From Deuterostichococcus epilithicus (taxonomy: Eukaryota > Chlorophyta > Trebouxiophyceae > Prasiolales > Stichococcaceae): a stretch of DNA of 64,000 bases. Each line of letters opens with the position of its first letter. The stretch's first letter is position 1. The stretch is from the NCBI GenBank assembly GCA_033439295.1, contig JAVTLE010000023.1, positions 1,550,001 to 1,614,000 of the forward strand, in the 5' to 3' direction. Of this stretch, positions 1-64,000 are shown in pieces. The position numbers and the translations under genes were made by a program. The notes under the pieces are model-generated. The model was not told the DNA's origin and did not search any database. It saw nothing but the letters and a program-made list of their open reading frames with translations.

Positions 1-3000
1 TAGGGAACTCCAAGCTGAGCAGCGCCAACAGACTGCTTGTTCATTCAGTTGGATTTGCATATGCAAGTGGTTGTCAAAGTACCGAAAGCAACCTGCAGGG
101 CGCGCAGGCGCTGTGTCAGGTTGTCCAGGGTGTAATTGTCGTCCGGGTTGTCCGCTGCAATAAAGCTGTAGTACTGAAGCAGGTTGTCATTGCTGCGCGG
201 GCCTGTTCAGTGGCAAACATAGCCTTCAGCACACTATCTGGCGAAAGGCTGCTCAGTTCTGACATGCTGTCAGCCCAGTCGCTGGGTACACGCATGCCAT
301 GCGGGCACACGGGCTTGGTTGACCCTGAACCCCAAACCCTGAGGCGCCAGGGTGCTCACCATATGTGTTGAACAGCTGCTGACCTGCAAGGCGGCCAAAA
401 CTGCGTCAAGGCGTCAGCAAGACGAGTGACAGAAGACTGCGAGCGATGCACCATTGGTTCCACTGCACATGTTCAAGGCGTGGGCAGGAGCCCCACCTTG
501 CCGCACAGGCTTGTGGCCGACACTGACTTGGAAGCGCTCCCTGAAATCGTTGTACGCGGGCACCGAAGTCACCAACTGCAGAGCACACAGGCGAATTCGT
601 CAGCAGCAGACCGCAGTGACGTTTCTGATACAAATGCAGATTCGGTTTAGAGGCGCATTCTCGAAGGTGTTTGGTGACGTTGCTGCACTGGGCCAGGGCA
701 CAACAGTCTGCACAGCTTGAGAATGAAGGCGGCTTTGACACTTGCATGTGCAAACACAGCGGGCGGCATGCTGCACAGGGTGAACTCAAAACCATTCTAA
801 GAAAGAATCGCACCTCTGGCTGGGCGGCATGGTTCAAAAGATCCACGCCCGGCACCAGGCACAGCGCATACGAGTCCTTGCCCATAGCCGTGCTGGCCAG
901 CGCCTGCAATTTGATCATTGACGAGCACTATCGATGCTTCTTCGTTATTGGTGTTCCTTTGGATCACTGCGACCAGGTGCCAGGGCTAAATGTCAGGTGA
1001 GTGCAATCTGACGAATGCATTATAATGCGCTGCTCAGGCAGAAACCTTCGAGATGCTTTGATGCCTTGCAACCCACCAGCACAACAAGAGGGAATGTGTT
1101 TGTGTGGGTCCGACAACTGGACGCCTGCTGTTCAGTGGGTACGGACTCGACCCTCCACGCACGCACCTGCCCAACGATCGCGGCGATGATGCAGTAGAAG
1201 AACGTCTTCACATGTTCGCCGACCATGGTGGTGAACGCCATGAGCACGACGGCAGTTGCGGCGCGCACATAGAAGGCGCTCATCCCCGCGCCTGCGGCGA
1301 GTACACCGCGCGTCAGACCCGCATCTTGCCATGCTTGTGTGCGATGTTGCACCTCCACTTGACACGTCAGCCGCAGCAGACACGATACAGCGGACTAGAT
1401 GGCAGGTGCATCGTGACACACCGGCCTCCCCCCCGATGAAGGCGCGCGACTTGACTGTGTCCAGCGCCCAGTAGAGTTCCGCCGACGTGATATTCGTGCC
1501 TGCACAGGCAGATGAGAACACGATCGTGCAGGGCTGCACCTTGCTGGCTGCTTCGCTCAGCTCAAGTTGCCATGATGACATGCGCTTATAGCAGCATCGG
1601 GTCATCTCGACCTCTGTGAGTGTGGGCCGACGGATCAGCAGAACATGCCCCGTTGGCTGTGCACCATGAGAGTGGCTATGAGATTACTGCAGAAGCTCAC
1701 AGACCGCACCCAGCGTAGAGTTTCGCAGGTCTACAAACGCCTGCCGCCACTCTGCCCGCTGCTGCAGCGCCTGCGCAGGAAGAGCCGTATGGGTGAGAAT
1801 CGCCACGGGCCGCACCGTAGCCAGAGTGCTGCAAACGGACCAATCCAGCTCTGCGCAGGCATGTGCGCAGGCACATGTGCAGCTGCACAATGTCGTTGAC
1901 CCCAGTCAGGCTGCATCTCGGTCCTCAACCTGTTCAGAAGGAGGGCGCACAGGGATGAACAAGGCCCGAGTTGCAGCTGCAGCAGGTTGGCGTCGCGCCA
2001 GTGCCATGGCAAGAAATGATGATTCATCTGCACGAGTCGGAACTTTTACACGTGGAGACAGGCGAATGTGCACCGCGTGCGCCAGCGGCGAGTAGTGCAG
2101 CTGCAGCAGGTCTGCGGGGCGCCAGCGCCATGGCGGGTCGTGCGCCTGAGGCAGATCGGCCAACCAGCCGCCCTTGCGCGAGGCGCCGCCCCGCCGCCGC
2201 TCCCACACCAGCCGCAGCGCCAGCTTGACTGCCCTGGCGCCCAGATATGGTACTGGAATGGTTCAAGTCTTCATGTTGGAATCCCGTGCCGCTCGTTTAG
2301 ATCACCAGGGTTGTTCATCGCCTTGATTCGCTGACTGACCGTGTGGGGCAATGGGCTCTGGGTGTGGGCAATCGGCCAGGCCGAGAGCCGGTGCCAAAAG
2401 GCTGTCGGCAGGCTGCCCCGTGGATGCATTGCGCACCCGTCGGCAGTCGCCCAGAAGGACTGCGACGAAAAGTCTGGCGGGAAGGGGCAGCTGATGTTGC
2501 GCGTCAGGGGCACCTCCAGCGCCGCCGTCCGCGGCACCTGCGCCGGTCATCTGCCAGCTGGTACAAAAGCGTGATATGCAGTCTGACGCCTGGCAGACTG
2601 CATGCATCAGAGGGTTGACTGCTCAGGTGTTGTTGAAGCTCCCTACCGTGATCACGAGCTCGCCCGGCTTGAGGTCGCGCGTCGCATACATGCCGCGCAT
2701 GCCACGCCCAGAGGCGTGCGCTAGCCCGTACATCCTGCAGGGCGGGCGGGGCATAGCATCACCCTTGCAGTTGACAACAGCTGCAGCGTGAGGCTCGGAG
2801 GTGGGTTCTGGATGATGACGACACAGCAGCCATCTCCCCACATTCGATTGTGCAGCCAGGAGCCCAAAAGGTGTGGTTCACCCGATGTGCAGTTTCCTGG
2901 CGGCATCCAGAAAGGAGTGGGTGCTGGTGTCATTGAGCCAGCACAGCGCCTCTTCTGGCGTGCACTGCGGCACCTCCAAGGGCCGCAGCGCACGCGAGAA

Positions 3001-3126
3001 ATAGGGCACCAGCCGCCGCTGCAGGCGCCATGGTGGCGGCCGCAGCACGCGGGTCACCTCGCCCAGGCAGTCTGCCACTGAGCCTGTGTCAGCAGACGAC
3101 ATGTCGTAGTTGTTGTCATGATTCAA
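1..3126 (-). CDS. SET-domain protein lysine methyltransferase, Rubisco-LSMT-like (3' end outside window)
   Basis: Predicted S-adenosylmethionine-dependent lysine methyltransferase of the plant Rubisco-LSMT/SETD3 class, probably plastidial. It is read right to left in at least seven exons. The exon at about 2640-2730 has the SET entry motif RGMYATRDLKPGELVI. The exon at about 2074-2225 reads DLLQLHYSPLAH, and about 1690-1866 reads QRAEWRQAFVDLR. The exon at about 1430-1500 reads AELYWALDTVKSRAF. The exon starting near 907 reads YALCLVPGVDLLNHA, with the cofactor-binding NH pair. The short exon near 375-395 ends in QLFNTYG. The exon at about 70-290 starts the substrate-binding domain (QYYSFIAADNPDDNY), and the rest lies beyond base 1. 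Between the RSRAF and DLLNHA blocks sits an extra hydrophobic exon at about 1170-1300. The exon at 2878-3100 (CTPEEALCWLND) fits the usual N-terminal segment but is less certain. Confidence 0.7.
1970..2136 (-). repeat. Exon segment copied into the downstream intron (SET gene)
   Basis: About 41 bases of the SET exon (2095-2136, encoding the DLLQLH region) recur with a few changes at 1970-2011, inside the intron that follows this exon. Both copies share the core GCAGCTGCAGCAGGT and the block GCCATGGC. Confidence 0.75.
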
Positions 3127-3144
3127 CTGCTCTTGCGCAGAGAA

Positions 3145-3723
3145 TCAATAAACTGGACTGGTCGAGGAGTTCAGCTGTAACAGCTCACCGGCAACCCGGA
3201 TCTGCACGGCGTTTTCGGCGCCCACATCAATGCGCGATCGGCCGACAAGCAGGACTGCGTCCTCCAGCCGATCTGCGGGGACCGCGGTGATGCTGCAGGC
3301 CTGCTGGTCCCTGCACAGCACCCTGTGCGGCGGAAGGTTGGCGCGGCAGTCGCTCCATTGCTGCCACTCGGCCGCCGACAGCAGCAGGACGTCGATCGTG
3401 CCCGATCGTGCTGTTGCACGGATGTCAAGGCTACAGGCACCCCTGATAGGCTGCAGCAGCTGCGCTTGGCCCAGGGGTATCCGGGCTGTGCTGGCGGTGA
3501 GTCGCGCTGAGGATAGAGGATGCGGCTTGGCAGGAACGACTGCAGACGTAATGAAGCTCTGGGCAGACGCTTTATCAGTAGTACACAAGTATGTCAGAGC
3601 AAACACAGCCGTGATTAGAGCAAAGCTCGCTGAATGAGCTGGTTGAGCGGTTCGACATGCATGCGGAACGCTCATTTCCACCGACGCGGTCAAGATCGCA
3701 CGGGCATCGAGCGGTGTCCGCAA
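3145..3723 (-). CDS. Unrecognised exon or small gene with a secretory or transit-like N-terminus
   Basis: An open reading frame of 192 codons on the minus strand. I do not recognise the family. From the second methionine (base 3675) a hydrophobic stretch, SFALITAVFALTYLC, follows a short polar start and looks like a signal or transit peptide. The C-terminal third is compact and globular-looking (IDVLLLSAAEWQQW, then two or three cysteines, then VLLVGRSRIDVGAENAV). A good splice donor (CCG|GTGAGC) lies near 3188 before the stop, and an acceptor lies near 3100. The exon could therefore join the SET gene downstream as its 5' exon, or it could be a separate small gene. The sequence alone does not decide. 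Confidence 0.4.
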   Translation of the reverse strand: MRTPLDARAILTASVEMSVPHACRTAQPAHSASFALITAVFALTYLCTTDKASAQSFITSAVVPAKPHPLSSARLTASTARIPLGQAQLLQPIRGACSLDIRATARSGTIDVLLLSAAEWQQWSDCRANLPPHRVLCRDQQACSITAVPADRLEDAVLLVGRSRIDVGAENAVQIRVAGELLQLNSSTSPVY

Positions 3724-4126
3724 GCGACGTAGGCTTTGCTATGCTTTGCTGTAATGGCGGACCTGGAACCTCAGCAATGTGAAAGATGCTGTGACATCAC
3801 CTCCCACATCAGTCATGCCGAGCTGGCTGCTGGGCTCCCGTCAGGCAGTGCTGGCAAGTGCGCAGCTGCAAGGGTGTTTGAGGCATGCCGTTGACATGAG
3901 CTGCTCTTGTAATTCACGAGCGTCACCTTCATACATCTGCGCACATCGAATTCAGACCGCACACACCCAGACACACTGCGGCAAAGAATAGTCACTCACC
4001 TGACTGCAATAATCTAATCAAACGAAATGCAGCACCCCGCTGGACTAGACAGGCACACGAAAGGACCAGAAAGGAAAGTCGGCTGTATTCAAGCGAGTTC
4101 TGTCACCTTACGCCGCCGGCGCACAG
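3724..4126. other. Intergenic between the ABC1K 3' end and the next minus-strand gene
   Basis: About 400 bases holding the presumed promoter of the minus-strand gene to the left and the 3' untranslated region of the ABC1K gene. I see no coding signal or repeat. Confidence 0.4.
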
Positions 4127-7100
4127 CTACCGGGCCGGCGGCGGCGCACTGCCAAAGTCAACAAACATCTGCTGCAGCCAGGCAGGTGGCGGCACGCCGC
4201 GGCGCCCGAAAAGGATCCGCTCCGCCTGGGTGCGGCCATCCGCTGTTGGCGGCGGCGCCGTCATGAAGTTGGTTTCTGGCACATAAGCCTCCTCCTGGCG
4301 GGACCCCGCGAGGCTCTCCTGTGCGATGCGCGCGGCGATGCGCGACACCAGGCGCTGGAAGAACAGCTGACCTGCGAGCGTGCAGAGCGAATAATTTGAG
4401 ATGGTTCAACGGACAACAAGGTGTGGAGAAGGTGGCAGGATCGTATTGAGACGAACATTCGGACTGGCTCTGCTGTCTGCGGCCTGCCTGATGCGGCATG
4501 GCGCCTTGCACACCAGTGAAAACCCACACGGGCTGCGACCACGATCCCTTGACGATGCCCCTCGTACACATGAGTGCAAGTAAAAGACTCTGCACGACAT
4601 CAACATGGTCGAAAGGCGACCCGACCACAGCTAGGACAGCAGGTGCGTGAGCCCGCTCATCAGCTATGGTAAGTTTGGAGCAGTAAAAGCCTGCAGCAGC
4701 CACAGACATGACGCCCCCGATCCTCGTGCAGCAGCATCATGCAGTTTCGTTGCACCTGTGAACAGCAGCCCGGGCCACAGCTCGGGCAGCATTGGGGCCA
4801 GCTCGCGTGCGAGCGCCAGCGAGCTCCGCGTCGCTGCCCCGGACGGCGCGGGCACCGATGCCGCCGCGAGCAGCTCTGTGACGCCGCGCACCGTCGCCAG
4901 CGCGTCCTCGTCCTCTGGCGTGGGCGCCACCACTGGCTGCAGCCTGTGGCATTGTTTGATTTGTACACTGATTAGATTAGAGTCATGATTTGCCTTGTCA
5001 AAAGTGAACTGCCTCGTCAGATGTTCTCAGCGCCTGACGCACCCTCTGCTGTCAGCGTCACCACTGGCTGTAGCTGGGGACAAGGACACTTCCACGGATG
5101 ATGTGTGTGTCTGGCGGGCGAGTGTAGATGCAGTGTGGGGCACATTCTGCTGCGGCAGGCGCGTCCCGGTCTGCCGTCACCGCCGCCACAGGGCGACGCT
5201 GGTGTGACAGCCCGGAAGCGCACCCCAGTGCCGCCCCAATTTGCCGCCCATGCCAACATGTCCAGATCCAGCATAGGAGCAGGAATCCAGCACCGGGTTC
5301 GCTTAGTGAGAGACAGTGTCACCTGCTCAGGAAGGCCACGGGGCCCGGCGGCTGCGCCAGCAGCTGCAGCGGCGCCGGCAGGCCGGCGCGGAAGCTGAGC
5401 GCAAACGCAACCGGGATGCTGCCGAGCACCAGCTGGCACACCTGGAAGGCGCCAGCCCGCCCCAGAGCATCTGCCGCCGCTGCTGCTTCCTGCAGCATGA
5501 CAGTTGCACATTAGGTGAGGATGCTGAAAGTCTTGACCAGGCGAACCAACACAGCAACCGCCGCCGCTGCTGCTTCCTGCGAATGATTGGGTGTGAACGC
5601 TTACTGATGGCTCGACTAGTCGAACAACATCATTTCCACGACTGCAGACTGCAAGCGGGACCTGAACCTCTGCATCTCGGTTTCCAGGCAAGGTCAATTC
5701 TTCACACATCATCCACACCACACTGCAGACATGCAGAGCACAGCAGTTAAGAGGTTTCTGACTGCACACACCTCTGCGAGCAGCTCTGCTGCGTAGGAGC
5801 CGGTGGGTGAAAACACCAGGCGCAGAGCGTCCTTCGCATTCCGGTCCAGCAGAGGCGGCTCCTCTGCCGGCGCACCCGCCGCAATGCGTTGCTGCGGCAG
5901 CAGCAATGGCTGGCTTGAGAGGTTAGCTGGTGCCACAGTGGCGGCTGGCGGCGCAGAGCAGTAATGCCTGAGAGGCGTAGAAGCCGGGGACTGCGACAAT
6001 GAACGAGGCACTGCAGATGTGAAAAGTTCATTTCACAAAGTAGCACCTGCTGCGCCTGGGCGGCAGGGCTGTTTGCTGCCAGCCCGTCCACTGTGAAGCG
6101 GTTGAAGCCGGACGCCAGGCGCTGCAGCCGCGCAATGTCGATGCGGTTCTTGCCGCCGTACAGCGTCGCCCGCAGCGCTGCCTGCAGGACAGAGTACCGT
6201 TCGGCTGCCTGCTTGCTTGCTGGTGCGTGATGATGAACGTAGCGTGATGGAGGTTCAGGAACCACCGCAAACAGCCACGCGGCGCCGTGTCCATTTGCTG
6301 AAGGGTTGCAGTGCGTGTTGCCGGCCAGCGATGTTCACAGTTCACAGCGAGGTGCGGGTCACAAGGAGGCACACCTGGATGCGGGGGTCGTTGTCGACGA
6401 GCAGGCGGCGCGCGAGGTACGGGAAGCACTCCTGCACAATGCTGTAGGACGGGTCGACGCGCAGCGCGATGCCCTCGATGACCGAGAAGCAGCGCAGGAT
6501 GAGAGCAAAGTCTGCGGGTAACGAGGCAGGCCATGTCGGCTGGGGCGCGCCGCATCAGTTTCTCGAGTGGTGGCGGCTGGCGGCGCTCGGGGACCGGAGG
6601 ACGCTGCGATATGTTTGAAAGGCATGAGCGCGAGGCAGCAGTCGTGAGGTGCGCGGAAAGTGCGTGCTCTGAAGTGTCAGCAGGAGGAGACGGCGCAGAC
6701 AGAAGGGCGCACAGCTGGGGATCTCGAAGGGGTAGGACTCTGACAGCGTCTCGATGTCCCTCGTGATCTGCACGCCACACACCCCAAGCTTCAGTCTCTG
6801 CACATGTCCTGCAAAACAACAAAGTACAGGACGCTGCTGCAGATGCAAGGCAGTGCTGCATGAGATCCCTCGTGGTCTGTGAACAGCGCTCCAACAGGAC
6901 AGACCAGGTCAACCTGGTTGATGCCGTTAGGTCGCCGCCGGCAGTTGCACTGCAGGTGGGTGCCGACTCGAGCTCGCGAACAGATGGCGGGAACAGCAGC
7001 GGACCTGCTCGATATTGACGCCCTTGGCGCCGCCGCCGGCGGACAGCTGCGTGAGGATGCGGCCCAGGGGCTCCGCGATGACGCTGCTGTCGGGGGCGCT

Positions 7101-10100
7101 GGAGCTGATGAAGCCCAGCTTTCGCAGGTCCTCGGGAACAGACGCCCAGTCCTGATGCGTGCCAAGTGGAGGATGGGTCATCTGTGCTGGTGTCACCGCG
7201 GGCGTGACTGCACAACATGGCAACGAGCCCGGCGGCTCACCGACCAGGTCGGGATGGACTACACCCGGATGAATCAGCAGCAAGAGGCTATGTCATTGCA
7301 ACCTGATATCCACTCGACAATGGCCACGGAATTGAGCTGGGCGATGCCTTCAACAAGGCACACACCTTCACGCTGAGGTGGGAGATGTACTCCACCAGTG
7401 CCATGGACTGCTGCGGGGTGACTTCTGTCTGCGAACACAGAAAGAGTGAACCCTTCAGATATGGTTGCTGCTCAGCCAGATTCAGATGCAAAGATCAGGT
7501 TCTGCAACATCGCATGCCACCATGAGTGCGTGCATCAACATGCTCTGCCAGGACACGGGAATGCCTCTGTGGTTTCCCTGGCAATGCGCCCACCATGAGG
7601 CCGAAGTCGAGGATGCATATGCGGCCGTCGGGCGTGCGCATGAGGTTGCCCGGGTGCGGGTCCGCATGCAGCAGCCCCGTCTCCAGCAGCTGGAGACACC
7701 AGGCGCAGTCTGTGGGTGCAGCGCCCTGAACAGCGGCGGCTTGCTCCACGAAGGAAGCGGCAAGGAATGCAAGTCGCACGAACAGTGCAGGGTGAGTGCA
7801 GGTCGTGACAGAAGCATGGCAGCAATCCAGTAAATTTAAATCCCTGGGAGCCCTGTGCTGGAAACGTTGTGTGTTGAGACCCACCATTCAGAAGTAAGGA
7901 AACTGTTGCAGCAGCCTACCTGGGTGAGGTAGCAGTTGAGCAGCGTGTTGCAGAGCTCCCGCACATCCCCCGCGTTGCTCTCGCTCAGCTTCTCGCCTGC
8001 CGCGGCGGGACCAAATTGGCTGAGGATGCGCGCTCGGCACACATGATCTGATGCTGAGTCACAAGTGTGCACAACCTGGCAGCACTGACTTCGTTGAGAA
8101 ACGTAGGCGCACTGGAATCGGCCGGCTCAATTCCCGGATACGCCACGCCACGCCACGCCACGCCACGCCATGCCACGCCACGCCACGCCACGCCACCAGG
8201 AATGCTGGGGACCCCCAAAATGTCAGCAGCAGCCTCAGCCCACAACCCCGAGATCCAGCTTCAGGAGCAAAGCGAGACCCACACCTTCGATCCACTCGGT
8301 GACCAGGACCTCGTGATTGGTCAGGTTGTCGTACACCCCCGGCACCATGATGCCCGGCAGCGCCGCCATCTGCTTCTCGAACAGCTGCGCTGATGCGGCC
8401 TCCGCCACATAGTCCATCTCTGCAAAGAAGCGCTTGCCCCACTCCTCGATCAGGCTGGCCCAGTCGGTGCGCACCTGTGGGAAGACGCAACAGCAGGTTT
8501 CTTAGCGACTCGTGCAAGGACTGCATGCTTGAGAAGCCGCCTGCAGGCACCCATGCTGGGCAGACGTGCGATGAGTCCAGTACGCTTGCCGCTCAGCCTG
8601 CCCAGCAGATCTGGCTGTCCTTGCTGGGATTTCCAATTAAAGAGCTTGTGTGATCGCACAGTCTGAAGGGGTGGGAGGTGTGGCTCAAAGGCTCAATCAG
8701 TGGGCACACTTGGCAACACGAAAGACTGAGAACGCTGAAGCGCTGCAGTTCCGAATTGCTGTTGCGAAAGCTCACCGCGGGCAGGCGCTGCACGAGCAGT
8801 GCCAGAGTGCGCATGAGGTACAGGTCCAGGGCCACCGCCGCCAGCACGTCAGGCCGCTGCACCTTGATCGCCACCTCGCCGCCGCCCAGGCCCGCCAGCC
8901 GGCCGCGGTACACCTGGCAGGGTTGCACGTACACTTATGTTGAGGTACGTTCAGGTATGGTTACAATCCTGAGCTTCTGGGTAGTTTGGCAACAGGGCCC
9001 TGTTGGCCCTGTTGGGCCCCATGCGACATGCAGACGCGCAAGGCGTCACAGGTGGCACAAGCGACTATGGAAGGCCATGCAGCTGATCACAAGCGCCAAA
9101 AGTGCCGTTCACCTGCCCCAAGCTGGCTGCCGCCACCGGCTCGTCCGAGATCTTGGACAGCACCGCCTCCACTGGGAGCTGCCACGCTGCGTCATGCGAA
9201 ACAGCACAGGTGTGGTTCTCGACGTAGTCTCGAGGTGCGCATGGCGAGGCAGAGACATATGCACACACAAGAGAAACTCTCTGTGCCAACAGACATGTGC
9301 AAGCTGCAGGGCTAATGCGCATGTAACAGCCAGGCGCGCACCGTTCTGCATGACCAGCAGCGCATCCTCTGTCGGGAACGGTGGCACCCGATCCTGCAAC
9401 GGACCAAAGCGCACTCTCAGAAGCGGACCCTCAGGTTGCCTGTGCGGGGTTGGACAGACGCACCTGGCCCATGCAAGCGCCTGCAGGTGGTTGACACTGT
9501 AAGGTAGAGCTGCAGCCAGGGTTCCAAACACAAGGCTGGAGTACAACAGTCGCCTCATGCCTGAGTAGCCTTCCAACGTGACTGCACCTGCAGGAGCTCG
9601 ATCTGGGTGAGGTAGTTGGCGTCGAGGATGTCGACGCGCGTGGACAGCGCCTGCGCGACCTTCACATACGCCGGCCCCAGCCGCTCGATGTGGCCGCGCA
9701 GCTGCCGCGAGCGCAGCGCGCTGTTGCCCCGCATCTGGCCTTCAGGCAGGTCGGGAAAGAGGCCACGTCACGTGGAGTGAGCCGACGCATGCCGAAGCAT
9801 GCCAGAGGGCTGTGTGCATGCCACAGGCCAGCACCAAACCTTCCAGCCGAGCTGCGTTCAGGCTCGAGCAGGGAAGCGCCACTTCGTGGGCAGGACCAAC
9901 AAGGTAAGAGCATCAACGAGCATCAAGGATCAAGGTCTGGTCGAACTGCAGTTGATTTCAACAACCAGTGCAGGATGTGCGTCAGGCACCTCGGAGGTAG
10001 TCGATGCCAAGGCCGCTGCCGAAGCGGGCCGCTGCCCACAGCACCCGCAGCGTGCGCCGCGCCACCATCACCGGCCGCGACGCATAGTACTGCACGAGAA

Positions 10101-12771
10101 TTGTGGTGAACACCCTCAGGCTTGCACTGCACGATGCGAGACTGAAGTAGCCGCAAGCACCTGGAGTGCAGGCAGCCCCTCGCATGCCCACCGCAGGCTT
10201 TGCCGTGCATGCCTCAAAAAACATGAGAGGCTGCACCTGTAGAAGGTCCTGAGTGTTGTCTTCAGCCTTGGACCTTGCTGCTCGTTCCTTGTGGCTGAAC
10301 CTTTTGAAACGGGCTCGAAGATGTCAAGCCAGCCATGCTGCCGGCATGTTAGCGGGGCACATGGCGTCCACAGCACCCCTGCCAAGAATGTAACCCACGA
10401 ACACAACCAACTGGACGAACCTGCTCGAGGATGCGCTGGTCGTATATCGCTGGGACCTCCTGGTGCTCGATCCAGCCTTGGGAGGGGTCATAACCGCGAC
10501 CGGGCGCCGTCGCCACGACCACGAAGCCCACCACGATGGCCACAGCCATGATGAAGCCCGCACTGTACCCACCGACACCTGTAAGCAGGTTTTCGAGCGA
10601 GAGTATCACACCTGACCACCAAGCCAGCCCTGGTTGTGGCTGCGAGCCGTGGCAACCTGCCATTTCGTGTGGTGCCAGTGGCACGATGTGGTGAAGGGGG
10701 ACTGGAACCAGCAGCTACAGCAGGGCAGAGGGGTGGCAGCCACAAGATGCTCGACGAACGGTGTGGCAGGCTGCCCACCGTTCTGCTCGAAGGCTGTCAA
10801 GGATGCGGCCAGGTCAACGGCGATCCCGGCGAACTTGCCCTCCGCGCTGCGGGCCGCTGCACTGCTCTCAAGTGCGGCTGCCAGGCCGCGTACAGCATCC
10901 TGCAGACGATGACCAATCGGGACCGTCAGACTGTGAGCTTCTGCATCGGCGGGGTGATGAAAGCTGTCTGAAAGCGCCGTGTGTCTGTGCACATCGGCTG
11001 GACAGGCACCAGATCGTGCACTTGTTTCCCCGCGCTGAAGCGCACATCTGCTGGTCAGCCGCCAGATCGCGCACATGTGCCTCCGCGCTGGGAGGCTGTT
11101 TGTGTGAGAAGCATCACTCCCTGATGATACTGCCGTTTCTGCTTCAGGTCGCGCGCCGCTTCCCCTGGACTGCACAACCGTGGCCTCCATCACCCACACA
11201 AGCGACCGTGCCTCCAAACATGACAGCTGCGCACCTCCAGGGAGTGCGCGCCGCTCTGCAGCACGGCGCCCGCCGCCTGCCGCAGCCGGGCGCCATCGCC
11301 GCTGGCCAGCGCAGACAGATTGCCGCCAGCGTCCAGGCCCTGCCGCCCCAGCCAGGAGCGCAGCGGCTGCAGCGCCTCAACGACCGCAGCGGTGCCAAAG
11401 TGCGGCTGCAGGCTGGTCGGATCCCGCTCCAGCACCTGAAGCAGAGAGGCGCCAGCACAGTCGGCGTCTGGGAAGGCCGATTGTAGGAACCTGGCCTTGA
11501 GCAATGGCGATATTATGCACAGTGGACGCAGAGCACCGCGAGGGACCAGTGGCTTTGCACAGGACAGCAAGAACACAGCGGCAGACAGCTGTGCTGTTTG
11601 CCAAGACCAGGTGATGCGTCGACTGGGTGAACACATCCAATGGCATCAAAACTCTGCAGATTTCGCCACTGTACCTGGGCTCCATGCTCAATGCTGCTCC
11701 CCAGACTGGATGCAAAGTCTGCCAGGCCGCTGCCAGCGCTGCGGGCAGTGTCCAGGGCTGCCTGCAGCACGCCCTCTGAGCCTCCTGCACACCAGCTTTC
11801 AACATTGATTGCCTCTGCAACGAGCTGCCGTGCGGCATCTGGTATGTGCTCTCAACCATCTCGATGAGTCGTATGGAAAACCTCACTGTGCACACCTCTG
11901 GCGCTCGTTGGGGTGAGGCTGCTGAGCTGCTGTGCCAGGCTTTGCAGCTGGCCGCTGAGCTGCTGCGCGAGGTCGTTCGGCACTCCCTGCGACAGCTGTG
12001 ACGGCACCGCACGTGTGACGCTGTCCCATGCCGACTGCGCCGCATCTCGGCCAAAGTGCGCCTGCGGCGCTGCTGTATCTGTGCTGATGCCTCCTCCACT
12101 GACGGTGCTTGCCTGGAATGTGCGCCACCACACATGGTTGAAGGCCAGCATGCAACAAGGAAGCACCATCGGTGAAAGGAAAGAAACCAACTAATGCTGC
12201 AGATTTACATGCTCCTGCTTCACCTGCTGTTCGAGCGCTGCCATTCGCTGCTGGATGCTGGACAGCATGTCGCTGAGCGGCTGGGTCACGCCGGCCCGCG
12301 AGCCCAGCAGAGCTTCAGCAGCAGAGCTCGTTCGCTCGGATAGAGCTTGCTCTGCGGCTGAGAGAGCTTGCTCCGCGGCTGACACTGCGCGGCATATGGG
12401 AGAAAGCCGTCAGACCATCACTTGAGCACCTCGTCAGCATCAGCATGAACATACGCAGCATCCCGCCGCACACGTCTGCAGCAGCCAAGCCCACCTCGAG
12501 CTGCAGCGGTGGCGAAGCCATTCGCGAGCGCATCCTTCGCTTGTTGTGGCGCTACTGTCTCGAGCCAGTCGGACAACACGCTGGCCTGCGCCTGCTGCCT
12601 GCCCCTGCATCGAGGCTGGCATTGCCGAAATGAATGTCGACCCGTGGGACCATGCAAGGGGCTGGCGCCATACAGGCCAGCCTGAAACGTGCTCTGCAGC
12701 ATGTTGGCATGAACTACTCTGCGCAAATCGATGAATGATAGCTGCAATTTGTGCCAGGACATGTCGATCAA
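4127..12771 (-). CDS. ABC1K/UbiB-family atypical kinase, plastid type, with a long N-terminal extension
   Basis: Atypical protein kinase-like ATPase of the ABC1/UbiB family; plastid members control plastoquinone and tocopherol metabolism in plastoglobules. It spans more than 20 exons. In order: [16 protein letters not shown] (about 9640-9690), [14 protein letters not shown] (9110-9150), [20 protein letters not shown] (about 8820-8880), [20 protein letters not shown] (8410-8474), [17 protein letters not shown] and ILDFGLMV (7600-7690), [15 protein letters not shown] (about 7110-7155), [15 protein letters not shown] (about 6440-6490), [18 protein letters not shown] (about 5790-5850) and the tail [10 protein letters not shown], ending in TAG at 4127. 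The family KxGQ motif reads KVAQ. Upstream exons to about 12771 add a transmembrane segment ([19 protein letters not shown], about 10500-10560) and an alanine-rich repeat ([14 protein letters not shown], near 12360). The start is uncertain. The spacing most resembles plant ABC1K1, but I cannot assign a subgroup. Confidence 0.85.
5471..5580 (-). repeat. Exon start with acceptor copied into the upstream intron (ABC1K)
   Basis: The first bases of an ABC1K exon, preceded by CAG (5471-5494, exon encoding EAAAADALG), recur exactly over about 22 bases at 5558-5580 within the preceding intron. The second copy is also preceded by CAG. Confidence 0.7.
8141..8195. repeat. Pentanucleotide microsatellite (CGCCA)n
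   Basis: Eleven tandem units of CGCCA, with one unit changed to TGCCA, in an intron of the ABC1K gene. Confidence 0.97.
10986..11093. repeat. Two-unit tandem repeat, about 53 bases per unit, in an ABC1K intron
   Basis: Units 10986-11040 and 11041-11093 share the frame CACATC...GG.CAG.C.CCAGATCG.GCAC followed by CCGCGCTG, with about three quarters of positions matching. It lies between two N-terminal exons of the ABC1K gene. Confidence 0.75.
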
Positions 12772-13126
12772 GCCACGTCGCTTGTGAAAAGATTATCGCC
12801 CCTTTCCCGAGAAAAGACTGCTAGGAATTCAAACGGCGGAGCCAGCAACGACGCACTCATCACAGAGGACTGCTCTGCCCTCACAATGTTTAGACTGCGG
12901 AAGCTTCTTGGAATTCTTGGAATTTCCAAGTCCTGCTTCGCATTTGACGTGCCATGAACCGGCTAGCACTTTGCCACTTTGCAGCTTGTCCTTGAAGCTC
13001 TGGTGCACGAGCGTCTACGCTGCTTATCAACGACCCACCAGTCAGCGCGGTGCATGGCCAGCAACAAGATATGTAGGCAGTACGCAAACCGCGTTCTGAT
13101 GTGCCAGACAGTGCATGCATGCATGG
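12772..13126. other. Intergenic between the MAPK 3' end and the ABC1K 5' end
   Basis: About 350 bases. An extra non-coding or first exon of the ABC1K gene could lie here, because its start is not fixed. I see no clear coding block or repeat. Confidence 0.35.
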
Positions 13127-16100
13127 TCATTGGGGTGCGTCCCTGGCCCCACGGTGCTCCCTGACACTGTGTCGTTCCGAAGACACCCGCTCTCCCGAGC
13201 GGCCGCTGCCGCCCGCCGCCGCCGCTGCGTTGCCACCGGTCGCAGCGGTACCCGCCTCGCCGGAGCGGCTGCTGCGGTGGTGGCGCCGCNGNNAGGAGCC
13301 CTCCCGCGGCGGTTCGTGCCCTGCCGTGGCCGCCGCGGCTGCACGCTCCTTTTTCCTCGCCTCCCGGATGTCCCGCCGCCGCTTCACAATCTCCAGATAC
13401 AGCTTCTCCCGATACTCCTCGATGGAATACTGCATTGAGGCAGCCAAGGGTGTGTCTGCTTGTCATTCAGCAACAGTCAGGTACCCTTCACCAACAGGCT
13501 GTGCGACAGGCCGACCAGGGCTGCCCGTTGCATGATGCGCAAGCGACGTGCGTCTCCGCGCTGGCAACGGTTGATGAGATTGAAGTTGTGATGGGCAGGG
13601 CGCGCCATATGGTTCGTGTCGACGGGGATGCTGATGGCGGAGCCGTGCACCGACAGTACATGGATGAAAGCCGCACCATGCATGGGCAGGGCGCACACCT
13701 TGTGGTTGTCGTCGATGGGGATGGTGATGGCGGAGCCGTGCACCGGCTCGTCGTCGCTGTTGTGGAACTGCGCCACGTACGGGTGCGCTAGCGCCTCGCC
13801 CGCCGTTATGCGCTTGTCCGGGTTAAACTGCAGCAGCTTGGCCACCTGCGCGAGGCAGCCGTGCATGGCCGTTGGAATGCTGCTGTGCCGTTGAAGTCCT
13901 CTGCAGCTGCCGTCCACCACCAGCCACAGTTGTGCAGTTGTGCACTGGACCTTGCTGCAGCCCCACCTCTGCCATGATGCAGCAGCCTGGCACGGCTGAA
14001 CCCCACCATTGCGAACAGACCGCAGGGTCCAGCGAGACAGCTGTCCCTCAGTGAGACTTTGTACTGTCTCAGGCACCGCTTAGCACTCCTCTGTGTTCAA
14101 ACTACTGCCAGCAGCCGGTGCGGCAAAGCCGTACCAGGTCGGTGGCCTCCGGGCTGGCGTTTGGGAACATGTGCTGGAAGGTTCGCGGGTTGTCCACCGG
14201 CAGGCTCTCCAGCATCGTCGCTGCAAATGGCGACTGGATCGCCGAGATGTCGTCCGTCGACGGCCGCCCTGCAGCATGTCAAGGTCCAGAGAGCTGGGAT
14301 GAGGCTGTCAAGGTGGTGCCGCGCAGCGACATTCGAGCGCCGCTGCTGGTGGCCAGCAACTTGCTTGGGCAGCGCTCTGTTGGTGAACGTATGCTACAAT
14401 GCTGCGTGGGCATACGAGGCAGCACCACATGACGGGGCGGCAGGACCAGCCCAGCGATGGGCAGGTTATGACCACCGTGCGACGACGTGCCGGCCTGACC
14501 TCTGGCAGTGCCATGCCTGACCTGTGACCTCGATGATGCGGTCCAGCTGGTTCATGGTGGAGGTGCCCGGGAAGATGGGCTTGCCGCCCAGCAGCTCCCC
14601 CAGGATGCAGCCTGCAGGCAGCATGTGACGGCTTCTGCACGAGATGTGGGATGGGCATCTGGTGTTTGTGGAGCGAGCTCCCCCTGGTGTGGCTCCCAGC
14701 CCCATAGCCCGCTGGGCTCGGCACCTTGGCAGCTCACGTGCGAGTCCTTCAGGTTTCCAACGCCGCGGCGGCCCATCGTTCTGGAGCAAAAGTCCAGCCA
14801 CCGCACACAGCGGCATCCGACCCAACAGCCATTGCAACATACTTCACAATGGCATGCTTCCGGATGAAAGCACAGGTGAGCCTTACCGCAGGACCACATG
14901 TCGACGCCGTAGGTGTATCGACTGGAGCCGAGCAGGATCTCGGGGGCACGGTACCACCGGGTGGCCACATAATCCGTCAGGATGGGGCTTGGGCCGTCGT
15001 CGGCCGCCAGCTGTGTGACGGAGCGTGCCAGGCCAAAGTCCGCCAGCTTGACCTGGCACTCGCTGTTGAGCAGCAGGTTGCTGGGCTGCGGGCAGCACCA
15101 GGGGGAATGGTGTCAGCCACCCTGGCCAAAGCCGTCTCGCCCCCGAGCGAGCTGCTTTGGACTGGATGACCGGATGCCCCTCGACCTGCCTTCATGTACC
15201 AGAGCCTCGGCACTGTGTCGCGCGGTACCCACACCGCCCAACACACCAGTTGCACCGGAAGGGGCGAGTGACGAGGCTGCTGCTCCTTGCACGAAGCAGC
15301 AGAGCGGCCATACCTTGATGTCGCGGTGCAGCAGCTCCGCTGAGTGCATGTACTTGAGCGCCTTGAGCAACTGGTACATGATGTACGACTTGTGGATCTC
15401 CTCCAGGATGTTGGCGCGGATGACGGCGTGCAGGTCCGTCTCCATGTACTCGAAGATCAGGTAGATGTCCCGGTCGTTGACCGCCTTGATGACGTTCAAT
15501 ATCCTGGATGTTTGCGCAGGTTTTACGAAAGTTGTAGGTCCTCTGGAGAGGTGTTCGGCTGGGTCTTTTGTGGGAGTGCGCATGGGCGCGGCTGCACCCG
15601 AGGCTGGTCGCTTGCTGCGCGCGGCTGATGGGGCTGTCATCCTTCATGACGTCTGAAGAACCCTCGGGTGCAAGACACACAACAGCGCTGCAAGCCTCAG
15701 CCGCAGAGGCATGTTGGACACAGCGCCGCAAGCTCAAGAACCAAGGATTGCACCTGATGATGTTCTCGTGGTTGTTGAGCTCCTGCAAGAACATGATCTC
15801 CCGGAACGTCCGCTGTGGGCAGGGACATCGCACCTCAAGCTAGCAGCGTCAGGGACAGCTGGCGGTAAGGGCGCTCGGCTACAATTGAACGGAGACAGAC
15901 TGATGCAGCACAGCAGCCAGACACCTGTGCATCTGTGGCGTTCTGAAAGGCGTCAAAGATCTTCTTCAGCGCGATCACTTCGCCTGTCTTCTTGTCCAGC
16001 GCCTTCCAAACGATGCCGTATGCCTGCACGAACGGGCAGATGTCAACGACATCCGCAACGTGCATCGAGTGCGAGATGATCAGCAGACACTGCTTACAAA

Positions 16101-16394
16101 CAGCATCAAGCGCGGAGCGGCGATGACGTTTCAGGTTGTGGCCTACCCCCTTGCCGAGCTTGCTGTGGACCTGCGGGACGCCGCATACGGGGAAGGACGT
16201 TTAGCCCTTCCCGAATCCACATGTTGCGCAGCAGGTCCTGCCATGCGTGGCAGCATCATTCAACCCGGCTAAATGACACTGTTGAGCCGTGCTCGTGGAT
16301 CAGGACATGCAGCATCGCACAATGCTTGTACCTCAAAGCGCTTGAAGACTTCCTTGTCGATCTCCTCGTTCTGGACGGAATTCCGCAGCGCCAT
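13127..16394 (-). CDS. MAP kinase, MAPK15/ERK7-like, with a TDY activation loop
   Basis: Serine/threonine MAP kinase. Exon 1 (16394-16332) reads [21 protein letters not shown] 24-base exon (16170-16147) encodes VHSKLGKG, and the next exon continues [16 protein letters not shown], completing the glycine loop. The ATP-binding lysine is in [11 protein letters not shown]. The catalytic loop reads LLHRDIKPSNLLLN and the activation loop reads [19 protein letters not shown]. Then follow [20 protein letters not shown] and [20 protein letters not shown]. After the kinase come the ERK7-type segment [22 protein letters not shown] and a basic, low-complexity tail ending in TGA at 13127. Animal MAPK15/ERK7 carries TEY and acts in cilium formation; here the phosphosite is TDY. 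A few N bases lie in the tail (about 13290-13293). Confidence 0.88.
13590..13745 (-). repeat. Exon end copied into the downstream intron (MAPK)
   Basis: The last bases of a MAPK exon and its donor (13681-13745, encoding [15 protein letters not shown]) recur at 13590-13652 in the following intron, about 91 bases away with roughly 80 percent identity. The intronic copy still reads [15 protein letters not shown], but its donor GT is lost. Confidence 0.9.
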
Positions 16395-17034
16395 CGCAGC
16401 CAGGCCCCGTCCCGCCAGATTTTGTGGACGTCAGCAAAGACTCTTGCGCGTCATCTGGCGCTGGCTTGCTGCTGGGGCCACCAGCAGTCCGGTGATCGAA
16501 AAGCTGTTTCCGAGCCTGAAGTGCAACCGTTCGCCGGAAGGGTCTATAGTATGGATCAGAAAACGCAATGGTCAAAGTCAGCAACACGCCAGGCGTAGTG
16601 AGACGCAACCTGCTTGGATTCCCAGATCAGTTCAAACGCTTAGTGTTTTTCCACCAGCGAGCGAGGCGTTGCGATCAATGCTGCAGTGACCTGTGTACGT
16701 TTGCTGCACAACTGTTGGTGGCTGCAGACACCTGGTTTGGGCATCCCTTCTTCAAATTGGCTGTCGTGCAAGCATGGCGACGACTGTGTGAAGACGTTTG
16801 TCTGACTGGGTCTGGCCTGGCCAGCTTCCAGCAAATTCAGTTCCGGCACTGAGCGGCGCCAGGGTTTGCAATGGGACACGAACAGCTCGCTGCGCAGCGG
16901 CTTGTGAGAGAGCACAGGCGAAGCAGCACACCGGAGGATCCAGCGGACTCATTGTCGTACCACCCATTTGCAAACGTATATTAAAATCTGCTGTCGAGGT
17001 TGTAGGACCATTTCTCCTACTGTCCTTTCGCCGC
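16395..17034. other. Intergenic, divergent promoters of MAPK and prenylcysteine oxidase
   Basis: About 640 bases between two genes facing away from each other, so it must hold both promoters. I see no further gene. An open frame runs leftward through it from the oxidase start, but it lacks family motifs. Confidence 0.5.
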
Positions 17035-20000
17035 ATGCTTCTCGCCATGGCTAAGGTCGCGGCCGTTGCGCTGCTGGTGGCGTGCAGCATGACGCTGCTG
17101 CTCACGGCGCCGCCAGCGGAGGGCTCCGACAAGCCGCAGGTCGCCATCATCGGCGGAGGCATCGGGGGCAGCGCGGCGGCGTACTTCGTGCGCCAGCTTT
17201 GCGGCGACCATGTGGCCATTCACGTGTTCGAGCGCGAACATGTGGGCGGTCGCCTTATGAGCCTGGAGTACGAGGGCGGCACCTACGAATTGGGCGGGTC
17301 CATGGTGAGGCAGCCTGTCTCAGAACGTGCGACTCCATGCAGCGTGGCACGCCGCTTCTCTGCTCACGCGCTGCCAGCACCCTGGCTGAATTTGCTGAGC
17401 ATGCTGTGCGCTGGCGCAGGTCTATGAGGACAACATGTACATCAGGTGCGTGCCATATCTTGCAGTCCCTGAGACGGGCCCAGCACGCAGGCGTCCTGGA
17501 GAGGCTGGTTGTTCTGCGCCATGCAATGAAGGAGTGAGCGTACCTGGGTTGCCTCTGTGCGACGCTGGGCTGGATCGCCTCCGAGTGCGCCGTGTCGCAG
17601 GGAGCTGGCGGATGCAATGGGCCTGGTGCGGGTGGATCCCGGCAGCGGCCCGGAGGCAGACAGCTCGCCCTTCTCCCTCTTCGACGGGCACGAGTTTGTG
17701 TTCAACCAGTCGTCCTGGTCCGCCGTCAACCTGTGGCGCATGTACCGGCGCTACGGCACCGCGCCGCTGCGCTTCCAGGGCCGCCCGGCCGCCATGTTCC
17801 ACCGCTTCCTGCGCATCTACGAGGCGCAGGGCAACGGAACGGCGTTCGAGACGCCGGAAGCGCTGCTGCGCGCCGTGGGGCTGTACCACCTCACGCAGCG
17901 CAGCCTGCGACGGCAGCTGGCGGTGAGATTCCTGGCGGCCTCCCAGAGACAGCATTAGCTTCTGTTTGGGATGCACTTGAAGGAGATGCACTCGAAGGAG
18001 ATGCTTCAGTATGCATTCGATCCTGTCCATGCTGAACTGGCCATGTTGCTGACTGCATCACGGCTCGGCTGCATTGGATGACTTGTAAACCAAGTTCCTC
18101 TCTTCCGCCACAGAGAAGCATGGGCACGGACGAGAGCTCGCACCGCTTTGCGTCAGAGTTTGTGGCGGCGGTGAACCGCGTCAACTACAATCAGGACAAC
18201 GGCATTAACGCCCTCGCAGGTGGGTCGCAATGCAGGCTAGACATCGTGGCGATATCTTTTGCTGCTGATGTAGCCCCCTGACGGCAACAGCACCAGCAGG
18301 GTACCGCAAAGCCCTGAAACTGCACGGACGCCAGCACGGCGGCTGCCGAAGCTCAAATGGCCTCCAGAGCGGTGGTCAAGCGAGGCTGACACAAAACCGT
18401 GCAGGCATGGTGTCCATGCTACCAGCGACGGACTCGCGCATCTTCAAGATCGTGGGCGGCAACCAGCTGCTGCCCGAGGCGCTGCTTAAGGCGGCACGCG
18501 TGCGGCTCAAGTACGGCTGGGCGGTCAACGAGGTGCGCTGCTCCTGGAGTAGAGGATCTGTCACGCTCAATGCACCAAGGAGCTTTCAGGATGTGATCAA
18601 GCTTGTAGCAGACCAGTGCTGTGCGCAGGCGGAATGGTGCAGCCAGAATGAGGCCGCCGGCTGCACCTGAAACGATGTTCCTGGTTTGGCACATCAGGTG
18701 CGGTTGGCAAAGAACAAAGGGTACGAGCTGCACGCTGTGCGGGTGCCTGGAATGGACAGCGGCCGGCGGCACTCCCGCTGGGACCAGGTGTGGCGCGTGG
18801 GGTTTGGAAGTGCAACAACCGTGCACGATGCAACATGAAACACACCCCTTTGTGCAGATGGTAGCAGAACTGTGGATGGGTGGTGCCGCCGCCCTGCTGG
18901 GCACTGAAGCCGATGCGTGCATACATGCCGCATAGTCGCATGGGTGCCTTTGTATTCATGTACACTCCTTGCGCAGCGACACACCCGAGAGTTTCCTCGA
19001 CATTGGACGCCTCCGCCAGCAGCTCATCGCATCCTGACGCCTTATTAGGAGTGCGGGTACAGCTTTCACAAGCGATGCAGGAGGTGGCGGGGCCCTACGC
19101 GGCCGTCATCATAGCGGCGCCGCTGGAGCAGAGCAAGTTGCGCTTCAAGGGCGTGCACGTGACGCCGCCGCCGCGGCGGGAATACCAGCGTGTGGTGACG
19201 ACGTACGTGACCGGCCGACTGCGGGCCGGCTACTTTGGCGTGCAGACGCTGCCCACTGGTGCGTGACGCTGGCCGCCAACACCGTAATAACTCACGACTG
19301 GCCTGGTTATAACATCGCTCCACGATGCTGTGTTACGCACCCGCGTGGTCAGCATGACCGGTGGGTATTGACTGGAAGCAGTTCCCGCTTGCCATGTGTC
19401 CGACAAGCAGGACGGGTATGTTGGCTGCAGACCAAGTGCTGGTCACCGAGGCAGCAGACACGCCCTTCAGCGTCATCTCGCCGCTGCGCCGGCTGCCGTC
19501 GGGGCTGACGCTCTTCAAGCTGTTTTCCAGCCAGCCACTCGGCAAGGAGCTGTACCAGCTGTTTGACAACGCCACGCTGGTGGGTGTCCCACACTCAGCA
19601 AGCCCTATCAAGCCAACAGCAGCTGGCAGTACACGCTACAGGTCCTTGACGTGAGCAAAACATTACACTCCGAAACTGCCGTCAAGCCGACCAGAAGTTG
19701 AGCAGAAGGCATTGCCATGTTTCGACGGTGCCCTGTGCTGATCCTGAAGGTCGACGAGCATGACTGGCGCGCGTACCCGCACTTTGCGCCGCCTGAGGAA
19801 TTCCCACCCTTCCGGCTCGCCAAGGGTATCTTCTACAACAGCGCCCTGGAGAACGCTGCCTCAGCTATGGTGAAAGCACGTTCACATGCACCGTCTGCAT
19901 GCCCACAATGCTGCAGTGTGCCTGTGGGCGAGTGGATTGCATGGCTGGCAGCTGCGGAGTGTATTTGCTGCATGCCCTGGGCCGCTCCTCGAGTATCGAA

Positions 20001-20156
20001 ACAGATGCATCATCCTGAAAACACCTGCTGCAGGAGATGTCAGCCATTGCAGCCAAGAACTCGGCGTTGCTGCTGCACGAGCACATGACCTCGCACTTCG
20101 GCCTTGCCGAGGCTCTGGCCGAGCCCGCGGAGCCCGAACTTGTGGCGGACGCCTGA
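17035..20156 (+). CDS. Prenylcysteine oxidase/lyase (FCLY/PCYOX1 family)
   Basis: FAD-dependent thioether oxidase that breaks down prenylcysteine released from prenylated proteins; it acts in the secretory or lysosomal compartment. From the start at 17035, a hydrophobic signal-like segment (residues 8-26) is followed by the FAD-binding GGGIGGS at residues 40-46 and then EREHVGGRLMSLEYEGGTYE and LGGSM, ending exon 1 at 17304. A 26-base exon (17420-17445, VYEDNMYI) precedes the exon from 17601 (ELADAMGLVRVD, NQSSWSAVNLWRMYRRYG). Later exons read NRVNYNQDNGINALAG, IVGGNQLLPEALLKAA, YAAVIIAAPLEQSKLRFKGV, PFSVISPLRRLPSGLTLFKL and YPHFAPPEEFPPFRLAKGIF. The last exon ends in TGA at 20154-20156. The start at 17047 (MAKVAAV) is an alternative. 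An intron holds a short 15-base tandem repeat near 17970-18009. Confidence 0.9.
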
Positions 20157-20597
20157 GCCGGAGGCATGACCACACTGGCCGCGCGTCGCAGGTTGTATTA
20201 GTCGACAGGCAAAACTCAGCAGCGGCATTTCGTTACCAAGGGGACCAAAATGTGCACTCTTCTTTCATGTGGTACATCATGTTGCCTAGGTACATCTTGA
20301 AGGAGTGAGTTTGCATCAGCCAGTCGACGGGGCGCTGTCTTCCCAAAACATGTACTCGGGGCCAGGCGGTGCCCCTCCAGAACCGGGTCAGCCCTGGATG
20401 ATTTGTTCGGTTTCGTCGGTTTCGTCTGACAGGGTGCATGTTGTCCATATGCGCGGCTTGCTTGGCAATGCATGCTTGCCGGGTTTGACGCAAGACTTGA
20501 AGATGCGCAAACATGTTTCGACTGTAAACTACTCTTCCAGCGCACCGCAGCAGGAGACATCTGGAAAAGAGCCGACCATTGCGGGCACAGTCAGGCT
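20157..20597. other. Intergenic, convergent 3' ends
   Basis: About 440 bases between the stops of the oxidase (plus) and the ARGLU1-like gene (minus). It serves as both 3' untranslated regions. No other feature is visible. Confidence 0.5.
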
Positions 20598-23500
20598 TCA
20601 CAGCGACAGCTTGAACGAGATCTTTTCCCGCTTGCCGTTCTTCCCGGTGCCCAGGATCTTCTGCTGGTCCTTTTTCTTCTTCTTGTCCTCCTTGTCCCGT
20701 TTCGTTTTGTCCGCCTGCATCTTCATCTGCAGCTCCAGAAGACGCTGCTCCGCCGCGGATTGCTCCGCCTTTGCAGCCAGCTGCCGGGCCTCCTGTTCCT
20801 GTGGTTTTGGGGGCGGCACAGGGAGTGCGTCATGCGCCGCAGAATGCACATGGATGACTGGGCGTTGACGGGGCTCTCCAACACAGCCGCGCTGCCGGGC
20901 AACTGCCCTCATGACCAGGATCAAGCACAGCCGCGGCTCGATTCGATTCGCAACAAGGCCAGGTCTTTCGGGTATCGCTGCATGCGATCGTGTGCCGCCT
21001 GGCGGCGGGCAGCCGTCAGGTCCTGCGTGGGCGCAGGGGAGTGGATCCCTTGCCAGAAATTCCACTGTCTGGCGGCGGGTGGCCAACCAGGCCCTGTGTG
21101 GCTCATGGGGATGGGGCCCCAGGCGGGAGACGTCTAGCAAAGGACGGGGCATCCGAAGCAAAACATACCGCCTGGCGGCGCGCGGCCTCCAGGCCCTGTA
21201 GCTCTGCCTTTTTGGAGTCGATGGCCGCCTTGGCCTGTGCCTGCTCCTCCTCCATCGCCGCCCGCTCCGCCTCCAGTTCCGCTTCGACTTGCTCCTCCAG
21301 CACCTGTGGTGCAAGGAACCATGACATCATGTTGTTTGGAGTTTTCCGACCGGTGAAGAGCCCGCTCCGCCCCCCTGTTTCGCTGCAAACTGTTTGTCCA
21401 GCACCCATGACGCCGCAGGACATTGATTCTGACTCCGAGTTCAAAATTCTACCAAATTGGTGGAAAGCGTGCTCTGTCTCCAGCTGCTTTTCCAGCACTT
21501 GCGGCGCAGAGTTCTTGAATGACGTTTGTAGGCAGCAACAGCCAGCTCGGTTACTGGCGAGCTGCCTGCCTGACATGCTGGTAGCACGCGCGCGGCGGGA
21601 CTTGCTCTTCCAGCGATCCTCGTGCAGGAAGATGACACGAGCTTGCTTGCCTTCAGCCTGGCATCCTGTTTCTGCCGGCAGAGTGCAGCTCTACAGAATG
21701 CGCCACACATGAGGCCACAGTGTGCTGGCAGGGTGCGCCACTTACCCGCCCTCCTCTGGACTTTCACCAGTTCATGACCTCCACCTGTGCTGGCCCGATC
21801 GGACCCGCAGCAGCTGGGCAGCGGCTTGGCGCTCACTCCATCGGCGCTCACTCCAGCAACCTTGCTGCGGCGCCTGCAGCGGGGTCTGATGCAGCCGACC
21901 CCGAACTGCCTCCAGCTTGACAGGCGGCCAAACAAGCGGACTGTGTCTCCCCAGTGGCTCTCGACTGCCTCCACGTAGCTTTCCGGCAGGAAGAATGTCA
22001 TTAAGGGCTAGACAGAGTCACCGTGCACTCAGCGTCCAGCCGCCTGCAGCGACTGCTTCACCGCATCCGGCTCCATCTGGATTTATTGAGATGGGGGTTC
22101 GTGGTTGAGAGAGGCACTACATCCTGGACAGTAGCAGTGTTCACCTTGCGCTCGGCATCCAGCCGCGCCTGCAGCGACTCCTTCACGGCATCCGACTCCA
22201 GCACCTCCGCCACCCGCTGGTCCACCAGCCGCGCCACCTGCGCACACAAACATGGCCCCAGTTACTCACCGGACATGAAATTAGCACCATCTGCTGCGTC
22301 TCCGGTTCAGGCTGGTGAGCACGTTGCAGCCAGTGGCCGCGGATGCGGTGCAGGCCGGCGGCAGCAACGATGTCAAGCGGAGCTCTGGGAGCTGCTCAGG
22401 TGATTAAGAAGAATCACAGGCTGGCAGACATGGCGAGCGGTTTGCCCTGCACCTGTCTGGCGACCTCCTCCTCGATGAGGCGCTCCTCCAGCGTCTGCCG
22501 CCGAGCGTCTGCTTCCGCCTTCCGCCTGCACCAGATCATTGCGGCATGAGCAACTGCCGCTACATGCATGCAGGGCCTGTCTGCTGTGCGGCAGCGGGTA
22601 GTCTCAAACTGCAGTGTGCCCACGGCAGAGCGGCCGCTAGCAGGTGCCGCGGCAGTGCAGCGCGGTGGCAAAGCCACATGATAAAATCCGGTTCCAGCTT
22701 TTCCAGGCAGCCGACAGGCAGCCAGGTGGGCGAAAGGTGACCAACCTTAGGCGGTCTGCCTCTGCCTTTGCGGCCGCCGCTGCGCGCTCTCGCTCGACGC
22801 TTGCCGAGGAGCGGCGCGCCCGCGGCGGGCTGGCCGCCTGCTTTCCACCTCCCCTGCTGCCGCCAGGCCTGCCCCTGTTGCCGCTCGCCTTCCTCCGTGC
22901 CGGAGAGGCGCTCCTGCTGCGGCTGCGGCTGGGGCTGGCAGTGGGGCTGTGGCCGCGCCGCCGGCGCCTGGGGGGGCTGCGCGATGGCGACCGCCGGCCG
23001 NCCGGCCGCCGGGCNGGCAACTGCGGGGAGCGCCGCGGAGAGCGCCGCCGTCGCCGGGGGGAGGGCGATCGCCTCCGGGGCGGCAGCGGTGATGGCGGCG
23101 TGCAACGCCGCTGACGCACATCGCGCCGCGGCGAGCGGGACCGCCGGTGCCGGTCAGGCGCTCTGGAGTCGTGCCTGCAGCGTCGGAGGCGCGTATCAGG
23201 GCTCCACCTGACACCTGGTGGCCGGTGCATCCACGTGCTTGGTGGCAGACAGTGATTGAGTGCGGGGCGCGCCAGACTGGTGTGTGCGCCGCTAGCCTCT
23301 GCAGCGGCGCGCGCAGGCGCACCGGACTGGGGAAGCATCAGTCCCGGTTCTTGGCACGCTTCATGAGCTAGCCTGCCCCGCTGGCGAGGCCACCGGCCTC
23401 CAGTGACGTAGAGAGGAACTTCAGGTTGTGTTTCCGGTATTGGCGCATAAGGATTCAGAGGCACGGCGGAACAGAGGCCCAGGGAGCCGCACAGGGAGGT

Positions 23501-23671
23501 TGAGACTGGTCTTCGGTACCTGCGAGATGCAGATCTGCTGTGCCTTCGAGGGGGGCTTGCGCTGCGGTCTCTGTCGCTGCGCCGCTTGTGCCGCGGCCGG
23601 TCACTGTCTTTGCTGCGGCTCCTGCTTCTCTTGTCGTGTCGCTGGGGTGACCGCGATCTGGATCGCCCCAT
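20598..23671 (-). CDS. ARGLU1-like arginine/serine- and glutamate-rich splicing regulator
   Basis: Nuclear RS-type protein; human ARGLU1 works in splicing and in nuclear-receptor transcription. The start at 23671 gives MGRSRSRSPQRHDKRSRSRS followed by long RS/RD/RP-rich exons to about 22750, interrupted by N bases near 23000. The second half is helical and charged: RRQTLEERLIEEEVARQVQ (about 22440-22510), VARLVDQRVAEVLESDAVKE (about 22170-22245), VLEEQVEAELEAERAAMEEE (about 21240-21302) and a tail KKKKKDQQKILGTGK ending in SFKLSL and TGA at 20598. The paired VxQRVAEVLES helix and the KIILGxGK...SFSLK-type C-terminus are the family hallmarks. Several introns carry copies of neighbouring exon edges (three separate repeats listed here). 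Confidence 0.82.
20994..21200 (-). repeat. Exon end present as three copies (ARGLU1-like gene)
   Basis: The exon end at 21169-21200 (encoding LEAARRQA, before donor GTATG) has two diverged copies in the following intron, at 20994-21024 and 21068-21099. All share CTGGCGGCG and a CAGG(C/T)CCTG block. Confidence 0.8.
21270..21632 (-). repeat. Exon start with two diverged copies in the upstream intron (ARGLU1-like gene)
   Basis: The exon start encoding VLEEQVEAE (about 21270-21315, with its acceptor) resembles 21468-21512, which reads as VLEKQLETE after an AAG, and also 21599-21632, which shares GACTTGCTC.TCCAGC. Confidence 0.65.
22026..22200 (-). repeat. Exon segment copied into the downstream intron (ARGLU1-like gene)
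   Basis: About 52 bases of the exon encoding ESDAVKESLQARLDAE (22147-22200) recur at 22026-22076 inside the next intron, with roughly 85 percent identity. The spacing is about 122 bases. Confidence 0.88.
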
Positions 23672-24271
23672 CACTGAAAGCCTTCTGCGGGGGCCAGACG
23701 CTCTCCTGAGCTGCAGAAAACCACAAGGATTCGCCTGCCAATGACCGCTGTTCGACACCCCGGCGGGCAACGTCGCTCGTAAAGACTATCTGTCACAGAA
23801 GACGCGGATTTTCGCTGATCCTTTTTTTGTAGGTGTGCACCGATGCGGCGGCCTCAGCGCTGAAAGCTGGTTTGGAGCAAGGGGAAAGGCAGAGACCTTG
23901 CTGTATTCTAGCATTCCCCTTGCTTGACAATTTTTTCGAGCAGCTTGCCAAACGGCAGATTCCATCCTCGCAGAGGTGTCTCAAAGCGAAGGTGTATTAC
24001 TCTCTGCTACTCATAGTCCGCCTCGCAGTTAGCCAGGTGACTCTGGAAATTTTCGATGCGATCTGAGCAACCTAGATTCGCGTTTGGTAGCATCGCCACT
24101 TGAACATACAGCCTCAGGTTGCACATCCTCCTGGAAGGGCTGCGATTGGGGTTAGGCACTGCCCTGATCTGCCGTCTCGGCGATTCCACGTAGTCGGCGG
24201 TCGCGCACACACCTACCACTGGGAGGCACACCAACGTCTTTTCTCAGTTGTACCGCTCTGTTTTGCTGCCC
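23672..24271. other. Intergenic, divergent promoters of ARGLU1-like and DHHC genes
   Basis: About 600 bases between two divergent starts; the rightward gene could start at 24248 instead. No repeat or RNA gene is visible. Confidence 0.45.
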
Positions 24272-26435
24272 ATGCTCCCGCTGTCTGTGGAGGACAGGGA
24301 CGATCTGCTGCCGCTCAGCACGCCGCCTTTAGGCGATCCTGAGGCCGGCCTGGCGGCGTCCCCATGGAGGCATGTGGTTCGCTCGATTTCTGCCTTTCTC
24401 CTCTGTTGCACGCAGGTGTTTGCAGGCAGTACCACGTATCTGCACGGGTTGATAAGCCACTGTCTACAGTCACAATTGAATTTCAACTGATTCGTGCGCA
24501 GGACTGAGGCCAGCCTGGGCGTGTCGCGAGATGCGCGCATTCAGGTGAGTCGCATGCGACTCACGGTGCTGACCTGATGCCGCATTCGTGATCGCCTTTT
24601 TCTTGACCACATTCGGACGAAGCTCAAACGGAAGCTTGTCTTGACGGTGCATACGTGAAACGTCATTCGAGCGACCCTGGGCGCAGGCGCTGATCCAGGC
24701 GGCGCGCGGCCCCCGGCTGCTGGGCCTCGACAAGAAGCAGCTGGCGTGGCTGGTGCTGCATTGCTTCCTGTTCTCGCTGCTGTGCTACTGGGACACCTTC
24801 CTCACTGTGCGACTGAAAGGTGGGTGCCGATGAGCCCGCTTCAGCTGAGCCACTGTTCAGCGGGGCACCATGCTCCGTCATGGCACATTCCAGGGCAAAA
24901 GTGAATCCATGCATCGGACGAGCGGGGACGCAGAGCACGCTGGGTGCAGGCGCACTGGACTATAGGCACTTCTCCTGGTATGACACGGTATACATGGCGG
25001 GCGCACTGGGCGCCGTGGCGGCGACAGGCGGCCTGTACCACAGCCTGTACGCGTCAGACCCGGGGTGGGTGCTGCCCGGCGGCACCGCCGAGGCGCCGAG
25101 CCGGCCAATGTGCCAGTACTGCGGCGTGCGGCCGCCGCTGCGATCGCGGCACTGCTTCCTCACAGGTGACGGGGCCGGCTGCACAGACGCTGGGTGGCTG
25201 CCCGCAGTGCACGGCATCGCAGGCGTCTGTCCGTGTTGCACGTTTGATTGTGCCTGCGGACTTTAGGCAGTGCATGTGATCCTCTGAATCCTTTGCGCCT
25301 GCAGGGCAGTGTGTGGTCAAGTACGATCATTTTTGCGGTGAGTGAGTGCGCTGCGTGGCTTCTAGACTGTCTAATTGGTGACCACCTTGCCGACTTAGCT
25401 ATGCAAAATCGCCACGATGCTGAGAGACGCTGACTTGTATGCTTGCCAGACCTGCTCAGCACGCCCATTGGCGACCTGAATCACAGGTATTGAGAAGTGA
25501 TGCTGCCAGTGCATTGTCGCTGCTCCGTGCGTCACGCCCGTCGCTCATTGCAAACACACAGCTCAAGCCGCTGTCGACCGCTGCGTCCTACAGGCGGTTC
25601 TGGATATTCCTCTTCATGCAAAGCTTCGTGGTGTTGTGGGGCCTGCTGATATCCGGCTCTGCTGTCAGCGAGTGCCTTGTGCCCTCCGCCATCAGAGCGC
25701 CGGGAGGCTGCTGGACCATGGCCCCCGTCAGGTCAGTCAGAGGTCTAATTTTGCAGTTCCGAGCTGTCTTGAGTGTGTTGCATGCAGAATGTTGGGTTCT
25801 GCCATGCGTCATTGGCAACCAGTGCCAACTCTGCAGGGCAACGGTGCTGCTGTTTGCCTCGTTATTCCTGCTGGCGCTGTTCCTGCTGTTCGGGTCGCTG
25901 TGGGCGCTTCACACGTATTTCATATGCTCGGGCCAGACCACCTACGAGGTTCTGAAAGGTGTGCATCCCTACTTGCGACACAAGACACGAAGTTGAGCAT
26001 TCTGTTTCAGCACAGTCAGAGTTGGCATCACCACATCTGTCCCGCATTATGCAACAATCCTCAACGGCAGTGCTGGCTACAATTGCAGGCGTAGCTGTGC
26101 CCTACCTGAGCACGTTCTATGCCATGTACAATGGCCCGCACAGCCGGCAGGTCCGCTACGCCAGCATCTGGCCCGAGCTCATCCGGCGCTGGACGATTGG
26201 CAATCCGCCGCCAGCACCATTCAGTAAGCCAATCGTCGATGCATAACGCAGCGTCCAGACTCTGCATTCTGACAGGCCGTCCTGAATGCAAGGTCAATGA
26301 CATGCTTCGTCTTTGAATCGCGCAGGTGAGGGCACTGCGAGGAATGCTGAAATATTTCTGTTTGCCAAAAAGCCGTACAAATACCAGTACAAGGGCATGG
26401 CCTTCAATCTCCCTGGTTTCGACTCGCTGAAGTGA
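24272..26435 (+). CDS. DHHC-type protein S-acyltransferase with a degenerate second zinc site (DHFC)
   Basis: Multi-pass membrane protein of the palmitoyltransferase family. Exons: MLPLSVEDRDD (24272; the in-frame ATG at 24248 is an alternative), TEASLGVSRDARIQ, then a transmembrane exon ending LLCYWDTFLTVRLK (about 24690-24820). Next comes YDTVYMAGALGAVAATGGLY, followed by the cysteine-rich domain split over three exons: CQYCGVRPPLRSRHCFLT, GQCVVKYDHFC and DLLSTPIGDLNH. After RRFWIFLFMQSFVVLWGLL come LLFASLFLLALFLLFGSLWA and LHTYFICSGQTTYEVLK, and the C-terminal exons end in PYKYQYKGMAFNLPG with TGA at 26433-26435. The catalytic Asp, first His and Cys of DHHC are present. The second His is Phe, and two family cysteines are Thr and Pro. 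It may still transfer acyl groups, or it may be a non-catalytic relative. Confidence 0.8.
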
Positions 26436-26861
26436 TTGCTGTCGGAAGATGTGCATCACATCCCGACTTGAACATCGCTAGCATGTCCTAACGGCATAAT
26501 ACCTTTCAACGACTCACCCACTGCTGTGCTCGTTTCATACTCGTTAGATCTACATGCTTCGACTCTGTTGAACAAAAGGTTTCTGACCACGAGCTAGATC
26601 ACCTGCATCAGACATCGCGCTGCGGGCGGTGTCCGAATACAATTCTGGGCAAGTTCAATCGCAAATAGGTACGTCGTGATGCTGCAGTATGATCCTGATC
26701 AATCTTTCCCAGAACTCATCTCTCTCAGCGCCTGGGCGGCTGAAGCGCCACCCACATCACCAGTACTACTCCTGGTTTGCTGATTCTTTCTCCACCAATA
26801 TTGGAGCACTATCGGCTCAGAGAAGACGGNNNGAGGGGTGTCCCAAAGCACTGCCGCCGCC
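26436..26861. other. Intergenic, convergent 3' ends with an N run
   Basis: About 425 bases between two gene ends, with three N at 26830-26832. No coding signal is visible. Confidence 0.4.
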
Positions 26862-28490
26862 TCATGCACCACCGGCCGTGGCGGCAGGCGCCTCCCCCAG
26901 AGACGCTGCCGGCCGCACGTCCTGCAATTCGCCCAACTGCCGCAGGTCGTCGGGCAGCTGCAGGCCGCCCGTCAGCCGCTGCGATGCCCCGCTGGCTGGC
27001 TGTGACTTCCCGCTGGCTGGATATGACTGCTGGACGCCCGACTGTGGCTGCTGCCTGGAGTCGGCCTGCTGCGGCATCGGCTCGTGCAGCTGGTGCTCCG
27101 CATCCTGCTGAAGCTCCATTTGCGACCATGCCATGGGCTGCTGGGCATCCCCGTCCTGGTCTTGCTGCTGCTGATGTTGCTGCGGCTGCGGCTGATGCGG
27201 CTGCTCCGGCGGCAGCTCGGCGCCAGGCACGATGACGGTGTACACCTGCAGGGGAGGCGCCGCCGCACCGTCAATGCGTCAAAAGACAAGTTGTTGTGAC
27301 GACTGACGGGCATTGATCAGAGCAGTTCTTAACAACCTCGACCCCATGCATGAACGGTCTCACCTCCTCCAGGTCTGCCTCCGCAAGCTCCATGCTGCCG
27401 GGCTCGTCCGCTGAAAGATCCGCTGTCTCGCTGAGGAAACCCACCAGCTCCTGCAAAGCGCAAACGCACAGGCAAGGCGTGAGGTGCATTGCTCGCCTGG
27501 CAGGTGTGCCAAATGCCACCCGCCGAAACGAAGTACCAGAGGCCACGCTGTGCATGGATGCACTCCACCACCGCCAAGCAAAGCCGCCGCACGCAGCATC
27601 CAACTGCCAGGGGGCAGACATTCGTGTAGTGGGGGTGCACCTGCAGGTTTGCATTGTCAAGCTCCAGCGCCGAACACCGTCGCAGGATCTCCTGCTTTTC
27701 CTGCTGCAGCTGCGACACCTGCAGCATGCGGTTGCAGGTACCTTTCGATATCGTACACAACATGCTCTGGCGCGGTGCTGTTTCGGAACATACTTGCTTG
27801 CATGCACGCATGCTCCCAGGCATAGCGAGCTGTCCAGCGGCTGCACGGCTGGGGCGCCTGGTTTCTACTGCTTGTGCACACCTGCTGTATCAGGATCTGC
27901 ACCATCTGGGTGTCCTGCCCGTCTGCTGCGGGCTCTGCCTCGCTGCCGCCTGCAGCCGCCGCCAGTTTCTGTGTTGATAGCGACTTGATGGGGCGAAACA
28001 CCGGCTGAATCTTGGGCGCCGCTGCTGCCGCCGCTGCCTCCAGGTCGCCCCTGCCGGGCGCGCCAGTGGCTGCTGGCTGCGCCGCTTCCGGCTGGCTGCT
28101 GACGGACCAGTCCGAAACGCGCCGGGAGTGGCGCTTGCTCATGGGCGAGCCCATCTGCTCCGTCAGCGACTCGGTGTCGTAATCCGATGGCAGCGGCGCA
28201 GCCATGGACAGAAGGTTGGCGAAGCGCCCGTTTTCGTTTCGGTGCAGCTCCACCAGCTGCCGCTCTGCGTGTCCAGAGATTCGCATGCTCGTGAGTGCTC
28301 CATTTGGCCGGGATTGGGACTGACGAAATGAATGCAGAGCAAGATGCTGCGGCATTTCAAGTGCCAGTGATAGGTCAGCCAGGTTCCAGCACTCTATCAT
28401 TCAAAGTTCCAGAGGCATGCGAGCACGCTCACGCTTGAACATGTCGAGCTTGCGCCGTCCCGCTTCCCTGAGACGCGCGCGCTTCTCATC
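26862..28490 (-). CDS. Unrecognised coiled-coil protein (first exon not found)
   Basis: Function not recognised. The first visible exon (about 28440-28488) follows an acceptor CTATTGCAG and reads DEKRARLREAGRRKLDMFKR. That K/R-rich pattern with GRRKL and F resembles the N-terminus of some golgins and centrosomal proteins (pericentrin/AKAP450 type). Then come a polar, Ser/Ala-rich exon (HAERQLVELHRNENGRFANL, MSKRHSRRVSDWSVS, about 27930-28290), a coiled-coil exon (LQQEKQEILRRCSALELDN, near 27650-27720) and an acidic exon (ELVGFLSETADLSADEPG, near 27365-27450). The last exon is rich in Gln/Pro and ends in TGA at 26862. The true start lies upstream and I could not identify it. Confidence 0.55.
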
Positions 28491-29282
28491 CTGCAATAGA
28501 AGCGGATGCAGCGCTTGATCTGCCACGCACGTAGTGGCGCAGCAAAAAACGGCTTATGTGCAAGCCATCGAAACATGCATGCAGGCGGGTGAATATCCGC
28601 TCGATATTAGTCCTCGTGTTGCTGTCCGTCGCGCCCGCATGCTCAGCAAGTTGGCTTTTGCATTGGCATGCGGGCATGTTTGCGCACCTCACTGAGCGGT
28701 GCTCCTGACTTGGTGGTCGTGAGATGGCGCGGCGGACCATTCTCCCGACTGGGAGGGAACATGGTATGTGCAACCTGGGTGCTGCTGATCCGTCTTGCAC
28801 GGCCTGTAACGAATCGTGGTGTACGTGTACTGCCTGCCTCGGGATGTGATGGCTTCGTCGTTCACGGTAGAAGCTCGCGACTATCCGCAGATAACCGCTT
28901 CAGGGGAAGCCGTCAAGCCTACTGCATGAGCGAGCGGGAAAGAAAGCTGGATGCGCCAGAAACGCTGTCTTGTCGAGCTGTACGAGCACCCACAGGAAAT
29001 CTCACGAAACAAGGGTTTGGAGGGTTCAGCAGGAACGCCCAGCTGCTGCGTTCTGTATGCTTTTGCCATTTGCATCTTCTTCGAACTGGAAGTGTGTTTG
29101 TGTAAATCTGCAAGCGGCAACCACCCTGTTGAGGAACAGGCTTTGCTTCAAGGTGTGCGCACCATGCACTGGAACGTGCTTCGGCAGTGAACAAGACCAT
29201 GTGCCTCGAACACTGAGCTTACATCTCTTCGCGCAGATACCATTTGACGGCCTCCTGGTCCTGACAGCAAACACATTCCATC
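28491..29282. other. Intergenic, divergent promoters of the coiled-coil gene and UBL5
   Basis: About 790 bases. The missing first exon of the coiled-coil gene should be in its left part. I could not pick it out. No repeats are visible. Confidence 0.4.
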
Positions 29283-29815
29283 ATGATTGAGGTCATTCTG
29301 AATGACCGCCTCGGCAAGAAGATCCGCGTCAAGTGCAAGTGAGACGCCGCTGCGGCTCGGCAACGTTTGCACTGCTCGATAGCCTTGTAATCCGAGCTTG
29401 AACTGCCTTTTGTCAAATCGTTTGCTGAGTTTTGACAGCCACCGCCGGCGCCAGCTGAAATTGTCCAGCTGACGGCTTTGTGCACACCGTGCGGCACAGC
29501 GAGGACGACACCATTGGCGACCTGAAGAAGATGGTGGCGGCGCAGACGGGCACGCGCCCCGATAAGATCCGCATCCAGAAGTGGTACACCGTGTACAAGG
29601 ACCACATCACGTTGGACGACTATGAAGTCCACGACGGCATGAACCTCGTGAGGCCGTCGGCCGTGTTGTTCTCCGACCAAACGATGCAGGCTGCGATGTG
29701 CACATCGTCGGAATGTTGTGAACCACACTGTGCTCGAAGACGCCACTGGATGCACCCCTGATACACCATCAAATGTGCTTGATTTCGTGCCCTGCAGGAG
29801 CTGTATTACAACTGA
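29283..29815 (+). CDS. UBL5: Ubiquitin-like protein 5 (Hub1)
   Basis: Small ubiquitin fold protein that binds the spliceosome and modulates splice-site choice without being conjugated through a Gly-Gly tail. Three exons join cleanly in frame: 29283-29338 ([18 protein letters not shown]), 29500-29647 ([39 protein letters not shown]) and 29798-29815 (ELYYN and TGA). The spliced product is 73 residues, the usual family length, with the expected YY-X ending. The asparagine codon of KCN is split across the first intron. The stop is only 40 bases before the start of the PWWP gene on the same strand. Confidence 0.96.
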
Positions 29816-29855
29816 CCAGAGCGCGGCGTGCTGGGCGTAGCACCCCAGCAGCAAA

Positions 29856-32610
29856 ATGGAGGGTTTCACGTACCCGGGGATGGCCCCTGGGACGGCAAAT
29901 CCCTGGAATGCCCTGCAGCAGCCCGGCGGGGAGCAGCCGCAGCAGCAGCATCACCGGCAGCAGCAGGGCCAGTTTCCGCCAGGCAACCTCATGGCGCCGG
30001 TCGTGTGTGCGGCCCCACAGGCGATGCCTCTGCTGCCGGACCTTGTGCCGCAGCAGCAGCAGCACCACCAACAGGGCAGGGCCGGCGCTTGGAGCAGCAT
30101 GCACAGCTTCCAGCTGCCAGCGAACTTCCTGCCCTCGGGGCTGGGCCTATCAGACGGCGGCGGCGGCGGCGGCGGCGGTGCCTACTCACCAGGGCTGCTC
30201 CCAATGTCTGCCGCCGCGGCGCACATCGGCCGGGCGCCGCAGCACCTGCCATATGGACTCTTGGGCGGCCAGGGCTATGGCCAGCAGCAGCAACAGGCGG
30301 CGGCACTGCAGCAGGCGGCGCTGTTGCAGGCGCAGCGCGGCTATGGCGGAGCGCACCAGCCGCCGACGCAGGTGGGTCTCCTGTGCGGCCATGCTGACTT
30401 GAAACTTCTGGCCTGCTTGTTGGGAACTGCACTGCGGACCAAGGTCATCAGCTGTGTCCGTGGCAGTATCTGTTGCTACCATGTGGAACACTGGTGTCAT
30501 TGGGAATGTTGTGGGACACAGGCCCAGGTACCTCTGCACGCACTGCACTCGGGCGGCATCCCGCCAGGCTTCATGCCGCAGCAGCACCAGGGCGGCTTTG
30601 GCGGCGCCGGCGCTGGCGCCGGTGGCATGGTCCTCCCCGGAATGGTGTCCTCCGGAATGGTGCCCGGCAGCAGCGTCGTGTCCAGCGGCATGTCGTCCGA
30701 TGGCCTGCCGTCGCCGCGCAAGCTGTCGTTGCCGCTGGAGCGGTTCTCTGCCGAGCGGCGCGAGGTGCGGGCTGCACCACCGACGACGCATGCCACAATA
30801 GACCTCAGGAGTGGTGTGCGCTTTGAGAATGCGGCAGCACCGCGTCTGGCAGTGTCTGATGGAGGCTGCGGGTGGCCATGGACTGAAGTCCATACAAAGC
30901 GGCGTTGTCATGCACCCAGGTAGCACAGACCGCGGCGCGGGTAAGCATCCCGCCGGGCAGCGTCAAGCCGCGGGCGGCGCCGGGGGCGGCGGCCGACGGT
31001 GGCCGGCGCCGCAACTCGGCAATCGAGCCGCACGAGTGGGCGGGGCAAATTGTTTGGGCGAAATTGGCACGCTACCCCTGGTGGCCCGCGCAGGTGAGGC
31101 CGTCGCCCCACAGGCCTGCTACCCAGTGGCTGCAGAGTCGTGGGGCCACCAGCACGTCATCAGGGAAGCATGATGTGGCAATCAGGCATGGGGGCTCCCC
31201 TGGGCACCCGCGGCAGGAGGCAGCGACCGGTCGGCCACCGGGATGCGAGACTTCCTCATTGGCAGGCAACAAGGCTCCGCCCAGCGAAGGCCGCTGTGCT
31301 GCATGTCTGATCTACAGAGCCGCGCTGCTTTCCCCTCTGCTGGCATCCTTTGCTGGGTGCCGCTCAGTCTGCGGGCTTTGTTCTCACTCTCACGGAAGGT
31401 CTCATGTTCTTTATCCCCCCCCCCCAAAGGTGCTCATGGAGGACGACCCGTACATTCCCGCCGGTTCGGAGCCGCCGCGACGGGGAGCGGTCCCCGTCCG
31501 CTTCTTCGGCACCTACGACTTCTCCTGGATCGAGAGCCAGCGCATGCTGCAGCCTTTCCAGGAGGGTTTTGCTGACAAGTCGCAGCAGCCGGACGAGGAC
31601 GGCTTTGGCGATGCCGTGCGCGAGGCTCAGGCTTTCCTGGTGAGCTGGGAGGGTGTATGAGAGATTTTAACAATGCACATTTCAGCCTGATGGGCCCCGT
31701 TCCCCACGACAGGGACAGCAGAAGGAAGATTCTGCGGGTTCAGCTCCTTGTCCACCCACAGCGGCACTCGAGCGCCGTCGCTGGCAGCTGTGCACAGGCA
31801 GGCGCTTCTGAGTGCTGCAGCTCTCTCGGCAGGAAGCGACACTAGCAGGGTGCAGACCGCTGTCGCTGCTGCCTGCATGTCGGTGTAGACTCACCATGTA
31901 CACATGCACACCTCCGATGTGCGATCTCTCTGTGCACGCTACACGCTGAGGCGTGCAGTCCAAGTCAGGTTTGCTGTGCCACCGTGCTATGGCTGCCGGC
32001 GGCAGCAACGTGCGAAAATGCACAGTGAACGTGGGCCGGCTGATTGTGCAGGCGACCGGCGGGCTGCCGGAGGGCTTCGAACTGGCGCTCTTGGAGCAGG
32101 ATGAACCCCCGCCGCCGGCAGCTGCGGCGCCGCCGGCGGTGGCGCCGCCAAAGGCCAAGTCCGCCGCAACGCCCGCCAAGCGCAAGACAGCGCCGGCTGC
32201 TGGTATCGACGATGCTGCGGCGCCGCCGGCCGCCAAACCCCGGCAGCGGACGAAGAGCACGCAAAAGGCGCAGGTGAGCCTGTTCTCTTTAGGCACCTGC
32301 CATCTAAAGGCAAGCGGATCAGTCAGACTTCTTTCCAATTGCCTGTCCTGCTGCACAAACTGCCGGAGGTATTCTCAGGGACTGCGTCATGCGTGGTGCT
32401 ATTATCAGATGCCGTCAGCAAGCAGATCCCGTGCATGAGCAGCCTCTGAAGGAGCACTGCTCGGTGCAGGCGCGCAAGGTGGACCTGGGCAGCGCTGACG
32501 AGCGGCTGCAGGGCATCCGACGGGGCCTGGGCCTGGAGGCGCCGGCGGACTCGCCATTTGCGCATTGCCCCTGCCTCGACGGCCTGCGCCAGCTGTTGGG
32601 CCATGCCTGA
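29856..32610 (+). CDS. PWWP-domain protein with a Gln/Gly-rich N-terminal region
   Basis: Probable chromatin-binding protein; PWWP domains recognise methylated histone H3 and DNA. The start at 29856 (MEGFTYPGMAPGTANPWNAL) opens a long low-complexity exon with Gln runs, a run of eight Gly (about 30158-30181) and AAALQQAALLQAQR. A second exon (from about 30528) is Gly/Met/Ser-rich and ends in SPRKLSLPLERFSAERREV. The PWWP domain is split: HEWAGQIVWAKLARYPWWPA (about 31029-31091) and, after an acceptor preceded by a run of eleven C (31415-31425), VLMEDDPYIPAG and VPVRFFGTYDFSWIE. Later exons are basic with Pro/Ala (LPEGFELALLEQDE, then KAKSAATPAKRK), and the last reads ARKVDLGSADERLQGIRRGL and ends in TGA at 32610. 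Its start lies just after UBL5. Confidence 0.75.
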
Positions 32611-33186
32611 GGTCCATGATTGAAAGTCGTGGGGGATCTGGCAGCCTATCTGGACAGGCCGTTGTTTCCAGGCTGGGAGCGGGAGCGCACAACGAGCATC
32701 AACGAAGTCTCCTGCCGGGTGTTGCAAACATCAGGGCCAATTGGAAGGTGTCCGTCTCGTGGTTGCGGCGCCGGCGGGCGTTCGTTTCAGGCTCGGAGGG
32801 GAAAGAGGCGGTCTGTTCGTCTCTTTTCTGTGACATCTTCAGCGGGCGGCACCTTGAGGGGGATCGTGGAGTGATCGATTTGCGCTTGAGGCTTTGTGAA
32901 GCTTGCATGGCCACAAGAGTGCGCAGACGATGCATTCTGCAGACACCGTGCAGCATCACCTTGCCGTCCTCCTTTCCTCGAGGCAGAACTGCTAGGTATC
33001 TCACTTGCTCTTGATGGCTCGCAGTCACTCTAGGGCTAAGCCACACGCATGCATCAAGGGAGCTGAGGCTATCATTGTACAGCTCTACATGCGTTTCAGA
33101 TGTCCCGGCTGGGCAGAACTTCACTGCTACTCGGAAGTGCTAGGCAGGACTCCAGTCCATGACAGGCTCGCCTTCAAGAGCTCTCC
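32611..33186. other. Intergenic, convergent 3' ends
   Basis: About 575 bases between the PWWP and AP-1 mu stops. I see nothing coding or repeated. Confidence 0.45.
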
Positions 33187-36100
33187 TCATGCCATCCGGA
33201 TCTCGTACTCCCCGGCGGTCGTGATGTACCTGACGCAGAAAACGTTCAGCTGGTTGGAACCTCGACACGACGGAAACATCATCCAGGCTGATGGAATCAT
33301 CAACCAGTCGACATTCAAGTCCTGCAATTGTCCATTTTGTGCCCAGCTCACCTGACCCACGGCAGCGCCTGGTAACCGCTCTTCTCGATCACCTTCAAGT
33401 ACCGCACCTGTGCACACCAGACCATTGATCGCATTGACTGCGGCCTGCACTATCCAGGGTGCATGCTGTATGGCGGACAGAATGAAGTGGAGTTGACAAC
33501 TTCTTTCATCCTCACAACCCCACCTGGATGCCGGACACGGTGAAGTACGGGATCTCGTAGGCGACGCGGATGGGCGGCATGCGGCCGACCTGCTCGTCCT
33601 CAGCCGCCACCGAGGGCAGCCCGAACTTGGCGCGCAGCAGGAACTCCTTACCGCCGGGGAAGTTGCGAATCTTCCACACCAGCGCCTCCTTCTCCGGCGC
33701 ATATGCCGCGCTGCCCTGTAGCTCGGAACATGAGCAGAATTAACATGTGGCTTGTAGGAAGGGGTGTAGGGGACAGGTGGGGGGATGAGGGGGAAGGGTG
33801 TGACTGGGTAGTGTGAGGAGGACTGCACGGTCACGGCTGCTGTGCAGTGCACGCGACCGAGCCTGCAGGTCCAAGCTGACGCCAGCGTCAGCATGGTGGA
33901 GCCTGCCGCCCAGAAGAATTCATTTTAGCAAAGCGGTTCAATGAACCGATGTCAGCGATCAACCTGATCTGAACAAATACTACACTTGGTTCCAGCCAAT
34001 CAGGCCGAGAAAGGCATGCCTGCTCGGACGGGCACCTGAAGCTCTTCGGGCAGGAAGCATCTGAAAACGCATGCCTGCTGAGTTGTGCTGGGACATTCCG
34101 CTCGGCAGAGTCTGATCTGGTGCCTGCTCGCATCTCGTTTCGCAGCAAACCCACGGCAGGCTGCGGACGGCTGCTCACCATGGGCATTTCCGAGCGACAG
34201 CAGCTGAGCTGATATGCAGCATGCCGAGGCCTCTGGCACAAGATGACTCGAGCCGGCGGCGCCTGCCCGCAGCGCCGTTTTCCCTTGCAGGACAATGCCA
34301 GCCATCCTGTGCTACGTTGTCGGGCGACGGACATGGACGGCGCAGCACGTCTGGAGTCCCACCTGCGAGGTGCGCACGGTGGGGCTGATGGCGTCGGGCG
34401 GCAGCGGCAGGCTGATCTCCACGTTGGTCGCGGCGGAGCGCTCCTTGAATTGCGAGCGCGCCTTGACCAGGTACTCTGTGCGGCTACGGCTGTGCTTGTC
34501 CACCACGCACTCCACCCAGATCAGCGGCTTCACGTTCTGGCTCAGCCGGTACGTCCTGCAGAGGGTTCGGAGCGGCGCCGTAAGTGTGGGCTGGCCCCCA
34601 GGTTTCGAAGGAGGAGCTGACAGCATGGCAGCCAAAGGGCGCACGCACGTCGTTGAACGATGGCAACCGTCGGTGCCTGCCCCATTGAGCTGAGGCGGCC
34701 AGGCCGACCCTGGGATCGCTTGCAGCATGCGATGCGTTGGGGCACAGGGTGTGCGGCGTGCAGGGATCAGGCACGACATGTCATGCAGATGTGACCACAG
34801 CCGCTGCCGCTCGGTTCCCAGATGCACTGCAAGACAGCAGGAACGGAGCAGCAGCCAACACGCACATGAGGTCGAATGCGCCGTCGGGCGGAATGAAGGA
34901 GATGGTTCGGTCGTTCTCGAAGCGCGCCAACCGCACACACTGGTGGAACTTCATGTCCTCCAGGTCGACGGCCTTGCTCTTGCCGCCCCGCCCCTGGCTC
35001 TCGAACAGCACCTGCACAGCGTGGGGCGGCGGGTCACCGGCCGGCCACACAGCATGGTTGTAGGCCGCACTGCATGTCATCAAGGACGGACCTGGATCCC
35101 ACTGTCTGGTTCTTTTCGACAAACCAGCTGCTGCCACCTCGTCCCTGGCGCTCGAGCAGCACCTGAGCGCCGCCGCGGCCGGGTCCACTCGTTTTTGTCA
35201 CCAATCAGGATCTGGATTGGAAACGTTCTCACCTTCCCTATATGCCAGTCTGTGGGTGCTGCTGTCACAAGTTTTGAGCAGGGCGCACCACACAGACAGG
35301 CGGCTGGTCGAGCTGCCGGAATCCTCCGTCCCGCCCCCTCATGTCCAACACACACGCTCCAGCGCATGCTCATGCCAGGGTGCGCCCACCTTGTCGTTGA
35401 GGCCCAGCTTGCACTCGGGCATGCCGGACAGGTAGGTGCGCATCTTGAGGGCGCCCACCACCTCGGAGCGCACCACCGTGCCGTTGCTGTTCACCAGCAG
35501 GTTCACGCTTTCCACCACGTCCAAGAAGACCTGCGCCAGGAGCACAGGGAGGCTTGGGCCTGCTGTCCGGATCCAGGAGTGTCCCTGCTGAATGCTGGTT
35601 CAGCTCTCCACCGCGTCTTAGACGATCTGTGTGGGTCTCGCGACGTGCAGCCTAGTTGCACTCCAGGTCGAACATGGCCAGCACCTCCGCGACGACACAT
35701 ACAACAGCCATGCAGTGCTGAGCGAGCCAGCCGCTTTGGGTTGGCGCTGGTGCCCCTCCGCCGCGATCGCATTGCAACCTTGCACATTGCATGGCCCACC
35801 TCATTCTTCTTGTACTTGATGCCCTCGGACCGCCAGGAGACGGCATTAGTGACGGCCATGGGCGGCCGCGCCTGCACCTCCATCTTGTAGGCGTCCGTTT
35901 TGATGAACTCCGACAGGATCTTGGCCTCAGTGAACTGCGGGTACCCGAAATCCATGACCTGCGGCACAGGCCGCTGGACGCGTCAAAACAAGTTCCATGT
36001 GCGGCGCACAACTGATGCGGCTGACTCCTCTCTGCATGCCCCCTGCTGTCGCAATAGTGGCCGTCTCATCTGCCCAAGCTCGGCACGGTCCTGAAACTGC

Positions 36101-36883
36101 AGTCCTGCGACGCCATGTGAGGCAGCCTCGGGTCAGCTACCCCATGCTCCGCGACTCGCGATCGCCCTTCCAGCGTCCCTGAGAAGCAGCGCAGGGACGC
36201 CCTAGGCTGAAGCACAGCATGCGCCGACTGGCCACCATCTGTCGGCCTCCCACCTCATCAAGCAGCTCGTAGGCGATGACGAAGTTGTCACGGAGCGACT
36301 CCTCCTCCAGCTCTGTGAAGTAGTGCTTGAAGACGTCCAACACCCGGTGCAGGAAGGTCAGCACCGCCGTCGCGTTGACGTTAGCGCGGCACATGGCCAG
36401 CAGGTACAGGTTGGAGTACTGCAAAGGTGCATCGGGAAGGCTGTCTCAATGCAACCTGTGTGTCTACCAGCTGTCTCAGCAAATTATGTACGGCACGGCG
36501 ACGACCGCTGAGACTCGTTCACGGATCGAGCGGACGCTTGCGCTGCGCAGTTCCGCATCCACATGGCCACTCCGGCATGGCCACTCTACCATGCTTGACA
36601 TGGGCGTGCCCCCAATGTGCATGCTCACAGCGGCGCTCACATGACGCAGGCTGCACCATCGTCCGGATGGCAGACTGATACTCAGAAGAAGCAGACTGAC
36701 CTGCACATAGAGGTAGGAGACACCGTCGTCGTAGATGACGGGTGTCAGCCGGTTGGCATCCTCCAGCTCCTGCACCTTCTGAATGAAGCGGTCCGCCTGC
36801 TTGAGCGGCACATCGCCGCGGTAGTCCCGCGCCAGCAGCACTTTGCCCTTCAAGTCCAGAACCAAGATCGCGCTGCAGGCCAT
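33187..36883 (-). CDS. AP1M: AP-1 clathrin adaptor complex, mu subunit
   Basis: Medium subunit of the AP-1 adaptor, which sorts cargo with YxxΦ signals at the trans-Golgi and endosomes. Exons from right to left: MACSAILVLDLKGKVLLARD and FIQKVQELEDANRLTPVIYD (36883 to about 36700); YSNLYLLAMCRANVN and HRVLDVFKHYFTELEEES (about 36255-36420); MDFGYPQFTEAKILSEFIKT (about 35790-35960); LDVVESVNLLVNSNGTVVRS (about 35395-35532); VLFESQGRGGKSKAVDLEDM from 35011; then VKPLIWVECVVDKHSRSRTE, EIPYFTVSGIQ and finally VRYITTAGEYEIRMA with TGA at 33187. The N-terminal longin-like domain and the C-terminal mu-homology domain are complete. The match is closer to AP-1 than to AP-2. The intron before 35011 carries a copy of the exon start. 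Confidence 0.95.
34982..35166 (-). repeat. Exon start with acceptor copied into the upstream intron (AP-1 mu)
   Basis: The exon start encoding VLFESQGRGG (34982-35014, including CAG|GTGCTG) is matched at 35132-35166, which reads VLLERQGRGG after CTCAG. About 29 of 35 bases agree. Confidence 0.85.
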
Positions 36884-37108
36884 GCCGGCCTACAACGGGC
36901 GGCACCGCCGCTGCCGCAGACGGGAGATGGACCCTGCGATGCACGGCGGAATTGCCGTCACTACTGCTGAGTGGGCATGCGTCGCACTGCATCATTGCCG
37001 GTCCGACGCGTCCATCGGATCACGGAGCAATCACTGAGTGGCAGCCGTGTCTCTGTTTGATGCATGTCTCCAAGCTCTAATCTCTCACCTGATGGCTAGG
37101 CAGGGCCT

Positions 37109-37348
37109 CTAGCCTGCCCTCTCCCCGACCGGCGCCGCCGCGGCAGACTGCAACTGCGCCTGCCGCTTGCAGAGAGCGGCGAGCACGGTCGCGAGGCCGG
37201 TGGGCGTGACACCGGCAGCGAGACTCTCCAACAAAACTTCCGTGACAGCCTCTGTCAGTGGCAGGCCTGCGTAAGTGGCAAGCTTCTGATATTCTGCTAC
37301 CTGATCGCTGCTGAAGGATCTGCTTGGAGCCGCTGCAGTGTCATTCAT
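37109..37348 (-). CDS. Small MOZART-family-like protein (MZT2-like?)
   Basis: Intronless frame of 79 residues ending in TAG at 37109. The core EYQKLATYAGLPLTEAVTEV followed by LLESLAAGVTPTGLATVLAA has the helix spacing and the GVxPxxLAxVL motif of MOZART proteins, which help gamma-tubulin complexes nucleate microtubules. The spacing before GVTP fits MOZART2 better than MOZART1. Short families are easy to over-read, so this stays tentative. It lies 225 bases upstream of AP-1 mu on the same strand. Confidence 0.45.
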   Translation of the reverse strand: MNDTAAAPSRSFSSDQVAEYQKLATYAGLPLTEAVTEVLLESLAAGVTPTGLATVLAALCKRQAQLQSAAAAPVGERAG

Positions 37349-37952
37349 GCGCGACTACAAGTCGGATGCGATCTGTAAGCCAAGTTGGTCGGCCAAAAGC
37401 GTTGCAGAGACTCCTGCTTTTGAGTCCAAGGGCTCAAAAGGCCTCGAATGCATGAACGCAGCTCGATATGCGCATTACAGCGCTGCAGCAACAGCCTGCA
37501 ACCCACCAGTTGACTTGCCAGGGTTTTGGGGGTTCGTTTGCGCGAGCATGACGGGGCTCCCGCCATTTCTTCGCCTCTGCCGAGAAAAGAAGCTCTCTTC
37601 CTTCCGGAACAGTAGTGTTGATTTGATGGGAACTTCTGTCGTGACAGACTTGTAACCATAGACCCCTGCGCGTAAGCTCGCGCCCATGAGCAGTCGATAT
37701 TTGGAGCTGCAAGTAGCTCTATTACACCCTGCCCATTGAATGAATGTGCCCTCATAGCCCACGTTCAGATGATGCAGACCTCGAACCGATGAAGATGTCG
37801 TTGGCCTCAAGACATCCCCGCTGTTCTGCGCTGACGGCGATCATAGTGCTGTTCCGCGCTGGGAGCGTCCGCGGCACCTGCTAAATTCGTGCCCCAACAG
37901 CTGCTGCTCTATCAAAGGCTCTTTACTTTCGGGTTTCAGTTGGTGAATAAAC
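37349..37952. other. Intergenic, divergent promoters
   Basis: About 600 bases between the MOZART-like gene and the CFAP100-like gene. No further gene or repeat is visible. Confidence 0.45.
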
Positions 37953-39759
37953 ATGGATGCGCCTGCTGTTGGGCAGCATCGGTCGCCGGCACCGCCACAC
38001 GCCGACGCTCACATGCAGCATGAGCGGCAGCAAGGCCGCGAGGAGGCCGTGAAGGCCATGATCGCGCAGAAGCGGGATGTCTCATACGCGCAGCTGGCCT
38101 TCAACCTGAAGCGCGCCCAGATTCAGAGAATGGAGGCGTACACCGCTCGGCGGGCGGCCAGCCTACAGCAGGCGGAGGCGACATTCGAGCAGGACGCCTT
38201 GGAATTCGACAACTTCCTGCGTCAAAACGACGAGGAGGTGCAGGCTGCGGTGCGGCAGGCGGACGAACAGGCCCGCGTCCGCCAGGACAAAATGTGCACG
38301 CTGCTGTCATGGCGGTTGCAGACCCAGTTGGCAGCTCTCGAGGGTTCGGAATTAAGGCCATGCTGACGCATTGGCAGCGAATCACCACGAGAGTAGGCTC
38401 GTTTGCTGAGGTGCTACCTCCCCACCCCAGGTGGTGGCCGAAGCACTGCTGGCATTCGACTTGCATATGATGGCGGCGATGATCGGGGACATTGAGCATC
38501 TCAGCGTGCGGACGGTCAATCAATAGCGACATCATTCATGACCTGCACGCTGCTCTGCAGATCGTGGAGATCAAGCAGCTGAGCGCGCGGCTGGCACACA
38601 TCATGAGCGACATCAACAGGCAGTAGGACCTGCTGGAGGAGTGCGCCACCTACAAAGCATTCCTCGCCGCTCTCACGCCCAAGCCCTGGCTCGAGGTGCG
38701 CTGATTGCGGCAGCTGCTGCTGCGGGTTGCGGCAGATGTATGTACAAGCGAGATCGTTACACAGCCTTTGCCAAAAACCACACTGCACTGCATTTCAGCG
38801 GTGTGCCAGATCTCTGCTGCCCGTCTCCCGTCAGGTTGCAGGATGTGTACAGGCAGCGGCGTGAGGCGAAGCAGCAGCGCACCGCCGCATAGCTGGCGGC
38901 CTGCGCGGCAGTGCGCCAGGCGCGCGTCGATGCGGCGGTGGCTGTGGCGGCGGCGGAGCACAGCATGGCCTCTGCGCGGTCGCAGCGGGAGTATGACCGC
39001 GCCAAGGGGCAGCTTGCGGACTCGCAGGCGGCGCTGCAGCTGGCAAACGCCACTGAGTTTTTCCGCCCGAGTCCGAGCCCGCTGCGGGTCAACGATGACA
39101 TCGGACTTCCTTGAACCGTTCAGCTACCAGTTCATGCGGGAGCAAGGACGAACTGCGATCCATTGGCATCCACTCCACACTAGCACTGAAAATACGAAGA
39201 GATTCTTCTAAATGCAGGAATCGCCCGAGCCGGGTGATCCTGCGGATGAGCTTACGGGGCCCAACTACTTCACCGACCCCAAGCTCGTGGCGCAGGAGCT
39301 GCGAGCAATAATGGAAGAGTCAAACACGACAGCGGCAGAGCGCCTCCGGGTGGGTATCTATGTTCGAAGCATGCGCCGCTACAGAATAGGTAGCATAAGT
39401 CGTGGTTTCCATATCCCGGTTTGGCAATCAGATGCTGCCTCGTCATGCAGGTCTCAGAACGAGACTTGGAGGATTTTCAGGCGGTCGCCAATGTGACGCG
39501 CCTGGAGGTAGACACGGCGGTCGCATTGCTTGAGGCCGAGCTCAAGAAGCTACAGGTAAGGGATGTGAACGACTGCATGCGAGCGAGACTACTGCATCCA
39601 CAGCATGATGCATTTCTGCTTGCTGAGGTCTCTCTGAAACCATCCAAACCGTGATTGCAGCCGAAGCGGCGCGTGTCGAAGCGGTTGTCCATGGCGTCGA
39701 TCAGCAGCCGGGGAAGCATTCACAGCAGTCGAGACGGCGGCAGCAGAGTGAGACACTAG
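37953..39759 (+). CDS. CFAP100/MIA1-like axonemal protein (DUF4200), with two internal TAG codons
   Basis: Related to CFAP100 (CCDC37; MIA1 in Chlamydomonas), a coiled-coil part of the modifier-of-inner-arms complex that regulates the I1/f inner dynein of cilia. Exon 1 from 37953 reads MDAPAVGQHR, then REEAVKAMIAQKRDVSYAQL and AEATFEQDALEFDNFLRQND, the DUF4200 signature. Later blocks are IVEIKQLSARLAHIMSDINR, DLLEECATYKAFLAALTPKP, DVYRQRREAKQQRTAA, GPNYFTDPKLVAQELRAIME and ERDLEDFQAVANVTRLEVDT. The tail is basic and Ser-rich and ends in TAG at 39759. Two in-frame TAG codons interrupt conserved-looking stretches, at 38624-38626 and 38890-38892, and the first exon lacks a clean donor in phase. 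This could be a decaying gene, sequence error, or less likely a recoded TAG. Confidence 0.65.
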
Positions 39760-40245
39760 AGCTGCATGTGTCCGGCCAGCAAATGCCATGTCTTGATGGG
39801 GGTAGTGAAATCGTGCACGTGGCAAGCTTTCACGACAACAGCTTGCTATGAGGGTGGTGTGCCTTGGCAGGTGGCGCCTGGCAGCAACTTGTCGATAGTC
39901 GGGGAATGAGCACTGCTGGAGCCCGTCGAGTCCTGGCTTCTTCCTGTGGTCGTTGTTCACTACTTTCTGCATCAGATTGGCGCCAGGAGGCCGCAGCACA
40001 CTGTTGTTGCTCTTGCCTGTGCGCACTTGCTTGTGCGTGCCATGCAGAACTGCAGTTCGCAAGCCCGCCTTCAAGTTGTTTGTAGTCGGTTGCTGTAGTT
40101 GACAGACAGCATCCAAGTAGGAACTCGCAGCAGTAGGATGTATATGCATTGCGACGCACACAGCGACGCACAAGCGCCGCGGCGACAATGCATCCTGGTG
40201 CTTCCCAGCTGCTCGCAGCCCGATCACCAGCCCGTCCAACCGTAG
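39760..40245. other. Intergenic, convergent 3' ends of two axonemal genes
   Basis: About 485 bases between the CFAP100-like and MNS1-like stops. No other feature is visible. Confidence 0.45.
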
Positions 40246-43076
40246 TCACCTCCCGGTCAGCGCTGGAATGTCCCGCGCGTCCCGCGCAGGCAGGTAGTCG
40301 CGCAGGTGCGCCGCCCCGCGCAGCAGGCGCGCCTGCTCCTCCGCCACGAGCGCTGCTCGCTGCGCCTGCTCCGCCTGCCACGCATCCTCCTCTGCCTGCT
40401 CCTTCGCCTGCAGCACAGATGAAAGTGATGCCTCAGCGTTGCAGCTAGGTCCCTGCTTTGATGTGCATGCCGGCCGCATGACTGCAGGTCACCAGCAACT
40501 GTTGTAAACCGTTGGCACTGACAACGACGAGCATGTGCTGTTCGATTCTCTTGCTGTCCGAACCCGCGCCGCAGAGTTCTCATATCAAGTAGCAACCTCA
40601 ATCGTGCCGCACCTGCTGCCGCTCACAGGCGGCGTGCTTGGCGTCCAGCAGCCGCTCCGCCTCCCGGCGGTGCTCCGCGGCCCGCAGCCGTCGCCGCTGC
40701 GCGCCCATCTGTTCCAGGCGGTCCTCCTCCGCAAAGCGCTCCAGCAGCGCGGCGCGCTCGGCGGTCTCCTCGGCCCTGTGCTGTGCTTGGCGCTCCGCCT
40801 GGGGATATGACGCGGGTTAGGATATAGAATGCATTCCCCAGCGCCCCTGTTGACACCCTTCAGCCCAGGAACCCAACGGATCCCATTCCCACAAATGTAG
40901 TGCAACTACATCTGGCACACGATGCCACATCGCTTGAATCGTCTGCTGACGGCCCAGGAGCCGCGAAGCTGCCGTGAGTCGAGCTGCAGGCTGGACTGCA
41001 CCTTCAGGCGCAGCTGCGCGGCGTTGGCGGCGATCATGTCGCGGCGCGTGGCCTCCGCCCGGGCGGCGCGAGCAGCGGCCTCCTGCTGTGCCCGCTCCTC
41101 TTCTTCCTCCTCTCGCATGAGGTTGATCAGCCGCTCCTCCTCCGCCTCCGCCGCCAACTGCGCCTCCTTCTCAGCCTTCAGCCGCTCATAGATCCTGCGC
41201 CACACCATGCAGGCGAGTGACGAATGGCTGGCAAGGACGGTACAACCTCGCATCTGGCAATCAGCCAACATCCCTGGCCGTGACTGAGCAGATCAACAGA
41301 TGCGAGATGCGACCTCATGCAACACGTGCAGACATGCGACCAGCACAGCCGTGTCGACAGACACAGCTGCCGGCCGCACCGGTCTGCAACTGCCAGGCTG
41401 GCAGCGCGCCGCGCCTCGTGCTGCCCGCCCTGCCCCCGTTTTGCGGCAGCATACTCCTCGGTCGCCTGCTCCTGCCGTGCTGTCTCCGCTGCCGCCTCGT
41501 CCCTGCAGTAGCAGCAGGGGGCTGGGCCCGCATCTCTGCCGAGCTCCGAGCATGGCGCACAGCCTGACCTTGCTCAGCATCTCGCAATTTGTGCCTGCCA
41601 GGTTGCATTGCTCCGCCAGCCTGCGAGGATGGTTTGGACTCTCCGCCAACACACTCACCACTGCACCCACCTGATGCACTGCTGCTGGGTCAGGAAGGCG
41701 GCAATGAAGGCCTGCGTCTCGGCGCGCTTGGCGGCGCGCGCTGCCGCCTCCAGGCGGTCCTCCTCCCCGACGCGCCGCATGATGGCGTCCACCGCCTCGA
41801 GCTCCTTCTGGTACTCCAGCTGCACGTCAGGACAATGCGTTCAGGCGCTCGCACCTCGTGGGCGCCACTCATGTCCCACATACGTCGCACTGCTGGCGAC
41901 ATCCTATGCTGACGGCACACTGCTCACCTTACTGATTTCGCCAGGTTGGCGAGGAGCAGGACCCGTCCCTGTGCGTGCAGTTGCAACGCTCTGAAGCGAT
42001 GACAACTTTCTCAATCGGTTTTGTCACCTTTCCGAGCTCCTGCAGCCGGGCGTTGCCCTCCATCTGTCGTTCTAGGTCCTGGCACGCCTTCACTGCCCGC
42101 GCCCGCTCCGTTGCGTCCTCCTGCTGCCGCCGATCGTCTTCCTGCATAGGAGGGCGTAAAATGCTGAAGCAGGGGCATCGAGAGGGAGACAGTGCGCAAG
42201 CGGTGGCTGTGTTGTGACTGCATCCTGCTGTCGTCCTGGCCTGCGGCATTCTATGAGATTACTAGGTGGTGTGGTGGCCGATGGTCTCTTTCTACAATGC
42301 CTGTGTTTGTAATGTTGTCCTGGGAAAGCCTGCTGCGCACGAGCGCACTTTGGCACGATGCTCGTGCAGAGCCCGATCCATGGCGATGCTGTCCTGCCGT
42401 GCGGTCGCAGCGGCGGAGGCCCGCTCCTGCAGCTGCAGCTTCTGGCCCATGCAGACCTGCGCCGCGGCAATGTGTGACTGCAGCGCCCGCAGCTCCCCGC
42501 TTTCCTCCTGGCGGTGGACACATACCGTCAGGCGATGGTCGGCCTCGATCGATGATTGACTGTGCAGGCTGCCGCAGACCTGCAGTGCCTCACAATGTGG
42601 GGCAGTGCAAACGGCGCGCACCTGCAGGCGCTGCACCTCCCGTGCGGCGCGTTGCTGCTCCAGGGTGCGCCGCTGCAGCGCCTCCTTTATGGCCGCCGCC
42701 TCCGCCCGCCGCACCTCTGCTTCCTGGTGATCCCGCAGCGCCTGCGAATCACATCCACCACGATGCATTGCCAAGTAGGGCTGTGCGCCATTTGAGAGCT
42801 CGTTCTTCATCTAGCTGAGATGTTGGCTCTCTGCCAGTCTGGGCAGCTGTTGCGCCATACGCGCAACATCGGTATGCTTTATTTTTCCAGCTGCTCCCTC
42901 GTGTGCGAACCAAACGGTACCTGCGCACGCGCGGCTGCTGCCTGGGCCTCTTGCAGCGCCGCCTGGTGCTGCCGCTGCTCCGCGCGGTCTTCTGCGCCGT
43001 CAGCAAAGCGTCGAGCGGACTCCATGCTGCGCTTACGTCCATAGTGCCCGCAACTTTCATGCATCCTCGGTCTCAC
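40246..43076 (-). CDS. MNS1/FAP127-like axonemal coiled-coil protein
   Basis: Long-helix protein rich in Glu, Arg, Ala and Gln, similar to MNS1 (FAP127 in Chlamydomonas), a microtubule inner protein of motile cilia. The start is placed at 43076 (in-frame ATGs at 43064 and near 43022 are alternatives). Exons include ARRFADGAEDRAEQRQHQAA, EAEVRRAEAAAIKEALQRRT, LQERASAAATARQDSIAMDR, DRRQQEDATERARAVKACQD, LEAVDAIMRRVGEEDRLEAA, RLKAEKEAQLAAEAEEERLI, then ERFAEEDRLEQMGAQRRRLR with AAEHRREAERLL. The C-terminus RLLRGAAHLRDYLPARD ends in TGA at 40246. The FAEEDRLEQM...RRR...EHRREVERLL block and the ...LLGYLPKG-like ending are the best family marks. No internal stop was seen, unlike the convergent CFAP100-like neighbour. 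Confidence 0.7.
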
Positions 43077-43917
43077 CTCACCAACCGGGCTTCACGAAGG
43101 TGCCGCGGATCCACGAACTCATGTATTATCGTCGATCAGCCAAATCTGGGCATGCCACATGCCGCCCGGGCTGGTGCCGCACCTCTCCAGGTTGCCCTCT
43201 TGAAAATCATGGTTGCGGGCGCGAAGCACTCTGGCCTCTTGCGCTGCAGAACACAAAGCTCTCGCTGAATTACTGGGGCGACGTGCGAGCTCTCAAAGCA
43301 ACGAGGTGTTGTCCCGACGTCCTTGACAAACTTCGCTTTGGCTTCACACCCAAGGTCACCTCTACGAAGCGAAGCCATCGCACAAGTGGGATATACAAGC
43401 ACGCTCCCTGAGAAGGGAGCAAGGAGTGTAGTTATTGCGCTGCACCGGATGGCCGAACCAGATCGAACACCAAACTGGTCACACGCAACATGCACAGAGA
43501 CGGCTTTACAGATATTCACAAATATGCTTGGGAAGGCTGTTTTAATCCTGAACTGAACAGACCGCCCTGATGATGACACATTAAACACGTATTGCACAAT
43601 CCTGTTTCGCGGCTTGTCCGAGCGACTCGGTGATCAGTGGGGTGGAATCCCGCTTCAAAAATTGAAGCTGCATGCTGCCGCATGCTGCGCTGCTGCACCG
43701 TGGTAACCCGTACCATGCGGCAGTGGCTCGCCTCAACTGTCAATTCCCATCTATCTGCAGCGTCTCACATCAAGGATCTTGCAGCGACGCAATGCGACCT
43801 GGAGTGGAAGACTGGACAGAGGCGAGCAACACCTCGAACCCAGCACTTTCATTGGGATCCTGAGGCGTCAACTGCAGCAACGCGCCTATTGCTGACACAT
43901 TTGCAAAGAGTAGCAGG
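43077..43917. other. Intergenic, divergent promoters of MNS1-like and CTC1-like genes
   Basis: About 840 bases, the longest gap in the window. I see no coding block, RNA gene or repeat that I can support. Confidence 0.4.
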
Positions 43918-46900
43918 ATGGCAGCCAGCGACGGGGACCCTTTCGTAGACATCGTCACTAGCCTGCAGGCGCACACGGGGTCGCGCGGTCAGGCGCCGCC
44001 TGACGTCTGGAATTACACCTGCCGCCAACTGCTGGGCCTGATGAATGACTACCCTGGCGGCGTCTCGACTCCGGTGCTGGAGACCCATCTCTGGTCTCAC
44101 AGCCGGAGCTCCCAGGTGCGCAGCCATGCAGCCCACTCAATGCTGTGGCATGCATGGCACCCGGCAGGCTGTGACTGGGTTCATGCGCTCGATCAGTCAC
44201 AAGTCGTTTCTTGGATGCTGCAGACCTCCGCCGCGAGCCAGTCGCAGGCACCGGGCCTGGCCGAGATGCTGTGCATGTCGAATGAGCAGCTGCAGCAGCC
44301 AGTCTCCGGGCTGTGGGTGTGCGTTGAGGGTGTGCTGGAGGGCTCGGACGGCTCCGCAGCAACCTCAGCAGCGCCCGCGGCGGTGGCGCCTGCGGCGCAG
44401 GCGGCGGTAGCGTCCGCGGCGGTACCTGTGCTGCTGCTGCGGGACGGGTCGCTGGCGGACGGCGCCAAGAGCGTTGGCATGTACATCCACTCAAGGCTGC
44501 GTGAGCTGTTCTGCGGCCCTCAGGCGCCTCTGGGCTCAGGTAGGGCTCTGGAACCTCGGTGCTTCAGCTGTCGAGCTTCCATGTATATGCTGCCGCGTGA
44601 TGCCTCAGCAGCGAGGCAGCTACGAGTGCAATCGTAAGACTCTCGGGGTCTTGGCGCGCAGGTCCTCTGCTGGCTTTTGAAACACATCTCAGCCACGATC
44701 ATACTCGGCAGGGCAGACATGGAAGGCACGTCAACAACCTATGATTGACCTGCGTGCATCACACCTGCAGGCTGCCACCTGCGGCTGGGCAATTGCCGGC
44801 TGCGACGGCCGGGCAAAGCGTCTGGCCTGCCGCCGCGGCTGCTGCCCACAACAGAGCTGGCGCTGGTTCTGGACAGCGCACAGGCGGCGGCGCAGCTGTT
44901 CGCCCAGCAGCACATATTCTCCCTGGCACAGGTGTGGGCTCAGCTCTCCTGCCAGGCTCCCTGTCTGATGCGCGTGAGCACTACACTCGCACTAGTAGCC
45001 GGGAGCGACATCACACAGAGTCACAGGTTCTGGAGTCTTCCGAGGGCTCCCTTAACTTTGACAGTGAACGACCTGCCAAGTATCGCCGGTGACACACCGC
45101 GCCGCTGTACCGCACGCAGGTGACCAGCTCGGCGCCAGTGGCGGAGGGGCAGCAGCAGGTGCTGACTGGGCTGCTGGCGGCGCGCGTCGCCCACGTGGGC
45201 GCCCAGTCCGACGGGCTGGCGCACGCTGCTGCGCACGCTAGCCGCTTGGCGCGCTGCCGCAGCGTCTGGCTGGCCGACCCTGCCGACCCGGGCGGCAGCG
45301 GCGGCGGCCTCACCGAGCTCCGCCTGCTGGACCAGCAGGTGGTTTCAGGGATTTAGGGTTTGGCCAGACAGGCGGTCCCGGGCTCGTCCTGTGTTGGTCG
45401 AGTGAGGCATGATGCGAGCACAGTGCGAGCGGACGTACAGCCTTGTGGCGAACGCTGCTCTGTCTAGGCCCGTCATCTGACAGGGCCTGTCTCTGGCAAC
45501 GCAGGCGGCAGTGGCTGACCTGCTGCGACCCGGCGAGCAGCTCGTGCTGCGGTTTCCGGTCATACTGGGCCTGCAGTCCACGATGTGCCTCCAGGTGATC
45601 GTGCATCCAGCCCTGGCGCTGCCGTGCCTTGCCTTGCATCATGCCATTGGATGTCGGCAGCCTCGTGTGAGAGACCGTCCATGCAGCAAGTTTTGTGCTG
45701 CGGCGCACTCGACCTGTGCCGCTGTCATTCCACAGCTGGGCGTCGACACTGTGGTGTGCGTCATCAGCGGCGTCGCCGCCACGCAGCCCAGCCAGGCTGC
45801 GGCGCCCGGCAGCCAGGCGCGGCGGACGATGGTGTCGGATCTGCTGCCCGGCGCCGTGCGGGCGCTGCTGGTGGGCCGTGTGCACAGCCTGGACTTTGCG
45901 CAGCTGGGCGGCCGCACAGTCCTGGACATGCAGCTCCAGGTGCCTAAGAGCCTTGTGCTCATAAAATACAATAGGGCTTTTCGGTGCTGAATGTGTGGAC
46001 AGGCACTGCGACCGGCGCCTGCGGCGGCTGCGCAACACCCTGCGCTGAAGCACTCAACTGTGCGGAGCACCTGGCATGGGCACCCGGCTTGCGGCCACTG
46101 GCATGGGCGCTGCGCCGGCCCGCCTGATGCAGACCTTGCTGCTGCCGCGCAGGACGCCAGCGGCAGCCTGGCCCTGCGGATGCACTTCGTGGGCAGCCCG
46201 ACGCAGGCGGCGCTGTCGCTGAGGGCGGGTCACGCCGTCGCTGTCGCCGGTATATCTGTCCCCGAGCAGGACGCGCCGCTAGCCAGCCCGCTGCAGGCCG
46301 AGTGGCACGAGGTCATACGCCCCCCCCCCCCCTTCCTCCACGGCGTGTGTCCCTTCGCCGCTGTCGCTGGCTTGGATGCACTGCCGCCACTGAAAAAGCG
46401 CACGTCATCGAGGACGCATCTGCGACTGAGGGTCCCCTTTGAGGTGGTGGCATCCGACCATGCGTCGCCATGCTGCAACCACCCGCATGGGAGCGTCGTG
46501 GCCATACTGCAACATTCCTCGGACGAATCCGCCGCTCCCCGTGTGCAGGGCCTGGACGCCGCGCAGCTGCGCAACCTGACAGCCATGCGTGCGGCGCTGC
46601 ACTCGCCCGTGTTCCACGCCTCGCTGCTCAGCCTGGCGGCGGCGGCGGCGCCGCAGGCGCGGCCAGCCAGCATGATGCTGGGCCAGGCNCGGCTGGCGGC
46701 GCCGCCGGCGCTGTTCTGGCAGCGCGTGCACAGCGCCTGCGGTCGCGGGCTCACGGATGATGCGCGGCTGGGCGGCAAACCCCGCGTGAACGTTTCAGAC
46801 GACGGCAAAGGTGGCTCTGCCGTCATACACATGGCATCAGCATGGTGCAGGGCTTTCGTCCCGGGCCTTCCCCATCCTGCTGTGCGAATATCCGTGGGCA

Positions 46901-47649
46901 GCGATGATGTCGTCACACGGGACCCTTCTGCCCTCTTCACTGTGACCGGTGGCTCTGAAGCGGTCCCAACCCGTAAACAATGGCGTGCAGAGAGGTATAT
47001 GTGCTGCGGGGCGTTGAGGAGGGCAGGCACCGGCGCCGTGGCGGCGGCGCCGCGTCAGATCCGGCAGCTGGAGGCGGGTCACGAGCAGTGGGGCTGCGCC
47101 TTCTGCGGCGCCACTTGCTGTGCACAAAGCAGCCAGATGGTGGCGACGGCTGTCCTCAGCCTGGAGGACGGCGCCACCGCTGCAGGTGCGCATGCGTGTG
47201 TCGAATATGCCTTTATTCGGGTGTGGCTCCACAAACTGGAACAGGGACAGTCTAACCTAGAACCGTGACAAGTTGCGATGATACTGATGATGGAGCACCG
47301 ACCCTTTGGGGCACTGAAACAGATGCCCTCGGAATCGCTGCCCTCGATGCACGAGCGTCCGCCGTGTGCCGGTGCAGAGGTGAAGGCGGAGGCGGCGGCC
47401 GTCGCGCCGCTGCTGGGCGGCATGTCGCCCCAGGAGTTTCACAGCTGGGCGGCTGAGCGGCAGGCGGAGCATCTGGCGGGTCTGACCGGCGCAGCCGTCA
47501 TGGTATCGCTGTATCAGCTGCCGCCGCCAGCTGGCACAGCCGACACGCAGGCGGCCTCCGCTACTGCCGGGCCGCCGCAGCAGCTGGACTGTGCCTGTCG
47601 CCTGGGTTGCGCGCTGCTGAGACTTGATGACGCATCAGGGGAGCAATGA
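43918..47649 (+). CDS. Multi-OB-fold protein, CTC1-like (CST telomere complex)
   Basis: Large protein built of OB-fold-like segments. CTC1 is the big subunit of the CST complex, which binds single-stranded telomeric DNA and directs polymerase alpha. The start at 43918 reads MAASDGDPFVDIVTSLQAH. Exons include DVWNYTCRQLLGLMNDYPGG, PVSGLWVCVEGVLEGSDG, GLPPRLLPTTELALVLDSAQ, LTELRLLDQQ joined to AAVADLLRPGEQLVLRFPVI (OB pattern) and ALLVGRVHSLDFAQLGGRTV. Near the end, HEQWGCAFCGATCC...AVLSLEDGATAAG joins AVAPLLGGMSPQEFHSWAAE. This matches, in order, the human CTC1 tail with its CxxC zinc element, a VEDGTAEAV strand and an ALGLCPREW helix. MEIOB, SHLD2 and RPA1-like proteins are alternatives because all share OB folds. 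One N lies at 46688. The stop at 47647-47649 is tentative. Confidence 0.55.
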
Positions 47650-48321
47650 TCGAGTCAATTGGCGCCGTGTGCGAGGAAGCAATCTCAGTCTGTGATGCTC
47701 ACATGTCGATGCTTTGTGTCATCAGCAGTACCAGGGTTCGGTTGGGGCAGCCCGCAGAGTTTTCCACTCTGGCGCATCGGTACCACGCAGGACTGCAAGG
47801 CTCCTGCCCTGCTGCATGTACGATATGGGGGGACTGGTTGCAGGGTCTGTGGCCTATCACACGTCCTGCTTTTTGATGATACTCAGCAGCATGCAAACTG
47901 CAAACTTATTCGCAGCTGCGTGCGGCGGCTGCCAATTTTCGAGATGACCTACCGTCACAGTCCTGCTCATAGGTATTCGAACTTCCATCTCGCGTGGACC
48001 ACACCAGACATCAGATCAGTGTTCCCAAAGCAACCGACCGCAGCAGCTAGACCATCGAGCCCACCTAGCCCGCCCAGGCACAGCATTGTTTGCCGCAGCA
48101 GGCTGCACCGGGCCTTCGACCGACCACGTCTCCCCACCCCGCAGCACACGGCACCCGCATCACCGCCAGGAGGCGGTGGCGTTCGTGAGCGCCGACATGG
48201 CATATTCCGAGGCATGCGATGCGGCATCCGACGCCTGCTGCACAAGCGGCTGCACCGCTCCCGACATCTGCAATGCATGCGACAAGATTGTGAGCGAAGT
48301 AACACCGATGAGGCCTATGTC
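47650..48321. other. Intergenic, convergent 3' ends
   Basis: About 670 bases between the presumed ends of the CTC1-like and TMEM214 genes. Either gene may extend into it, since both C-termini are weakly conserved. Confidence 0.35.
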
Positions 48322-51300
48322 TCACCAGGATGTGCCTGATGCAAGCAGGGAGAATGGCGGGGGTTGTGGGGCCGCAGGCTTTAGAGTGCACACCTGCTGC
48401 ACGTATGGCGCCGCAGCTTGCACTGCAGGCTGCACGTACGGCCAGGCGGCGTCGAACGCCTGCTGCCGGTAGGGCTCCAGCTTCGTCGCGGCCTGCTGCA
48501 GCGCGCCGGTCAGGCCTAACGCCGACGCGCCCACCGCCGCTGCCTGTTCTTGCACGAGCCCACAAGCGGTCAGGGAATGACTGCAGGTTGAAGCTGTTCC
48601 CTCTGGAAGTGAGCTGGTTTGGGTGGCAGCATGTTCAAGAGTGCGACCTGATTATACGAGGCGAGTGCCATCTGCAAGCAATGCAGCCGATAAGGCGCAC
48701 AGCCGCACAAAGAGTCTACAATAATATGTATGGCACCCTTCCTCGCACATCACACATATGGGGCGGATCGGCAGATTGAGCAGAGCATGCCCACCCAGAA
48801 AGCGCAGGTGACTTCAGAGCTGGCGGCACAAGAGCTGATGAGCAGTGCAAAACCTCTGCAGCACCTTGAGCAGGGGGTGCTCCATCACAGATCCGGCGGT
48901 GAGCGCAGCCAGGGCCATGGAGATGCCCAGCCCGCCAGCCACGGTGACCAGCCCGGTGCGCAGAGCCGTCTTGCTGCCGTCACGCTTGAGCTTTGCTGCC
49001 AGCGTGTACGCCGCGCCTGCGCCAGGGCGTCAGCAAAGTTGTGGAGCACAGCCCGCAACGTGGACCTCAGTACCGACCGGGCCTGTCAGCTCCCTCCATC
49101 AGCATTGTTGCTGTCCAATGTACATGAACAGGGTGTGTAGCAGCGGATCCTTGCTGCATGCCAGAGCATCGCACTCTCTCGGTCCGGAATGTATATGCTG
49201 AGGCTCGTGCCCCCTGCTGCCGCTGGCGGCCCGCGCCAGCTCAAGAACAACAGCACGAAGAAACCTGGCCAGCCAGTCAAGCGCATGGCTGCGCTGCAGG
49301 AACAGCATGTGGCGCGGCTCACCATCGGCGGCGCGGGCGCAGGAGCCCTGCCAGCCCTTGCCGCTGCGCAGCGCGTACTGGTGGCGACCCCGCAGCGCCG
49401 GCATGAGCGCCAGGAAGGCTGCGCGCTTGGCGGGTTCCGCCAGCATCGGCTGCACGGGGCCCGGGTAGGCCGCCTCCATGGCGGCCAGCACCCGGGAGCT
49501 GCCGCGCAGCTGCCCCTTGTGCCGCGTCTGCCACATGGCAAACGCCGCGTCGTCCGCCAGCAGCGCCTGTGGAAAGGCAGGGCCTGAGCGAGGGGCGCTG
49601 CCTGACAGATATCAAGATCCTGCGCTGCCATTGACAGCAGACACCAACACCGAGGGTGTGCAGGAGAGATATGACCTTCCAGCATCATGCTGCTGGCATG
49701 TGTCAGCCCGCAATCATATGCGCGTGTGCCCACTGGCTTGCCCAGCGCCATGGCAGTCAGAGGAAGCTTGCCTCGATGACCAGCTCGGCGCAGCTGGCGA
49801 CCAGGGGGTCGTCCGGCGCGCCGCTGCCGGTGGCCGCGGCCTCCAGCGCTAGCCGCAGCAGCTCGGGCGCATCAAAGCCGCCGTCCGGCACGCCGCTCAG
49901 CGCAATGGTGCGCAGGATGCCCTGTAGGGGCGCATGCAAGGGTCCGTGGTCCTGGACGGCAGCTTTGAGCCGCAGGCTCTCTGCTGGGAAGCATGCGGCG
50001 AGTTCCACAGAATGCCGCTGCGCAAAGGCCGCGGTACCAGCCCAGTCGAGCCAAACCAGGTGCTGGTCTTCAATCACCCGCTGCGAGGGGCCCTTTTGTG
50101 CCGTGCATCTCCTGCTACTCGGGCCTGCGATGGGATGTCAAGCCTCCCGTGAATAAGCACTTCACCTGATGCGAGCGCGCCAGCGACCCAGCCTCGCCCT
50201 GCAGCCCGCCGGCGCCGTGCACCGCCTGCTGCAGCGCGATGAGGGCGCCCGGCGGCACCAGCGGCTCCGGCGGCTCGCCCGACCGCAAAACAACGCCATC
50301 GTGCATGTCGCGCTTCACCGCCGGCGAGCCCAGCAGCCCGTCAAGGTACTCGAAGGCCTTTGTCGCTGACACCGTGCTGAGCGGCGGCTGCTGCGGCGGC
50401 GACGCCGGCGCGGCGGTTGCGGCCCTGCCGGACGGCGCCGCGGCAGGCGAGGCCGTCACGGGCGCGCTGGCGGGGCCCAGGATCTGCGGCAGCAGCACGC
50501 GCACCCAGACCCCCACCGCCACCGCCTCGCTGCCCCTGAACAGCGCATACCGGTCCAGCTTGGCCGTGAGCCTCTCTACACAGCCGGGCGGAAGGGCAAA
50601 ACCCTGGCAGGTGTGCGCCGTCATCCATCAGGCACGGCCTCGGTTCAACACACGCGCGGCGACTCACTGTGCGGCCTGGTTGATGAGCCACAGCAGCAGC
50701 GGCAGGCGGCCCGACGATGTGTAGCGGCGGCCGCCGGCGGCGAGCGCCCCCGCGTTCAGCAGCAGCGCCGCCGGCTTGGCGCGCAGCGCCAGCGCAAGCG
50801 CCACCAGCAGCCCCACCTATGATGTGCACGAGAGGTGTCTATCGTGCTGGCCACAGCCTCTGGAGCAATCCCATGCACGGTGCAGTTTGACTGGCGCAAA
50901 CGCCAGAAGCGCAGCAAGGAGCTCGCCCTGTGACTCAAGATGATTCTATGCAGAATATCCTATTCTTCCGACGACCTCCTTCCCCGCAAATGCCCCCAAG
51001 CCAAACTACAATCAGGGCATCGCCTGTGCCGCGTGTCGTGTGCAGACGCACATTGGCTTTCGGCGGCGCCTTGCTGCTCCCGGTGGCCTCGGGCACGCTG
51101 TCAAATGCGGCGTCAATGAGCGCCTGCGCAAAAGTCGACACCGCAGCAGCGTCCTTTCCCGCCAGGAAGCCTGACACCGCCTCTACAATGTCGGCGGGCA
51201 CCGCATCCACCGGCGTCTTCGTCACCTGCCGGCATAATAGGCAGGGGATCTTGTTACATGCTTCTCACTGCGACTTGAAAGTATGGAGTCTGTTAGCATG

Positions 51301-52647
51301 CTGCTCTGATGTGGGACTGTGCTCTGAAAACCCTCTACAAAAATGCGTTCCGGGCAGCGGCTGCTCCGCAGGCGCGCCCTTGAAGCACTGAACCAGCAGG
51401 TCATCACAACTTTGCGAGGTGATAAACATATAAAGCTTGAGGAACGGCTGCTTTGCGAAGTGCATGTTGAAGGGCAGCTCTGCGGAGTCCATATGGACCA
51501 ATGGCCTGCCTTTGTGCCTGGCTGTTTCAATCCAACTACAGGCCGCACCTTGGGCAGCAGCTGCTCCTTGACAAGCTTGATGGAGATGCACTGCACTGGC
51601 TGTCTTGCCTCACGTTCGGATGCACTGTTCAGAGTCTTGTCCAGAAATTGCAAGGTGCACCTTGGGAAGAGGCTGCTCCGCCAGGAGCTTGTTGAAGGGC
51701 AGCTCCGCGTCCCTGAACACGCTCACGAAGTGGTCCGCCACCAGGTCCAGCTGCACCCGCTCGTCGCCGCCATACCGCTCCTCCGCTGCGCGGATGACCT
51801 GCGGGTGGACGCGGCGCATGGGTTGGGACGCCTGAGATGGTTAAGCGAAGTCACCGGGCAAAGATGCAGCATATGCATCCCCCTCCTGCTGCCCTGTAGA
51901 AGCGCTGCGACCAGGGCTTATCGCGGTCTGGCACTCTGCATGCCATACTTGCATGCTGCTGCGCTGCTGCCACATGGCCTGTCCATCCAGTGCGTCTGAT
52001 GGCGCCTGCATGGAGGACATGGTGACAGTGCGCACGCTGTGTGCTGCACTCTGCCTTAAAGGATGGCGAGGGGGAGCACTTTTCATAGCGCCACAGCAGA
52101 TCAGGGCTCACGTTCGTCACCGCATCCAGCTTCAGCTGAGTAGCGGCGGAGGCAGGCGTGGGCTTCCTGACTTTCTGCGCTTTTGGCTTCTTCTTCTTCT
52201 GCTTCGCCGGCGACTGCTGCGAGGCGTCGCTGCCATCGTCGGTCGTGTGGTCCAGTCCGTTCAGGCCGTTGACCTCGTTGGCATAGGGGCCCCCGCCGTT
52301 GCTGGCGTGGCTCTTCTGCGCCGTTGCTGACTGCTGCTGGCCTCCGTCTGCAGCGACCAAACCATTCAATCAGAGCTATCTCAGGTGGTAGCGTCCTCAT
52401 GCGACCACGTCCGCTTGTCATGCTGTGGAGATATTTGGTGCACCGAGGTGTGATGACTGATCATGTTGGTTGTGTTCCAGTGCCAAGGCTCACCGTCGCG
52501 CTTCCATGCATCCAGCGCCGCAAATGCGGAAGGAACGCCATCAGATGCTGCCGCGCTCTGTTTCAGCGGTTCCGCGTCGCTCTGTGTGCTGCGCTTCTTC
52601 TCCTTTTTGTCTTTCTTGGCCCCGACGGTCTGCCACGCGCCGTCCAT
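48322..52647 (-). CDS. TMEM214: TMEM214-family endoplasmic reticulum membrane protein
   Basis: Homologue of TMEM214, an ER membrane protein linked in animals to stress-induced apoptosis; its plant role is not established. The start at 52647 reads MDGAWQTVGAKKDKKEKKRS, the family opening. A lysine-rich exon follows (SPAKQKKKKPKAQKVRKP, then AVTNVSPDLLWRYEK). Next come ERVQLDLVADHFVSVFRDAE with LPFNKLLAEQPLPK (51655-51790), VTKTPVDAVPADIVEAVSGF (about 51175-51235), RAKPAALLLNAGALAAGGRR and YTSSGRLPLLLWLINQAAQ, and GSEAVAVGVWVRVLLPQIL. Further exons are near 49760-49920, 49200-49570 and 48800-49060, the last with hydrophobic stretches (LVTVAGGLGISMALAALTAG). The visible C-terminus, near 48322-48555, is amphipathic. 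The intron after PLPK is a tandem array. Confidence 0.75.
51354..51710 (-). repeat. Four-copy array of an exon end filling an intron (TMEM214)
   Basis: The exon end encoding NKLLAEQPLPK (about 51656-51710, donor AAG|GTGCAC) has three diverged copies in the next intron, near 51545-51600, 51442-51490 and 51354-51400. The period is roughly 90-110 bases. The nearest copy reads KLVKEQLLPK and keeps the donor AAG|GTGCGG. Confidence 0.85.
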
Positions 52648-53032
52648 GCGGGCTACTAATCCAACGCGCGAGCCTGTTGGATGCGGTTGCGAGCGCTTGC
52701 ACTAGATCTGCAACGGACTGGCGCCTTGCAGCTCGCCTGGTGTAAGCGGGGCATGGTTATTCTTCAACCATCCCAGCAAGGGCGATAACGCATTGGTCTC
52801 TTTGCTCAATATGCATGGTGCACCCATCGCAGTCCTCTTGCTTCGCGTAGTAGTCCGCTTTCAAAGATCGGGCTCGTGCGATCTGCCTGCTGTTCAGCCG
52901 CCGCCCTGCTCCGACATTGGACATAGCAACTTTGTACGTGATGGCCTGCTGAACACAGCCTCAGCCGCAGCAGACAAGGCGCCGACAGGTTGCCTGGGTT
53001 GCAGCATCACGCAAGTGAGCTGCTGAATCGCG
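52648..53032. other. Intergenic, shared divergent promoter of TMEM214 and TOM40
   Basis: About 385 bases between two starts facing away from each other. No distinct motif could be called by eye. Confidence 0.5.
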
Positions 53033-55367
53033 ATGGGAGCCAGCGTGTCTCATATGGAGGCAGCTCCTCCAGCAGCGCAACCACAGACGCAGCCAGGCGC
53101 TCCTGCGCCCTCCCACATCAGCGATGTCATCAACGTGCGGCCTTGGAATGAATGGTTGCGGCCGCTTTGCACCATTGTGCATTGCCGCTGACAGACTTCC
53201 GGGCGTGCATTTGTGATCGGGTTTGCATCCTGCACCACTGTTGTGCAGGCTGTGCGGCCCCAGACCAGGACAGAGGACGTGGTGGACTACAGTCGGCTGC
53301 CAGCGCCGGTCAAATATGAGGAGCTCCAACGGGAAAGTCTCAGTAAGTCTTCGTCCATACGTCCGATTTGCACAGCGGCTCGTGATATGGCAGCTTTGGC
53401 TTGATGTCGCTCCATGGCCAGCAAGGCAGCAGCACATCTAATGTGAAGAACCCTGAGCATTGTACTTCTATACCATGTCGCAGTGATCCTGAAGCCGGAC
53501 ACCTTCGAGGGACTGCGCTTTGACTTCACGCGGCCGCTGAATCAGAACTTCGCGATCTGCCACAGCATGTTTGCTGGCAATGTGGAGGTGCCGACAAACA
53601 ACGCCCAGGTCATCAAGATGCCCATGGGCACCTACGAGTTTGGCGCCAACCTCGTCAGCAACCGGGTGCGCAAATGGGTGTGGCTTGTTTACTGCCGTGT
53701 GCACCGCTGTGCCTTCCATATGCACTTGTGAGGGCTGTAGGTGCATGCGCCTGATTGCCTCATCATGTTCTGTCTCACAACGTATGCTCTGTCGCTGCAG
53801 GGCAACATGATGGTCGGCAGGATTCTGACCGATGGCAGGATGACTGGCCGCATCAAGTGGGTGCCCCAGCGTGTTGTCTTGCACTGCATGGCGACGTGCT
53901 GCAATGCAGCACTGCGGGCTTGGCTTGTGGTGGCGCAGCTGGCATGCATTGCCGCAAACAGCAACCGCTACCGTCAATGGCTGCACATGTACTGTGCTTT
54001 CATACTTGGCGCTGCTGATGTGGCGAATTGCCACAGGTACGACTTCACCGAGCGGATGGGGGCGAAGCTGCAGCTGCAGATGGCACCCGACAAGGGCATG
54101 TCGCAAGGCATGTGTGACGTTGAGTTCAAGGTGAGGCTTGGGTGGTGCAGTTTATGCGCATGACGACCATCTAGCCGGATCTGAGCTCTGGCAGCCACTC
54201 CCAGTGCAGCCTGGAAGCGTGCAAAATCGCCGCCGCCGCAGCAGCAGCAGCAGCAGGAGCAGTGCGGGGTCGAATTGGCAGTTTCTTGCAGAGGCCCATG
54301 CTCATGCTTGTGCACTGGTGCCGCAGGGCACGGACTGGAATGGACAGCTCAAACTCGGCAGCAACGAGTTCTTCGGTGAGTGGCTGCACAGGATACAGAG
54401 CAGCGCTCATGCGGTGCACAACACTCACGAACCCGCGAACTCTGACAGGCTCCAATTGAAGAGGGGCTGTGCTCCAACACGGAGCAGCCAAGAGGGAAAG
54501 GGATGTGCTGAGCCGCTGCCGTCGTGGCCGCAGGCATAAACTACCTGCAGAGCGTGACGCCGCGGCTGGCAATGGGCGGCGAGGCCTTCTGGCTGGGGCA
54601 GCAGCGGAAGAGCGGCGCCGGCTTTGCCGGCCGCTTCACTGGCGAGGACTTTGTGACGACGGCGCAGCTGGCGACCACGGGGCTGGTGTCCTTCACCTAC
54701 GTGCAGCGCATCAGCGAGAAGGTGGGCTCTAGGGCCACGCAGCCATGCTTTTGGACGCTCGGTCATGTCGCTGTTGCACCCTTGTAAGCGCTGAGTGCTG
54801 GGCTTCCACAACCTCAAACTCCAACAGTTCTTTTGCAGGCTCTGCAATACGAGGGCTGCCATGTTGATGCATTGCCGGTAGGAGCAATGCCTCGCCGCTG
54901 AGCTGTTGTCCGGCACCTGTGACCCTGCAGGTGTCGCTGGCCAGCGACTTCATGTGGAATTGGAATGCGCGAGAGGCAACAGCCAGTTTCGGTTACGACT
55001 ACATGCTGCGGCAGTGCCGCCTGCGCGGCCGCATCGATTCCGAGGGCAAGGTGCGGTACTCTTTGTGTTTCTGACGCCCTCAAGGTGTACAATTCGATCC
55101 TTGCAGCTCGAGCAGGCTGCCGGGTGCTCGTAGGCTGCTTGAGATAGGAACTGGACCGTTTTACGAACCATTAGAGGCACAATCTCTAAAAAGCAGTAGT
55201 CAACATGTTCGGCAGTGGCTCAGTTTGCGGCGCTCTGTGCACCTGGACAGGTGGCGGCGCTGCTCGAGGAGCGGCTGAACCAGGGCGTCAACTTCCTGCT
55301 GTCCGGCGAGATCGACCACTGGAAGAAGGACTACAAGTTCGGGTTCGGCCTCACGGTCGGCGAGTGA
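53033..55367 (+). CDS. TOM40: TOM40, mitochondrial outer-membrane protein import channel
   Basis: Beta-barrel pore of the TOM complex, through which nearly all mitochondrial precursors enter. The start at 53033 reads [16 protein letters not shown]. The next exon is [20 protein letters not shown] with [11 protein letters not shown] (53250-53341). Then follow [20 protein letters not shown] and [107 protein letters not shown] and finally [20 protein letters not shown] with TGA at 55365-55367. The order and spacing of blocks match the porin-3 family over its whole length, about 320 residues. Confidence 0.95.
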
Positions 55368-55816
55368 CGCGGGGCAGCGGGAAGGGAAGGGACGGGAATG
55401 GGGTGCACCGGGTGGTGCTGCCTGCGGTGCGGGATTGCCATTCATGCTGCCTGCAGTCGAGGCGGCGTGACGGAATGGCATTGCAGAAATTCAGACCATG
55501 CCCGACAAAATGCCGCCTTGTACTGCCAGCCAGCGGCGCGTGGGGCGTTGAGCCATACCGCCTTGCACTGCCGGCATCCATCTGGTGCAGCGGCGCGTGG
55601 GGCACTGAGCAATAGCAGAGCTTGTTGTGGGCGCATGGTTGCGCTGAACTCCTGATTCTTAATGTCGACAGCAACGCGAGGTTGCCCTGGTGAGCACGGT
55701 ATGTTCAAATGTAGATACTAGCATCTGGGGCCTGCAAACTGATTCACTTGCCCCCTACCTCTGCCGTCACAATTGTGATGTGCACCCGATGCGACACAAA
55801 ACAAAGCGCTCCTGGT
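55368..55816. other. Intergenic, convergent 3' ends, with a tandem repeat
   Basis: About 450 bases between TOM40 and MSH4. The left part is purine-rich (GGGAAGGGAAGGGACGGGA near 55377-55396). The middle holds a two-unit repeat. Confidence 0.5.
55513..55614. repeat. Two-unit tandem repeat (45 and 57 bases)
   Basis: Units 55513-55557 and 55558-55614 both start CCGCCTTG.ACTGCC and end GCGGCGCGTGGGGC..TGAGC.ATA; the second unit carries about 12 extra bases in the middle. Confidence 0.85.
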
Positions 55817-58800
55817 TCAGCTGCTGGCAGGTCCTGCTTCACGATGCAGGCCCAGCGCTCGCGCCTCGCGCTTCAGCTCCTGCAGCTGCTGCTTGGCGTC
55901 CACAGCCGCCGCGTCCTGCGACCAGGTGTGGGCAATGCACGCCACCTGCGCGGCAGCAGCTGTCATAGTCAACAACCAGCAGCACACGCTTTCAACCAGC
56001 AGCAGCTGCTCGAGATCGGGTGCCAGAATTGCGTCAAGCAAATTCTGCAACCTCCGAAAGTGCTTCAAGGAACGCTAGGTAAGTATGACACTCGACAGGA
56101 GTTACCATTGGAAGCACACAGCGCCACCTTGTGCGCAATGCCGTAGATGGCCGCGTTGGCGGCGTGCGTGTCCCTCGCTGCCGCCGCTTGCCGCCGCTGC
56201 ACATCCTGCCGGTCCAGCGACACCACGACCTGTTGTGCCTCCGTCAGCACCTGCGTTTCAAAGGTTGGCAAACCTGACAGGTCGCCTCGCTGAGTCTCTG
56301 CACACCATTACAAGGTCTGGCCTGCCCCAACCGCCCAAGCACAAATCAGGCCCAGCCCAAACAGCAGGGCTCTGGCTAGGGGCTGCCAGTGCAGATGTCG
56401 TCATACACGAGCCAACACCAACGCCAAACGCGAAGGACGACCCCTCGGCATGAGCACTGCGCCAAGGTTTTCGGCTCATGTGGGCAGGATACTCGTCATT
56501 CGGGTGCCGCTGCGATGCCATTGCCATATGGACTACTCGTATGCCAGCCCATAGCTCGCCTCAGCGGGGAGCCCCACGGTGCGCGCCAGCATCAGGCCGT
56601 AGTGCAGCCCGTCCGCGGCGCCAGGGTTCAGCCGCCATGTGAAGTCCAGCCGGTCGCGAGCGGTGTCCACGCCAAAGTGCCACAGCTTGGCGTTGGGGTA
56701 CAGCCCCGCCAACTCGGTCAGCCGCCCGAAGTGCGTCGCAAACAGCGTGAATGTGCCTGCGCATTCCATCAGATCATCAGACGCAAGAGCGAACTATACC
56801 TGAGGCGCTGCTGCAGCATTCAGAGCAGCTCTGCTGCTGCGGCTGCATGCGTACAAATGGCTGTCTGCGTATTGGATTGCCCAGTCATGCAGCTGTCATC
56901 GCAGCCCGCGCAGTTGGTAGGGCGCTGCCCAATACGCGCGAATGGTCTGATTCCTTGCAATCTGGGCTGCAAGCATTTGAGAGCATGTAACCATCCGGAG
57001 ATGGCAGGACTTCATTGTTGAGATCACCCAGGGAGATGAAGTATTCTGAGACTGCCCAGGCGATGCCGATGCCATCGGCAGTGGACGTCGCGCGCCCCAG
57101 CTCGTCGATGATCACCAGGCTCCTGCGGGCAGCGCTTCATACCCCATCAGAAACTATCTTCACGTTTCACCTGGTGAGCCGTGGCAGAATTGACGGTCTG
57201 CATGCTGCAGGGATGGGCGTGGCGTTGCAGAAGGACCACAGTCGTGCGCGTGGTGCCTGCACGACACCGCAGGGGTGGATGGAGGAGGTTTTTTAAAGGG
57301 TTCTGAGGCACAGCCACCGGCTGGTGGCACGGGAGGCGATGTAGGCGGCCTCCTGCATCTCCACCATGAAGCTGCTGGAGTTGGTCTCGATGCTGTCGGA
57401 CGTCCCGATGCGCGTGAAAAGCTGGCCCACCGGCCTGTGGCACTGCAACGACACCTTCATGTAAACTATTGCGCATTGCCGCCGCGCCCTTGATCCAGCT
57501 GTCTTGCTAGCCCCTGCTGGTTGCTCACGCTTCGCTGAGCTCGGACTGCCGTGAAAGGCAATGCGTCAGGGTCTTTGGACATGGGTCTGCAGAGTGGCGT
57601 CAATGGACGCCATGTCTCGTGCGGCACGATGGTTGCAGGGACACTTGGAGTGTCAGTGGCATGCGTGATCAATGGTCAAGCTGCCAGCACCGCGCCTTAT
57701 GGAGGCAAAGGCAGCGGGCACGAAGCAGCCGATGTGGGCCATGATCACGATCAGCGCCACCTGCAGTGCGGCACAATGTGTCCCAGGCGGTGGCTGGTGG
57801 CCAAACCTGAGAGAGGATCCACAACAGCGGTTTTAACCAAAAGTTAGCCATTCCTGCAGCTGCCGCCGCCGCCGCACCTGGCGCAGATAGGTGCTCTTGC
57901 CTGCAGTAGCACATGCGTGGTCAGCCTTGGGAATGAACCATCACTGAATATGGGAGCATTCAGTTCACAGTACAAGTGCAGGTGAGATTGGGCTGGTGGC
58001 GAGTCCGCCACCACCCTTCACCAGTTTGTGAACCCTTCACCCGACATGTTAGGGCCGGTGACGATGTGGAAGCTGGAGCAGTCAGCGATGTAGGTGTCGT
58101 TGGCCTGGAATGTGTGCTCGCAGGCGGCTTGCGCCACTGGGTGCCGCCCGCCCACGATCGCGATCGGGCCTGCTCACAGCCAAGCGGCTGGTATCAACCA
58201 TGACTGAGCAGCCCGCCGCGTGCTGATGCTAGTGTCGATGAGATTGATTTCCCGGGAATCGGGAAACACGCTGCTGCCGCAGGTGCAACCGCCGTCACCA
58301 GGTAGTAAGCAGGAGCACTTGCAAACGAATGCACTTTGATGAGGCAGGTGCAGCTGGTCGGAAAATCCGCCGGAATTGCTGACGGACGCGAGTCTTGCAC
58401 TCCTCCTCGGCCTGGACGGACGCAGTCACAGGGAAAGTCCAGAAACTGTGCACTGATCGGGCACAACCGCAGAAGATTCACCAGATTCGCTGACGGTGGG
58501 GCGGGTGTACTCGTCTTCAGAGCCGCCGACAGCTGTCGCCAGGGACTGCAGCAGGTCGGCCAGAGCCACAGCGTCGACCAGCTTGTGCAGCGCGTCCTGC
58601 CGCCCACACACAGCCGCCTGCAGCCGCTCCAGTACCTGTGGTGTGCGGCCACGCACATAGGTTGGGTGATTTCGTACACCAGGCAGCAAACTGCAGTCAA
58701 TCGCTCCCAACACCTGCGCTTTTGGTGGCAACTTGCCTCATATCGTGCAGGCGGAAACCGCCATTGAAACCTTGGCCTGTGCAGGTTGTGCAGCTGTTGC

Positions 58801-61800
58801 GTCTCTGGTGTGTGCACTCGCTTGCCCCACCCATCGTGTCGCTGCTCAGTGAGCGGCATGCAGCACTCGACAGCATCCTCGGAAACGGCCGCTTCAGATC
58901 GCTTGGAACAATTTGCATCGTAGAAACCCATCCAGCAACGAACGCTGACAGTCCTGGCAGGCAGCAAGTCCTAGGAAACGCCTTGTGCCCACCTGCTCGG
59001 TGAGCAGCATGCAGTCGTTGGCGGCGTCCTTGAGCCGCGAGTTGAGCGCGTTGAGCTCGTGCGTGGTGCAGGACACGGCCGCCGCGCCGCGGAACTCCAG
59101 CACCATGAACCCTAGCGGCAGCGGCCCCGCCGCACCGCCCTCCCGCTGCTTGGTGCCCGGCTTGGGAAGTAAGAAGTAGAAGCCGCGCCTCGCCGCATAC
59201 AGCACCTGTGCGCTGTGCACGCCACTGCGCTCGATGCCGTGCAACGGCCCGTTTTTGTGCTTGCCAGCGCGCTTGGTGCTGCGCTGCGGATCGCGGGGCG
59301 CGCCTGGAATGCTGCTGCACTCACAGCTCGGCATATCAGGGATGGCGCATGGTGCAGCCTGGAGCAGTCGGACTCCACAAAGTGTCTGGTGTCAGGCACA
59401 CGCCACCACCGCCATTTGATGCGACCTCTGCACGCACATGAAAGAGCTGCGCGGCAAGCCCGCACCCCAACTAAGCAGCATGTTTCCACATTGAAGGAGT
59501 GCAAATCAGCTCCCGCCTGCGGCGCCTCCGCGCTATTGTGCACCTACTCCGTCCCGACATCGTCAGAAGCTGGGTCAAGGGAGATCAGCGCGCCTTGAGG
59601 GAGGGCAGCTCCAGCTCGGCCCGCAATGCCTCTGCGGATTCGTGGATCTGCTCCGTGATGCGGCAGAAGATGGAGCGCGCCAGGTCCAGAAAGCCGTCCA
59701 CTTCGCCGCGCACCGCGAAGCACTGCTGCGTCCTGTTGATGAAGGCCGCCTTGGACGCCTGCACGTCCTAGGCGGGCAGCGGGGCAGGGGCCCGGGAGTC
59801 AGACAGACGCCCATACAGCCGTGCAGGGCAGCGCTGCGGCTCGACGGTCGGGATGGTCGGGGCTCCTGCGCGCCGCCCGGCGCTGTGTGACAGGCTGCAA
59901 GTTTGCTTCGTCTGCCTGAGCCCAGCTCATCACCTGAGGTCTAATTCATGTAGTCTGCTCAAGCCCAGTCTAGCTGAAGTTGTGTACTTTACGCGAAAAT
60001 GCCAAGGCAGGCGTGTGGGGGGTGACATCTTGCCCACCTCGTCGATGACCTGGTTGACCTGGTCGAGGATGTCGCGGAAGGCGCGGTGCTCGAAGGTGTC
60101 CCGCAGCGCGCCCAGCAGGCGGGTGCGCGCCGGCGACAGCGCCGGCGCCAGGCCCGGCAGCGCCGCCAGGCAATCGCGCAGCAGGATGAAGCTGCCGATC
60201 AGCGTGGACATGCGCCTGCGCCGCAGGGCGGAACGGCACTGGACGGCGGTGGCTTGTTGGGACAGTAGCTGACCAGGCATGTCGGCATCGTCGGCTGGCA
60301 CCGCCGGGCCTCGTGCCAGCATGCATGCGCGCCAGGCCTTCTGACATCTGAAGCTTTCAACCTTTAGGGTTTCACTGGAGGGCAGCGAAGCCCACTTTGC
60401 GGGGTCGCCGCCGCCGCCGGGCTTGATGGCCATGCCGCTGCAAACACGGTCCAGGTCCTTCGGCATGCTCTGCAGACACGCCTGCGCAAGCCAACATGTG
60501 CCATGCATTCGTCTCGGTTGATCTCGACAAGCATCACCCAGCTCGTGACGTGCATCACGAGGGCAAGCAGCACCAGTTGCTCGTGCGTGATGCGGCTGAT
60601 ACATGTGTGGGCCACCGCCACCAACAGGCGGTCACACTACTCGCAGTAGTTCCGCCACGACATCACTCTCATGAATACATGGACGATCCAGATGGGCAGC
60701 AAGAAGAGAAGGGACAAGTGAAGGGGTTCGAAACATACGGCCTTGCCTTGACACCGGGCCTGCAGCTCATTTTCGACCTGCAACTCTCGCTCCTTTCCTG
60801 AAATGAGGAGAACTCTGACATCGTTCCAACAAAATTTTCACCTTCACAGCAGTTTGCAGCTCTCGCTCGACGAGCAGCTCCTCCAGGGCGTCATAGCGCA
60901 GCTCCATTGCCGAGGGGTCCGCCGACGGCTGCAGCAAGTTGGCCTGCAGTCCCCAACAGGGCATGCTTCACGCGTGACGGTCAAGCTCAATCGACAGGCG
61001 ATTAAGCTGCGCCTGGCGGCTCATCGGCATCAGTGTGTGTGCAATGCTGGTACAGGCTGCGTCTGCGTATGTTGTGGTAGCGTGCAAGCAGGGTGTTGTC
61101 GTGGAGTGACAGGGAACGAGGCGGCGGGAGGCGCGCCCGCAGCAGGCGTGCCCCGCAGCGCGTCTCTGTGTGGTTGAGCAGCCTGCGGGTGTGGGAGCAC
61201 CGCTTGTCTGCCTAATACTTTCATCCAGGCAACACCGACGTAGGCATTGCAGCGACATTTCAAAGGATGTTGTCAAAACAAAGGCATTTGAGCAGCACCT
61301 CAGTTTCCGCTGCATCACCTGTACAGGCTGGAGTCTTTCCTGGTGGCTCCGCCAGCCTGGCGTGTGGGCTCTATGAGCTCCAGCGCCTGCGCACTGGCGG
61401 CGTCGATATACAGGTGGCCCCGCAGGCTGCGCAGGCACACCTGCAGGCTGCCTGCTGCCAGCAGGATGCGGCACTGCTCCGACTCCAGGTGCCTGACGAG
61501 AAACACGCCAAACGTTGGGTTCAGGGTTCAAAACTGAATGAAGGCCTTTGTAGACTCTAGCCGCCTGCACGGTGCGGCACTGCTCCGACTCCAGGTGCCT
61601 GCCGCAAAGCATGTGCTACTTAGAAAGCTCATGGCTCACGACAAAACGAGAGCCTCGCAGACCCTCCCTTAAGGTCCTTTGAGACACGAAGGATGGCATC
61701 AGTCTTCCCGCTGTCAACTGCAAGAGGCAGCACGAGCACCAGCAAATGATGTGCTGGTGCGTCCGGCAAGAGCACCTGAGCAGGGCTCCTGCGGCGCCCA

Positions 61801-62735
61801 GCGCCAGGTAGTGCGTGTTCTGCGGCAGCCCCTCGTCCGTGGTCCCCCGCGTCTCTGGGGTGGCATATCTCGACACCAGCAGCGCACCCTGCATATAGGC
61901 AGCCTCTGTGAAGACCTCGTCGGACCTTGCGATGGTGTGTCCTGTCTGGTATGCTGCATGCTAGCAAGTAAGCTGCCAGCAGGGCAGAAGAGACGAGGTT
62001 TCAGAGTTTCTTAAACAGCCTGCCATGGTGCAGCATGGGCGCGAAGCGGATGGGCGGCCTGGCGTGTAGGCCCCTCGATATTGAGTTCATGCTTCGCTGA
62101 GCCACGCACAGAGGAAGTGCCATGAACAGAGGAAGCAATGCTTGCCTTGCTGTCGTCAAAGAAGCCGCGCGGCAGCGACACCTGCTGCTCGCGCTGCGTC
62201 GCACGGTTCAGCCCCGTGGCCACCACCTCGTGGTCGCTGGACACCACCAGCAGCTGCGCCGGCTGCGGCCACAGCACCGCAGGTTATGGGTCAGTGGGTC
62301 ACACATGACTTGGTTGCGCCGTCATGCTGTTTGTTTTTGGCACAAACGATCAGCTGTGGCGGTGCTCTGAATCCACCTGGTAATGCTCCAGCATGGTAAG
62401 GGTGTTGACGTACGTCCTCGACGTCTCCACAAACTGCACGAGGTGCAGCCGCATCTCGGAGACGAGGAGCACAGCCAGGCCCACCTACGACAGGAAGGTG
62501 CTTTCGATGAACTCATGTGTTCAGCCTCACCTGCACGGGCACAGCAACAGAGGGCTCGACCAACTCGGGTCCACAGTGAGCATAAACACACGCTTGCTTA
62601 GAGCACCTCCTTGGCGCGGTTCTCGATGACCGATGCGATGCACTCGCCGACGATTTCGTCGCTGAAGGCAGCAGATGGGTCAGTGGCGCCATCGCCTCCG
62701 CGCTGGCTGATGCTCCCTCGGCTCCTGCTCATCAT
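55817..62735 (-). CDS. MSH4: MSH4, meiotic MutS homologue
   Basis: ATPase that pairs with MSH5 to stabilise recombination intermediates and promote meiotic crossovers. The start at 62735 ([17 protein letters not shown]) leads to [121 protein letters not shown] and [14 protein letters not shown]. Walker A is split: [10 protein letters not shown], then a 23-base exon at 57900-57878 encoding KSTYLRQ, then [20 protein letters not shown]. Walker B and the signature follow as [21 protein letters not shown] later exon reads [20 protein letters not shown]. The end is TGA at 55817. It lacks the N-terminal mismatch-binding domain of MutS, as MSH4 does, and no broken motif was seen. Confidence 0.9.
61468..61601 (-). 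repeat. Exon start with acceptor copied into the upstream intron (MSH4)
   Basis: The exon start encoding HLESEQCRI (61468-61495, after GTCAG) recurs without change over 28 bases at 61574-61601 in the preceding intron. The spacing is 106 bases. Confidence 0.93.
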
Positions 62736-63265
62736 TGCAGGCAAGACAGTGCCTCTGCTGCCAGCTGCACAGCTGGCTGTTGCTGAAAAGAATTGTCCTG
62801 AGTCTGCTGGATGAAGCTAGCTCAGCATGGAACCACGGCCACTCTGCTTTCAGACGAGAGGAATAATTAGGGCCGAAGATTTGGTCCTTGCTTGCCGGTT
62901 GCCGCCAGAAATTAGTCTTGCGGTGAATTGAGGGCCCAATATAGGTGAATCCAGGGCCCAGTGTAGAGCACGGCTACAACAACGGCTGTACACATGCAGT
63001 GGATTTTTAATGCACGAGTGGAGGGGGCTCGTATAAACAGAGATTGCAGCCTGATGCGTGCATCGCAAGGATCACGCTCTAAACATGCCTTCAATTTCCA
63101 ACGAGTGCTCTCAGCAGCGATCGATTTGACACATACCTAACACTTTTGCGTCAATACCCCGGCACAGTGCTGAATGATATCCCAGTCGTCCCTGCCGCTC
63201 ACTCCGGAAGTAGCGCTGACTGGTCCAGAACTCGAGCGAATCACGCCAAATGGTTATGTCGCCTC
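62736..63265. other. Intergenic between the NHP2 3' end and the MSH4 start
   Basis: About 530 bases holding the 3' untranslated region of NHP2 and the promoter of MSH4. No other feature is visible. Confidence 0.45.
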
Positions 63266-64000
63266 TCAGAATGCGGGCTGCACCGACTTGATCTTTGCAA
63301 ACACCGCCTCATATGTCGTGTCGAAATCCTCGTCTGGCTCGCCACCCTTCAGCGGCTTGGCCATCACCAGCATGCAGCTGGTCGGCCGCTTTGTCAGGCC
63401 TGCCGCGCCCAGCTCCTGCGGGGCCAAGCAGACAGCACCGGCCATCAGAAAGGACGAAACCAGGGAAATGTTGTCAATATGCAGTGCGAAAGGCAGACGC
63501 CAGTCCCCGCCTCGTGATGACATCTGACGTAAAAGCTGCAGCTGCAGCGAACGTCTCCGCAGGCTAGCGCACCTCCTTTGAGGGCACGTAGATGTAGGGG
63601 ATGTTGTTGTCTTCGCACAGCACCGGCAGCGGTGTAATGACGTCCACCGGCGAGATGTCGCCCGCAATGATGCACAGCCTGCAGTGTCATCAATGGCTGT
63701 TGACGAAGCGGCGCTGTACCAGCCTCGCAGCAACCCGCTACGGTGGACTCGAGCATAAATGATTACCAAGCATTTGCTTGGCTGACTGCAGACGGACCTG
63801 GCCACATGCCACCAGCACATGCATGGAGTCGGAGCCGCCTTCAGCATGGCATCGTGCTGCGCACGCAGTCCGATCAGCACAGATCGCAATGTCGAAGACC
63901 GAGTCGCACTCACCCCTTTTGCTTCTTCCGCACGGCCTTGATGACCTCCTTCACGCCGCGCTTAATCTGCTTTTTCTTGGCAGCCTTCTTGGCCAGCTTC
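63266..64000 (-). CDS. NHP2: NHP2, H/ACA snoRNP protein of the L7Ae family (5' end outside window)
   Basis: RNA-binding core protein of H/ACA ribonucleoproteins, which guide pseudouridylation of rRNA; in many eukaryotes it is also part of telomerase RNP. Three exons are visible: KLAKKAAKKKQIKRGVKEVI with KAVRKKQKG (about 63918-64000, cut by the right edge), LCIIAGDISPVDVITPLPVL with CEDNNIPYIYVPSKE (about 63575-63680), and ELGAAGLTKRPTSCMLVMAK through IKSVQPAF with TGA (63417-63266). The RRGVKEV, AGDxxP and YVPSK motifs fit NHP2 better than its relatives SNU13 or eL8. Most of the N-terminal extension lies outside. Confidence 0.92.

Follow-up and report, generated by a model that had tools for sequence, protein, structure and literature searches.

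Copies of adjoining exon edges in introns of the green alga Deuterostichococcus epilithicus, a possible relic of break repair at splice junctions

Intron growth and turnover have mostly been inferred from rare recent gains. The neointrons of Daphnia are ascribed to staggered double-strand breaks that leave a 4–12 bp repeat at the opposite end of the new intron, with additional breaks reported to make introns longer (PMC4202315). A duplicated intron-exon unit in the potato RdRp gene gave a new intron, according to the available portion of a source that also covers intron gain by AGGT tandem duplication, the Rogers model (PMC4974935). Mammalian interstitial telomeric repeats are described, in the excerpt available, as having been inserted at double-strand breaks, with flanks duplicated at 6 of 130 rodent and 4 of 25 primate loci (PMC2246262).

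Here, the presence of exon-edge copies in introns was confirmed in the window, a stretch of 64,000 nt, and the repeated local duplication of exon edges that an earlier note had proposed extends past it to two other contigs (240 kb; 304 kb in total, from a genome of 46.8 Mb). As in Daphnia, the end of the adjoining exon is directly repeated with sequence between the repeats, but the alga's repeat spans ∼20–70 nt and is located close to the splice site from which it derives, and no birth of introns is seen (compared with PMC4202315). The acceptor and exon edge are duplicated as in potato RdRp, although the alga's intron is lengthened rather than new and its spacers, the sequences between edge and copy, are mostly unmatched (PMC4974935, portion available). 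Telomere-like sequence in a few spacers, at a presumed break, recalls the mammalian loci of PMC2246262, whereas the alga's telomere-like stretches are degenerate, mostly intronic and located beside exon-edge duplications. Introners, as presented in the available section of PMC9860276, likewise involve a mass change of introns in one lineage but differ in forming intron families. All-against-all comparison of 476 sampled introns gave five short hits (18–29 nt), one of them telomere-like, and introner families were rejected given that no intron-intron family was present in the sampled introns. In the literature searched, which lay mostly outside subscription journals, no account of algal introns that combine exon-edge copies and telomere-like spacers was found.

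The Rogers model (PMC4974935, portion available) shares local direct duplication with the present case, but here the offset between repeats does not equal the intron length. The AGGT-type signature, in which donor and acceptor flanks are alike when spaced by one intron length, was observed at a score of at least 12 in 3 of 409 introns, compared with 0.5 expected; introns shorter than 80 nt or with exon flanks shorter than 40 nt had been removed, leaving 409 of 475. These three introns may be genuine, but AGGT duplication as a mode of intron birth was rejected for the bulk. Of the proposal that duplication had made or enlarged introns, the part on enlargement fits the data, and that on creation is not supported.

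Introns were obtained from a self-trained gene finder, which returned 475 introns totaling 131,722 bases in the 304 kb; all exon edges are predictions made without RNA. Cut-offs were hand-picked, and several (24–50) were used for the main tests. Pairs were left out before counting if their entropy was below 0.80, if their offset lay outside 40–350, or if they had under 12 exon-to-intron positions, and edges shorter than 20 nt were removed from the comparison of edges with their own introns and from the orientation test. A copy of the adjoining exon edge was present in 59 of 475 introns (12.4%). At a score of at least 28, matches of an edge to its own intron were found for 35 of 457 donors and 29 of 463 acceptors, whereas edges compared with unrelated introns of equal length, with no complexity filter, matched in 1 of 883 and 0 of 903 cases, respectively. 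The matches are far more frequent than chance would give, and copies were found in the sequence at every locus that it had named (Table 1). Among windows containing at least 18 distinct trinucleotides, a filter that was also applied to the inverted control, direct matches were observed for 63 of 910 edges and inverted matches for 1 of 910 (donor, 0 of 451; acceptor, 1 of 459). With the same filter and introns shorter than 150 nt left out, intron-intron pairs were seen in 14 of 1626 intron windows versus 58 of 762 exon edges. Self-matches in the window (score at least 20, per Mb and offset) occurred at a rate of 2.5 at offsets of 100–125, 0.06 at 1000–1500, and 0 at 3000–3500 and 6000–6500.

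The median length of introns with a copy was 385 nt, compared with 237.5 nt for those lacking one, a contrast that alone is weak support for intron growth because longer introns give more target. Clustering of copies by gene was not upheld, p = 0.02 becoming p = 0.07 once stratified by intron length. The 60 spacers are a small part, 4,874, of the 131,722 intron bases, so that the claim on "much of the intron sequence" is not borne out.

Table 1. Exon segments, their intronic copies and one telomere-like stretch in the window
Gene	Edge or feature	Exon	Exon segment	Copy or stretch	Strand	Offset	Identity	Length (nt)	Remark
SET-like	exon segment	2074-2233	2096-2134	1972-2010	-	124	87%	39	
ABC1K	acceptor	4756-4943	4912-4943	5043-5074	-	131	81%	32	
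ABC1K	acceptor	5323-5489	5463-5493	5550-5580	-	87	90%	31	copy with GCAG
MAPK	donor	13699-13845	13693-13745	13600-13652	-	93	83%	53	
ARGLU1	donor	21169-21303	21168	20995-21025	-	173	84%	31	
ARGLU1	donor	22145-22237	22141-22200	22018-22075	-	123, 125	85%, 91%		two pieces
AP-1 mu	acceptor	34866-35011	34965-35014	35116-35165	-	151	76%	50	
TMEM214-like array	donor	51661-51798	51661	51436-51484	-	225	78%	49	
TMEM214-like array	same donor, second copy	51661-51798	51646	51534-51585	-	112	71%	52	
MSH4	donor	58993-59283	58993-59030	58842-58879	-	151	76%	38	
MSH4	donor	59594-59758	59595-59656	59491-59552	-	104	65%	62	weak; could be a chance match
MSH4	acceptor and exon start	61441-61492	61454-61505	61560-61611	-	106	85%	52	
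MSH4	telomere-like stretch in exon-copy spacer			61517-61528	-				score 10; flanking direct repeat score 65

The splice site was touched, the match reaching −3 nt or beyond, in 47 of 68 exon-intron pairs and was not touched in the other 21. At the SET-like gene the ungapped match stops 22 nt inside the exon, short of the splice site. The ARGLU1 copies are the least sure, given that this gene is repetitive and coiled-coil-like, and the MSH4 copies at 58842–58879 and 59491–59552 are weaker than the rest. The edge-touching pairs comprised 24 acceptors with the copy upstream and 23 donors with the copy downstream (one spans both edges), and in none of the 47 was the copy on the opposite side of the exon. 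The copy lay in the adjoining intron for 67 of 68 pairs, and the match ran no more than 14 nt past the splice site in 41 of 46 single-edge pairs. GT was retained in 14 of 23 donor copies and AG in 17 of 24 acceptor copies, the dinucleotide having been lost in 9 and 7, respectively. The sequence around the copied sites is splice-site-like: the donor score over +3 to +6 was 0.40 for copies, −1.39 for random intronic GT and 1.20 for all donors, and the acceptor score over −20 to −4 was 0.15 for copies, −1.45 for random AG and 1.45 for all acceptors. These values are somewhat below those of an average site decayed by 20% (0.69 for donors and 0.87 for acceptors). The pyrimidine fraction at −20 to −9 was 0.573 for copies versus 0.504 for random AG (p = 0.024), and the figures for a branch-site-like motif were 46% versus 23%. 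Splice sites beside copies showed no greater strength than the rest (p = 0.92 and 0.63), and survival through stronger new splice sites was rejected on this basis.

Mismatches between exon and copy look near-neutral. Counts at codon positions 1/2/3 were 15/11/20, 17/22/27 and 88/83/127 in three identity bands, and five stop codons were present in the copies compared with 7.3 expected. An origin by exchange between diverged alleles whose introns differ was dropped because the differences are not mainly silent; in the ClpP copy, four of five changes alter the residue. None of the 47 edge-touching pairs had an identity of at least 95%, whereas a simulated steady process gives 22%. The view that duplication continues and has left fresh copies is not borne out by this result, and the MSH4 copy once called identical matches at 44 of 52 positions.

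The spacer resembled the post-copy sequence in 7 of the 46 edge-touching pairs covered by the homology test (one of the 47 is absent) at p ≤ 0.01, and 39 of 46 were without a significant match; the ABC1K pair with its copy at 5550–5580 gave p = 0.055. Visual inspection of the CDC45 array suggests homology of the spacers at every second unit. The telomere repeat of this alga is represented by CCCTAAA arrays at contig ends, and a telomere-likeness score of at least 10 was obtained for 6 of 60 spacers compared with 0.5 in matched intron segments. The score was below 7 in 44 of 60 spacers, for which no source was identified. Telomere-like intron segments were flanked by direct repeats in 7 of 31 cases versus 182 of 2994 random points (Fisher p = 0.002); p values for the telomere-likeness and random-point tests are approximate because the random intron points and segments overlap one another and are not independent.

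Our preferred reading, held tentatively and with a little less than even confidence, is that repair of breaks at splice junctions long ago duplicated an exon edge around filler sequence, after which splicing passed to a new junction and the former one was left as a relic. A local break-and-rejoin would duplicate one exon edge, consisting of ∼20–70 nt of exon with the splice-site core, to give the order exon edge, filler, exon edge. The exon-preserving copy would then use a junction with intronic context supplied by the filler, and the other would keep the old intronic context, lie unused in the intron and drift, such that the intron would gain the filler and one exon edge while the protein would be unchanged. 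In a minority of pairs the filler would be the remainder of a tandemly duplicated unit; in most it would be unrelated to the post-copy sequence and in some telomere-like, as would be expected if a staggered double-strand break were filled in and joined with filler. Staggered breakage, joining by way of filler and the relative age of the two copies are inferences. Given that random breaks predict more intron-intron pairs than the 14 of 1626 observed, breaks or their fixation must favor exon edges, an assumption that the break-and-filler reading leaves unexplained, and overwriting of the copy from the conserved exon by gene conversion could imitate the pattern. Also against this reading stand the 21 of 68 pairs clear of a splice site, the 44 of 60 spacers of low telomere likeness, and the lack of any fresh event or empty site in the single assembly. 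An unlikely extension holds that splice junctions are or were hot spots of staggered breaks with edges set by the exon boundary, for example through R-loops of spliced RNA ending at the junction, and that telomerase or captured telomeric DNA provided filler for new intron ends and branch sites. If so, introns would grow from the edge inward, and each event would leave the old junction as a readable, datable fossil. About one in eight sampled introns still holds a readable exon-edge relic, and such relics bear on two questions, whether breaks are drawn to splice junctions and whether splice signals come from telomere-like filler.

Plain tandem duplication of a junction-spanning unit, without filler, is the account favored in the earlier note, and we give it a modest chance of being correct. 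Here, the exon half would remain recognizable with one copy under selection, the intron half would decay twice as fast, and the units would persist because they are hidden by splicing. This accounts for the direct orientation, the adjacency and the fixed position at the junction, as well as for the seven pairs with whole-unit homology (p = 0.01 or better) and the CDC45 spacers; if every event belonged to one old burst at about 0.23 substitutions per site, the shortfall of intron-intron pairs against prediction would by our arithmetic be only about 2-fold. By contrast, simulation predicts matching spacers in ∼19–28 of 46 pairs at the two age settings nearest the observed identities and in 28–39 of 46 at two younger settings, against the 7 observed (p = 2e-4 or less), the ages having been matched by eye and the rates taken as equal in introns and copies, such that faster loss of intron sequence through large indels would narrow the gap. 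Among pairs of at least 90% identity, spacer homology was found in one of seven, compared with 54–85% predicted, and telomere-like spacers are not predicted at all. Allowing for simulated detection, whole tandem units perhaps number 12–17 of 46 by our arithmetic; plain tandem duplication probably explains a minority of pairs and is disfavored as the general mechanism. Exon-edge specificity, lost spacer homology, the absence of fresh pairs and the rarity of intron-intron duplications would also fit old tandem duplications followed by gene conversion, in which the selected exon overwrites the copy while spacers, lacking a constant partner, diverge. This is improbable, given that in the clearest whole-unit pairs the spacer appears by eye to show only about double the divergence of the copy, as expected without conversion, and that telomere-like spacers are left unexplained.

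Templated insertion, the repair of an intron break by copying of a nearby exon edge primed at splice-site sequence, would give an unmatched spacer and leave the true junction untouched. It is nevertheless very doubtful, since it predicts inverted copies, copies on the other side of the exon and random context at the copy, against the single inverted match in 910, the 0 of 47 on the other side and the splice-site-like context observed. A function for the copies as alternative exon ends, decoy splice sites or cassette exons under selection is suggested by the prediction as exons of copies in SLC25, CDC45, a lipase-like gene and TMEM214 (51534–51585). The probability of such a role is slight: mismatches spread across codon positions and near-expected stop counts leave a coding or alternative-exon reading unsupported, and the splice dinucleotide has already gone from 9 of the 23 donor and 7 of the 24 acceptor copies. 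Coincidence, low-complexity sequence or faulty gene models might be suspected from the GC- and CAG-rich sequence, the predictor run without RNA and the repetitive ARGLU1 gene, but are scarcely credible in view of the unrelated-intron and inverted controls and of the gene models themselves, that of AP-1 mu being colinear with solved AP-1 mu over residues 1–423 and that of RPS19 being colinear over residues 11–149.

The genome comprises 46.8 Mb in 21 contigs, with CCCTAAA arrays at contig ends; the window spans positions 1,550,001-1,614,000 of contig C19, and a further 240 kb was sampled from contigs C1 (500,001-700,000) and C5 (600,001-640,000). Among the matches listed for TOM40 (120 of 648), the closest named proteins were those of Myrmecia bisecta (65% identity) and Coccomyxa elongata (63%), and three environmental proteins were nearer at 77-86%. 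The named matches suggest that the source is a trebouxiophyte green alga. Gene models came from a gene finder that reads both strands and learned its parameters from the sampled DNA; it converged on 475 introns and 53 genes, with median exon and intron lengths of 120 and 252 nt and the consensus sequences AG/GTGCG at donors and (C/T)GCAG/G at acceptors. Nine Ns occur in the window, and single ones in the other sampled loci too.

The AP-1 mu model followed solved AP-1 mu colinearly across residues 1-423, and the RPS19 model was likewise colinear across residues 11-149. In the MSH4 model the ATPase portion matched MutS proteins, and Pfam matches were obtained for Clp protease, CDC45, ARGLU, ABC1 and kinase. 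Given that the SET model scored slightly under the Pfam SET cutoff and TMEM214 had no match in the Pfam search, both names rest on the earlier note, as does the choice of MSH4 over another MutS. ABC1K and MAPK were fused into a single model, which includes a 53-bp unit in two tandem copies with 81% matches. Another single model joins an N-terminal ubiquitin-like part (Pfam ubiquitin score just under the cutoff), which we take to resemble UBL5/Hub1, to an extended low-complexity region containing a presumably PWWP-like stretch, and may represent two genes.

Ungapped self-matching of the window and C1 revealed direct repeats strongly in excess to offsets (the distance between a segment and its copy) of ∼150 nt, declining thereafter. 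Assigned by majority class, most of the 83 pairs at offsets of 70-200 nt were exon-intron (56); the others comprised 12 exon-exon pairs (copies called as exons and protein repeats, counted together), 9 intron-intron, 3 intergenic and 3 mixed. By gapped alignment at a score of at least 28, 35/457 donor and 29/463 acceptor edges matched their own intron, compared with 1/883 and 0/903 against length-matched unrelated introns. For exon sequence lying 50-100 nt away from the edge the counts were 2/308 and 5/317, and inverted matches were found at 0/451 and 1/459 edges. The exon-edge copies described in the earlier note are confirmed, and extend beyond the window. Copies are present in 59 of the 475 introns, at both edges in four. 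The earlier note's proposal that such duplication enlarged introns is supported; that it gave birth to introns is not. At one locus, the gene finder called a real exon and its copy both as exons; automatic annotation can mistake copies for exons.

A splice site was touched, with the match reaching it to -3 nt or beyond, in 47 of 68 exon-intron pairs (24 acceptor, 22 donor and one both), and several of the remaining 21 stop within ∼12 nt of it. All edge-touching donor copies lie downstream and all acceptor copies upstream. In 41 of 46 single-edge pairs the match ends between -3 and +14 nt relative to the splice site, the lower limit being fixed by definition, with exceptions at +17, +22, +23, +31 and +99. 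The 5-95% ranges were 22-68 nt for the exon part, 36-170 for the spacer between exon edge and copy and 84-220 for the offset. Copies carry AG in 17/24 cases and GT in 14/23, about the share that would survive if the copies began with GT or AG and then drifted. The site at the copy is still acceptor- or donor-like in context despite averaged similarity to the used site reaching background by ∼8-16 nt from the edge, which suggests that the copy was once a working junction and not a pasted fragment, or else that a tandem unit carried a duplicated context which has since diverged.

Mismatches were distributed nearly evenly across codon positions, the slight excess at third positions being what silent exon changes would produce, and the copies contained 5 stops versus 7.3 expected (S.D. 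2.7). Identity peaked at 93% and none of the 47 edge-touching pairs reached 95%, so the claim that duplication is continuing was not borne out. A short non-edge match of 21 nt was 100% identical. The sampled pairs give no sign of present activity; young repeats may have been lost by assembly collapse.

Duplication of a whole unit should leave a spacer similar to the sequence that follows the copy. Such resemblance was detected at p ≤ 0.01 in 7 of 46 pairs. Four age settings were simulated; the two that came closest to the identities observed predicted 26-28 matches (19-23 if the indel rate is high) and the two younger ones 28-39. At p 0.01, spacers failed to match in five of the best-preserved pairs, whose copies are 89-93% identical over 53-75 nt. 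One CDC45 intron holds a true tandem array, in which the exon is accompanied by four copies (acceptor plus exon start) spaced 124-131 nt apart, with spacers that by eye look homologous at every second unit. Unmatched pairs and array together imply that both kinds of duplication occur. An intergenic tandem repeat was also seen.

Copies were found in 58/762 exon-edge, 14/1626 intron and 6/775 intergenic windows. A mixed-age fit of plain neutral duplication predicts ∼31 intron-window matches where 14 were observed, and ∼16 at score 50 where 1 was observed; a single old burst leaves a shortfall of ∼2-fold by our own arithmetic. Random breaks with filler would likewise predict more intron-intron pairs than seen, and a break-and-filler origin therefore needs breaks or fixation favouring exon edges. 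Splice sites beside copies were not stronger than other sites. The most likely mechanism, albeit at slightly less than an even chance, is break repair anchored at the junction and involving filler, with plain tandem duplication contributing as well.

Coordinates of individual features (L, locus in the sampled DNA; bare numbers, window positions)
Feature	Position	Observation
Well-preserved pair, RPS19	L006:5965	no spacer match, p ≥ 0.35
Well-preserved pair, CDC45	L016:1348	no spacer match, p ≥ 0.35
Well-preserved pair, presumably lipase-like gene	L020:7557	no spacer match at p 0.01; p 0.05
Well-preserved pair, mitochondrial carrier	L010:8382	no spacer match, p ≥ 0.35
Well-preserved pair, ClpP	L025:5931	no spacer match, p ≥ 0.35
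Well-preserved pair	L009:3645	spacer match, p 0.01; 90% over 31 nt
CDC45 intron array	L016:2250-3050	
Intergenic tandem repeat	L018:2961-3560	units ∼153 bp
Exon and copy both called as exons	L010:8382-8560	
53-bp tandem unit, MAPK/ABC1K model	10989-11090	
Ubiquitin-like/low-complexity model	29283-32610	
Telomere-like intronic stretch	322-340	
Telomere-like intronic stretch	45349-45361	
Telomere-like intronic stretch	60363-60372	

A comparison of 20 heptamer repeats of identical composition put the telomere repeat at the top in introns, with 21 segments versus a median of 5 (score 11). All nine telomere-like segments of the sample are intronic at score 13, as are 31 of 37 at score 10. Spacers contain such a segment in 6/60 cases at score 10 (0.5 in matched intron segments) and 16/60 at score 7 (4.4). 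Direct repeats flank 7/31 telomere-like segments versus 182/2994 random intron points. Further telomere-like intronic stretches of the window are tabulated, with no strong flanking repeat where listed. In the branch-site region, CTGAC is the most enriched 5-mer (2.7-fold) and is close to degenerate telomere units, e.g. CCCTGAAC; that such units supplied branch sites is speculation.
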